Source: Nereocystis luetkeana
Taxonomy: Eukaryota > Sar > Phaeophyceae > Laminariales > Laminariaceae
Length of the DNA: 64,000 bases
Direction: 5' to 3'
Assembly (NCBI GenBank): GCA_031213475.1
Contig: JARUPZ010000010.1
Location: 1,245,001-1,309,000, forward strand
Shown here: positions 1-64,000 of the stretch, piece by piece
Layout of the letters: every line of letters begins with the position of its first letter
Position numbering within the stretch: the first letter of the stretch is position 1
Program-made: the position numbers and the translations under genes
Notes under the pieces: generated by a model
The model's input: only the letters and a program-made list of their open reading frames with translations
What the model was told of the DNA's origin: nothing
Database searches by the model: none

Positions 1-166
1 GGTGACATCGGACGAAACGGTCTCAAGAGGCGTCTTGTTCGTCACATTCAGAGGGAACAGAAACGGATGAAAAATATGGCGTGCAATGGCATGCATATAA
101 CTTCGTGATCCAGAACTCCGAATCGCTTTTTCCCGATTGGGTTTTTTGATGTCAATTAATTGCTAT

Positions 167-276
167 TATTGCGGGCGACCATAGTAAATAGGACCAATCA
201 TTGTTTGTAAAATTATGGAATTATTATGGTTATTATGTGGTTACCGTAGGTCCTATTTACCATGGTCCCCCGTAAA
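167..276 (+). mobile_element. MITE family 1 (TA target, ~27-bp TIR), copy 1
   Basis: The left end reads TTGCGGGCGACCATAG and the right end carries the inverse CTATTTACCATGGTCCCCCG. Both ends are degenerate versions of the TIR in the intact copies at 4616, 5337 and 6378. The internal part has the same AT-rich layout. The right TA duplication has decayed to AA. It lies about 3.8 kb upstream of the esterase pseudogene. Confidence 0.8.
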
Positions 277-644
277 AGTGATGCTAATGCGAGGAGGGGT
301 GGTGCTTTGTCTTCCGCGCGGTCATCTGTATGAGTGATGGTTCGCGATTTATCGTCGTCATCGACACTTTTCGCGCAAAGTTGGCAGCTACGTTAATACA
401 CCACTAACGTCACGGAGGAATCGACTTCCCCGTGGTTTTTTCGTTAGCCGTCAACCTCAAAACACTATGTATGTGTACACGATTCTCCGTATAGAGTGTT
501 TTTCGCTTGTTTGTATACTCCTCGAAATACGATAAATAAATGTCGACAGCGCCTATTATTGTTGCTGGTGTAGGCATTATTCGACGTACGTCGGTGTGGG
601 AAGAACCTGCTGACTCTACACCTCGATCCCGTTGAAAAAGCAAA

Positions 645-885
645 GGACGCGGTTTACGATAGAGGTAGCACATTTCCGCTAGAAGGTTTTCTGAATGATT
701 GGGCTCCCTAACCCAAAACCGTAGAAATGTTACTTGCCATATTTTGAAAAATGTCGGTTTTGTATAATTGCGCCCATCAGAATGCATTTCGAATTTTGCC
801 GACTTAGTTTTCAGGTAAGATATGGAGCTCCTTAAGTGACGAGCCTCAGAAACTGTGGGCTGAACCTCTTTCGTAGAATGCCTCA
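645..885 (-). mobile_element. Dispersed inverted-repeat element (family 2), ~240 bp
   Basis: On the plus strand the left end contains TACGATAGAGGTAGCACA, and the right end is its rough inverse (ACCTCTTTCGTAGAA). Inside are TTTTCTGAATGATTGGG and TATGGAGCTCCTTAAG. The same landmarks in the same order occur near 7883, 25430, 30016, 31200 and 62847, so this is a non-autonomous DNA element. Its 179-codon minus-strand ORF (949-410) runs through the element and is not believed to be a gene. Confidence 0.65.
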
Positions 886-891
886 TAGCAC

Positions 892-970
892 GTGCAGGGG
901 GGGGAGGGGGTGAGGGTGTACTCGATAGGAGAGATGTACACGATCTCATGCATGGCCGTAGTCGTATACC
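892..970 (+). repeat. G-rich segment repeated inverted at 61853-61930
   Basis: About 75 bases around GTACTCGATAGGAGAGATGT are almost identical to the reverse complement of 61853-61930, including the flanking G run. The two copies lie 61 kb apart in opposite orientation. Recent transposition of an unknown element is the simplest explanation. Confidence 0.75.
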
Positions 971-3900
971 ACGTACAGGGGAGGGGGGGGGGAGGGCCTA
1001 CCTTGCGAACCCGGTCTGAGTTACGACTGACAGGGAGAGAGAGAAAAGGAGGGCCAAGGACATATATGGGAGGAACAAACTGTAATAGTAAGCTAATATT
1101 CTGGGAATCAATCATGCACGCAGCACGTGGCTTGGTGGTGGGTTAACTTTCTCGATCGTATCTCCGTCAGCTCTTTACGTGACTAACCCATCAGGTGTCG
1201 CGATCCTCTATTCTTCCTGGGCCAGACTACTCCTTTTTGTACTTCTCGTTTCGATGCTTTTCTTGTGTAGACTGAATGCGTTTTTACTGTTTGCGTTCAC
1301 AGCTACTGGACGAACTACTTCTCGTGTGGTTTGAGCGTGATCAAGGTGAATGGCGCATGGTTATCCGCCCGACGCAGGTGGCCCTTCAAAGGGGAAGAGA
1401 TTTCGTTCCGTTCGCCGTCCCTCCTTTAGGCATCACAGGGAATGGCGCTGATTACAGTAACGACTGTCAGGTATCAGAGGTACTGCAGCTCCTATGTATG
1501 TAGTCGTGAGCACCTACCGACGGTCAGACCCTTTTAAAATCCGGGTGTACCTGTCCCGTTTCAAGCCAGAGCCAAGTAAGTACGGTTTGAGGCGGATCAG
1601 TCGCCGGGCTCCTGGTGTTTGCTCCCCTGGTAGTTGGTTTTTGCGTTTGTTTATATATTTGGTCCAAAATTGATCGGGTGTAGCGGCTTGTTTTTTCTCG
1701 AGCTAATCCCTTCTGTTTGCTCCATCGATGAATTGAAAACCGCGCGCCGCTTAGACGTTGGAGCTGCACTGGATGCGTGGTTTGTGATGCATACGCCTAA
1801 GGTATTTGATGCTTGATGCTTTGGAAATAATAAGATGGCGTGATGGAAATGTCCTCAGATCTTATGATATGCAGCCATCGGGTAGGTTCGTTTGCCATTA
1901 ATGATTGAGAACACGTACTCGTAGGGACTTGTTCTTGCAAACACATCGAGTAGCGGTAAGAGGAAGAGCTTGAGTTGGTAATGGCAACATTCGATGAATA
2001 TCGACAAGCAGTGGAAATTCTGAACCCTATGCGGGATAAAAATCAAGGCACGTACCAAGGGGGAAGGAGAAAGAAGGGACGATCCTGTGACCGCGGGCCG
2101 ACCGGAAGCTGGAAAGAAAAGCGCGAATTAATTACGAACCAGGAAGGAAAAAAAGATACACTGCGTACTAGAATAATTTACCATACAATATCTAAGAGAT
2201 TTTGCGTCTGACCGCGCCTGCTCACTCAAACGAGATCAAGGCCTTGGTATAAGGCGTTGGTATTTTTATGCATGACAAAAACAGCTCCCTGCGCAGATAT
2301 ATATGCGAAACACAACCGCCACCGGAATTACTTAAGGGCAATGCAGAGTGCGATATGTTCTCGATGGATACGGAGGCATTGTTATCGGAGACGTCCTAGA
2401 ACATAATTCCGGGGCGTGTGACCGGAACTTCAGTTTTTAGCCGTAATTCGGATCGCACATACATTCAACGTCACTGCCGATCGAGACAAAACACTGACCG
2501 ATTAGCTAATTAGTCTTGTGTCTAAGATTGGTGACGCAAAAGAAGTACAACAAAAAAACGAAAAAAGTCAAAACCTTTATCGGCGACATTGACGACACTG
2601 CTGCCGTGCTGCTGTGGGCGTTCATGAGTCCAACCTACCCCAGTGGTCGCGATGATCAACCGAGCCAGTCCTGCATTCGTGCGACCTTTCCTTTCGAAAA
2701 ATGTATGATGACAACCATCGACTGATAAAGCACCCTTCCAGGCTGTATCGTTCCAACTCTCACCGCCGTCTTGGCCATGTTCTAGGCGCACTTATGAGCA
2801 AGCCAAAACGAGGTGTAGATAAGTAAGGTTTGAACCGAATTCCCTGCGATAAAACGAACATTATGGTGAAAACAGATTCGCAAAATAAACATGTAGGGGG
2901 TGACATGAAAAATCATCCCCATTTCCTCACTACATCTGACGATCGATTGCTTACTCCACGGATTGTATGTTTAGGATAGATAGGAAAATGACGACCCCAC
3001 AGATTGGGCCAAGTTTGTTTATTCCGATGGAGTCTGATGGGGTTGTCTTGTCAATCGTTTTATGGAATCGGAACCATTGACCGTCCCGAGTCACGGAGCT
3101 TTGCTGTTTTTTCGGCCAAAATTCGTCAAACAAAGCCCCAGATGTGTCCCTGTGTTGCATGAAGTCGTATAAAACCAGTAGTACGCGCGATCGAAGTGTT
3201 ACACACGGCTGTCATATATGAGGTCCAACAAAATATTCGATATTACAGCTGTTGGTGTGAAGCCCCTAGATATGTCCGAGTGTTGCGCTGGGCAAGATCG
3301 ATTCATTTTCGAAGGATAAACAAGCAGGAGATCTCGCATGCGACAACGTACAACTCTGCACGCCTTCTCCAGTAATACACCATGTTCACTAACCTCGGAA
3401 AACCCAAAATCCGTCTCGTGAGGTATTTCCGGCAGGATCAGGTATTTCGAAAGATATCTACGTTTCGTGAAATAAATATGGGTGTACTCCAGTCGTCCGG
3501 AATAACTGTATTTCTGCCATTGTCAGAATGGAGTGAAAACATCACCAGAGGACTTATTATCCTAAGTACCATGGCGTTTAGATGCTCGGAGAGGAGAATG
3601 CTTGCATCAGGCAGTGGACCTCTGGGCTGTACCATCCTAAGTACCGACAGTAGTGGTTGATGGTGAACATGGTATGATGTCAACGACCACAAGTCGAGCT
3701 GGTCGGTTGGATTGATGTCAACGACCACCTGTCCAAGCGAAAGCTCGGCACCAGCGAAAAGAAGCAAAGGGTCTCTCTTGCGGCCATTTGACCGGAAGAG
3801 GTGCCCCCTTTGGCGTCTTATCCCCGTTTTGTGTTCATACGTTTACCCTTTTTGTACATGTGTCTGAGCATGGGACATGTGTCTGACTCTAGGTCCAAGT

Positions 3901-4615
3901 AATCTCCCCCCAACTATCTTTGAAACGAGAGTGTGCTCCTATGTGAGTGGAAGCGAAACCCCATACATGTCGCTTCGTTCATGGCCCGCGTGTCCTTTAC
4001 CTAACATATCTTCCTCCTCGTCACCGTCTCCGTTTCCGCTCTAAACGAGGTCGACCGGCAACAACAGCGCCTCTCACCAGGGTGATGAGCAAAACGACGA
4101 TAAATATCTTGGCGACTGCTCGGTTTTATCTGGGTCGTCTGTCCCTTGTGCCAGTCCAAGAAACGGAGGGGCTGCGGCCAACTTGTTTCGATAAATGGAG
4201 CGATAGTCCGAATGTTGGACGTGTTAACGTGCAAATATTCCGCCCTTTCCGAACCGCTGCTGCTAATTGGTGTAGAGTGCCGGAAACTTACATTAAGAAA
4301 CATAATTCTAAGCCAGAGTGATATATATGCAGGAAGATACGTCATTCGGGACACCAGGAATAATAGTATATTTATTTATAGTTTGTGAAAACACACAGCC
4401 AGTTTTTTTTTTCAAGTTCAAGCCCGGGGAAACTCTTACTTCTCAATATGATATGCCTGGTGTGTATTTAAGGTTGTTTCTACTGCTTGCTGCAGCTGTG
4501 TTCGGATGGGAAATAATACTTACCGGCACATAAAAACTGGTATACGCTGTTGTTGGTAAAACAACCAACTTCCTTCTTGAGGACAGCACAGAATCACGCC
4601 TGTTTACGGAGGTCC

Positions 4616-4724
4616 TATTACGGGGGATCATAGTTAATAGGACCAAATACTGTTAGTAAAAATGGTTCAATATATAGGTTTTTATGAGTAACATGGGTCC
4701 TGTTAACTACGGTCCCCCGTAATA
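4616..4724 (+). mobile_element. MITE family 1, intact copy in pseudogene intron 1
   Basis: The element is bounded by TA dinucleotides with TIRs TTACGGGGGATCATAGTTAA and its inverse TTAACTACGGTCCCCCGTAA. The inverted match extends about 27 bp, to AGGACC at the inner edge. The interior is AT-rich with no ORF. The TA target and short length fit a Tc1/mariner-dependent (Stowaway-like) MITE. It lies between exon 1 (ends 4213) and exon 2 (starts 4764) of the esterase pseudogene. Confidence 0.9.
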
Positions 4725-5336
4725 GTTAACTAATACAACATGTCGTTCCGTCTCTGCAGGTAGGTGGTCATTTTTGGCGACTCCACCTCCGTTGCAGGCA
4801 GAAGGTTCAATGCTCCAACGAGCTCCGAATTCGACGACATCGGACCATTTTCTTGGACAAAGATCTTTCAAGCCCCCGATAACGATGTAAGAGATAAGGC
4901 GATGGGTTTGGAATTCCGTCTTCTCGTCGGCATCGGAACGGTCAAGCGGTTTGCATGTGCACGCATATATCTCGGGTGCTTTGCGTAGGCCCGAAAACAT
5001 ACCCAAATTAATTGGTGTTGAAACACAATAATGTAGCCGACGAAGCAGCGGAAAATATTGCAAGCTGGTTCCGGAAAACGGCATCTTTCAACCCTCCGAT
5101 AAAAAAACCATGATTACACTGAAAGTCGTGAAACAAAAAGAAAGAAGAAGAAGGAAAACCCATCGGTGAAGCTGGTCTAGGCATGCGCACTGCAGTGCGT
5201 TAGATGTGCGGATTGTTCGCCTTATTTAGGGAGGCCGTGTTCCATGCTAGGTACGTGTTGAAGCGGTCAACAGCAAACGCATCTGATTCATCCTCAGGTC
5301 ATCCTCCATCGTTGAATACGTTGAAAACTCGGACAC

Positions 5337-5445
5337 TATTACGGGAGACCATAGTTAATAGGACCTATGGTATACATAAAAACCTACATATTTAACCCTT
5401 TTTACTAACAATATTTGGTCCTATTAACTATGGTCCCCCGTAATA
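5337..5445 (-). mobile_element. MITE family 1, intact copy in pseudogene intron 2
   Basis: The ends are TATTACGGGAGACCATAG and CTATGGTCCCCCGTAATA, with TA at both borders. The interior is inverted relative to the copies at 4616 and 6378, so this is an independent insertion and not part of a tandem array. It lies in the intron after the FGDS exon. Confidence 0.9.
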
Positions 5446-6377
5446 GACGCGGTCGCGTTTGCGCCATGGTTTTTCCGAGTTGGAGACCGACTTCTTGTTT
5501 GCAGGTTAGTTCTTCACGGGCAAATGAAAACCCGCGGCAGTGGTATTTATTTGGGTGGTTTTTTTTTTCGTTCGCTGAGTTTCATTGACAGAGACGTCTT
5601 GTATTGGTCCCAAACTTGGCCACTGAGAGGAGGTTTCCGCTACTTAAAAAGAACAACCCTGCAAGGTTCGGGTTTAATTACACAAACAACGCCATCTCGC
5701 ACAAACCATTAAAGTCGAACTGGTTCGTCGTTCGCTAAAACCAGCCTGTGAAAGTAAATGGAATTCACTACAGTTGTCGGAACTATCGTATATAAAGCGC
5801 AGACCAAAGCACCGTAGACCAACGCCCCTGCGTCGTCCGACAACAACCAGTAGGCGTGTATCACACCCCCATCCCAATCGCACCAAAAACTGAAGAACAT
5901 CTCCCTGTTCAATCGACTCTACGTCACGATAGAGACCACGCAATACCTATATACGCAGCAGAGTCGTCCGAGTTTGCGCGAGAGCATTTGCTTGAATAAG
6001 TTTTAGAGACTACGGCGATATCGTAAGCTCGTTTCTCCCGCAAGTGATCGCTAGACCTGTAACCAATACAGTAGGGATGGGTTTCGGTTTCGTGACCTCT
6101 TCGATGCTTTGCGAGCGTTCGCCGATAAAGCTTGTGCTGCACCTTCCTATCGAGGTGGCATCAATACATCTGGAGGCTTTCTATCGAGTGACAGCTGCTG
6201 TCTAGTTTGTGTTTTGTTCAGATATCAGCAGTCCAAGTTCAGGGCGTACCTTCCAGCGCCTGGGTATCCCTCGAATGAAAGTGTTGGCCTTTCTGGCTGC
6301 GCGTGCCTTAGGGTATTCACTGGTTCTGCCCTCTGCCGACCGAAAATAATCTGTCAATATGCGCTGACGTTTTCGCC

Positions 6378-6486
6378 TATTACGGGGGACCATAGTTAAT
6401 AGGACCAAATATGGTTAGTAAAAACTGTTAAATATATGGGTTTTTATATATACCACAGGTCCTATTAACCATGGTCCCCCGTAATA
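6378..6486 (+). mobile_element. MITE family 1, intact copy in pseudogene intron 3
   Basis: The ends are TATTACGGGGGACCATAGTT and AACCATGGTCCCCCGTAATA, and the length is 109 bp as in the other intact copies. It begins 66 bases after relic exon 3 (ends 6312). Three of the first three introns of the pseudogene therefore carry this family. Confidence 0.9.
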
Positions 6487-7882
6487 GTTCGTGGTGGTAG
6501 TACCTACTTGCGTTGCCCTCAACCGATACGGATTCGTTTTTCTACTTTGGCCACATATACCGCCCATGCCTGGTACACATATCGATTTGTTCCTCGGTCT
6601 AGAAGCCTGGCTGCTACCCGGTAGTAGAAGTAGACTACCTAACCTTTGTGATGGCCTACCTGACGTTTCTCAAGTGGGCGAGGTGCCATATCTGTCGGTT
6701 GTCATGGGTGGCCTACTGGCCTACTATTGTACATACTGCACGGAAAATGAAAACCCTACAACTCTTGCACACGTCGCACAGGCCATGACACACATTATTA
6801 TTTCTTGGATCATGTAGTTCATCTCCTTCAGGATTTCCATTGGACGTGTCGAACCTAGGAAACATGTGCTAGATCGTACAGGTTTTAGCCGTCATACGCG
6901 ACAACATGGGCGAGATCATACATCATCAGGAATATATATATATATACATGTCTTGAACGATTTAGTTAATTAAGTGGCAATGATCTGTTGATGATCTGCC
7001 CGACGTGTGAACTCTTGTGAGTAATACTTGTGCGCTGAACCCAGCGAACGCCGCCATCGGACAGGATTTCACAAATACAAAATTTATAACGTTTTCAGTC
7101 CATATGTAGACAACACCATATATATACGGACGGTCGTTCACCAGTTCCGGGGGGCGTCCCGTCACAATCAGGAATGTTTTAAGGGCTGAAACGTACCCGC
7201 TCTACCCGTAGCATGTCTCTCCGCCTCAACCGGCCGGCGATTTCAGATCGCCTTATCCAACTTGCTGTTGGCGTGCATACGATGTTTACCGTGTGGTCGA
7301 ATTGTCAGGAATCAAACTTTGCGACGGATTCAGCCTCCGCGTCTGATGAGTTCCGCTCTCCCTAGACCTGTGCCGCCTACACACAGGGGTGAGTTGACAT
7401 TGGTGCAGGCACCACGGCAAAGCCCCGACGGTGAGGTTCGCGTTTGGTCTCTAAGCATATCTTGGCCCTGTAGGTGAAGATAATAAATACGTGAACCTAC
7501 AGTAGCTTAACATGTGTGGTATCAAGCGCGTAGAAATCTGAGTTTCTACTCCACCCATCCTCGGATTTGAGTCACAAGGGCATGGATTCTGCGGAGATGG
7601 CAAGGCTGATGCTGACTCCTCCCCCTGTTTTTGGCCCCCGTCCCCTGCTCTTGGCGTTATCTAACATATATTCTTCCTCTCCTCTCTGCCGGCGCCGAGC
7701 GAGCAGGTCGCCCGATATTTTCACGACGTCCTTATTGAAACCTGACGAAACTCTAGGTACGTCGCAGCAGATGCTAGCTATTACGGGAGGACCTAGGTGC
7801 GGGCCTATCGTTCGAGGGGTTCTTGTCTCCATAAACTCGACATCATTCGCGAAGCACGCGTGCTGTGGTTGAGAGAGCGTAC

Positions 7883-8112
7883 TGCGATAGAGGTGGCATT
7901 CCTAGGGCATTTTTGTTCCTGTCTGACGGAGTACCTTAAGGACACTGACAATACTACCCAATATTTCCAATCCCAGTTTCTATTTCAATATTTTTCGAAC
8001 AGCACGTACTATAGGCCTAGCTTGACCGTCCAGTTTTGTGCGTCGAAACCCGTTTTCGGGAGAGATGCAAAGTTAGGAGCTTTAGAACCAACAGGTGCTA
8101 CCTCTACCGTGA
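7883..8112 (+). mobile_element. Dispersed inverted-repeat element (family 2) in pseudogene intron
   Basis: The left end reads GCGATAGAGGTGGCATTCC and the right end GTGCTACCTCTACCGTGAG, which are inverse copies of the same TIR. The interior has the family landmark CGTTTTCGGGAGAGATGC followed by GGAGCTTTAGAACC. It lies between relic exons 5 (ends 7756) and 6 (starts 8802). Confidence 0.6.
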
Positions 8113-11100
8113 GGTAGTTGTGTTCAACCGAACTCTTGCTGGGGCTGATGGAGCGCCTTAACGCAGAAGTTTTCGGTATACCCTTGGTTAACACAAAAGA
8201 TAAGAGCTACTCTGTAGGGAAAAATAAAATATTTTGAGTGAAGCCTACGTACCGCAGCAAGCGAAGGTTTCGGGTAGGCGTGGAGGTTCTCACGTGATGA
8301 ACGCCTACAAATATAGTTGCTACGCCCATCACTCCACCAGTCAAAACCCGTGGTGTAGCAAATATCGCACTCAATGATACGCACAACCACACTGATAAGG
8401 TCTACAACGACCTCTACAGCTTTGACAAAAACCCATAAAGTGGATTTGCACCAACATGTGATATTTGCTAAGGTAAAAGCAGCCTCGTCAGGAAGTAGCA
8501 TTTAATCCCTATCTAGGCCATCTCTGTCGAAACATTGCACGCGCGTCAGCTTTAGTAGGCTGAGAAACGTTAGTCCAAAGCCGTCGATAGGCCGCCCGTG
8601 ACCTGAGCAAGGGTACCGCCCTGTGTGAGAGCGTCCGTCGGCGATACAGTACACAACGAAGAGTCATGGGTGGCGCAATCCACATGACTTTCGAATGTTG
8701 CTTGCCGTTCTTGCCCGCCGCGCGTAAAATGCTTATTGGGATGATTGCCTGCTCGGGCGTCCCTCTCCGCAACCTCGCCGTATCTCGTGCGCCTCGTTCA
8801 GGTTAGACGCGAATCATTGCGTTTGGCGGCAACGAACTCGGTACCGTGCTTTCCACGCGCATCCGCTGCACCACTGGAGGAGCTGGGTACGTGGACCCGG
8901 TTCCAGTTGAAACCTAGTTCGAAATGGTCGACGGGATCCCAGCTCTGTACGTTCGAGCCCTTGATCAGGGTGAGGGGGACTGCTCTCAAATAATAGTTTA
9001 TAACGTTCTACATGGCACGAGCCCTCCGCTGCAGGTGTTTCAGATGAATCTCTATTTTGAATTGACGCGCCGTGGAGCCACGCTGTCTAGAGAGCGGCTG
9101 CTCGGACAATATATGGCGGAGTTTACATGTCGAGTGGAGTTCATGTTATCGGGCAATGCTGCATGATATAGAACGCGTGGGTACATGATAGGACGACGCA
9201 AAGCTGGAAATATCGCATAAAGGTGCGAATATGTGGTTGATGCCAAGGGCACAGGTCTGAGTGTGTGTTGCAGAATAGGTAAACGAAAACTCACAGGGAA
9301 GCGCACGCCCTGGCTTTAGTCGGAAAGTGGACAAAATGGTGACCAGCGGTTTGTTTGACTGACCCATTGTAGCGATAGCCTTCCCATCTACACACCGTAG
9401 AAATATCGGCAAATATCCGTAGATATAGCCTGTGCAGTAGCACGTGGTAGCCTACGTTCGACCTATCTATCAGGCTTGGCGCAACGATGCTGAGCCCTCT
9501 ACCGACGGTAACTACCGACGGCTGCGACAAAAAGGGAAGCATATTTTTGTCCAAACTGTCACTGGGACTGATGGGTATTCTCAGGGGAAGAACCACCCTA
9601 GAACGTATTCCTTAGAGTTTGTTGGGTCGATATTTGTCTATACAGACCTCGCAGGGCATGGGATTGCTCATCGCAGTAAGCGTACGGCTATCTATGAAGC
9701 CGTGTTCGCGGGTGATATACCGCGGCGTTTCGGATGAGGAGTCTCATAAGATGCTTGGCGCACCATTTTCGCAGGCTCATGCTCATGACACGTTTTACTT
9801 TGGGAGCTATATAGTCAATGCATCACATGTCGAAACAACATGCGGGCTCAGCGCGAAGACCTATTGGGTAGGTATCTAAGCATGCATATATTGTAGCATT
9901 CACCAGGTATTCCTGAACAGTAGTCTAGGCCCTAATGCGCAGCCCTTACCGCATAGATTGGGTGTCTCTTCAATGGTGGCAAACCTTAACCGCTAGCTCT
10001 CGTCCGCCGGCCTACGCGAGTTAGCCTGTAAATGTTTATGTTATCTTGCTACATGGTCCAAGAACGCGTACCGAAAACTCTACAGGTTGTTTGTGCCTGT
10101 GCGAGGTACGGGGAAGACGCCTGTACCTGCTGTGTCTGTCTCCTGCTCGTAGGAATAAGGTCAATCATAACCTCCTTCCATCCGCTCCTATGTGTACGAA
10201 CATCCTCTGACGACCAACACAACCTCTCATCTCAATACCCTCCTGGGAATCACCGGCTCTTGACAGGAGGCGAGCACGAGGCTGGTCGAGCACGGCGTGA
10301 CTGGCGAAACCCTTTCTCTGTAACCTCGTGTTCCTTGAGAATTTGCCCGTGAGTGAGGTCGGTCTGCGCATCGCCTCGAGGTGTACCGCCGTGATGAAAA
10401 CATGAGCCCGGGTGCTGCGTGACCGTCGTCTTATGTACTCGGAGATCACGACGAAGCAAACACGTCCGCTGCTGCAGCGAGAACCCCTTCGGGGCAGGCA
10501 CAGGTTTCTTGTTACTCGCGAGGGTTTCTCCCAGTCGGGTGTACGATAAAAGTTGTTGCCCAAGGCACCACCAGCAGCCCCATGGTCGTGGTGCTCACCG
10601 CGAAACCAGGACAAAAAGCTTGAAAATGCGACTAGTAGTAGAGGTGAATAGTCTCTCCGTCGGGTGGCGCTAGACGGCTGACGAAGTATGCTCTCAAGTG
10701 ACCCGTCATATATATGGTCGACATGGTCTGTCCCTCTTGGTCAAGCTGTGTGTTAGGTGTAGAGCGCGTCAAGATTAGAAACCTGATCGATATTGAGCAA
10801 CCCCCCCCTACGTGGCATGTATATTGTTCGAATATTCTCGCCGTGCTTTGCGACCTCTCGAGGAGCGCATGCGCTTACGATCTGTATAGCCTCATTTCGG
10901 TTCAACTCTGCAAGGCAGCACTTGCTTGCACGAGGAACCGACGACATCATAACATGTTCGCTTGTTGTGTCATTTGTCCGCTACGTGAATTGTGCCCGGT
11001 TTGACAGGGTATTGCGGAAACCGGGTTGGCCGACCTTCTGGACGAGGTGTCCGGCGCCGTAAATACCGAGATTTTGAGCTCATGACCGAGGCCTTCCGTC

Positions 11101-13079
11101 GAGTAAAAATATGATTTGTCTTCAGCCTGAGTGCGATATGTCGCCACTATCTGGGAAGTACAGCAGCTTTGAGCCTGTTGTAAGGCTATCCAGCGGGGTG
11201 CCTACGTGAGCGGTATAATATTCAGACCAAGGGGGAGTGGAGGGTCGATCGCGTTGCCACTCACACTCTTTAAAGACCCCAGCCAGTATGTGCCGGCAAC
11301 AACGGTGATTGTCTGACGTGCAGAGAATTGCGATGGCGGCTTTGATAAGCGTCGTCCCGTCGGTGGAAACTAACGGGCTGGTGGTTAGCGACAAGCTGGA
11401 GCGATGAGTGTGGCGGGATGGACACGTTCTCTACCCAACAACCCAGTGAAGTACTTAGCCTTCCTTGGTTCCTTCGCTTTGAGACGGCAAGACTCAAAAC
11501 GAACACCTTCACGTAGGACACGCCCCCCACGCACCGTAGAAGAATGGTAAGAATTGGTGCATATTTGTAGCATACCACAAGACGTTCCAAGGTCGAGGCA
11601 TGCATAGGCAGACGTCCGAACCTTTCCGAACCCTGCCATCGCGAGGGTACACGAGCGCAATAGCGTCAATAGGGCCGTGTCCATCTCTCTTCGCTTTTCC
11701 GTCTTCTATCGTAAGGACGGCCTCAATATACGGTCGTTCTCAAACCTATTCTCCGTACGAATGAGTACCGTGGTTGTGACGGGCATCGAACGGGGAACGC
11801 GGAACAAACAAAAACGAATCACTTCCCCCAAATCAAGTGGCACCCGGGTTCGTGGAGGGCAGTCGGGCTGCTATCCTCCACATTGTTTTGGCTCATCGTT
11901 CTCTAAGGTCTGAAATTTGGCGACGGGTCGAGAAATCGTTCTATCTGTTTTATGTTTTCAGAGGTGGGCTACGGCACGGTTTACGTGTTTGCTCCGAACG
12001 TTTTCCTCCGGACGGAGCCTACTTAGCCGAGACGCTCTCGTAATCCCGCTGGGACCCCGATGTATAGCGACCAAGCACACGATAGCTTTGGGGCCTACCA
12101 CCTGTGTAGGAGCAGCGTGAGTGCCAGGAGTGCGGGAAGGCTTGGTGTCGCTCCCCGTGCCGAACGCCTCCTCGCATCGTGATTCGGACACCAGTCTGTA
12201 TCGTTCTCCAATTTATCCAATAGTGGCCGCCGCTGTAAAGCGTCTGCTTTGATCGCCAACTTTTCCCTCATTGACGCCCCAAAGGGGGTTAATCAACATA
12301 ATCTACATACTTCCAACGGATGTGTTTGACACAAAGGATTCTCGTTAGGTACCCACTGTAGCCCTGGGTATTCGACTTAACGAGTTACGTACGTACCGAG
12401 CTCCTGCGGTGATGAGCCCAAGAAATATAAAGGCACGTGCCGTCTTCTTACCGTGGTACGCCGCTTCAGTCTACCCTAACTCACAACTAGTTGTCCCTCG
12501 CTTACTGTTTTTGTTGGAAGTACGCATGCTACGAATTCCTTGGGCCCCCTCGCTTGAGGAACCAAAAAAGATGATACATCTCCCGACTCTCCACTCCGCG
12601 GGGAAAAAAAACATGAAATTCCGGTCCGATAAAGTGTAGATCGTCTTGCCATAATTCTGACCACAGTATTTCACATGTGCTGGGTAGCGTCTACTACAGC
12701 AGGGCTATAAAGTGAAACCCCTACGCTGGCTGGGCCGGAAGAAAAGTTGGTAAGGAACAACATACGGTGCAGAAAATATGCTTGTTTTATCCAGAGACGA
12801 GAGAGCGGCTACACTGTCATTCCCGCAACGACAAGCGAGATGCTTCAGAATTATGTGATGTATACACCAGCATGTACGCCCCTATGCAGACCCTTCCTGG
12901 CTTCTCGTGGCCCCTGTCATAGCTCAAAATATTTTCCCTTGCTCCTGCTGCCTCCTAGTCGTTACGCTTGTTCCCTCTGGTCCCTTTGCCCCTTCCCCCC
13001 CCTACCGTACCTGTCTTGCCTTTCTTTCCACAAGAAGAGTTAACTACGTTCTGACCACGTCCACGCGAGTCGAGTTTCG

Positions 13080-13100
13080 CCCCCCCCCCCCCCCCCCCCT
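13080..13100 (+). repeat. Poly-C tract
   Basis: A nearly pure run of about 20 C bases (positions 13081-13100) lies in the long intron before pseudogene exon 9. A similar C-rich tract occurs at 18185-18209, and a G run at 21769-21782. These tracts could form G-quadruplex or i-motif structures. I see no linked gene feature. Confidence 0.9.
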
Positions 13101-16100
13101 CCCGCCAAAATAGGCGCTCTTGATAGTTGGTGCCACTTGAAGAAAATATAAACTACATACGTATACTCGGACCCTAGCCCCTACTCCCAGTAGAATTTGG
13201 CGTTAACCACGATATTACCCGAGCGATAGGTTTTGGCATGCCTCAAATTCGGGGATGGTAGCACACGACTATCCCGTCTAGTGTGTACCAATATCATCGA
13301 ACGCCTGCAGTCCACCTTCCATCGTTCAGAAGGACGTAGCACCCGCGATCGGGGTCACCAGTCGTAATTGTACTGGAAGTCTCACGAGTCCGGCGCGGTA
13401 GGGTGCGTGCGTGTGTATGGCCTAGCACTGGCGCGCTTTGGTATTGAAGCTACTGGCTTCATTAAACATCCCAAGTATTATTCTGCAATATAACCAGTGC
13501 AGGTCTACGTGGACTGTGTTCGCGTGAAGCTATTATTTTGCTCAAGAGACCACAGGATAGATACTCTATGGCGTTCCATGTGCTTTCTGCTGCTGGCCTA
13601 CGATTGTCACCACTTATTAGTTCGCTTGCGCATTTTTCCTCCCACTTTCCAGGCGATCGTCGACAAGCCTGAACTCCAGCGGAGTATTAGCTTCACTGCG
13701 GGCTCAGCATCGACCTCGAGTGAGATTAATCTGGTCTTCGGCTTTGCGCTGGACACCGACGCGGAGATCATGGGGACCCAGGTCGGCTTAATTCTGGAAG
13801 GGCCTTTTTTTGTTTCATCAGTACTCTCTATCCCACGCGGGCGACACATCAGGTCGTCGGGTAATACCCACGGATTTCCCCGGACTAAAACGCCTTCTCG
13901 GAGGACCCAACGTGTCATCGAACGGGTGTTACATCCCACGGGGATACACTACACTCTGGCGGGCACTCGCGCTGAACTGTGGCACGTCTTGCTCTGACTG
14001 TCGTCACATCGAATCGATACCTTGTGAACACGCGGAGTCGACGGGTAACATGCATGCTGGGTACATGATATCGTCAATCAAGAATGCGAATCGCGGTAAT
14101 AGGCACCCCCGAACGAATCCCTGAATGAGGTGGTGGTAATATGCAGACAGAGGCGTCCTGCGATAGATGTGTACGTCACCGTATTTCGGCCATTTTTGTT
14201 TCACGTGGCTGCTCGCTTGAAGGGCTCTACGCTTCCTTTTAGTGAGTCACCTAAACCTGAGTTTCGAGTCACGGATCCCCCACAAATGAGGTCGACGTCT
14301 AAGTAGGTGCATCGCGAGTGGTAGTGTAGCACGACTCTTACATGTGAATGCCCAGATGTACGGTACTGGGCTGAGAACCACAAGGTCAGCCAGATGTATG
14401 GTGTCGGCCCAAACAGTGCTTACCGTTGTCCTAGTAAACGTCTGTGCTCAACCCTACGTTTCAATGTATACCTAGGTCATAGAAGTTCAGTGTGCTTGCG
14501 CTTGAATGCTTCTCCAGAGGTCAGGCGTGTCGGTGTCTTACGAACGCGCTGCCCCCGTAGCAGTAGAAGAGATGTTTCCTGAACTAAGCATCTTCCCAAA
14601 TCAGAACTGTACACAGGTGCACCTCCATCATGGCATACGTCTGCAGCCAAGTGTGTCGTAGAACACACACTGGTCACACAAATACACTGGACAGTTAGAT
14701 ATTGAGTGGATGAGACCCTGTCAACCAGATGAGGTTCGACTTTCAACCGAGACTTCACTACCGTACACATGCCGGCTGCCACGACATCCTGAACACGCTT
14801 CACACCGCTCTGAGCTTTTGAACCAGGGGTTATTCAATCGTGGAAACTTCCCGCTCATCCATGCTATGTGCAACAGCGCACTATCACCACGTGTTTCATC
14901 CCATCGATCGTTTAAGGCTGATCGCGGTGGCGAATGCCAGGAGGAGTACGCCATTAGTGCCGACGCCTCTTCGCCGTGCCAGGACTGTTTTCAGGGCAAC
15001 CCATCCACCACTATCTGCCAGGACCCGGGAGAATATATATTCCGGGATAGCCATCACCGTCTCCGCGGATTTCCACGAGGGTAACGCCAAAGATGTCAAA
15101 CCGTGCGTTCAGGACTCTCCGAACTACGATCGCGCTTACGTGGCGGTGTTCTGCCCTGAGAAAGGGTGACCAGCATCGCCCACCGACCCACGCCTGAGGT
15201 ACAGGGGGGATATTCAAAGCCCGATGCGTTTGACCGACACGAGTCTCCTAGGCTTATACAAATTGCACGATAGACTTGCACGATACCTCGTACCAGGTAA
15301 GCGACGTGGTTTTTAATGGTATGCGCATGTGATGCTCCATGGATGGGAGTACATATCTAGATGCACGAAAACCCTGTGTCGGCTCACCCGGTTTGGTGGC
15401 GTGGGGTGTCGGAGGGCTCAATGGTTGAAGAGCGTGAAGGGACCACAGGTGCCCCCCGTCCGTCCACCCACCATTGCATGGCTCCACTGACGAAGCTTAG
15501 TGCAACAGAGAGTCGGGTTCGGGTCAAAATCTCGTTGGCTGGCCTACTGACAACAGCTAGGTACACCAATTATCCTTTTAAAATGAGCCTGGTCGGATTT
15601 AAATGGAAGCGGGGGCTGTGTTGATGCTTTCAAACGGAAGCGGTGGTTTTGTGTATAATAAGTTCGTCGACGAAGTAACGCGTCCTACAAACGAAGTAGT
15701 GAACAGTACAAGGTTTTTCCCTAGAGATATTAACGCGTGGTCTGTATCGAACACTGGGACATAGGTAAGGGAAAAGCTTGAGATATGACGCCCCTGGATG
15801 CAGTCTATTCTAGAAACAAATCGCTTGCAACGACGCACCCCCACGTCGGGTGCGAGTAAGCACGACGTGCCTCCTGCGACCGAGGGCAGGCGTGAGGAAA
15901 TTGCCGGTTGGTCAGCCAAGCCAGCAAGTGGTGCCCTTTTTCTGCCGTCGCACTGTATTGTTTTCTTTTTTATCGAACGACGTACAATACAGTGAGAGAA
16001 GACATCGAAATTGAGGTGCAACACGGGAGACTCTGAAGAAATTCGATTTGAAGCGCAAGTACTGGAATTATTGATGAGCTGTCGACTCGGCCTCGGGTTG

Positions 16101-16233
16101 TCTGGGGTTTTAGGGGATGGGTGTTCCCAGACAAAGAACCGAATATCGGCGATCGTGACTAATCCCGCACGTTCGTTCCTTCGGCGCACCTAGGGAAAAA
16201 GCTGAATACGTAACTACCCCCACCTCAACGTGT

Positions 16234-16345
16234 TGTTACGGGGGATCATAGCAAATAATACCCAATAATGTTAGTAATAAAAACAAAATAGATAAGTGTT
16301 TGTGTTTACCGTAGGTCCTGTTTAATATGCCCCCCCCCGTGATAT
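16234..16345 (+). mobile_element. MITE family 1, degenerate copy
   Basis: The left end, TTACGGGGGATCATAGCAAA, is well preserved. The right end has decayed to a C run followed by GTGATA. The interior keeps the motif AATGTTAGTAATAAAAAC and TACCGTAGGTCCTG, as in the intact copies. It is clearly older than the three intronic pseudogene copies. Confidence 0.7.
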
Positions 16346-18184
16346 TAATAATGTTTAGCGCACTTGCGAGTAGCGGCTACGCCTCTTTCGTGCAGGGACA
16401 GTTTGTACCTTGTACCTGGTGGGCCTTCCGGGTTCACATTCCGACAGGCACGGCATGATACACATACGTCTTCTTGAAACAGGTTAGTTACTCTGGCCTG
16501 CGCCTGCCCCCCAGTGTGCAGTACATGGCCTCTTGTTTGTGCTCAGTCGGCGAGAATGCCAAGCTCCTGTCCTACCCGATTAGCAGCAATCCTGGCGATG
16601 ACCTCAGAGTGCCAGCATGACCAGCCTTTGCTCGTAGATGATGCCGTATTTATCAATCAATATGTGCGTGGGGGGAAACCTGGGTGCTGAATTTGTTATG
16701 GATACACCCCTCTCAGATAGATCCTCCTCTATATGTTGCAACGCTTTTTGGTATCCTGTTCCCTGTCGCCCCTCTCAGATTCAGCCGTATGCATTACGTG
16801 TAGCTCCTGTTTGATGTCTGCGTCCTACGCCAGAGTCGGATCGACATCCCGCTAGACCGGTGTCTATCGTGGTTCGTATTTTACCCAGACACACAAGCAT
16901 GAATCGTGGAGCTTGCGATGTTACCAACCTTCTACTACGTGTGGCCATACAGTAGTACTTGGAACCTAACATGTAACCAAAGCCCATGTAGCACCGTGTG
17001 TGTGCAAAACATATATATGTGGTCGCGCTTGCTACGTGTTCTCCAGCAACGGGAAGGGCGTAGAACACTACGAGCATCACCATGCCTCGCGTGTGTGTGT
17101 CGAACGTCTCATCCTGCTGCATACATGAATCGCATCCTTTATCCCTTACCCCAACGAACTTGGCGCGCGTCGTTACGCCGAAGCTTGAACGTGCTAGCTC
17201 TTCCCCCTCCCTCTGGCAGTGTCCGAGAGCGGTCAATTAGTGCCGCAGTAAGATATAATAGGCATATCGTACAAACGAGCTCGCCCTAGGCGATATTGCT
17301 TGCCACGAGCCCGACGGATCGTCATCGTCTGCATTGTCAACACGCTCACATCCCGCTGTTTGCCCCAGTTCATAAATCTACAGTAGATACTTCAAGGAAT
17401 GCATGTCCCCGTGTTTGTATATTTAAGCTAATGATGGTGTTGCCGGTGGTGGGACCCGCTCTACCCTGCTGGTTAGGCCTGGCGTGCGTTTACTGGGCTG
17501 GATATGTACTCTGCAGGCCCGGCACGACCTCTGGCAACTGCAGGTGAGGAGCTACATGATATATATATATACATATATATATCCTGATCTTAGACATGAT
17601 CCATCTGTAGACTGTCCGAGGCGTGACCAGATTCTTTCAACGGCGCCCACTTACGTATATCATATACTGCAAGCAGGTCTTGGAAATCTGCTCCTGATCT
17701 TCCTCAAACATGTGGGCTTTGGTAAGGCACATCCCACACAAGTGTAAAAAATCGTGTTTATAATGGGGGGTCAATGCCCATCTCGCTCAGCCAGCAGCAG
17801 ACCTTTTGATACACCCCTTTCTCTTGGTCGCGGGAACGAACGGGGCTGTTTTCAACGAACTTAAAGCTGCATTGTCGTTTCACATTTCTTTCGGTGCTTT
17901 ACGAACGACTGGCAAGATATCGACGAATTGTCCGGTCAGGACACCCTTCTTCCGAGCTTAGCGTTCGGGTATTAATTAATGTTATTCCAGTCTTCCCAGC
18001 CCGTTATCTGTACAGCGTTTTGTCGTTTTTCTGTTGGTGTTTGTTCCCTCCCCCTTTGTCCAATATACACCTCCGGCCCTCACCAATGTGGCCTCTCGCC
18101 TCCTATGCAAACGGATCTTGATGTCTGATCGTATCCGTTCTCGTCCAAACACGTCTTATGTACGTATAGTCTACAGGTAAGTCT

Positions 18185-18209
18185 CCCCCCCCTCCCCCCC
18201 CCCCCCCCT
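18185..18209 (+). repeat. C-rich tract with one T interruption
   Basis: The run is CCCCCC-CT-poly-C, about 25 bases. It lies in the intergenic space 3' of both esterase copies. Confidence 0.9.
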
Positions 18210-18758
18210 GCCTCCTCTTGTGCAACTCCATCTCGATGTGTTGCTTGTTTGTTCCATGCCGGATACCCATAATAATGTATACAGGTAGTGTACAGGTTAC
18301 CCACCGTCCTTCTCACATTTAAAGAGCAACATCCGTAAACCGAATATGTGCTCCCCATTACACCGTTTCGTCAACCTAAGCACTCAATCATCTCCTTCAT
18401 ACGGTATCTGGTGCACAACTTCCGAGCCCAACCTTTCACAAAAAACGGAGATTCTCAACCGGAGAGCGGTATATACTCATACTCGTTATGTTTGTACCCG
18501 ATACGAGACATCTACCACCCGTTTCATTAGATGGCACCTATTCCGTACCACAATGTATTTGCCGTAGCTCACATGTTTTTCAAGGTATCTAGACGGTTGA
18601 GGTGCCTACCCCACGGATTGATCCATCAGCCGCTCTCGTGGCGTGCATCTCTGTCTAAACCTCTGCGGATGTGTGAGGTATACCGCACCTCAAGCGAGGG
18701 TCCCCAGAACGATAGGGGCTTTTGAATCCTTCCGTGGGACGCGCACGCGCTTCAGGTC

Positions 18759-21700
18759 CTACACATCCTCAGGGCATAGCATGGACACGAGCGGACGGTC
18801 GTAGTTCGGGGAGTCTTTGGCACACTGCCTGGTAGCTTCGGCCAGGAACTTGTGAATGTGCGTTGTCAGATGGAGAGAGTCCCAGAATACGTGTGTCTCT
18901 GGGGTGTCACAAACAGTGGCGGACGGGTTTCCCTGGAGGCAGTTTTGGCAGGGCGAAGTCTGGTCGGCGCAGAGGGAGCACTCCCCCTGGCACCCGGCAG
19001 CACGATCCGCCTGAAAAGAGCAAATCCAAACGTTTCGAGACACCACGCGAGGAGTAAGTAAGGTATATAACATCGGCGACGAGATTCCACGAGACACGGG
19101 TCACCAGGTCGAGGCCTCCGCAGACGACATGAGACACACTGGTTTGCTTTTGTGAACGCCCATAGAAGCTGTCGTGGCGCTTTTCGGCCGTCGGGTGCTG
19201 ACCTTAAGCCCAACACATCGCGTAGTTTGACAGGCAGGCACGTTTGCTGAAAAATGTGCACGAACTCTTACTGAACCGGGTTTCCCCGCGCGCATGTCGG
19301 AATTGTCGTGTTGTTGTTCTCTCGGTATGGAATGAAAAGTAGGGGGGGTCATGAAGTGTCGATGAAATGCACCGGTGATGTTTCAATGTGGTCCGGCTCA
19401 ACTGAAAACACATTTTTGAGTCGGTGTGACGGATGTCTTGAATATGAGTAGGAGACTAACTGAAGGTGCCTGGGTACACTTGGAGCCTGGTACTGTACGA
19501 GCGCACCCAATGTCACTGAGACCGGCATTCAGCGAAGAACTCTAAACCTCACACCACACGCCGACGTGGTTAGAAGGCTTTACTGTAGCGCCTCATTGAA
19601 AGTAACCATACATACAATGGTAGCGCACTGGTCTGGTACCGCATTTGAACGGTACAACGTGCGGGCTCGTGTATATCATTCTGTCTGGCGTGCAAACCAC
19701 TTGTTACCGGGACACATGCATGGTAAGGTGCGCGTTGGACCCAACTATGGCGAAGAGGGATTTATTGATCAGCGACTTGAGCATTCCTTGTAGCTGTGGC
19801 GTGCGTTTAGCTGAGTTCTTCACACGAAGAGCTTGATGCATCGGCCGGAACCTAAGTTCGAATATATAAGTATGCGCAACCCTATCACGACGTCTATTGA
19901 CGAACCGTCAACATAATATTCCAATAAAAAAACGAAATGCTAACAAATGTATCGGTAGTTCCTCACGTGAAGGGTTCGACCGGTCAGAACATTTGGACCT
20001 TTAAATTACATCCCTTACAGCGAGAATGGAGTCATTCGTCAAACATGACATCAACATGCTCGTAATCGCGTTTCAGCAGTGACTGCACATCAACCAGATA
20101 AATCGGGAATCAGATTCCACGTTGCCAATACGGTGTACAGACCAACCTTTCGTACAGCCACAGTACGTTTAAGAAGTCGTTCACCTGAGTCCCCATAATC
20201 TCGGCCGTAGAATCTATGGCGAATTCGTAGAGCAAGCAGGGTTCAGTCAATGTTGTGAAGCCGAGACTCTGGAAGAGTTCAGGCTGGGTGAACAAGGCCT
20301 GAGAGGAGTGCGAACGATGGAAGGCAGCGATGGAGAGGGGTGGACAAGGGCGGTTGCAGGTAGTGCAGGGAGGCGCCGACTGTTAATAACATCTATTGGG
20401 AAAATCTACCTGAAGTTATGATTTGTACGATATCAGGTACCGGAAATATTTGTTTGCCGTACTATGCAGTAGGAATAACGCAACAACCTGGAACAGAGGG
20501 TACGTGCTGTCGGTACGTGATGGATAATGTATTCTATAGATTAACCCAGGGGGGCTTGAACAGAGGCGTGCCCGGCCACCGGCGGTTTTCAACGCACGAG
20601 ATGCCCGATATGTTTCGTAGCAGCGACGTGACGGCCGATATTGAGATCACACGTAACGCCAAGCGTTGAGGGCTCTCTTAACATGATCCACGAAGGGCAA
20701 TAAGAAGAGTAACTGGTGTCTTGTGTACAACATCTGTACAGCTGCTGCACAACTTCTGCTGCTGCTGCGGCCTTTGTGTAGCTCTCGCGTTCGCGTGTTG
20801 AAGGGTGTTGTCATTCGACGTTTGTGCCGGCTTGATACCCTACGACAACATCCCTAACCGTGCGATTGGAAAACCTTGTTCAATATGTGCACCACCGTGC
20901 CATCACGTGAGGGGGCGCGCGCTCTCACATGCCGGTGGGCGAGGTCGCTTTTCGTAGCTGACGGGGCGGGTATTCTGCCTGATTTCCCCCCTGGCGATGC
21001 GTTCTACGGTATATAAGCTAACACTCAACGTTTTACAAGGCTCCTAGCTTGGTGATTGTTTGTACTTCTCTCAGACACCTAGTTTTAGATTAAATGAGCA
21101 TTCCCGTGACCTCTACATGAATATCACGAACAATAGTCGAGAAAGAGACTGGTATATTTTCAGGATTGCAGTCCCGTTGAGGAGGACAAATCGCTCTGGT
21201 CTGAAACAGGTATATGTAAGTCAGGCATGCCTCGCTGGGTAGTGTCTCGGTCAAGGAAGTTCGTTAGTCCCAGTGCCAGGTTCGGTAAGATACTCTGCGG
21301 TGTTCTTCTGTTGTAGCACGCTTGAGTTGCGCCAGCTTACCACGGTCAGGTTGAAGAAGCTGAGTGTCCGGACTTGAGGGTTGGCGTCGGCTATCGACTG
21401 CACTTCCTGCCGTAGCTTTGAAAAAACGTCGCCTATGGTTTTGGGCGATCCCACTTCGCTGGAGTCGGAGCCCTGCACAAATCGTTCAAGAGAGCCGAGG
21501 ATTGAACAATCAGTATGCTACATTTTGGTCGTACTTTTCACTTGCTTATAGCAAAACCATCTATTGATTTCGACGGCCCACACGCCGTTCAAAAGACTAT
21601 ACGTACCCTGCCAAACTCATTCAAACGCGCAGGGCGTGAAATCGTACACTCGTTATATTTAGTCGGTCTTAATAACATACGTAAACTACATAAGGATGGA

Positions 21701-24700
21701 CGTCAACAACTATGGTATGGTGAACGCTAAACCCCGTGAGCAAGGACAAGTGTGGAAAGTACCGGGGAGGGGGGGGGGGGGGGAGCAAACCACCCGCCAC
21801 CACGGGGTGACGCGAACGCCGCCGAGGGTGAACTTCTGCGATTTGAGATTGAAAGTAAACATGCGCCTTGAAAAGGCGCGAAACACGTAGGACTGGTATT
21901 GGTCGGTTGTTGGTTTTTTGGACATGCGTGAGTGCGACCGTCAAGGAAAGCTACATATATTTGTCTCAGCGCGGTTTCGCGACACGCGGGTACGGGTACA
22001 AGCCCTCTAATGATGCACATGTTTGGACGAAGTCAACTATCCTTCATGAGCAAAGTGCCCGAAACGTGGAGTGCGACCCGCCCTCCTCTGAAACGATCCG
22101 TGCTGAGTTTAACTATCTCGATTCCGTTGAGCAGTCGTGCTACAGGCAACATGAAGCCGAGGTTTCTCATGTTTCATGGCTAGCTCGAAACTCGTTATCA
22201 AAAAGCGGCTCTAGAGAGCGCAGTCTGAAAGCGACAACGACGAGCTATCGCCTCGGCGAGGCATGCAACTTTTGAAGCTGCAAAAGACCAATAACGCAGC
22301 AGGTACGTTAGGATTTTCCCCTACTTGGGACGCCCGCTCAGGCGTAAATCACGTTGCCTTCTAATCGCCGTCCCCTGCTGAGGCAGAGCTCTGAGCATCC
22401 GGGATGCCCTTAACCGGCTTTCGGCATACTGAAAAACTGAGGTTACTCACAGCGGAGAAGTCAGTGGATACGAGGTTAGTGAGTAGGATCCTTCCAGTCA
22501 CACCGCGCTCGAGCAGCCTGTCGATCCCCTCCTGCCACGCCTGAACGACTTCCTGGGGGTTGTGCGGACATGATCGTTGCCAACGTTGGACGAGACAATC
22601 AGCGAACTAGTCAACAAGGCGCAGGCGGCGGGCAAGACACCTACGGAGAATTTGTGTGGTAGATGAGATCCCCATACCCCAAAGCTGACTACGAGAAGCC
22701 TCGTACGAGATACACAATGAACGGCCACTCACATAGCCATTATAAACAAGTCAGAAGGTACATCTTGCGTCACAAAACGGGATACCATACGATGGTTCAA
22801 AGCTATTCGGACATCAACAAAACCAAGACCAAACTTACACGGGATACCCAAGGTAGTACTGCGCGTTAACACCTCCTCATTTCGGTAGCCCCGTTATTCA
22901 AACAAGGTCGGACACAGAGATACACGGTAACTCCTGTACCCTGCCCTTAGTATGTCTCTAGAAACACGGCATGCCTTAGCGGGGAGGGGCATACGAATGC
23001 CCGCTATGGCTATGCCAACCCGGATCTGAGTTATGAAAAGGAGGCAACCGGAAGAGTAGGGGCACTAGCGCTAGGTGGGGTAACAACGACAAGCACATGT
23101 ACAGACAACATTCAAAACTCGAACCACGTTGGCCGGGGGACGACTATCGCCGGTGTAGATAATAACTGTTGTGTCAGTCGGTCGAGTGGTTCTGACCGCC
23201 CTAGACAACATAACCTTAACCCCTTCAACACTATTGTCTCTGGTTAGGGGGCAAACCGCTTGGATTCAGCATAGCTTGTCCCCCAAACGGGACTGCAGTA
23301 CGAACATCCTATGACGGGGTTGAGACATTTCCTTTCCCGTACAGGTAGCACCAGTCTCGTCAGTAGGTCGGTCGCCGGTACTGACGCCATGACTGCAATA
23401 TTTTGTAGCAGGACTACAAAGCGTTTACGACTGAGAAGGTTTCCGGTAAGTCGTTCAGTCTAGTGGCTAGAAACGACCGAGAAATACTTCTCGGTCGTGA
23501 CCCTCCCCCCTCTTCCGTACCACCGGTCCGGTGATCAACCCACTTACCCTCAAAAGCGGTGCGAAGGTGAGGGTTGGAACTCCTTCGATGTCCTCGAAAA
23601 CGTTTTCAAAGGCGACCGGGTCGACATAGCCAGCCCCCCCGGCTTCGTAACGCCCCGCTGCCGATCTCAACCCTTCCAGGTCGTTGCCACCAATGTTGAT
23701 GACGTGCGTGTAATCTATTCGCCACAGCAGCAGCGGAACACGAGAGCGCAAGGGATATAGAGCCATGAGCGAAAGAACCAAGTTAACGTCAGGGGTAGCA
23801 CTCGTCAGTCTGTCTGAAAGTGTTCTACTCATGGTACGTTTTCCGAGGGTCTACCCAGCATCGGTTGTATTCACAACTGTGTTTCGATGTAGACCTCGTA
23901 GTCAGTTGGGTTTCGATGATCGGTGTCAGCGTATATATTTTTTTTGAAGCGTTTTCGGATGACCCTTTAGTACAGTGCTCCGTAAGCGACGAGACTCAGA
24001 AAACATCATGTACGCCCCTCCGCAGCATGAATCAAGCAATAACATGATAATAACGAAAAAAACAAGCACGTCTGAGGGGGGACGCCATGCAAAACATAGG
24101 GCGAGGTTTCTTGTTCAGCGGCGGCGGTTTCACGCAGTAACCGTTTTTTTTCTGCCGACGTTTTACGTGCCCGAACGATTGGTGTCGTGATGCCGACAAC
24201 AGTTTAACCGATAAACCCACAACTAGTGGGGAGGGGTTCGTGATGTTTACAGCGTCTCAAATTTGTCAGGGCCTATCGATCGCGGGACAAAACTGGAAAC
24301 AGTTCAAGGCTTCCAGCGTGCAAACGTGGCTCTGCATGAGTGACATTTTTTTGCTATTTGCTGCGAGGCCCTGTAGGTGGATGGTCCAGTGTTTGGTCTG
24401 GGTGTGACTCACCAAGCGTTTCATCCGTGTGGTCGAGGAAGTCGTTGAAATACCGCGTAATTTGCTCACCCAAGGTCTGTAAGATTCGTGCAGGTATGAG
24501 ACAACATCCAGGGGAGGGTATCAAGTACCGGTTAAGGGTTAGCGCGGATGATGCGTCTGGATTCAGGGTACGACACGAGGGCAGGTACCTTCATTTCATC
24601 GGTATCGTAGCGCGAGGAGCACAGTATACCTCATATATAGTTCACGTGTTAGATCCAGGTTGTAGAAGTTATAAATATCCTGAGCTAGGTCCGGTGAGTG

Positions 24701-27700
24701 CTAGCTTGTCGTTGCGGGAGAGGTTGTTCAGGATCTGTATAGCATAGATGTAACTCAGGAAGCCTCTCCCTTACGTGTTCAGCGTGCGCCACACAATACA
24801 GATCAGGGAGCCATCTGCCTTGAGTGATCTAGATCATGACGTGCGAGCCGATCGCCTGTTCGATATTAGACTGTTTGTATGTGCCATCCGAGGAGCAATC
24901 CCGATGGATAGGAACATCATGAACACAAGTCGCCACCGTTGGGGTGCCCGGGTCAAACCACGAAAACCTTCGGCCACAACGTGGCACTTCTAACATAGCA
25001 CGATTATCTGCATATCTCGTACAAAGACCTGCAAGCTTGGATGGGCCCGATACTTTTTATGAGCAGGAGCAAAACGACACCGTTCAGCCCATCATCGAAC
25101 GAGCTATTCACCGCCACCATTTAAAAGCAAACCGACCCTCGTTTGTCTGGCCAAGTAGATGGGGCTTAGAACCTGGCTTTCCGCCAGACTGGAAGCACGG
25201 CTATACGTCTCGGAAGGGGCACCGCGACCGCAAACAAGATGGCGCTGAGGCATGCCAAGACAAGGGCAGCATTGGTTCGCCACGACAAGGCTTCCCAACT
25301 AAAGACCAACCCAAGATCGTCTGGTTATATGATTATACTCGCTACTTCTCCGTGTCGTTGCTCGTGAGGTAAAGTACGCAGCGTGAGGGGTTCTTCGACT
25401 TAAAGCCACCATTAATGTTTTGAGGCTCAAGACGTGAAGGCTCCATACCTCACCCGAAAACTGACTTTAGCATATATCAAATGGGAGCGCAATGCATAAC
25501 GTCATGGCCCAAGCATACAACGAAACAATTGAAACAAGATTGGAATTCGGAAGATTTTTGGGTTAAGGGGCCCTTCCGTCCAGAAAACATGTCCACGAAA
25601 GCAAATACCGCTGCTACGGCGGGGACGGGGTATTCTGCCAACAGTTTCGCTACCACGTTTATGCCATTCGGGATAGTGACTCTGTACCTCACTCAAAATT
25701 CGACGTACATATATTTGGCTGCTGCAGAGTAGGAAGTGGTGCGGTGATGGTTTATATTACGGGGGGCAAACGGTTACAGACTTATTAATGACTCGCAAGA
25801 AACATAGCCTTGACCCAACCTTGTGGTTCCCACCGCGGGATAATCTAGGCCTATCAAGCGATCTTCCAGAAACGAGTTCCTGGCGTCGGAATCAGTCAAG
25901 GCTGACTCTAGACGATGTGTAGACCCGCCGAACTGGCAAACGTTATAGACTGTAGGAGTTCCCATACCGTGCCAAGTATCTGATTGCAGCACCAGCAACT
26001 GCTTCATTGAGGGATGCCACCATTGGTGTTTCCGAAGGACAAAATACCAGGCTAAGACCTTTCCGACGCGGGCGGAGCATGTTCTAAGTAATACTTCTAA
26101 CGACCAGCTCTATTTGTGATGCATACCTGGTCCTCCTGCCGTGCCGGTGGGCGCCGGCCAGCCATTTTTGCTCTATGTCGGCATCCGGCAAACCTCCACA
26201 CACTGCCCTCTAGGTTTATCCCACGTGTGACAGGCAATGTAACTGGCGCTCTAATGGGCCCCCGGCACTATTAACAGTCAGCGGGCACTACAGACGGACC
26301 ACTACAGTATTTGTAAACCTCGGATAAGACTGACCCCCTGTTCTCCTGTGTCAGTTTTGTCGGTAGTGAGACTGCCGATATCCCCGCTACCGCGTGTGTA
26401 GGACACCCGGGCGGGGAGTCTCCGGACCGCACCCAATATGGGATCTGATCATACTATGCTGTTGACGCATGAGTCTCAGACATGCTCATACATGTGCATA
26501 CCTCAAACCCAAGAGGCCCAGCACCTCAGATCAGCAACGAAATAAGGTAGACATTAACCCTCGAGTACCTCCGACCACCTGCAACCATACGATTTACTAT
26601 ACACGTGACCCCCCGCCCATTCCCCCCCCGCGAAGGCTTGGCCCACGAGCGGGTTCCGACTTGGCGCCCTGCTCTACCCGTGCGCCTACTCACCCCGGTG
26701 GGGAGTTGTTCCCCTTCGCCGGTGTACCCCAAGCAGGATTCGCGAGAGCGAAAAGCGTCAGTGGCGGTGCCTGAACTCGTCGCGAAATTCAGCTCCTGTC
26801 CACGGTGTGACGCACATCCGCAAACAAATAGAGGCGTGGTTACGAAGTAGCAGCAAACGTGGTTGGAGGCTTATGCCCCGAGGGGCTCTACCCAAATGAA
26901 TAACATAGTTAGAGGAATCGTTAGGCTAGCACGGATACTTAATCCCAGGGTCAATGTAGGTCACACGAACCAAGAATTGAATGTTGTTGCACGTGTAGCA
27001 CAGGTAACGATCTAAATATTCCAGTCTCGTAGTCTGCTCTTATTGAAAGATATATACGCAGGTAGCTGTCTAACTCAGGAAACATGTCCGAGACCATGCT
27101 CGTTATACCGCTCATACCCGATAACATGCGCTAGATAATACAAATCTCAAACATGTGTTTCCTGAAATACCCAGCTCGTGAAGCAGAAATCGAATTTTGC
27201 TCGAGGTATTTCACCTTGGACACACGTTAAGGTAGAGGTCCACTTTTTGTCTTCGGAGGCTCCTCACTTGGAGAGATCTACACCATATCCCAATGACACC
27301 CATGATGACGTGATTTCGACAAACTCAAACGAGCGTTACGCCCAATGGACAATCCCATGGCCCACATACAGGTGTGAAGATGCTGATATCGCAAAACAAT
27401 AAGCATCCCTACGATTGTCTGGGTGAAGGAGCCCCGTCGTTTAGATTTATGTTTCGCCTAAAATTTTGTTACCCCTTTCGGGGCACGTGGCCTTGCATGA
27501 TACACAGCGACTCCAGAGATATTGGTGTAGTTTGAGAGTTGTGAAGTCTGGTTGAAGGATGCATGTTTTGCCTACCCCTGCCGCCCTTACCATAGACCAC
27601 CTCAAGACGAGCACTCACGGATACAGGAGTTGCGAAGGCAGCCTCCGACGGTCTGCGCGAGGTTTTGAGGTACCGGCTCTAAGGCTTGTCTCTTGTGGCA

Positions 27701-30700
27701 TGCATGATGACGTGTTGGTGGTGGGCAAAAATGGTTTGTAGAGCTCACTGCTATCCTGGTGCTCCGACTGAGCTGTGCTTTTGGGTTGGTTTTCCAACCA
27801 CAGTACTGCTCGCTGCATACGTGCCGCTGAAAAGGGAAGTGTAGATGAGCAATGCCTTATTGGGGTGGTGCCATATTTTGTCCTGAAAATATACTGTCGA
27901 AGGCGCATGACGGTACTGGCAGTTATGTATATCACAAGGCGGCGAGCAAGAGCTAGAAATAATAGGCTATCGATTTTGCTGTCGGTAGCACACTAGCCAG
28001 TCATTGAATGCTCGTAACTCGTAGGGCACGGCCGCATGACGTCCTGGTATGGAGTGGTATGCGAGTCGTGCTATCCGGTCAGTTTGTTGCCCAGGATACG
28101 TGCGGATTGTACGTACTGTGCTTTATTACAGCTCGAGACGGTAATAAAAGTGACACCAGTACTCACGCCTTTCACTCTGAGCACGTATCATGCGCAGGGT
28201 CACGCCAATTTTGTAGACCCGATATCGTAAACCTGCGGCGCAGTGGTTTCATTGGTTCGTACGAACGTCGAAATATAGATCGACCAAGCAAGGATGGCCG
28301 GATCAGTAACATTGTTTTGTGTTGTCCTGTCCCTTGGTAGGTTAGAGTTCTGAAAACTAGCCATACGATACGCCTGCGTCACCCACATTGCGTCACACAT
28401 TACCTATACACCACACCACGACTCTTTTCGCCTGCTCCTTACCACGAGCACCGATGCTAATGAGCAATACCACGAGGCTTGGGTCCCCAGCTCAACATCT
28501 ACAGAGCGGAGTTCAAATCGGACCTCACAGAACCAGCCCAACCGCAGTCCAAGTTACTTGGCCTTTTACTGGTGTCACACGCCGGCGGCAAGCCAACTAG
28601 CATCAAGGAGGGACCCTTGGGTAGCATACTCACCTCTGGCACATTAAGCCAGCCTGGCCACGCCTTCCCGTTTGTGACATATCCTGGAGACGGGAGGTAC
28701 GCCTTGAACATGGCCTGCCGAGAGCAAATAATAGTGGGGGTGGGGGTGGAAGCGGTGCCGTGACGTCACTGCTACCCATAAACCGCAATCGGCGACTCCC
28801 ACAAGTTTTGAGAGCGTCAAATATTTAGACATCGATTTCTACAACAGGGATCGCACTTTTTATGCCCAGGGAGTAGTAGTGCTATACTAGGTATACGAAA
28901 GGGGGGTGCTACCTCAGTTTCAGCGGGCTCCTTGCATGAGGACCTCCATATATCACCCATAAACTGGCGGTCCTCGAGCGAAAAAGAGGCAATGGCCTTA
29001 CAAGCAGCTTGAGTATCAGGAAAACGAAACGAAAATGAGAAACTACGTTGGTGAATAGCTCCTCCTACGTTGATGGTGAGGATGCCCTGTGGGCCGGCGA
29101 AAGTTTGGCCTGCAGGATATGGTAGCCCCGTTACAGTACTATGACTGCACAAACGGTTATTCGATGACCGAGTTCCAAATATTTTCAGAGTCAACATACC
29201 ATTGTATTCGTTGAATACCGATGTGAAGGTTTCAAGACCGTTCGACAGATGCCTAGACTCCGCGTGATTGGGTATCGGGCATAGGTCTCAACACCTATCG
29301 AAGTCGGCTGTTGGTTGATCAGAAGTCGACTGTCGGCTTATCAACCTGAAGAGCCCCAGAGACATTGGGTGACAATCCTGGCGTAGGATGTGCCTGGCGT
29401 GGGTACGAATCTACTGGGGAGCCGAGCTACGGCAAAGGAGAAAGAGGGGGCTCACGCGCTTCTGGCTCGGGTTTAGCCCACCATCGCGTGTGTTGCCACC
29501 GCAAAACGAAAGTACCGACCGTAGACGGGTAATATACTCGTAGTCGCTCGAACTGGGCTGTTGGGGGGGGGTACCTTTCGAAATACGAAACGCCTCAATC
29601 CAGTGATGTACAGAGCCCATCCCCCGAGTGGCTTAAACGTGGCAGTGAAACGGTTGGCGTCACACCCCCGCCACCGTAGAATCAGTCCTCGCATGAGGGC
29701 CCCCTCCTAGGTCGCTTTAGAACACTGCCCCTGAAGTACCCCCTAGTCTTGGCCTTCGTTCCGACCGTAACCTCCGGTCCCCATCATTGTCAAGAGGGTC
29801 AAATGAATACTACGGTAGCGAAAACCAAGGCCGGAAAAACGTGTTTCGAGGCTACGGCTCTTTCTCTTTCTGTGGCAACAGCTATGGTCAAAACAGCAGG
29901 AGGGGGCTGCATACGTGTACACGCGCCATGACATGACAGGGGTGCTCCGTAACACAATTTGTTTTGTGCCGAATGTGTTGCGACTGACAGGGCCCTCCTC
30001 AACTGACGACGGTCTCTACGATAGAGGTCACACGTTTTGCCGATATAGTTGGGTCTGACCGGGCGCCTGATTCCAACATATGTTAGGGATCAAGTAATGT
30101 TTTACATTGTATTTCCTGATTCACTTTGGACTTGGGACTGACGGTCAGTGAACACATTTTTAGCTTTTCCCTGAAATCGTCTTTCGGGGGTGAGGTATGG
30201 AGCTCCGTAAGGTCGACTGAGGACCCTCAGAACGTTCAGGTGGTATCTCTAACGTCGCACGACGCTGACGAACTACTGTGTGGTATCGCTGCAATGCCAG
30301 TTGAGATTGAACACCGTTTGCGTTGGTGGTGGAGGAGGTATGTTACCGCCGCGGACACAATTTAGGGGCCGACCTTTCCGATGAGTTTTGTGGGGGGGCC
30401 GTCGCGCACTACTTAGCTCCTCACCGTCAAAGGCCTAGGGCCCGCAAAGGCCTTCCTCCGTATCCCCTAGCGTATTCCCTGTCTTTAGTTAACCCCTCTT
30501 GTAGCACAGGCAGTCCGTCGAATGAGGGCGGATGGAGCGAAAGCCGACTTCAAGAGAGGAGGCCTGCTACGGTGTATATAGAGAATACGCCCTGTTTCCA
30601 TCGCCCATGTCATGAGGAGCTCTGCGTAAGCTTCATCGTATATTGTTGAGATGGACGGGTGTTGTACAAATCGCCCATCTGTCGTTTTCAGGGAGTTGGG

Positions 30701-33700
30701 CATTGTCCTCGCTGTGCTACACGGCTGATGGTGCATGGGTCTGACAAACGTTCTAGACTAATTCTCGCGGTAGGGGTGGTACTTTTCTTGTCTCAATGTT
30801 GTCTGGCCGATTGGGCGCCCCAAGCGAGCAACCATGAGCATACCAGTTAGTCTGATACTTGGGCGGACAGCACATTGTTGGTTAGGGTTTTCTAGCGCCA
30901 AGAAATGTTGGTCGGGAGCTCGCCCAACAAACGTATTGGAAGTCGTCTTAGTTGAAGTGAGCTATTTTGAGCCTCCTTGTGGAATGAACGCAGCAAAGGA
31001 ATGACCATACCCTTTCGTGACATTTCTCGACCGGAGGGCTCGGTAAAGCCAGTCGCAAAAACGAGCCGGGCTGCAGCATTCCCTTCTGTCGTGGCATGCT
31101 TGGGCCGGTGCCGCAGCAGGCAGTTCTGCCGTAAGCGGTGTGCAAAGTAACATCGACGAGTTCCGTGATATGATAGACGTGCAACTGACAGTACTGTTTG
31201 TTTTCGGATAATCCGGAGTGTTTCTGAATGATGGGGTTTCTGAGCCAATAAACTGCCTAAAAAACGTTCTTGCGTTTGATTCATGTTTCGATATGGACCT
31301 CGTAGGTTGTGCAACTTCTGCCGGTCTGGCTAAGCGTATCATTTCTTGATGCCGTTTGGGGGGGGCTTGCTACTACGAGGGGCAATAGTAAATAGGACTT
31401 ATGGTACACACAAAAAACTATCAGGTATGTATTTACCTATTTTTACTAACAGTATTCGGTCCTATTTACTATGGTCCCCCGTAAAAGTGACTCACACTAC
31501 TGTAACAGTAGCAGGACAACCTCAACCGAAGAGGGGCATCAAATGTTAGGGGCATATCTCTATCGTGTAAGGCGTGCACCCCTGCGAACTCGGGAACAAG
31601 GGATTACTCGCACATGTTAACATGCTCGGCACTTGCACATGGGAGGCGTGGTACGATAGGGGTCGATATATTGTATGGATGACCTGGTTCATTAACTCAA
31701 CATCGTCGCAACGATTCTGAATGATTTTGCGATGTTATACACAGGAGTTTAGTATTTTAAACCTACGTAGGCCGTGAGATTGTTTATCGACAAGTGCATC
31801 TTGCGTATGTTCAAAAATCAGTTTTTTTGGGTGACGTAGTAATGCCATGTCTATAGCATAGTGTGAAGCTGCTCAAGTTAGGAACCTCGACAATATTTTG
31901 ATTGGGGCACCTACCTTAAGCTTGTGTCTTGGACGTGTTCGCTCGTACCTGTAGGACATCTCGTGATTGGAATAATATATATACCCGCTACATGTGTTTG
32001 CCGTTTGGGAACACTTGGTGTGAACAAAGACGATGTTGAAATATGTGGGAAAGATCCGTGTCATAAACATCGCATTCCGAGTCACCCCACGGTAGGGGTT
32101 GCACGTTTCGGGCCAAAGTTCCTGACTAACTGCGTTCCTTAAGTGAGGAACTACCAGTTAGGATAAAAAAAAGTCTCGCGTACATTCGTTTTAGGACTAG
32201 CGCATACCAGTAGTACCGGTCGGGTGGCACGAACGAATTTCTTCCAGGTATTGTATCGGGTGATATATTGAGCTCCTACTGTAAGGGGCTCAGAAACTTC
32301 TGGTGCACCCCTTGTTGTTGTTGTTGTTGTTGTTGCTGTTCTCACATTAACTCACAATATAATGCAGTCCGTGGTCGCCGTGGGATGGCCCTTCGACTGG
32401 AACAGAACACACGAACTACGTCGTGCAGACCGCAAAAAACTAAGGATCGTTTTTGCTTTTCCAAAACGTATTCGTCGCCAAGATCAAGGCTGGCGTGGGT
32501 GGCGGGATCACCTTAGGATCCCTTGAATTTGGCCGCTGCCTGGAGGCACTCGGCCGGCCGGGCGACTTCCCTATTTCTTTGTAGACTACAGAAACGGAAG
32601 CTTCCGGATTCGTGGTAGGCACCCGGCCATCTGGGGTGAAAATTTGTTACGCCCTTCCGGAACAAAAACAGAGCACTCTGTTCCTATTCCGTTAGGTACT
32701 TTCAGAGCCACTCGACGAGGCTCCCTAAATCGTATGGCGATAATGATGGCATCATGCTTCTTCAGTGATCCGAGCAGGGGGGGGGTTTCATACATTCATG
32801 TCTAATGTGCGGGCGTTGCTGGGTGTCAATGATAATACGCTGCTTGCAACCCCCGTCAAGTTGTGCTCACATCGCTGTCGGGCTCTTCGAACAATTTCCG
32901 GAATGGAAACTTTCCGATATCCTCGAAGTCGAAGCTCGCCGGGGCGTCAAACCTCCTTCCTGCGTCGGAGGTGGAGTCCCCGAACACGACCATCTGAGGG
33001 GAGGAACACGGGCGTGCGCACGTGCGAGTTCCGAGTCATTAGAACCACATTCGAAACTGGTGCTCCAGTCGGGGGGGATGCCCTATTATTCGTACTGCCG
33101 AGTTTACGCCACTCGGGCGACCCGTGCCGTGTATCTCACTCACTACCGAACGTGAATCTCGTTCGGTTGGCGCAAGAGAAGCAAACAATGTCATGGGCGT
33201 GCTAATTACGAGATGGACGGACGAAATATGATGAGCGCTTGCTACGCGAGGAGTAATGTACGGTAGTCTCTCGGCGGAGTGGCTCTGAGCCGCCGGGAAA
33301 TAATAGAAAAGCTACAGGCGACTGCCTTACACCGTGACCCCGTATTCGTGTGCTGGCGGTCTGTTTCCATTTTCCACCGCACTCCGTACATTCTCGAAAA
33401 CACACAGAGATGGGTTCTTCATCAATCAGGTGTTCCTTGACCTATAAAACTAACTCTATGCGCCATCCAACATATTTGGATGAGGAAACAACGTACCATG
33501 TACGTGCCGCCCAATGGACCATCCCTGTATATAGGTACAGATCACAAAAGCCAAAAGGATACTACTTACTGGATTTATCACGGTATCGGAGGGCAATACC
33601 ATGTTCCACCAGGAGCGCAGCATCCCACACGAAACATGACCGATTCAAACGGAAGTTTGCTCGCGCAACCAGACCACCTTTTGTATCAGATAATCTGCTA

Positions 33701-36527
33701 TTAAAAGTCCACAAACCAACATATTCGTTGAACTATCCTATTACTTGGGTATACCAGTAGATACTCACCTGAGGAGTGCAGCCGATCGGAATATAGTGAT
33801 AAGGAAACGGTATCCCCCTGGGTCATTGGGCGGGCCGCTCCCGTCGTGTCAGACAGGGTTGGGCCAGATCGCACCCAAACGTGGCTTCAGCTACAGCTTT
33901 ATTACCTACGCACCCCATGTTTCCCAGATCGAGCTAGAATATGACGCATTGGACACCAAACCAGAGGAACATCACGGTATTGTATTATCTCCAATGATAC
34001 AGGGGAAATAGCAGCGCTGGCCGTGAAGACAGACATGTGTGGAAAGAGAGAGCTCCGGGTGTGGCCACATGCGAGAGCGAAATACGATATAGTATCCATA
34101 TTCGGTGCGTGTTAGCGCTTCGATAACGTCCGGACAAGACGGCCGCCCACCCCATTCGCCCCAGCCCACGGCAGCTAAATCGGCACGGTTCTGCGCAATG
34201 TCACGACACGGATGGCGCCTCACTTTTCCAAGCTAGTCACGTGAAGATCCCGATGTCTCACAGGAAATACTACCCTTGAAGAAGTTCGGTTCGCGCAACT
34301 TGGTATTCGTTTACAGGCACTAGGGTTATACTGTGCACACATACTAGCCAAAATACCGGACGGACCGGTTTACCCATAGATGCCGGTCGCCCCGGTGGTT
34401 CAAGTGGTTAACCTCGAATTCTACTTGTTTGAGTCCGGGGTTCGAGCCCCAGGTGGGTCGGACTTTGCCTTCATTTGCAAAAATAAAAAAGGATTCAATT
34501 GTTGAGAGCGCCTTGCGGCGTGGGTAGGCACAATTCGATGCGAGTCGACAAAGGAAGAAAAGGCTGAAATCTTCTCGCGATAAAAAATGAAGGCACGTAC
34601 CGTAGCGGGAAGGGGGGAGAAGAGCCTGCTATGTGACCCCGGATCTGAGTGACGAGTTGGAAGGAGAGAGAGAAGACGATGTGCGAAGACAATAAATGGG
34701 ACGAGAAGAAAAAAAAACAAAAATAGCTGCTCACTTAAGGACTTCCACCGCGGGCCGGGAAGAAAGTGTTTCAAAAACGGTAAACCCTTACGGTGTGATG
34801 GGTCGTTTGTTTCCGGGTACCAGGTGGGAGTTTGGACGGAAAGTTGCCGGCGTAGTCAGCTGCAGGGTCGTACTCAGTAGAGAAGGGTTTATTGGAGATA
34901 GGGCGACGTTGGTCTCCAGCGGGGTCACGCAGTTTTCGCGCCGTATCCTCAACGAGGTTTCTGGTCAATGAACACTCTACACCGGCGTGCACGTCACGGA
35001 GTAACCGCGTGTCCAACCAGGCATGGGCCCTGGTCCGTTTCGTTGTCTAAACAGTACCAGTGTTCATCTACAGGTAATAACCTGCCTGCTGCCTTAGGAA
35101 AAAGCGATATACGTTATTCCAGATTGAAGGCGGTGGTAGTGGTCTGGAGAAGGGACAGGGTTGGGTTCTTGTGGGGTAGGCAGTCCCTGCTCCACACTCT
35201 CGAAGAAAATTCAGCAGAACAACACCCTTGCCCGGCGCGCTCAATCAAGACGAACAAAGAGCAATATGCGAGTAGGCATGGCCTCTGGTCCCAGCGATCA
35301 CAAATCAGTGCTCGTCTACTTGCGGCATCTCTCGGCTGGTCGCGGAAATACCAGAGGTCCAATATATATTGACAGAGGAACGTCTCGAACGATAGCAGGC
35401 CATAGGACACCGGACGCAAATCAAAATGTGCGTCGCTAACGAAGCATATACGTGAAGAGAGTAGAGCGAGGGGAGATAACGGGCGAGCGGGGTATGCAGG
35501 AGATGGGCACCGTGAACGTATTTGTCTCCGCCACTGGCGGCATGGCCTCTGATATACAGAAATCCCCAAACATGCTCCTTACGAGGCGGAGTATCATTTG
35601 GTGTTTGGTGCTAGTGAAGCCAGATCGCGTCTAAGACAAGTTTTCGACAGGGCGCCTTCAGCGGGGATCTCCGGGGAGCCCTCCCGGCGAGATTTCAGGA
35701 TATACACGCCTGATGACAACCACAACATGTATACCACAGTTACGTCTATGAAATGTTCGTCCTTTTCCCAACTTTTATTTTGTATGTCCTCGTACGAGCA
35801 TTATATCACGGCGGGCAAGAGACTCTGTGATGCGGAGGGGGGGGCGGGGGCGGTTGCGTTAGGTCCATCCCTCTGAGGAAGAGCAGATGGTTGATATCCG
35901 GACGCACCAGATAACGGAGCACACAAGTTGAAATATGAACTGATTAAGAACCCAAGCAGTGCTGTTCCCTCAAACGCCAGAACTCAGGTAAAGGGCACCG
36001 CAGAAGGGGGGGGGTAAAGAAGACGGCAAATCTAAGAAACAAAACCCAGACGACGTTGGCACAGCAGCACACAGGTAGGTAAGGCCTTGCTCCTACCATC
36101 TGCCATTATGCGGCGTGGTGTTTTCATTCCCTCTGAATGGAGAGGATCTACCATACCAGTACAGCTTTCCTCCGACTGGAGAGGATCTACCATACCAATA
36201 CGGCAAGAAGTATGCTGCGTACTGCTGTAAATAAAAAATCAACCATACATGTGTATTCTCACAGCAGCATGTGGTGTGTTTACTATGAGTAGTATATACA
36301 TACGAATGCTTTAGGGCATCCTGCTACACTTACGCACTGCCCAGCCCTTATGACACCACGATGACTATACTGCTGTACAGTGCTGCTAGTACATGTAACA
36401 GTACTACAGTACTGGTTTTGCTACTACTACTCCTACTCCTACTATTAATACTACTACTACTACTCCTACTATTAATAATACTACTACTACTATACTACTA
36501 CTACTACTACTACTCCTACTCCTACTC

Positions 36528-36575
<48 letters not shown>

Positions 36576-36582
36576 GTACTAG

Positions 36583-36632
<50 letters not shown>

Positions 36633-36684
36633 TTAATACTACTACCCCTCCTCCTCCTCCTACTACTACTAGTACTACTACTAG

Positions 36685-36716
<32 letters not shown>

Positions 36717-36944
36717 ATACTACTACTACTACTGCGGTACCACTCGTACGGTCAACCCTATGACAAGAAATGAATTCCGTACGTGAAATAGTACTACTGT
36801 TGTAGCTGCGCGACAAACCTTGGGATTCCTTCGCCATTTCTTGTACTGCGGTGGCCGCTGGGCCTTCGAGTCGTCACCAGAGCCGGATGCGATGCCAACC
36901 AAAATGCCAGCAGTAGCGGCCAGCAGCAACGCCCTTCTCTCCAT
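18759..36944 (-). CDS. Secreted GDSL/SGNH-hydrolase (esterase/lipase-like), 10 exons
   Basis: Exons on the minus strand are 36944-36819, 32993-32871, 28714-28630, 25949-25834, 24476-24413, 23714-23548, 22552-22451, 21472-21341, 20298-20185 and 19010-18759 (TAG stop). All introns are GT-AG and the phases agree, giving about 426 aa. Exon 1 starts at MERRALLLAATAGILVGIAS, a signal peptide, so the product is probably secreted. Exon 2 carries block I (VVFGDSTSDAGRR, Ser nucleophile). Exon 3 has TNGKAWPGWLNVPE, exon 4 has NVCQFGGST (block II Gly), exon 6 has HVINIGGND (block III Asn) and exon 10 has FWDSLHLTTHIH (block V Asp and His). Exon 10 also has a Cys-rich stretch, C-x3-C-x2-C-x6-C-x2-C-x9-C, probably disulfide-bonded. 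The family hydrolyses ester bonds in lipids or acetylated sugars; the substrate here is unknown. The least certain junction is exon 3/4: a stronger donor lies 4 nt earlier (after 28634) but does not keep the frame. All key residues are present, so it is probably functional. Confidence 0.85.
21769..21782 (+). repeat. Poly-G tract in esterase intron 8/7 region
   Basis: A run of about 14 G bases lies between exons 8 (starts 21472) and 7 (ends 22451) of the minus-strand esterase gene, so the pre-mRNA would carry poly-C. No function is evident. Confidence 0.85.
25425..25640 (+). mobile_element. Family 2 element, partial, in esterase intron 4
   Basis: The sequence GGCTCCATACCTCACCCGAA and the following AACTGACTTT are nearly identical to 62898-62930. 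Further in, TTTTTGGGTTAAGGGGCCC followed by CCAGAAAAC matches the inner part of the 62.8-kb and 0.7-kb copies. The ends are not clear. It lies between esterase exons 4 (25834) and 5 (24476). Confidence 0.5.
30016..30255 (+). mobile_element. Family 2 element in esterase intron 2
   Basis: The left end is CTACGATAGAGGTCACACG. The distal part has CGTCTTTCGGGGGTGAGGTA followed by TGGAGCTCCGTAAGG. Both are family landmarks in the expected order and at about 240-bp spacing. The right TIR is badly worn (GGTGGTATCTCTAACG). Confidence 0.55.
31195..31290 (-). mobile_element. Family 2 element, fragment, in esterase intron 2
   Basis: The plus strand reads TTTCTGAATGATGGGGTTTC, which matches the internal landmark TTTTCTGAATGATTGGGC at 682-700. 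Only this inner part is recognisable and no ends are preserved. Confidence 0.4.
31371..31486 (-). mobile_element. MITE family 1 in esterase intron 2
   Basis: The right end, CTATGGTCCCCCGTAA, is intact and the inner TIR edge CGGTCCTATTTA is present. The left end, TACTACGAGGGGCAATAGTA, is worn. The interior has TATTTTTACTAACAGTATTC, the inverse of the internal motif in the plus-oriented copies. Confidence 0.8.
32312..32340 (+). repeat. (GTT)n microsatellite
   Basis: Eight or nine GTT units end in GCTGTT. They lie within the second half of a region resembling family 2 (AGCTCCTACTGTAAGGGGCT upstream), just 3' of esterase exon 2 on the minus strand, in intron 2. Confidence 0.9.
34386..34490 (+). 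mobile_element. tRNA-derived SINE-like sequence in esterase intron 1
   Basis: An A-box-like TGGTTCAAGTGGTTAAC (34396 on) is followed 40 bases later by a good B box, GGTTCGAGCCCC (about 34440-34450). This is the spacing of a Ser/Leu-type tRNA with an internal RNA polymerase III promoter. The flanks do not form a proper seven-pair acceptor stem, and the 3' side runs into CATTTGCAAAAATAAAAAAG. A SINE head or tRNA pseudogene therefore fits better than a working tRNA. Confidence 0.5.
36420..36733 (+). repeat. (CTA)n compound microsatellite, 314 bp, in esterase intron 1
   Basis: Almost pure CTA repeats are interspersed with CTC and ATA units. The repeat starts 86 bases downstream of the exon 1 donor in transcript direction. 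On the sense strand it is (TAG)n, so each unit offers both GT and AG dinucleotides. The long valine- or tyrosine-rich ORFs across it are artefacts of the repeat. Confidence 0.95.
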
Positions 36945-39900
36945 GTCGACCGAGAGACCGCCCAGCAGCGGAGGGTGCGAGAAACGACTTCGGTGGGCGC
37001 TCCACGAAACCTTTGGCACAGCCAAGTCTAGCCAAGTCTAGATACACTCACTCGTGGCCCTCAGACACGACACCTCAGCAGCGTAATATGCTAGGGGTTG
37101 CGTCCGCTCGACACTGTCCCGACCTCAGCGAAATGTAGACCAAGGCGAAGGCGTAAGTGAAGGAGTGTGTATTTTTGGCCGCCAGCACACCGAATCAAGA
37201 CCGACCCGGAGTGATCCGAGAGGCTTTTCCTGGATTATTACCATAGTAGTGAGAACCCGGCACATGGTAGACCTCAAGTACATGTAACATTGCGTGGTGT
37301 GGTCTATACCTGGTACGTACTACAGTATGCACAATTATACAGTAGTTGAAACATATATAATTAATTGTTCCATGCCGCCCATGAGACCATACTTACTTCC
37401 ATGGCGGCAGGTAGGAAGCGAGCGGCGGGTGTCGACCCTTTGTTCGGTTGAGGTAACTGCTACGTCCCCTATCTACCGGCCGAAAGGCCCGCGCGGTGTA
37501 CACATTTTCATAACGGTGTAGTACGAGGGATGCACATACATACCAGGTACCGGTATGTATGTTGTACCAAATATGTATTTTTTTGACGCATAATTATAAT
37601 ATGATACACGTATGTACGTACGTACGTACCTACTATATACCAGGTATAATAGTATGCACTATTTGTAGAAACATATACCAGGTACCAGGTACCTGGTATC
37701 AATATTAATAGTATGCATGTGCACTGTCGTGATGGTATGTTTCAGTCTGAGGTACAAGTATTAATGTCAGTGGCACAAGTATATAATATACCTGGTACCT
37801 GGTATACATATGTATCTAATACATCGTGATGAATACGACGGAATGCGTCCGCCCCGACATGTAAGAGGGTTCTCACGGCTTCACGTCAATCGATGTTACA
37901 AAAATAGACAATTTAATTGTACTTTAGACTATTAATAATACCTTCCTTACATGTAACAGCAGCAGCAGTGTTTCATTAACGAATTTCTATTTCGGGAGTT
38001 ATGTATGGTTCACGCCGTCTGGGCGTAGCCCTGTACAGTCAGTTCCGTCTGGGGGACAAATCACTGAAACTATAAGTCGCTCGTCCCGAAAATGGGCATG
38101 GAGTTCTAAAAAGATCAATAAGCCGCAAAGAGCTACCACCAATATGACCCTACTGAACGTCTACTCCGGGTCTGGATAATTCATGTCCTAAAAAATGCAC
38201 TTAGTACTATGTAATGTGTGTGTTTTTATATACCTGGTATATAGAAGGTACAGGTAGGTGTGCTGTATATTTTTATCTAACGTTTCGAGATAAAATATTT
38301 CAAACCGTGTTGATAGTTACCTGGTAATATCACGAAGCATGACACGAAACACAATCAGTATACGATATACACGCAGACGTGTTCTGAAACTACTGCATTT
38401 AGTTTAACAAACGGAGGAATGCACTCCTTAATCGCGATAGCAATGCATTATTTCCATTTGGCATCACCGTCTTCGACACGTTGCCGCCTTGTGGCCATTC
38501 TTTTATAAACGTGCGATTCGTCTCTGATGACTCATACATCGAGTTGATGTTGTTGTACGATTTCTTGTAGTACTCACGTACTGTTGTTTACCTGGTACAT
38601 TGGCAACCTGACATAACGAGCAGCGTCGATCACTCACGAACAGGCGTCTCAGCAACCTGAAAAAAAACAACTCGGGAACGGTGGGTACGAGTCGTAGGCA
38701 TTGTGCTTTATTTATTTAAGGTACGTAGCCATTTGTTTGGAATCTCAAAGAGCAAAACCCCAAGCCTCAATCTCCAGTTTTCCGCCGTCGCCCTTCAAAA
38801 TAATGCGCCGTTTGCGGTCACACTGACTGGTGATTACCAGTCTTGGACAAACTTGTCTATAACTTTTTTTTGTATAAGTCGTGACCACAAATAACTGGAC
38901 TGGCAGCGAATAAATTTAGTTTCGCCTTTCTTTCAAGGCACGGTTCGTGTTTGACTGCCTGCTATGTTTAGTAGTTCCTCGGAAGCCGCCCTCAGTCGAC
39001 CGAAGTTGCCCCATGTACAGATGTGTATCCGGCCATCAGGTCATCTTCTTCGTGGAACGTTCCACGACGGCCTTCGGTCGCCGGGGAAGTTTATCAATCA
39101 GAGTTGAGATATGAACACGGGAGGAAGGGCCCCGTTCGTTACACGGACTGCGTGCTCGAGCACGTATTTTTCCTTGAACTATGTTATCTCGCGGGTAAAT
39201 AAGACGTTCAAGGTGAGTCGTACAACAAGGGGAGAGCAGGCGCTCGTTTGTGGTGGAGATGTTCGGGAGGTCTCCCACACATGCATGCCCTCAATCGGCA
39301 CGGTTTTCCCGCTTTTCTCCGACGAGGCAGAAGATACCGAACCTAGAAGGCCACGTAATACAACTAGTTCCTTGGCTATAGCGGTGGTTTCAATGTTAAG
39401 GATGAACAATGGTTTCACATATATACGTGACATACCAGGTTATTTGCGAGAACAGCGTCCACTTGCCCTCGGAATAACGAACGTCGGCAACGTCTCTGCT
39501 GGTGACGGGGAACGATTCTGATGCATGCCAATCTTATTTGGTAGAAAGCGGCAAGGCGCTCGTACACAAATGGGCCGCGCCCGCTATCAACATCCACTCG
39601 ATGTACTTTTCAGAAAGAGCTTTTACGGTGGTTGGGTTGTTAGAGAAAGGCGAGCGAACATGCCATCAAGAATGCTGGCATGCGCCCTCGTATACATACA
39701 TGCACCCTCCCGTCATATAAAACTAAACACATGGTACATGGGTTCTCGACACAGACATTGAACCTACAAACTGCTTTAACGCCCATCAAATGCCATTTAA
39801 TAGGTGTGCTGAGCATACGTGCATACCCATGTAAGAAACATCATGGTTTTCGGGGCCTCCCCTTACACCACAAACCCCAACCAACAGTCGGGCCACCGGA

Positions 39901-40950
39901 AGCCACATCATACAAACATGGGCGTTGTCGATTGTCCGCATGAGTATCGTTACTTGGTATGGTCTACTCTTGGCGGTGCGCAATATCCCGGTATATGCAA
40001 CGTAATTAATTGTGAGTACGTGGGGAAAGTGGATGTGCGGGTGTTACGGCATATAAAGAATACAAACAAGCCGATTGTCCGCAATGGTGTGGTCATATCA
40101 CTATGCTTTATACAATACCATTGCCTACTTTCCTTTTAATGGTGTATTCGTTCTCCATACTTTGTACTCTTCCACGCATCATGAGTAGAAGCGGGCGGGG
40201 GATTGCTCTGCATGCTACAAGCAGGTTCCCAGATTTATGCTCAACGCAATCACGGTAACCAGACAGTGAGTCATACTGCAATCATGGCACAGAGCGCAGG
40301 GGGGGCTATGCGGAGTGTCTGCTATGAGCAGGGCGTTGAATCGCAGCCGGTTTATTCTCCCTATCCACGATAATTCATTCGACTTATGAACCGCACAAAT
40401 GGAGACGGCAGCTTTGCATATTTAGTTACAATTTTATTTTTCATCACCTTGGACCCCTCACCAGCCTCCTTCGGCGGCAGAAAGGGGTGTGATCAGGCCT
40501 CGTTATGCGCGTTTCATTTAACTTGGCATTCAATGTGTTTTACTAAGGATGTACTTCGCAGTCTACTAAACAACCTGCCGATTTTGCTCCGATTAACATC
40601 TAGACCTCGTTTCATGAGTAAGGCGCGCCCGGCTTACGCGTATCATATATATATGTTTTTAACCGTAGGCTTCCGCACTTCATACCACAAAAAAAATAAT
40701 TACATGGCGACTCTAAATATACCCGTTCTATCTTGGAATGGATTATGAATACTTTGCTGGGCTGCTGGTGTATGCTGCTGCGTAAAGTAGACGCTACACC
40801 AGAAAAAAAAATTAATTAGTGTTGTGACATAACACCTCCAGAATTACTACAATGTCGAGAGGCAGACATAGTAATTGCATAATAATAGTCAATGCCCCAA
40901 TGTAATCCTATAGCCCCCTCCCCCCCCAATGTGCCATTTTGTTTTAATTG
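36945..40950. other. AT-rich non-coding stretch with TACCTGGTA motifs
   Basis: No exon is supported in these 4 kb. The part 37300-38600 is unusually rich in the palindromic motif TACCTGGTA and its overlaps (TACCAGGTACC, TACGTACGTAC). At 39050-39067 there is a perfect 18-bp palindrome, TCGTGGAACGTTCCACGA. The region directly 5' of the esterase start (36945-37100) shows no clear TATA box. Confidence 0.5.
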
Positions 40951-40959
40951 TAGATCCTT

Positions 40960-41565
40960 CGAATTGTCATGATATTGTTATTCTCTGCGACGTCGAGGGG
41001 GGGAATCAACTGGCGTGGTTCGAGAGCCGCGGCACCAGCCGCTGTCTCTCGCTACTTATCGTGCCGCCAGCACCCGGCAGTCCCTACCCCCCCAGCCGAC
41101 TGGTCGGGCCTGTAACAAACGCTGTCTCGGACGACCGAAACCCCCGATGGCAGTAAACCATTGACATGCCCCACCCTCCAAGTAAGAGCCACGAGTCGCT
41201 ACCAATTAATCACAGATAACAATATAATTAGAATACGGCGTGGCCAGCACTATGTGGCCGCTCCTTTTCACCCACCTTCGAAAGAGGGAGGGGCGGGAGC
41301 GCAGGAGAAACCGCGAAACCGCAACAGTAGACCTGGCCTCTAGACCTACCAATCGGCAGCGAGCACTGCTGTGTTCTGCTTGTGCACCTATCACGACAAG
41401 CTAAGAGGGGGCTACGCTACGCGAATGACCGTGCTTCTCTTCTCTCTGCCTCTGGGCAACTTGAACTATAAATTTCCGCCGGTGGGGCCCATGACCAAAA
41501 CAATATAATGCCATCGGTTGTGAACACGGCAGGCATCTCACATGAACTAGGAGATACTACGCTTT
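40960..41565 (+). repeat. Direct duplication, unit 1 (R1 + R2)
   Basis: R1 (about 40960-41170, with CTGGCGTGGTTCGAGAGCCG) and R2 (about 41300-41560, with CAATCGGCAGCGAGCA and CTTGAACTATAAATTTCCG) recur in the same order and orientation in unit 2 (41568-43810). The copies differ at many positions and share no reading frame, so they are old non-coding duplicates. Confidence 0.8.
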
Positions 41566-41567
41566 GT

Positions 41568-43810
41568 TGTATACCCTTCGAGTTGTTATGGTATTGGTAT
41601 TCTCTGTGGCGTCGAGGGAGGGAGTCCACTGGCGTGGTTCGGGAGCCGCGGCGCCGGCCGCTGACTCTCGTTGCTTATAGTACCGCCAGTACACGGGAGT
41701 TCCCCCCCCCCAGCCGACTGGCCGGAGCTCTAACAAACGCAGTTTCGGACGACCTAGTACCGCCAGTACACGGGAGTTCCCCCCCCCCAGCCGACTGGCC
41801 GGAGCTCTAACAAACGCAGTTTCGGACGACCTAGTACCGCCAGTACACGGGAGTTCCCCCCCCCCAGCCGACTGGCCGGAGCTCTAACAAACGCAGTTTC
41901 GGACGACCTAGTACCGCCAGTACACGGGAGTTCCCCCCCCCCAGCCGACTGGCCGGAGCTCTAACAAACGCAGTTTCGGACGACCGAGATCCCCAATGGT
42001 CGTGAACCACTGACATACCCCAAATCCGAGGTAACGTCAATACTAGGGTGTTCGATCCCAACCAGTACCCTGCCCTGGCTGCCTCTGCCCTATCTTTCCC
42101 ATCCCTGCTAATTTACAGGAGGCGATACCCCCGTCCCCCAGGTTATTGCGGGTGTACGTCTTGGAAGGCTCTGAGGACTTCCATCTGCCTTCTCTATGGA
42201 TCCCCCTCTGCGGCACCCCCCCCCCCCGCCGCTAGCGTAGTGGTTGGGCCGATACGGAATGGGTGGAGGCCGACTTCGCTGAGATCTTCTCCTGCTTCCG
42301 CAACCTCCGTGTTTCCCCCCAACTCTGGCCTCATTACCGTACCGATACGACGTCAGAGGGGGTGCTTTCTTGCAACGTCCGATATCCAGACAACACCTCG
42401 AACATGACAGCGACGGCACCGCCGCCTGCTTTTACCCCGGAACGCGCCCCGAAGGCGTCGCCGCGTGTTTCGCACGATAACCGACCCTTGCTGAGCTTGG
42501 TCGCGTATTTGGCCTCAAGACAGAACCTCGATGCTGGTAGCCTGATGCCACTGCAGCGAGATCAGCCGCCGCTCCGCCGCAAATAACGCTATGTCCCCGC
42601 TCGTCAAACAATCTTCCGGGTGGTACTACTCCGGGCGGAGAGGCGAATGTTTCGCCAGACCTCACCATACAAACATAGACCAATCAATGCCAACGACAGC
42701 AAAAGGATTCGGCCACGCTGGCCCCACGAGAAGGCCGGGCCCTGTCCTCCCAACAACGTGTCCCACGAAATAGGGCGATCAATTATTTTTTGTGGTACCG
42801 CCTGTGACGTGCGACCGTGCCACCCCTTTTAAAGCGCGTTTAACAGGCGGCGGCAACTCGGGCAACTTGATTTGCAAGTTTACGCGGTGGGAGTGTAACG
42901 CGGCTGATAGTTTACTTGCAAGAGTACCGGCTTGATTTTCCCTCCGATGCGCACCGTGCTACGAATTCAAGCAGCGCCAGGGTCTTATCCGTACCGGAGG
43001 CTGACGTGTCACAATACGGAGCCTCTCTTATCGACCCCCTCAAAGCGGTCCAAGACCGGAAACCTGACGTAAAAGCTCGGGGAGACGACAACGCAACCGA
43101 CTGGCGGATGCGCTTGCTGCAGCCCTCCTGAGCGTATATCTCGACGCCCGGCGGCCCGAAAACCTGTCGGCGCTGAGCAACATGGGGCCGGGACGCGCGG
43201 AGGTTAACGTCGATAGCCTCCTGCTTCTATCGTGATATACCGTCGGCAATGGGGGGTTCTACGTCCGTGATGTAGAACGCGTCGAAACAGTATCCGCTGC
43301 CTAGTACTGCCAGGCACCCCAAGAGACGCACGAGTGCCCACGGTCGGGGCTCGCTACACCCCCTACACTTGGAGACCCAGTGCAATGCGGATGGGTTGCC
43401 CCCCCGCATGAAGATGGTTTCTCGCGCGTGACCAGGCAGTATTTTCTACTCGGTAACAAATATCCACGCTGTCACGGCCATGCCCAGCAACTCGAGCACA
43501 TTAATCGACAGGTCGTTCCAACCACTAACCTTCTCGCGCAGGCGAGCGCGAACCAACCACAACAACAACAGTAGACCTAGCCTCTAGGCCTATGAATCGG
43601 CAGCGAGCAGGGCCGTGTTCTCCTTGTGCACCTGTCACGAGAAGCTAGGAGGGGGCTACGCGACGCGTGTGGCTGTTCTTCTCTCCTCTCTGCCTCTGGG
43701 GAACTTGAACTATAAATTTCCGTTGGTAGAGCCCATGAAGTAAAGGATAAATTCGGTCGGTTGTGAACGAAACATGCATCTCACGTGAACTTAAAGATAC
43801 TACGCTTTTC
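41568..43810 (+). repeat. Direct duplication, unit 2, expanded and interrupted
   Basis: R1' (41568-42020) and R2' (43540-43810) repeat unit 1. They are separated by about 1.5 kb of GC-rich sequence that is absent from unit 1. Inside R1', one segment is amplified into the 77-bp array. The 1.5-kb part has medium ORFs on both strands (for example 42263-42586 plus) that match no family I know. They could be an inserted relic element or chance. Confidence 0.7.
41681..41988 (+). repeat. 77-bp tandem repeat, four copies
   Basis: Copies start at 41681, 41758, 41835 and 41912, exactly 77 bases apart and almost identical. Each contains TACCGCCAGTACACGGGAGT, a C10 run and CAAACGCAGTTTCGGACGAC. The diverged R1 unit at about 41070-41147 has a single copy, so amplification followed the larger duplication. 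Near-identity implies recent expansion or homogenisation. Confidence 0.95.
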
Positions 43811-44954
43811 ATTTGGCATTGCTCTCAACCGTAATATCTACATGACCACACGGAGGAGGGGAACACTTATGTTATTACAATTCTGGCGTGCGCAAGGTGG
43901 TTCGAGAGATATGGGCATTACTTCGTATGTATGTGCCACTGTACACCAGGTAGGTGAGTTCCTTGATATACATCCACCATTCTCCTCTTGTGGCTGTGTC
44001 CTCTTGGCCAGCGGACGAAAGGGAAAGTAAATACAGACAATTAATGAAAAATAAAAAGTTCTTTACCCAAGCAAGTCGGCGTCAGATTCGACGAGGCCTT
44101 CTACGATAGAGGTATCGCACGTGACAAAAAAAGCGTTTCTGAGCCGCCACGGCACCGTTCACGGACGACAGTCGAAGGATGAGTACGTATTTTGTGCTCT
44201 ACATTGTTTGACATAACGCCTACATACACGTACGAGATGCCTGGGGTATCAGTCGTATTCATGCGTTTGTCCCCATTGCGTTCCGCAGTAGATATATTGG
44301 CAGGACATAGGAGCTTCAGAAATTTTGTTGTGAACCTCTATCGGGGAACGCCTCTGATGTGCTGTACGCTATCCAGCACATCAAACGTATCAGAGACAGG
44401 TGGCACACAGGCCCAGGTCTGCGCTGATTATTGTAAATATACCTTGCTACTATCGTAGCCTGTTGAACACAGGACGATTGTTGTTGACGGTGCCGGCTGT
44501 ACGCTGGAAAGGTAAGACATGATGTGAAGATAGGAGAGGGCAAGAAAAACGTTCGCATAACGGACTTCGGCCCACTCAGCCAGTGGCACGCTTTGTAGTG
44601 GAATGAACCGACCTAAAGGACCGTTTCTTGGTGGTTGCTCGTGGAAGCCTAGCGCCTTCGCGCCAATTAATTGCTTTATTCCGACTTACGATCGATAGTC
44701 CTCTTCTCGTTACTTACGAAATAGGAGTGCGTGTGCACGTGGTGATGCTCTATCAAAATGGCTGATCTGGTGTTTGTTGTCGCCGCCTGTGTACTGTCAT
44801 TATTCCTCTAGCTGTACAACTCCCCCTCCATGAAAGTCACATCGCCTGCACATCGCGCAAATAGAAATAGTTTTGTTATGTTTGGAAATCCTTTGTTTTG
44901 CTGGGAAATCCTTCCCGAGGGTATTACTACAGTAGTATTACGGTATGTTGCGCT
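43811..44954. other. Stretch without recognised features
   Basis: I see no supported exon here. A CTACGATAGAGGTATCGCAC end of the family 2 element lies at about 44102, without a recognisable partner end. The remaining short ORFs look random. Confidence 0.4.
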
Positions 44955-45672
44955 GCCGCTGATCATTCAATGTATGTATTGGTCTGAGTGAGGCCTCCTG
45001 CCCCGAAGCAGGGGGGCCTCGCACCGGGATGAACTCCGCGCTTGGTGCGTTCTCAGCGCGACACCAATCCCTGGGGCTGCAAGGATGAAACAGTAAGACC
45101 TACTCAGCTGGTAGGGTGGGCAGGAAAGTCTGTATTTTTCCTGTGCCTAATACCCTGGTCTGGCAGGGGAGCTCACCTTCAACAAAGTGATCGACTCCGG
45201 CGCTCATGTTCATAGTTGACCCCACCAAATCCCGACCCCTCATGTTGTGCCTAATTTGAGTTCATCTGATTGGGTGACAATTTTACAACAATAGTATTCG
45301 TTTACGATGCCGCTGATCATTCAATGTAGTATTGGGTTAAATGAGGCCTCCTCTCCCAGTCTGTGGTCCTACCCAAACTTCCTTGCATTCTTTGATTTAT
45401 AATTGATCATCTACCGGGCGCTGCGTTGTCTCACCCCAACTTGTGTTGCTACGTACCAGGGTACTAGTGTACTACAGCTGTACTTCTGCGCTGAACTTCT
45501 GCATTTTCCTGTGGCTATTGCTCCGTTCTGGCAGGGGAGCTAGCCTTCAACAGAGTGATCGACTCGGGCATACATATTCTTACTTGATCCCACCAAATTC
45601 TGACGACTCATTTCGTGCCAAAAATGAGTTTATCCGATTGTGTGACCATTTTACTAGTTCGTGTTTTTGCTT
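44955..45672 (+). repeat. 354-bp direct duplication (two diverged copies)
   Basis: Copy 1 begins at 44955 and copy 2 at 45309, both with GCCGCTGATCATTCAATGTA. They also share TCTGGCAGGGGAGCT, AGTGATCGACTC and a block ending in GACAATTTTAC/GACCATTTTAC. The middle parts differ. Copy 1 carries a strong hairpin at about 44991-45023 (GAGGCCTCCTGC paired with GCAGGGGGGCCTC) that copy 2 lacks on its 3' arm. Confidence 0.8.
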
Positions 45673-45984
45673 GGGCTGTTTCCTATGCGGCTCAAATATT
45701 TAGGCTTCAGTTGTATGCCCGATCGCATGTTTAGCTGCGAACTGCGGAAATCGAAACAGTAGTCAGTGATTGTGCGTGCAGAAATTCAAGGAAACGCCGA
45801 TACCAACTGCCGTTGTTGTGGTCTGGCGCCGCGAAGAGACACTCTGGGTGCGCTGTACTGCGCCTAGGACCCAAGCGTCCGAGCCTACGTTGACAGTCTA
45901 TGGTTTTGCGGCGAACAGAGGTGCCGAGTGCGCTAGAGTCAACTTGTCGTTATACTTTGTATTTCAAAATGTTACCTAGTGTAG

Positions 45985-46039
<55 letters not shown>

Positions 46040-46077
46040 GCTGCCGCTGCTGCTGCTACTGCTGCTGCTGCTGATGC
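45985..46077 (+). repeat. (GCT)n microsatellite
   Basis: About thirty GCT units with a few CCG and ACT interruptions. It lies in an ORF-like stretch (45900-46139), but I see no independent evidence that it is translated. Confidence 0.95.
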
Positions 46078-46509
46078 AGTCTATGAGTACGTATCCATGT
46101 AGAGGAGTGCGCGCCGAGTACCCTTCTCTCGGTCTTTAGGCCCGAGCCCACGGCAGCCGATTGTAATCTGGCCACGGCGAAACGATCCGCCCACCGACCG
46201 CGCGTCGAGCGCGAAGCAAAATGTCGCTACACAGTTGTGTACCATCCAAATCTTCGATTGTTTTGCTGCTGCTTGCTGTCGTGGGTAACAGCTCGAGTTT
46301 GGAAACCATGGCATTTTCCTATTTGAAATCTGATGACCCAAGTCGTCGGATTTGTTTGTCAAACTACGACGAGTTGGGCTATTGATTCTCAAGTCGAAAA
46401 AAGTCCGATCAGATCTTGAATATATAGACTCCATAAGAAGCGGCTTTCAATTTCGGGATCGGAAAAAACAAATACTGCGCTCGATATCAAACCACATAGT
46501 AGGAAGCAG

Positions 46510-46790
46510 CCTTTAGGCCAAGTACTATGGGAGTTTTTTTCTAAGCTTTCAGAACTAACTGGGTTTTGAGGCCAAATATAGGCGTTTGACTCGGCGGGAC
46601 AAGACTCCTCAGAGTGCTCCCCGGAAGTCCCAAGAGCTTGAAGGAGCAGTCTTCCGATCCTCTAAAATCCTACTCTGTAGGTTAGGTTTTGGAGCAGCAA
46701 CCCAGTTTCCGTGTAGAGTCTCAAAAAAGGCTCTTCGTCAGGACGGGGGCCATAAGAAATTTGTCTTTGTAGATTTTTTTCCTGAAAGAA
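46510..46790 (+). repeat. Third copy of the palindrome-arm sequence
   Basis: The beginning (ATGGGAGTTTTTTTCTAAGC, then CAGAACTAACTGGGTTTTG) matches the start of the right arm of the palindrome that follows, in the same orientation. It is strongly diverged further in. A fourth, weaker copy may lie at about 48170-48350. Confidence 0.45.
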
Positions 46791-46794
46791 AAAT

Positions 46795-47240
46795 CATGAT
46801 ATCCTCCAGAACTGGAAGCAAACGTGGACGAACAGTCCTACCACGACTCTGGAGAAACGGAAATAAATGGGCTCTATTAATAATAGAAAGCTATCGGAAA
46901 ACGAAGGGGAGCATCCTGAGGAGCGGTGTTTTTGACAGTCCCGTCGCGTAAATAGCGGGCTTTCAACCAAAATCCCAGTTCTAAGAGCCCTAAACAAACT
47001 CCCATACTACCGCAGTCATCAAAGAATATGGGAATGTTTTTTCAGGGCTCTCTCAGAACTGGATTTGTTTACGAAAACTAACGATATCCTCGACGGCACT
47101 GTCAAAACCAACAATAGATTCCTAAGGATGCTTTATTAGTTTTCCGAGGGCTTTCTTGAACAATTATTTGTTTCTCCAGAGTGGTAGTTAGGGCTGTTCG
47201 TCCACATTTATTTATAGTTCTGAGGACATTGTGATGATAC
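46795..47240. repeat. Large imperfect palindrome, two ~215-bp arms
   Basis: The arms 46795-47010 and 47025-47240 are inverted copies around a centre near 47014. Matched landmarks are GTGGACGAACAG (46825) with CTGTTCGTCCAC (47194), and ACTCTGGAGAAAC (46846) with GTTTCTCCAGAGT (47170). The RNA of either strand could fold into a hairpin of about 200 bp. A foldback transposon or a small-RNA precursor locus are both possible. Confidence 0.75.
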
Positions 47241-47245
47241 TTATT

Positions 47246-48970
47246 TGTATGAGCTTGAAAGCCCGGTAATTACCTAGGTTTAGGTACTGGGATCGTATTT
47301 GTAGTAAGTACTTGGAAGGCGCATGTTAGGTGGAAAACCAGGGGGTCCGGAAAGACACGAGCGTGGTCTCAGTCTCCTTCGTACACGAAATAAATTAATC
47401 TGCTCTTCTATCTCTAGGCAAGCAACACACTTGAGTACCAATGAGTACCGGCTTAATAGGCAGACCTGCCCAGGGATACAAAGTGTCCCGCTGTCGTTGA
47501 TTTGAACAAGCGGCGTCGGCGGCAGGACAGAATACCGTCGACACCACTTGTTAGGGTATTAGTCCGTTGGGCTAAAGGTGAAAGGTTAACCAATCCCCTA
47601 CCCAATCTAAGCCTCATAACAACATCATGATTCGTCATAAAAAATCTTCACAGATTCAATATTTCTGGACCCAGGTCTTAGCAAACAAACAGACAAATCG
47701 GAAAAATGGGAACGAAGCCTAAAATGAGAACCAAGCCGTATCTCCAGAACCATGAGGTGTATCAGAGAACCAAAATGATCCTGCGAAACCCCTTGGCCAG
47801 CCCTGTGAGAGGAGCTCGTCAGAACGGTCATGCTCCATCTCGTGCCTTCGGGTGGGCGCAAAAAGCGATATACGCTGGCTCTATTGTGATTTCTCTAGAT
47901 GCTGGCTACCGCGGCGATGCCGAGGACTTCCAGCCTGAGCGACAGCTCATTCGAAGGCTGCTGTACAGCCCCACAGGACTGTCAACTTTTTTTCTTGGAG
48001 TTGTACACAATTGGTTTGCTTTCTAAAAAAAACCGTCCGTTCCCATTTTTTGTTTCGTTCTCATTTTTCCGTTTTGTCTGTTAACAGCCAAATGTTTACC
48101 CTCTAGAAAAACCAATTGGCTACAGTACTTAAAAAATGAAACTAATTATAGGACTCGGAATAAAAACGGAAAAGTGTTCCTCAAACCTCTCGGAAAAACT
48201 CCGGGAAGCATTGTGAAGAATCCACCGGTGTTTTCGGCTGTCCGGCCGAGTGAGACGCGTGTATTCGACATCGAAACTCAGTTCCTGGAGCCCAGAAGTA
48301 AGTTCCCTCGACAGAACGGTTGGTTGCATTTAGTAAACCTCAGTTCCTAAAGGCCATAAAATGTTTCCCGTAATAATAGTAGAGTAGTAGTAGGGAAAAT
48401 TTGTTAGGTAGTAGTGACATCCTTCATCTCCTCGCTCGTGCTGGGAAACGCCAACTTGATTGAAACCGGCGTGCCTGCCATTTCCAGGTGGACCTTGTAA
48501 ACTCAAACGGGCGCATTCATTTGTTTTTGTTCACTACTAATAGCCTATCGCTGGAAAGGTGAAACGTCTGTAAGACCGATGTCGTCTTTCTTTGTTGTTA
48601 AGTTTGTCCACTTTATTTACCGATATCGAAGTCACGAAGAATAAATGTTCATACGAAGGCATGATGTGCGTATGTACTGCTGCGTACCCCACGAAGTCAC
48701 ACTGAACAAAAAAAAACTTTAAAGAAAGTTGAACAGCACTGCTTAACCATACGCTCTAACGACTGAGGTTTCCAAGCCAAATCTTTAAAGCGTTATTATT
48801 TAGTGTTGAAATCGAAAAACGGATGAAGTACCTCTTCTTCTACTCATACTACCACTTTTTTATCTGTACCATACACAGGTATTCCGAAGTAAGTGTTGTT
48901 TATTGGTAGTCGACCCTGAACAAATCCCGGCTATGCCCCGACCATGACCCCGACAGGTGTAATACTCCAC
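47246..48970. other. Stretch without a recognised gene
   Basis: The longest open frame, 47706-48026 (plus), matches no family I know and lacks splice or start support. A faint palindrome-arm relic lies near 48170-48350. Nothing else is recognisable. Confidence 0.4.
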
Positions 48971-48974
48971 GGTG

Positions 48975-49345
48975 GCTGATGCTGCACCTGTTCCCGCGCA
49001 GATGGACGCGTTGAATCGGGTCGGAGTTGCAGGTGAAAAGGGCGATGTAGATGACGACGCTGATCTGACACACGAGGCTTATGAAGCTGATGTAACTGAC
49101 GAAGTTAATACAGTTTGTTGGCGAATTTTATGAAGCTGATAAATCCGATTTCAAAAGCTGATGGTTAACCCTTTTAGAACCGCAGTCCCGATTTGGGGAC
49201 AAACTACCTAAAAATAGAGTGGATTGTCCACAAAATGAGACTGCAGTTCTAAAAGGGTTAAAGTAGATAAGTCGTGCTTGCACCAAAGTCATAGCTGTAG
49301 GTGATTCGGAGAAGAAGTCGGTAACGGAGTCGTTCGCGTAGTGGT
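48975..49345 (+). pseudogene. Relic of an acidic-repeat coding sequence, plus copy
   Basis: One frame reads acidic residues such as GDVDDDADLTHEAYEADVTD, from repeats of the type GAAGCTGATGTAACTGAC. It breaks at a TGA about 49133 and is interrupted by a transposon at 49165-49261. A related sequence lies inverted at 50420-50660. The function is unknown. It could be a decayed acidic low-complexity protein or simply a degenerate GAT/GAA repeat. Confidence 0.35.
49165..49261. mobile_element. piggyBac-like MITE, TTAA target duplication
   Basis: The 89-bp element 49169-49257 is flanked on both sides by TTAA. Its termini CCCTTTTAGAACCGCAGTC and GACTGCAGTTCTAAAAGGG are inverse with one mismatch. The inverted match continues into the interior (TTGGGGACAA against TTGTCCACAA), so it is nearly a full palindrome. 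TTAA targets and CCC-starting ends are the hallmark of piggyBac elements. No transposase is present. Confidence 0.85.
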
Positions 49346-50419
49346 GCTTCAGGCTGCCGTCTCCTAGTTGATGTTTTTCACAACTCGGATAACGTAAACT
49401 TTATATTTTTCAGGATTACGTTACCACATTGGCACCTGATCTATGTATATTATGGTAGCACAATGTAGTGTTGGTACGTTACGATATTGTCCCGTGAGTG
49501 CCTAACACCACTTACTAAGATTATTAATAGTGTGTTAGATATGGATTCCGTTCTGGCAACAACAGTAAAGGTATACTCTGTTGTAGTCTGTGGCTCATTG
49601 CGAGTAACATAAGGTTGGGGTGTCAGCCGGTTCGCTACTCTCATCGTATCACACGTGAGGAAAACAACGTGCATGTTCGTCTAAACACAAGCTTATTATC
49701 AATGTGTTCGCTCGAAGGTACATCATGAAGGAGCACAAGCAATCAAGATACCGTACATTCACATCGTCAACAATACGTTACTGCTGTGTTAACTTGTACG
49801 TGCGAGTATGCGGATTAAGCTGTAACAGCCAAGATATGGTTACTTCAAAGGGCATTCTGGCGTTGTAGACGAAAGAGTACTGGCGTGTTTTCCTCGAATG
49901 AACGAGGCTTATATATGTGGATACTCCTCCTGAATATCCCCTCTTTTGGGGTTTGAAGATAAGCAGGCGTTTTACCGGAGATGCTATGTTCGCCTCCCCT
50001 CCCGAGGATATTGTTGTAGTTGTCCCTACGTGCGAGGGGGTCTGTTTGAATCCATTGAAGACCGGCTGTTGCGTTACTCCTCGCTTCCGGTTCAAGTGCG
50101 ACACTGGTAACATGCGTTCTGCACACAAGAGTCCAAAGCTGTAACATAACAACATCAGGTTACAGTAATGATAGGTAGGTCCGACCGTAACACCGGTATC
50201 ACATGTCACGCACCCAAGGGCTACAAACGGTGACATAGCAACATTGTGTTGCACCACTCACAAGCCCAACCGCGACGGAGTAACTAACGTAGTGTGACGT
50301 CCATCATATATCGTAGTCATTTTTGGTAACGTGCTAACGTAAACGTTACAGTCAGGTCGTCATCGCGAGTAGCGTGCCAACGTAGTGCTGCAAACACCTC
50401 GGCATGTTTGCAACGTCCT

Positions 50420-50660
50420 AGGATAGTGCTTCGGCAGCTCCTTCAGGTTCTTCAGCCCCATCAGCCTCACCAACCACATCGGATTCTTCAGATCCTTTAG
50501 CTTCACCAACTATTTGTTCGTCAGTGTTGTCTTCTACAGCATTAAGCTTCATCACCTACATCATTTAATTTCATCGACTCCAATTTCTCCATCGGATTCA
50601 TCAACTACATCAACTTCAGCTTTAGTACGAGCATAATCGGTCCCGTAGCCATGGCTGGAG
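50420..50660 (-). pseudogene. Relic of an acidic-repeat coding sequence, minus copy
   Basis: On the minus strand the frame gives acidic stretches such as AEVDVVDESDGEIGVDEIK, then, after a frame change, SEESDVVGEADGAEEPEGAA before a stop near 50420. It resembles the plus-strand relic at 48975-49345 in inverted orientation, with about 1.1 kb between. The frame is broken, so no current protein is expected. Confidence 0.35.
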
Positions 50661-50699
50661 CACTGAGTGTATTCGTGGCGGGTGGCTGATATTACACGG

Positions 50700-52220
50700 A
50701 ACGCTGAAAAACGCGATTATTATGACGTATATGTGTGCCTCAATGTAGAACTTTTGTTTCACCTGTTTTCGAGTTCAGCACAAAACACGGTAGGTATGTA
50801 ACCCTTTTAGTTGTCTTCCATGAGGCCGCCGTGTTCAATTATAACATTAATGCTGTTCGACTGACTTTTTAACGATTCCAAAGTAGCTTGGTATAACATT
50901 CAAACGAGTTCACACGCTAAACAGGAAGCAAGACACCAGTTGCAACGGAGTTTCACGAGACAAGCTTTACATTTGGAGATAACCCCAGATCAGGATTTTT
51001 GAGTGCCAATGGGATTACTTCGCGACATTGGCGATTTTTGCGGGTGCGACTCGCTTTAAGAGGGACTGTTGCGAAGTAAGAGGGAGGGTTGCGAAGTAGT
51101 AGGCAAAATCAGGGCCTATTGTCGTGATAAATGTTCAGTAGCGGCTTAAGTACAGCAGCCCATCTATATTCAACTCGAGGTAACATCGAGTACTACTACG
51201 GAAGACGCAGAAGCAGAGCAGTTGCGTTATTATGATAGCAGTCTACCTACGAGCATAAGAGTAATGTTCAGGTATCGGTAGCAACAACGTGGCGGGATAA
51301 TAACGTACCAGTAATGCGGTACAATGATGTTCGAGTTGTACAGTCTGACCGTCAGTATCGATGCTGGCAACGGTGCTAGGTCTCGATACTTGGAACGATG
51401 CCAGGACGTAGGGACGTTGCTGTAGGTAGATCAGTACAACGAGACGTATGATCCATTCTACATACATACCCGTAGATCTGCTTATTTATACCGAGAACGG
51501 TCTGCTTAGGTTCATTCTTCTCGGAGTGCTTTGTTTCCAAATTTTCGACATTTTTTTCGCGCAATTTTTCAATCTTCCATATTTTCCTGTTTTTTTTCCC
51601 CCCAAAATATTGGAATGTTAACGAACTTGATATTTTTGATTCTTGAGAATTTCACGAATGAATGGTGACAGAACGCCTGTTACAGCGCCGAGAGACTGTT
51701 ACAGCGCGACGGCGCTACGAGGAGGATAATACGACGTGAGACGACTGTGTTGATCAGTGTCACGCGTCGGGTCTATTTGTATGAGCAAAGGGTAAGCTTT
51801 CACAAGCTCCTGAGGCCATATATTATAGGGGCAGGAAGGATCCCTGGCATGGGAACGCCTTCGGTTGCGTGTACAAAACCAGTAAAGCGGTATCGTAACC
51901 ACCCGGTGTTTACTCAACGCCACCCAGAGACCAAAGAAAGAGCAAAGCCAAGTGATCTGTGATACCCGTCCTGTTAGCCCCACGCCCCGTGGGCACTGCT
52001 GTGCCCGTCGTGCTCGTTATCGTTCTTGCCCCTTCGTTGATCGTCGGCATCAGCGTCATTGCAACTACTGCCCTGCTGCGATTCACTCGTCAAAAGGAGC
52101 AACTCTACTCATCCTGCGAGACACGTCACGAACAACAATACGAAAGGTTAGCCAACCTGAGACATGTGTAAGGAGCTTGTGCTTCTTCTAGGGTCTGAGG
52201 GTTGAAGCCTCCCGTATCAC
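50700..52220. other. Stretch without a recognised gene
   Basis: No exon is supported. About 51485-51605 resembles one arm of the foldback element at 52222-52538 (shared TTCATTCTTCTCGGAG-like sequence and the palindrome ACCGAGAACGGTC), so it is probably a solo arm. Confidence 0.4.
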
Positions 52221-52221
52221 G

Positions 52222-52538
52222 CCTCCGTATTTAGATACATATCTCCAATTATGTCTCAACTAACTTTTGAAATTATGGATAAAACGCTCTCCGAGACGAA
52301 TGAACCTTATACCGAGAACGGTCGTGCACGCGTACAGCCCCTCACTCTTCATAATATATAACCCCGCTTCCTTTTCTCTTAAAAAGTTATCCTACCATTC
52401 GTCCGCAAGCGGCAACTTCCAATATTTAAACATAATAGATATTCTTAGGCTCTCATTCTTATCTATCGGAGAACGTGTTTTCCACGATTTCCAAAGTTTG
52501 GTAGCGATTATTGGAGATATGTATCAATATACGGAGAC
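52222..52538. mobile_element. Foldback element with ~95-bp inverted arms
   Basis: The left end (GATACATATCTCCAAT at 52235) pairs with ATTGGAGATATGTATC (52509). Further inside, CGCTCTCCGAGACGAATGA pairs with TCATTCTTATCTATCGGAGA. The middle holds no ORF. The arms resemble a solo arm near 51.5 kb, so this is a small repeat family. The target duplication was not determined. Confidence 0.65.
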
Positions 52539-52539
52539 G

Positions 52540-54990
52540 TTCTGTCACTATTCGTGAAACTCTCCAGAAGAGAAGCGGAAACATCAAGTCCGTTAAGTAT
52601 CACTTATTATGTATTTGGGGAAAAAAACACGAAACTATGGAAGATTGAAAAACTGTGCGGAACAGATGTAAAAAAATCTGGGAAACCATATCTCCGACAA
52701 TGACCCCTGTAGTAATAAACACCACCAAGGAAGGGAGGTTAACATGTACCAGTGGAAGCCTGGGATACCACCAGCCAAGGGTGCACCAACTAGACACCCG
52801 ATTACAGTATAGGCCCAACAATAGGAAAACACCGAATAAGAACATAATGCCTACTTTTTGGAGAACGCTAAGAAATTTGGGTTGAAAAAAACGGCTCAGT
52901 GGAGTCGTGAATTTCACACTGAATCCAATATAATAGCCTACCTGGTATGCTCTAGGTTGTTTAAAGATGGCGCCCCAAAAATAATCTCACAGGCTTGCCC
53001 AAATTGGGTGTTCGGGCCCATGCTGTACACTGTACGTCTGTTGCCCATCATACGGAATCTAGCTACTACTACTGTAACACGATAGCGTTGTGATAGCATA
53101 TACGCATTATCGCTCGCCGAACTCGCCACGTAAATAACAGTACCAGGTGTTTTATTGTAACATCAGGAAATCAGGTAGCGTGGTTACGCATTGTTGAAAA
53201 AAGGACCGTTGAACCGGTACGCTGAACTGTGCCATTGATGTGGGGCGTTAAGTGTTACATGCCCACGGCGTGCCGTTATCAACGTGTTCCATGATCTACT
53301 GTAAATAGTGTGCATTGCACTAGGGTTTCCTGCCTTGCCGTTATCAGGTAGGTGCTGTGCAGGATCTGGATAGTATGGACTGTTCGTTTTATATATATAT
53401 GTTCAACCACTGAGCTACTCAATGAACTTCGGTGTGCGCTTACTGACTAGCTCACCCAGCAGTGTCTATGGTTTTAGTATCGACAAAAACGTACCTTTAG
53501 TCTTGCACGCCTCGGGTGTGATACAAGAGCAAAACTAGGCGCTGGTGAAGGGCTTCATCGACCTCGGGGGATGCTACTCGCAGGAGGCCGTAACGCCCCC
53601 AAATGTACCAATTTTGTTCGTTTGTTAAAGTTAAAGGTTGAATCGCTGAGCTACTCAGTCGGCGTTGACTGAATTGAATGGCTCACTCAGTGGTTTAACA
53701 TTTAATAAATAACCGGGACCCAACCCATTAAGCCTGTGCTAGATCATGCAGATGCCGCAACTTCAACCGGGACACACGGTGTAGATAATGCAGACCATGC
53801 AGATCGTTAGGTGGGGATCCGTGATCTGTCCGGTGCAGGCAATAAAACCTTATTTTTCCTTGTGAGTCCCAAAATATGAAGAAGAAAAACCAAGTAAACC
53901 CAAGTACTCTTTTCTCGAAAAAATGTGCGTGCATTTCTGAAGCTTACCCCTGTTGCTCTGTACTACTATTTAATACTTGTACAACGGGGAAAAAGTATGT
54001 GTGTGGGATGTGTGCGATAAGGTCGGTCTAGAATTTTACTTTCAAACTTTGTCAACGATAAAAGGGAGACTTTTCGGCAGTAGTACCACGAATTCGGTTT
54101 CGTGCACCCGTCCTCACGATACGGTGCGCCACTGGTGCTCTCGTGACATAGGTCTCGGGATACATTTTGCTGGCTACACGAGACCGTATCATAGATACTA
54201 CAGAGCACCTAGTATCAAAGATTGACTACCCGGCACATTTGTCTGTCAACACGAAGTATATAGTGTTGGTAATAGTATTTTTCGCTTGTATCTGACGCCG
54301 AGAGTTAATGCCGTGGGTAGTAAATAACATACGTAGCACCAGCACACCGATCAGCCTAAGCAATACCAATAATACCGAATGGAATCCAAGTATCGTGAAA
54401 AGATGGAGTAGAGATACGTCTGGTAGTCATCATGGTTGTAGTGGCAGCACCTACCCGCAGAAACATCCCTGAAAAGAGAGAAGATCATTTGTTTCTCTGT
54501 CCAGTCGCGCGGACTGGTTGGATGCACGTTAGCCCTATCTATGCCTGTGCCTTCTCGCGACCACAAACGCTGCAAGGCCCACTATTGGGGGCTACGTTGA
54601 TGAAAAATTGAGGCTAGGCTTTTTTTCAAATAGTGAGGAGTTCGGTGCAAGAAAAAATGCAGTTTTAACTCGCCTACAAAATGGGGAATAGGAAGCTAAG
54701 AAACAGCAGCCCACCGACCACCAAATGGATCAAGAGGAACGGTCGAATCGGAGATGCCAAAAGCGAGTAAGAAGAGCGGACTGGAGCACCGCACCGTTAT
54801 CCTGCCCTGAAATTCCCCCACACAGAGGTGTGGATGGTGCTGGCTGGAAACGGTATTTCTTTCCTCTTTTTGGCATATATATATGGAAACCTTCCGAACA
54901 AAAATATTAAATGTGATGTTTAAGGTATCAAGCTGTTGAACAGTGTTCAGACAAAACGGAAACGCGTGTGTAAGAACTAGAGCTGGAGCG
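52540..54990. other. Stretch without a recognised gene
   Basis: Two minus-strand sequences resemble tRNA A boxes (TAGCTCAGTGGTTGAAC at about 53401-53417 and TAGCTCAGCGATTCAACC near 53638). I could not pair either with a B box or an acceptor stem. The rest is AT-rich without supported exons. Confidence 0.35.
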
Positions 54991-54994
54991 TTCC

Positions 54995-55160
54995 GGCGAA
55001 ACGATAATAGTTTGAGCTTCGACGCTAAGCGTGTTCAAACTATTCAGGACAGGCCGCTTAGATACTCCGTCGTCGCTGGCGAAACGATAATAGTTTGATC
55101 TTCGACGCTACGCGTGTTTAAACAATTCAAGACAGGCCGCTAGATACTCCGTCGTCGCTG
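54995..55160 (+). repeat. 83-bp tandem duplication of a hairpin
   Basis: The unit starts at 54995 and again at 55078. Copy 1 contains AATAGTTTGA and, after a 19-base loop, its inverse TCAAACTATT, a perfect 10-bp stem. In copy 2 the stem has mismatches. Each unit ends in GATACTCCGTCGTCGCTG. Confidence 0.8.
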
Positions 55161-56747
55161 ACTTAGCAGCTCGGCGGTTGACCTTTATCTATTTATATCA
55201 TTGACGATTCTTCATAGCGGGGCTAAACCGCACATCAACTCACACAACATCCCTGTATGCTTCATGAAGAAAGTCGTACCTGGGGCCGTGTCCGAGTTGA
55301 TATGCGATGGTCAGTCCGCCCTGATGTACAAAAAGTGCCCCCGTTAGGCGTTCACCTTGTAGCGCAGATGGAGGTTGTTTTTTCCACCGCCCAAATGTTG
55401 TGCCACACTCACTCACGGACTTGAACCGTTTGGAGGTGTTTTTTGCCTGTCACGAAGCAAAAAAACAAGAACATGAAAATTGAAAAAAAGGGTAGGGTTG
55501 GGCTCTGGTAGCTCCAGCGTGCTCAGTGTGTACCGGCTACGTCACATGCCACTACTCTGAACCCAAACAGTTGACTGGGCGCCGCGAATCCGCGACCCTC
55601 GCCGTCCTCTTGCTGCTGACGGTGGTCCGTCGGAGTCGCCCCGAGAGGGCCCGCCGGAAGCTCCCTGCCGCCGGGACGTTGGGACCTGATTTGACTTCAC
55701 TGCAGCAACAAATACGCTGATTTCGGCCATGTTTTCAGATGGCATTCGTCCGTGGATTCACTGAGAACAAGTGTGCAAAAAATTCCGACTATACGGACTA
55801 CCTACGACCAGGTTGAGCCTCAAGTTGTTCCACTCAAAACCAACTTTGTAGGTGTGCAATACCAGATCGCGGCTTCAGAATTTGAGGCAAGTATTGTTTC
55901 AACGTACAATGTTTATTTACCTTGGATTGTCTGCCGTAAAGTCCAAAAAGAGTTTAGAGTCGAGTTGTCGCCAGAACAATTAATTACTGTTCGGGGTTTC
56001 TCGGGCTCTATTCCTTGAAGGCCTCGTGGGCTTTGTTTCCCGATGTTTCTGCTTCAGCGGCTCTCGATTGTCTCGTTGATTGGGAGCCGGCACAATCTCC
56101 ACAGCAGCAGCTGCATCTGTAGGAAGTTTGACTTCTCCGATCCCTCGAGCCAGTACAATGGTGTTTTCAGTATGGTAGCACTGGCAGTACGTATTGTACC
56201 AGGGCCCCGCCCTGGAAAATAGTGAAGGTAGACAGAGACCCTGCCTCACCTAATGTTAAAGTTTTGCACTTGGGGCGAACTGGGAAACAGTTAGATGGCG
56301 TCGCTTACTACAGTATATACATGGATAATTTGAGTACATGTTGCGTGCAAGGCGCACATACATACAGTATTATATAAAAACAAAACTATAAATTCGTTTG
56401 CTCTGGTCGGTCGCCGTAGGGGCGTTTCGGTGGCCTTTCGCAAGACTGTCAGCCCTGATTCGCGAGAGCTTTGTACTATTCGCGAGTGGAGGGACTTTTC
56501 GGATTCAACAGGACTGCCGTTGATCTCAGCTTCTTTGCAAGAAGGGACCGGCTATAAGACGGCATACATACGGTAGTAGGCCGATTATTTATTTATTTTG
56601 TTCCGGAATAAATTCAAAACAGGACTACGACGCGGGTCATTGGATTATTTGCGTGCGAGGACACATGTAGACAGCATACGACGGGCGTCACACTTGTGTT
56701 GCCTCTTCGTATACCGCTTGGCCAGTTGGCCTCCTGCTGCTGGCATT
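55161..56747. other. Stretch without a recognised gene
   Basis: Open frames at 55526-55720 and 55752-56018 (plus) have protein-like composition but no recognisable domain and no clear splice context. They may be exons of an unrecognised gene or chance. I see no repeats of note. Confidence 0.3.
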
Positions 56748-56822
56748 GCTCCTGCTCGTGCCGCTCCTGCTCGTGCCGCTCGTACTCGTGCCGCTCCTTC
56801 TGGTGCCGCTCCTGCTGGTGCT
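56748..56822 (+). repeat. 15-bp minisatellite, five copies
   Basis: The unit GCTCCTGCTCGTGCC is repeated five times with a few substitutions (GTACTC, CTTCTG, CTGCTG variants). In one frame it would encode Ala-Pro-Ala-Arg-Ala-like repeats, but no supported gene contains it. Confidence 0.85.
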
Positions 56823-57100
56823 GTTTTTGCTTGCGCTGCTGCTGTTGGTACCGAGTGTTCCTCCCGCTAGTGTTGCTCCTGCCTGGTAGATGATGGCATC
56901 GCCTGCTCCTGGTGGTGCTGCTTTTACAGAGTGGACTGCACTTTTTCCTGCTGCCGATATTAAAGGTTCTGCACCTCTGCCTCGGCCTCTTCTGGCGTAT
57001 CTTGGAAGCCCATTTCGAACAGAACCCCCGTGTCCAAGTCAGTGCTCAATCCCACTGTAAAGTGCAACCGCTGCATCTCCCAGCTATATGATGGAGACAG

Positions 57101-57251
57101 AACTTTGGAGCCAAGGTCGATTTTGCGACCGGCGACCACGACACCTACCCCGGCAGCGGGATAATCTTGAAGTGGCCCAAAGACTGTGAATTATGCGCCA
57201 GGCCTATCGACGTTCGCACCGTGTCCTTCACGCTCGAGACAGGAGGTGGCG
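57101..57251 (+). CDS. Exon-like segment with a Cys-x2-Cys pair, unrecognised gene
   Basis: The frame is open with G/C-rich third positions, unlike its surroundings. It reads ...GSGIILKWPKDCELCARP... and ends at a strong donor (GGCG|GTGAGT), phase 1. The proposed acceptor is ACAG at 57097-57100; an in-frame TGA lies just before it. The CELC pair may be half of a zinc site. I do not recognise the protein. The segment at 59864 has a second KDC-x2-C pair and may belong to the same gene. Confidence 0.35.
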
Positions 57252-57289
57252 GTGAGTTGTGCTCTGTGCTTCTCTGTTGCCGTTGTTGT

Positions 57290-58650
57290 TGGTCGTGTTG
57301 CTGTGTGCTACCTATTTATACCGCCGCGGCTGCTGCTGTTGTTGTTGTTGTTGTTGGTGTTGTTTGTCACCTACGTCTACCGCCGCGGCTGCTGTTGTTT
57401 AGTTTTTTCCACACCACTTGCAATTTTTGGTATTAATATACGAGAACACGACTTGGTGGGGCAGCCCATTGCTGCTGCTACTGATGCTGCTTTTCTCGTT
57501 TCAGGTTGGTTTATGTAGTCGTCGTTCGTGTAGGGACCTTTGAGTCAGTATCTACTGCCGCTGCTGCTGCTGCTGCTGTTAGTGTTGTTGTTGGCGTTGC
57601 TGTTCCCGCATGCTCGACCTCCAGGACTGAATCTACAACCAAGATGTTTTTGCCTCCGTGTTTTAATAGTACGCGTATGCGCTGCTGTTGCCGCTGCTGC
57701 AGCCGTTGTTCTGTACAGCCTGCGTTCTTTTCCACACCGAGGCAGGTGTCTACCTTCGATGTTGCTGCTGTTGTTTACCTGGTATGCTGTTGGTGGTGGT
57801 GCTGTTGCTGTTCCCGCACGTAGTCGACCTTTAACACTAAATCCAAGACAAAAACGTATTGATAATGCCATTTGTTTATGCGCGATCAATACTGCGCCTA
57901 CTCCCATTTATTTGCTTTTGTGCTGCTGCTGCCGCTGCTATTCCCGTTGTTGTTTACAGCCTGCGTTCGTTTCCCCAACAGCAGTGTCTACCGCCGCTGC
58001 TGCTGTTGTTGTTCATGCTGTTGGTATTGTTATTGTTGTTGTTGTTGTTGTTTTTGTGGTTGTTGTTGTTGCTGTTGTTGTCGTTGCTGTTGTTGTTGTT
58101 GTTATTGTTGTTGTTGTTGTTGTTGTCGTTGCTGTGTTCCCGCACGCGTGAACACGAATTGGTGGCGCAGCCCATTGCTGCTGCTGCTACTGCTGCTGCG
58201 TTTCCTGCTGCTATAACCCCTCGCGCTTATCGTCCCTGATGCTGATTTTGTTGTGTACGCAGACGTCAAACGGGTAGTTGCTGTTGTGCGCGCCTTTGAG
58301 TCAGTGTCTGCCGCCGCTGCTGCTGTAGCTGTTGTCTATGTTGTTGTTGTTGGCGTGGTTGTTGCTGTTCCCGCATGTTGTCGACCTTCAGCACTAAATA
58401 CAAGACTCAAATACATACCAGGTACTACAGCAGTACGTATAACCAAAAACAAATGTCCATCTCACACCGAGACAGGGGTATAGTACGCGTACTGCCATTT
58501 GTATATGCGCTGCTGATGCCGTTGTTTTTGTTTTGCACACTTTAACCAACTTTTTTCCCGAACAGCTGCCGTTGTTGTTTAAAGCCTGCGTTTCTTTCCA
58601 CACCGAGACAATTGCCTACCGCCGCTGCTGCTGTTGTTGTTTCGACACGA
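57290..58650 (+). repeat. Higher-order GTT/GCT array
   Basis: Short (GTT)n and (GCT)n runs sit within larger repeated blocks. AACACGAATTGGTGGCGCAG-type blocks occur at 57444 and 58150, and CCTTTGAGTCAGTATCTACT-type blocks at 57538 and 58292. GTTCCCGCATGTTGTCGACC-type blocks occur at 57602, 57811 and 58367, and AGCCTGCGTTCTTTTCC-type blocks at 57717, 57957 and 58581. The array therefore grew by duplication of 200-750-bp segments. Long open frames across it (for example 57540-58151) reflect the stop-free triplets. Confidence 0.8.
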
Positions 58651-59863
58651 TAACAGACAGGCGTTGAGTACACTAACACGTTTCCATGATTTATGCTGCT
58701 GCCGACTCTGCCGTCGCCGTCTCTGCCGCGAAAAAAGACGTGAGGGTTTGCCAGCATCATTCATCGCATCCCATTCCTATTTTCCATTTTCGTGCTTTCT
58801 GCCTCTACAGCGCACGCCAACGCGTATTTTCTCAACTGTTTTTAAACGTGTTTTTGCCAAAATCAGGTATTATACCTGGCCACTTTCGACCAAAATCAGT
58901 TACATTCTAAAAACAAGTACAAAACGCACCCCAGGAGTCCTGCTATTATTGCCCAGGCTGACATCGTAACTGAGTTTGGCTCGAAAAGGCCAACATATAC
59001 CTGTTTTTTTCTACTCTCTCTAGCTTTCAACTGATTTTAGCCAACTTTGAACCAATCAGAGGGGCCACATACGTGCACTGCTGTTTCTCTCCGTATGCGT
59101 CTGCCCTCCTTCGGTTGAAATTATTCTGCATTATTTACGCAACGTGTAAACTCTGTACTCGCACGTACACGTTGTACGTCAAAGTACGTATCTACATAAA
59201 TATGCATACCTGAGTATGCTGGTTTCACTTTTTTCTTCTTTGGGGTGTGCGACGTGCTTACGTGCTTCAGTTATTGAACAGTTGTTGTGTCCTACTGCCG
59301 CTGCGTTGTTGTTTTCTATGGTCACAGCGGTCCATACATCACCATGGTCTTTATCTGCACCACCCCGCGTCGAGTTTGTCTCTGGTTTGGTACGGCAAGA
59401 TAATTTCGTGCCGAGCTGACAGTTCCGCGAGGACGGTCAAGAAGATTTAAGCCGTCAACGGTGGGGGGGCGCCAGAGTAAATACTCTTCTTGGCGCCCCC
59501 GCCGTCGCAGAAGAACAAACGAAGCCTATTAACAGTGACTCTCTGCGGGCCCAAGTGAAGCCCGTGGTATCTACACCCTAAAGAAAACTAAACGACTTAG
59601 ATTTTGGAGGCCATATATGGCACGCTTCTTTTTTTACCCGACTTTCATGGACAGAACACCGCTCGCGGCGCACGTTTTTTCCTTGGTTTCAGTATACACC
59701 TGATTTTGGCTCGAACGGATCAGGTATAATTGATTTTGGCATTTATTTGCCCTTTTCAAAGTCTTCGTCAGCTAAACTCATACCAAGTAAAATATTTGTA
59801 TTCAACACGTCTTACATGTCTCGTTTGTGCTGTCGGTTTGTTGTCTATAGTCTATGTTTGCAG

Positions 59864-60031
59864 GTCCGTAAGGATTGTGTCTACTGCAAAGGAACTATCA
59901 AAGACAACGGCATCTTGATCGGCCTGTGCAAGCCCCCCCAGCACTTCTCGGGCTCCAAGCACTCCAGGAAGCTCTTTATCGCCCACGACGAGCAAGTTCA
60001 GGGCGAACGCCATGCGAAGTTCGGCGAATAG
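59864..60031 (+). CDS. Terminal-exon-like segment with Cys pair, unrecognised gene
   Basis: A good acceptor (CTATGTTTGCAG at 59852-59863) precedes an open, G/C-biased frame reading VRKDCVYCKGTIKDNG... and ending in ...GERHAKFGE and TAG at 60029-60031. Protein-like composition and the KDC-x2-C motif, shared with 57101-57251, suggest a real final exon. The phases do not join the two directly, so a linking exon would be needed. Confidence 0.35.
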   Translation, partial: VRKDCVYCKGTIKDNGILIGLCKPPQHFSGSKHSRKLFIAHDEQVQGERHAKFGE

Positions 60032-60520
60032 GCTCGGGCTGAACTGGAGAAAAGCGCCGCCAAGCGGGAAGGCTGTGGCGGTCGATCTCGTCGGTTCGGG
60101 CTCGGAATAGATCTTCGCACTTTAAGAGTCTGTTCTCGTGTCTATCATGATTTGCCTGTAGAGCGTCATACACAGTTGATCTGCCTTTGGTCTGCACCTG
60201 GGGTCTGAATATAGAGGTGTTCGCGGGTGTTTGGTTGCAGCGGGCGCCTGCGTCTATAATATTGCAATACTTTCAGCAAACATCCGTTCGTTGTGCGTGT
60301 ACTTGCAAGTCTGCCAGCGGGAACTTTGAGTTCAAGCGTGGGGAGCGGACTTCGATGGGGGTTTCTTCACCTAAGAAGAGTGTCAGGTTTTGCATCGCCT
60401 TCATCACGCTAGTGCCTTGGCGAGTGCCAAGGTCTAACTGACTTCTGTGCATCCTCTCTGGGTGCTGTGGACAACAGAGATCCTGTTTTTTCCAATATAA
60501 CTTGGTTGGGTGTTTGCCAG

Positions 60521-60664
60521 GGTGCTGATTCCGTTGTTATTATTAGCGACATTCGCGTTTGCGAGGGAATTTTTGCTACTACTTACTCCCGTCGCTTCGA
60601 CTTCTTTGCGTTCACGCCGGCGCCGGGCCCACTGCTACGCTTCGCTGAAGGCCTTTTTTCTTGA
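60521..60664 (+). CDS. Possible exon, unrecognised
   Basis: The acceptor GTTTGCCAG is followed by an open frame (GADSVVIISDIRVCEG...) ending in TGA at 60664. The open frame also extends about 110 bases upstream of the acceptor, so the splice is not certain. No domain is recognised. Confidence 0.22.
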   Translation, partial: GADSVVIISDIRVCEGIFATTYSRRFDFFAFTPAPGPLLRFAEGLFS

Positions 60665-60949
60665 GGAATTCCTATCGTAGTTGGTTTGGGCGTCCGCCAC
60701 AGGTTTCGTTCGTTTTCAAAGCGTTAGGTGTCGCAGGACATGTGTCTACTGGCGCTGCGATTCGTCGAGCAAGTGCTTACTGTCGAAGTTGCATATCACG
60801 CTCATCATGTGGCCTTCATATATCATAGCAGCTGTAATATATAGTTACTACCTGCTTTTTCGGTCAATAGAACTGCTCTCTTGCGTCACCCTCATCTGCG
60901 TGTTCCACTATTATTTTCCTTATACTAATACAGACTTGGTTGTTAACAG

Positions 60950-61137
60950 GTACATTTGAGCTATTGCCCCAACTGCAGCACATAAAACTGCAATTAATTG
61001 CTGGAATAGTTCAAACCAACCCACCAAATACGTATTTCGGCAAGAAGAAGAGTCTTCTTACACGCTACGCTCATGCCACTCCGAAGGGGAAACTTGTATA
61101 TATACATTGCATTCACTCTCCCGATGTTAACAGTTAG
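60950..61137 (+). CDS. Possible terminal exon, unrecognised
   Basis: After the acceptor TTGTTAACAG the frame reads GTFELLPQLQ... through the basic stretch YFGKKKSLLTRYAHATPKGK to a TAG at 61137. The composition is protein-like and basic. No family is recognised. Confidence 0.22.
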
Positions 61138-61852
61138 GTAAACATCCGCGTTCGATCACCCCTCTTTTTAACTCAAACAAGTGTTCACATACCAGTGTGT
61201 GAATTAAGCTGAGATATACGTGGGCGAGGGCGTCGTCTAACGCACCTCACTCAGGCCAGTTTTGTTTTGACACCATACAAAAATAAATGGTAGAATGAGA
61301 ACCACACGGAGCGCCGTGATCACAGGACGATTTCAGACAACAAACATGTTTCCCATATGTTTTGAAGAGTTGGTTTCCGAACCCCCCCCCACCCCTACCC
61401 TCCCCCGGGGTTGGCGTCGGTTGGCAACGACACTATAAAAAATGCCGCTCACTACGTGAGCTAGACAACCAGGGTATCGTTTTTTTTGTGTTTTTTGGCG
61501 GTCGCCCACAGCTGTTTGTCGAGTTAGATCATTTGTGCGAGGTAAAGAACCTTTCTCCGCACAAGGGAATTGATCGTATCACGTAGTGTTCAAAGTAACG
61601 CACCCAAGAGGCAGATACATAGTACTCTCATTGCTGTCTCTGGAAAGGCCTAGACCGGAAATTAAATCAACTCGTTGAAGCTGTCACCCATATGCAAGTC
61701 CGCCTCACAAGCGGTTCTTAGTAGGATGCACCTTATCCTTCATGCGACTCGCCAGACACCTCACGGCGCTTCGCGCTTGGTGCAGGAAATGCCTGTTTGG
61801 TCGAAGAAAACCCGACATGCTCCGTCCCGGCATTGTAGAGATGCGAGGGTCT

Positions 61853-61930
61853 ATGGTCATACGACTACGGTCATGCATGAGATCGAGTACATCTCTCCTA
61901 TCGAGTACACCCCGCCCCCCCGGTTGAGCG
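61853..61930 (-). repeat. Inverted copy of the 892-970 segment
   Basis: The reverse complement matches 892-970 over about 75 bases with few differences, including TCTCCTATCGAGTACACC on this strand and the adjoining C run. Confidence 0.75.
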
Positions 61931-62009
61931 TGAGGCGGGGGATCTTGAAGCCCTGGTGATCCAAAATTGCGAGGGTATGTTCGATAGGGCGTATCTGTAC
62001 CATAGGGTG

Positions 62010-62310
62010 TGTTGGTGGGCGTACCGAACTTAACGAAGTGTCGTATACCGGTACCGAATACACACTGAACTTATCAGAGTGTCGGGTACCATTATCGAGG
62101 CCGTACCGAACAGACACCGGTACTCCCGGTAGTGTGGTCGAAGCTTCGCCGGTAACTCAGGGTACATTCGGGTGGGCCTATCGAACTTACCGAACTGTCG
62201 CGTCACGGTATTGACAAAGTACCGAACCTAGAGAAGGGTCGAGTACCGGCATCAAGGCCGTGACAAACTTAACGAAGGGTCGGGTACCAGTATTTCTAGA
62301 GCGAATACCC
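62010..62310 (+). repeat. Degenerate ~40-bp tandem repeat
   Basis: The motif GTACCGAACTTAACGAAGTG followed by TCGGGTACCGGTATC recurs about six times with many changes (for example at 62019, 62200, 62221 and 62266). No ORF or gene is associated. Confidence 0.65.
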
Positions 62311-62846
62311 ACCGTATACTATGGTAAGTACCCTACCGAAGAAATCATCTTTTCCTCACTTACCGTCCTCCTGTGATCACAGCGCTCAGGTTTGTTTTTC
62401 CTTCTGGCCTTTCGCATGTATGTGCGTTGTCAAGAACAAAAGAGAAGCAAAACTCTTCGGGGTGGAACTAATTCATGCATGGGTGGGTGAAAGTATATTT
62501 CAGGTAATGCCCTGAGTTTCAGTGCTGTAGCAGGAACAGTCTGGAGCGGACTGGACAAAGATTCGTTGTGTTCTACGCTCGGAGCTCGCACGTTTGGACG
62601 CGTGATAACAGTAGTAGACGTCGAAAACTTGTTCATTTATTATTCACACGTACTCGAGGAACTCTACACCTCTCCCAGCAATCGACTTTCAAACTACACG
62701 CAGACAAATGGAGCCCGACACTCACCGCTATGTCCCAGGCAAGGTAGAAAACGAAGAATTCCTGAAAAATAGTCGTCGACCCCTGATATCATTGGGTAAC
62801 TCCTGGGTTTAACGCGTAAGCTCTATAGGGGCTCCGCTCCATCGTG

Positions 62847-63096
62847 GAAGCGTTCTACGATAAAGGTTCACCTCGATTTTTCTAAGGCTTCTCCCCTAAG
62901 GAGCTCCATACCTCACCCGAAAACTGACTTTGACAAACAAAAACAAATTGGATCCCGACGAAATAATACCATGACCCGAGTATACGAAAATGTATTTCTT
63001 CGAAACAAAACATTAGCATTCCGACGATTTGAGGTTAAGAAACCCCGCCATTCAGAAAACAGTTTGACGGAAATATGCTGCCTCCATCACATAATG
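62847..63096 (+). mobile_element. Family 2 element, ~250 bp
   Basis: The left end is TTCTACGATAAAGGTTCACC and the right end CTGCCTCCATCACATAA, a worn inverse. Internal landmarks GGAGCTCCATACCTCACCCG and GCCATTCAGAAAACAG match the copies at 0.7, 25.4 and 31.2 kb. Confidence 0.6.
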
Positions 63097-63537
63097 CGTT
63101 CGGATTATGTAGGTCCGGCTACGACGAGATTGTTCGCCAGTGTGATTGTCGGCTGTTGTACTGTAGGTGCAGTGCAATAAAAAGACGTCAACTGCGAATA
63201 CCCGCGCGGCTTTACGCGAATCGGAGAACACTGCATTCCCCAATGTCAGAGGGTTTGGGCGTCTGTGTACGAACGTATGTTTCTGCATGTTTTCGGAACG
63301 TGTTTCTCGGCGTGGCTTCGAAGCCCGATCCAGGGGGAAGGGGCCGGGATGCGAGGTGTCGACTTGCATTGTTTCGTGTTGTCCTGACACAGTACACGAG
63401 AGACCGGCGCGAGAATAAACGTGCTTCTCTGCTTTGGGTATTTTTGAAAGGGACTCTGGCTGGCACGATCGTGTTCAGATCTTGCCGGGTTTTGCTGTGT
63501 TGTATCCTGCAGACCTAGGTGTAGGGGGTATTATAAA

Positions 63538-63541
63538 TATG

Positions 63542-63602
<61 letters not shown>
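63538..63602 (+). repeat. (TA)n microsatellite
   Basis: About 30 TA units with two CA interruptions near the 5' side form a perfect AT-alternating tract of over 60 bases, prone to cruciform formation and length change. Confidence 0.95.
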
Positions 63603-63723
63603 GTCTTCCTTCCGCTGTTGAGAGAAATACGAGGCACACTACAGAAGGACCACGGTAGTGGACGTGAACGTGGCGACCGAAGGAAGTGTCGCAATCAACC
63701 GAGACCTCCAACACCTATTGAAA

Positions 63724-63802
63724 CAGCTTTGAAACCGGGTTCGCAGGCGTGACCAATAAGAGTTGGGACACCATGCTACTCGACTGAGCTAAAGCGGCCT
63801 AC
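63724..63802 (-). pseudogene. tRNA-like relic
   Basis: The reverse strand starts GCCGCTTTAGCTCAGTCGAG, a typical acceptor plus D-arm with an A box. It ends near AAGCTGT, which pairs with six of the seven acceptor bases. There is no proper T-arm (the expected GGTTCGA is GGTTTCA), and the anticodon stem is irregular. A tRNA-derived relic or SINE head is more likely than a working tRNA. Confidence 0.3.
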
Positions 63803-64000
63803 GAGGTTGTCAGGTACTACTGTAGAAGCCCACGTTATAGAATAAAAACACGACTTTGCTGAGACGGGACCTCCACGCAGAAGTGTGGTGTTTGGAACCA
63901 TGCGTCACAACGATATTAGGGAAGGGTGGCGAGGAGGGCGGTGCTATAGGCTCGTCCGGGTTCATCGTTGTTTCGGTCCTGTGGCCCCGTGCCTTTGCGA

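Follow-up and report, generated by a model that had tools for sequence, protein, structure and literature searches.

The two ten-exon chains that lie tail to tail in the 64-kb window analysed here (the whole stretch of DNA, C10:1245001-1309000, on a 12.4-Mb contig of a 465-Mb assembly) very probably belong to a clustered family of secreted-looking GDSL (SGNH) esterases. The broken plus-strand copy, G, would have originated together with its same-strand neighbour F and been lost later, and the open minus-strand copy, H, would be its facing neighbour at a point where the orientation of the array flips.

Copy H is a ten-exon gene of the GDSL/SGNH hydrolase type on the minus strand (36944-18759). 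The splice model was checked for this copy, the others being mapped from exon matches, and it shows GT-AG borders at 9/9 introns. The joined exons, of 126, 123, 81, 102, 64, 167, 102, 132, 114 and 252 nt from first to last, amount to 1263 nt with an open frame of 420 aa (420 codons plus stop). Third-position GC reaches 0.69 in the exon chain versus 0.50 in the introns, an excess that fits the expectation for coding sequence. The motifs of H and its paralogues correspond to block I (VFGDS), block III (G-x-N) and block V (D-x-x-H). By eye, the hydrophobic N terminus of H resembles a signal peptide.

Remnants of the same ten exons make up copy G on the plus strand (~4085-15169), carrying in-frame stops and frameshifts; the limits of these broken exons are approximate. 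In direct DNA alignments to the exons of H, eight of the ten (exons 2-7, 9 and 10) scored above all 200 randomised regions, obtained by first-order resampling of the region searched for each G exon. Exon 1 matched weakly, its score being reached by 3/200 randomised versions, and exon 8 showed no significant direct match to its counterpart in H (145/200). Queries from the neighbouring paralogue F recovered exon 1 (E 7.5e-6), which supports a start at 4085, together with part of exon 8 (E 0.008). Read in the frame of H, exons 4 and 6 of G contain TAG codons, and the frame changes in several exons, including exon 10 at the catalytic block V. The number of indels varies with the alignment used, chiefly in exons 7 and 8. 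The GDS of block I is present in exon 2, but G lacks two of the eight cysteines that all nine aligned copies share.

These results bear out what the first-pass annotation had proposed for 4085..36944, that is, two tail-to-tail ten-exon chains with mutually similar sequences, one intact (at least intact-looking, in the case of H) and the other dead, separated by a convergent gap of ~3.6 kb (15169 to 18759). Its eight pairs of matched exon lengths stand as regards the same ordered exons, with the corrections that exon 3 of H measures 81 nt and that the plus-strand limits are approximate. At exon 9, the 129/114 mismatch in length is explained by a short exon in H, whose 114 nt fall below the length found in all 9/9 other multi-exon copies. 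The positions of all these features are collected in Table 1.

Table 1. Exon chains, motif-bearing exons, convergent gap and repeats (window coordinates), and further copies of the family (contig C10)
Feature	Position	Strand	Basis
H exons 1-5	36944-36819, 32993-32871, 28714-28634, 26795-26694, 24476-24413	-	spliced model
H exons 6-10	23714-23548, 22552-22451, 21472-21341, 20298-20185, 19010-18759	-	spliced model
H exon 2, block I VFGDS with putative nucleophile serine	32871..32993	-	
H exon 6, block III GGND	23548..23714	-	
H exon 10, cysteine-rich stretch then block V FWDSLH	18759..19010	-	
G remnants of exons 1-5	~4085-4213, 4766-4888, 6229-6313, 7309-7395, 7690-7756	+	exon alignments
G remnants of exons 6-10	~8802-8970, 10250-10350, 11008-11082, 13653-13781, 14917-15169	+	exon alignments
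Convergent gap between chain ends, ~3.6 kb	15170..18758	.	chain coordinates
~112-bp repeat, G intron 1, ends ~35 bp before exon 2	4614..4727	+	
~112-bp repeat, G intron 2	5334..5449	-	
~112-bp repeat, G intron 3	6374..6489	+	
~112-bp repeat, H intron 2	31370..31490	-	
Copy A	960-950 kb	-	exon map
Copy B, last exon only, with in-frame stop	967 kb	-	exon map
Copy C	1142-1130 kb	-	exon map
Copy D, no exons 6-8 found	1143-1161 kb	+	exon map
Copy E	1176-1166 kb	-	exon map
Copy F	1225-1236 kb	+	exon map
Copy I	1326-1311 kb	-	exon map
Copy J	1349-1335 kb	-	exon map
Copy K	1379-1363 kb	-	exon map

The assignment to the GDSL esterase type, also made in the first-pass annotation, is supported by profile searches: Lipase_GDSL was matched at E up to 0.1 by all eight copies scanned (B, D and G left out). 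H itself scored 19.6 bits (E 0.0011), under the curated cutoff of 23.6, which copy J exceeded with 29.1 bits. Among the NCBIfam models, H matched PlaC (E 1.3e-7) and PlaA (E 7e-7), with best stretches that include block V, yet it remained far under both equivalog cutoffs (30.8 against 700 and 28.7 against 450) and thus falls outside these bacterial GDSL lysophospholipase/acyltransferase subfamilies. A profile of eight copies gave weak matches to solved SGNH/GDSL esterases (thermolabile hemolysin 6jl1, SGNH hydrolase 8h09, esterase 5xtu and ChoE 6uqv; best E 2.2e-5), the best matched stretches being short. The exon 10 profile matched ChoE (E 2.9e-4) over positions 20-60 of 82, which correspond to the later cysteine-rich stretch and block V, and the first three cysteines of the exon lie outside the exon 10 profile matches.

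Conservation within the family follows the same motifs. The GDS of block I is invariant in 9/9 aligned copies (G and B, where the exon is absent, left out), the Asn of block III is kept in 7/8 and replaced by Ile in K (B, D and G left out), and both the Asp and His of block V and eight cysteines of exon 10 are invariant in 9/9 (B and G left out). The cluster copies share blocks I, III and V with Pfam PF00657 of the SGNH clan, but differ from it by the eight-cysteine last exon and by the many short exons that split the domain. H and most of its siblings are probably active ester hydrolases, perhaps exported. Seven single exon-holding frames found no match in Pfam, none of 20 other open frames of the window passed a Pfam cutoff, and PF00657 returned 0 matches in the own genome, probably because the exons are short. 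No relatives emerged when either H by itself or the alignment of eight copies was searched, by pattern and by tblastn, against the genomes of prokaryotes and contigs of viruses, and no such cluster appeared among the GDSL-related titles and abstract openings listed. One GDSL-like lipolytic enzyme is listed among the up-regulated genes of Saccharina japonica (PMC8472486).

The two chains of the window form part of a larger cluster of eleven copies, A to K, ten of them multi-exon and B a last-exon fragment, which extend in mixed orientation over ~430 kb (C10 ~950-1379 kb). With H as query, exon matches in the own genome were confined to C10 ~950-1378 kb and seven short contigs, and copy J as query found the same places; 100/105 candidates were scored with H and 104/123 with J, and these searches may thus have missed a few diverged copies. 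Exon-by-exon mapping, for which 190 kb of C10 were examined, recovered 9 or 10 of the ten exons, some of them partial, in every multi-exon copy other than D. The tail-to-tail arrangement is found a second time in the cluster, between D and E, and C and D meet head to head. Signs of birth and death appear along the cluster in the broken state of G, in the single exon with a stop that constitutes B, and in the lack of detectable exons 6-8 in D. The seven short contigs, each 15-21 kb long, show no difference from copy A across 3255 compared bases. A recent amplification of copy A was considered and rejected, these contigs being short and identical to A and thus likelier assembly leftovers.

In this context, the closest relative of G looks like its same-strand neighbour F rather than the facing H, a relationship that is best supported by the comparisons made here, although not proven. 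Exon matches detected by blastn, whose totals favour conserved, unbroken stretches, summed to 862 nt between G and F, followed by E (617), I (520), J (492), A (454), D (354), K (267), C (175) and finally H, the poorest of the nine with 83 nt. In terms of protein identity, a less informative measure, G is closest to F and I (59% each), followed by H and J (54% each) and by C, D and K (51%). A first tree, from which G exons 1 and 8 were omitted, placed G with F at 0.12 lnL worse and with I at 2.0 lnL better than the free search, while joining G and H cost 4.1 lnL (AU p 0.188). When both exons were added in a second tree, with the row of G assembled manually from fragments in differing frames and its lost stretches filled with X, G and F were joined in the best tree with support of 87/84, in a topology where no inner branch attained the 95/80 mark. 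F ends ~13 kb upstream of G, and its location on the same strand makes a head-to-tail duplication the simple reading.

It could alternatively be supposed that a single duplication within the cluster set G and H tail to tail as a genuine inverted pair, whose kinship has been blurred by the decay of G. We regard this as unlikely, even though the two copies are adjacent and inverted, the protein identity of 54% between H and G is not the poorest, and their union is not rejected by the AU test in either tree, with p 0.114 in the second, where G has the longest end branch (0.71 vs a median of 0.32) and its position is accordingly uncertain. Nevertheless, the union of G and H is 14.1 lnL worse than the best tree, G shares 83 nt of blastn-detectable exon with H against 862 nt with F, and exons 1 and 8 of G were recognised through F, being weak or not significant when compared directly with H. 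The inverted duplication advanced in the first-pass annotation is consequently not favoured, and its other suggestion, two copies brought together, came nearer the mark. A head-to-tail duplication that gave rise to G alongside F is best supported, not proven, and the tail-to-tail junction of G and H would best be read as the flip point of array orientation.

The introns point in the same direction. The sole blastn matches between the introns of G and H fall within copies of a ~112-bp palindromic MITE-like repeat, so that the earlier description of these introns as unrelated stands for all sequence other than the repeat copies common to both. Six copies of this repeat occur in the window, and, using them as blastn queries, it was also found in 7/9 other multi-exon gene regions including H, the exceptions being C and F. 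A larger inverted duplication across the window was likewise rejected, since the inverted matches between ~0.7-1.0 kb and 61.9-63.1 kb involve a repeat that is also present near 25.4 kb. With regard to its general composition, the window has ~49% GC, long introns (in H) and a long CTA repeat. These features agree with those of the published Saccharina japonica genome, with 48.72% GC, a mean intron of 1203 bp and ACT/AGT as second in one repeat class (PMC6507550), a resemblance that would point to a brown alga as the source.

The pattern of substitutions suggests that G did not begin its existence as a pseudogene. G and H differ at 31% of first, 22% of second and 46% of third codon positions (nine exons, exon 8 left out). 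Simulations were run with the H coding sequence as ancestor, on a coarse time grid from six runs each and with 50 runs per setting. When G evolved unconstrained throughout, the observed second-to-third ratio was reached in 0/50 runs at each omega (0.1, 0.2 and 0.35), which rules out a G that was dead on arrival at three selection strengths, and the outcome was again 0/50 each when constraint lasted 25% or 50% of the time. With constraint during 75% of the time the ratio was reached in 48, 0 and 0 of 50 runs (omega 0.1, 0.2 and 0.35), and with 90% in 50, 43 and 2, indicating that at omega 0.35 even the longest constrained time fits poorly.

On the other hand, second positions have changed in G to an extent not seen in its relatives. 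The mean second-position difference is 0.249 between G and the others and 0.192 among the others, or 0.173 at the codons covered by G; where the other copies are unanimous, G is changed at 22/158 second positions, compared with 1.2 to 7.7% in the nine other multi-exon copies. The old divergence with asymmetric decay that had been proposed for the two chains stands. Taken together, the low second-to-third ratio and the excess of second-position change indicate that G was long constrained and that constraint was lost afterwards. The best-supported course of events, though not a proven one, would thus be that protein constraint acted on G during much of its existence, before the copy lost its function and decayed.

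The convergent layout, with ~3.6 kb between the ends, may yield antisense RNA, as the first-pass annotation suggested, and might also allow G to act as a regulatory pseudogene or antisense source whose RNA damps H or its siblings. Such a role appears highly improbable, in view of the little long DNA identity between G and H, which would make for poor RNA pairing, and neither a tRNA nor an Rfam match at gathering score was found in the entire 64-kb window. Least probable of all, a living G with altered exon structure and a shorter protein could invoke the exons without in-frame stops in the alignments (1, 2, 5 and 9, exon 5 nevertheless with a one-base insertion), but has against it the stops in exons 4 and 6, the frame change within block V, the cysteines gone and the lost second-position constraint.

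Clustered multigene families that evolve by birth and death are a general concept, and with them this cluster shares mixed orientation, broken beside intact-looking copies and a single genomic place, with no difference seen. The pair and its cluster are thus a case of ordinary gene-family birth and death. Going further, we could speculate, with little confidence, that this is a lineage-specific family of cysteine-rich exported GDSL esterases in one ~430-kb, probably brown-algal cluster, the product of an old burst with ongoing copy turnover, in which some copies, such as K, may be losing a catalytic residue and perhaps take on binding or decoy functions in defence or in remodelling of the cell wall. 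Overall, what looks like a neat head-on pair in a single window can turn out to be part of a larger array, and G would provide a local case of a duplicate held under selection and later lost. The pair alone is ordinary, and the cluster would be useful for annotating GDSL esterases in this lineage.

The repeat of ~112 bp present in six copies in the window is MITE-like and nearly palindromic, with inverted ends of ~30 bp, and blastn found it to be common to seven of the nine other multi-exon gene regions of the esterase cluster, including that of the minus gene (copy H). A dispersed repeat lies in both orientations and does not belong to the gene duplication. Elsewhere in the window, a 77-bp unit occurs four times with 100% matching near two duplicated stretches, and an imperfect long palindrome is 68% self-complementary.

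All nine other multi-exon copies have a longer exon 9 than the minus gene, and this length change arose in the minus gene itself. Intron 1 of the minus gene holds, near exon 1, a CTA repeat of ~105 units.

Features of the window and of the wider cluster (C10, contig JARUPZ010000010.1; L-numbers, loci of the same assembly)
Feature	Position
~112-bp repeat	window 167-280, 4614-4727, 5334-5449, 6374-6489, 16236-16336, 31370-31490
Dispersed repeat	window 658-971, 25440-25589, 61854-63088
77-bp array	window 41678-41985
Duplicated stretches	window 41322-41565, 43566-43808
Long palindrome	window 46793-47235
Copy H exon 9	window 20185-20298
CTA repeat	window 36421-36733
Copy A, compared stretch	L010, C10:948721-951975
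Copy D, between exons 5 and 9	L035, C10:1152033-1154256
Copy K, stretch with block III	L048, C10:1369680-1369847

Outside the window, cluster copy A is also carried by seven extra contigs of 15-21 kb (L006-L009, L011-L013), identical to copy A over the 3255 bases compared; these contigs look like assembly leftovers. Exons 6-8 of copy D were not found in the stretch separating exons 5 and 9, and this copy is likely a further broken member of the cluster. Block III of copy K reads GSIE, and since Ile there replaces Asn, this copy may be catalytically changed.
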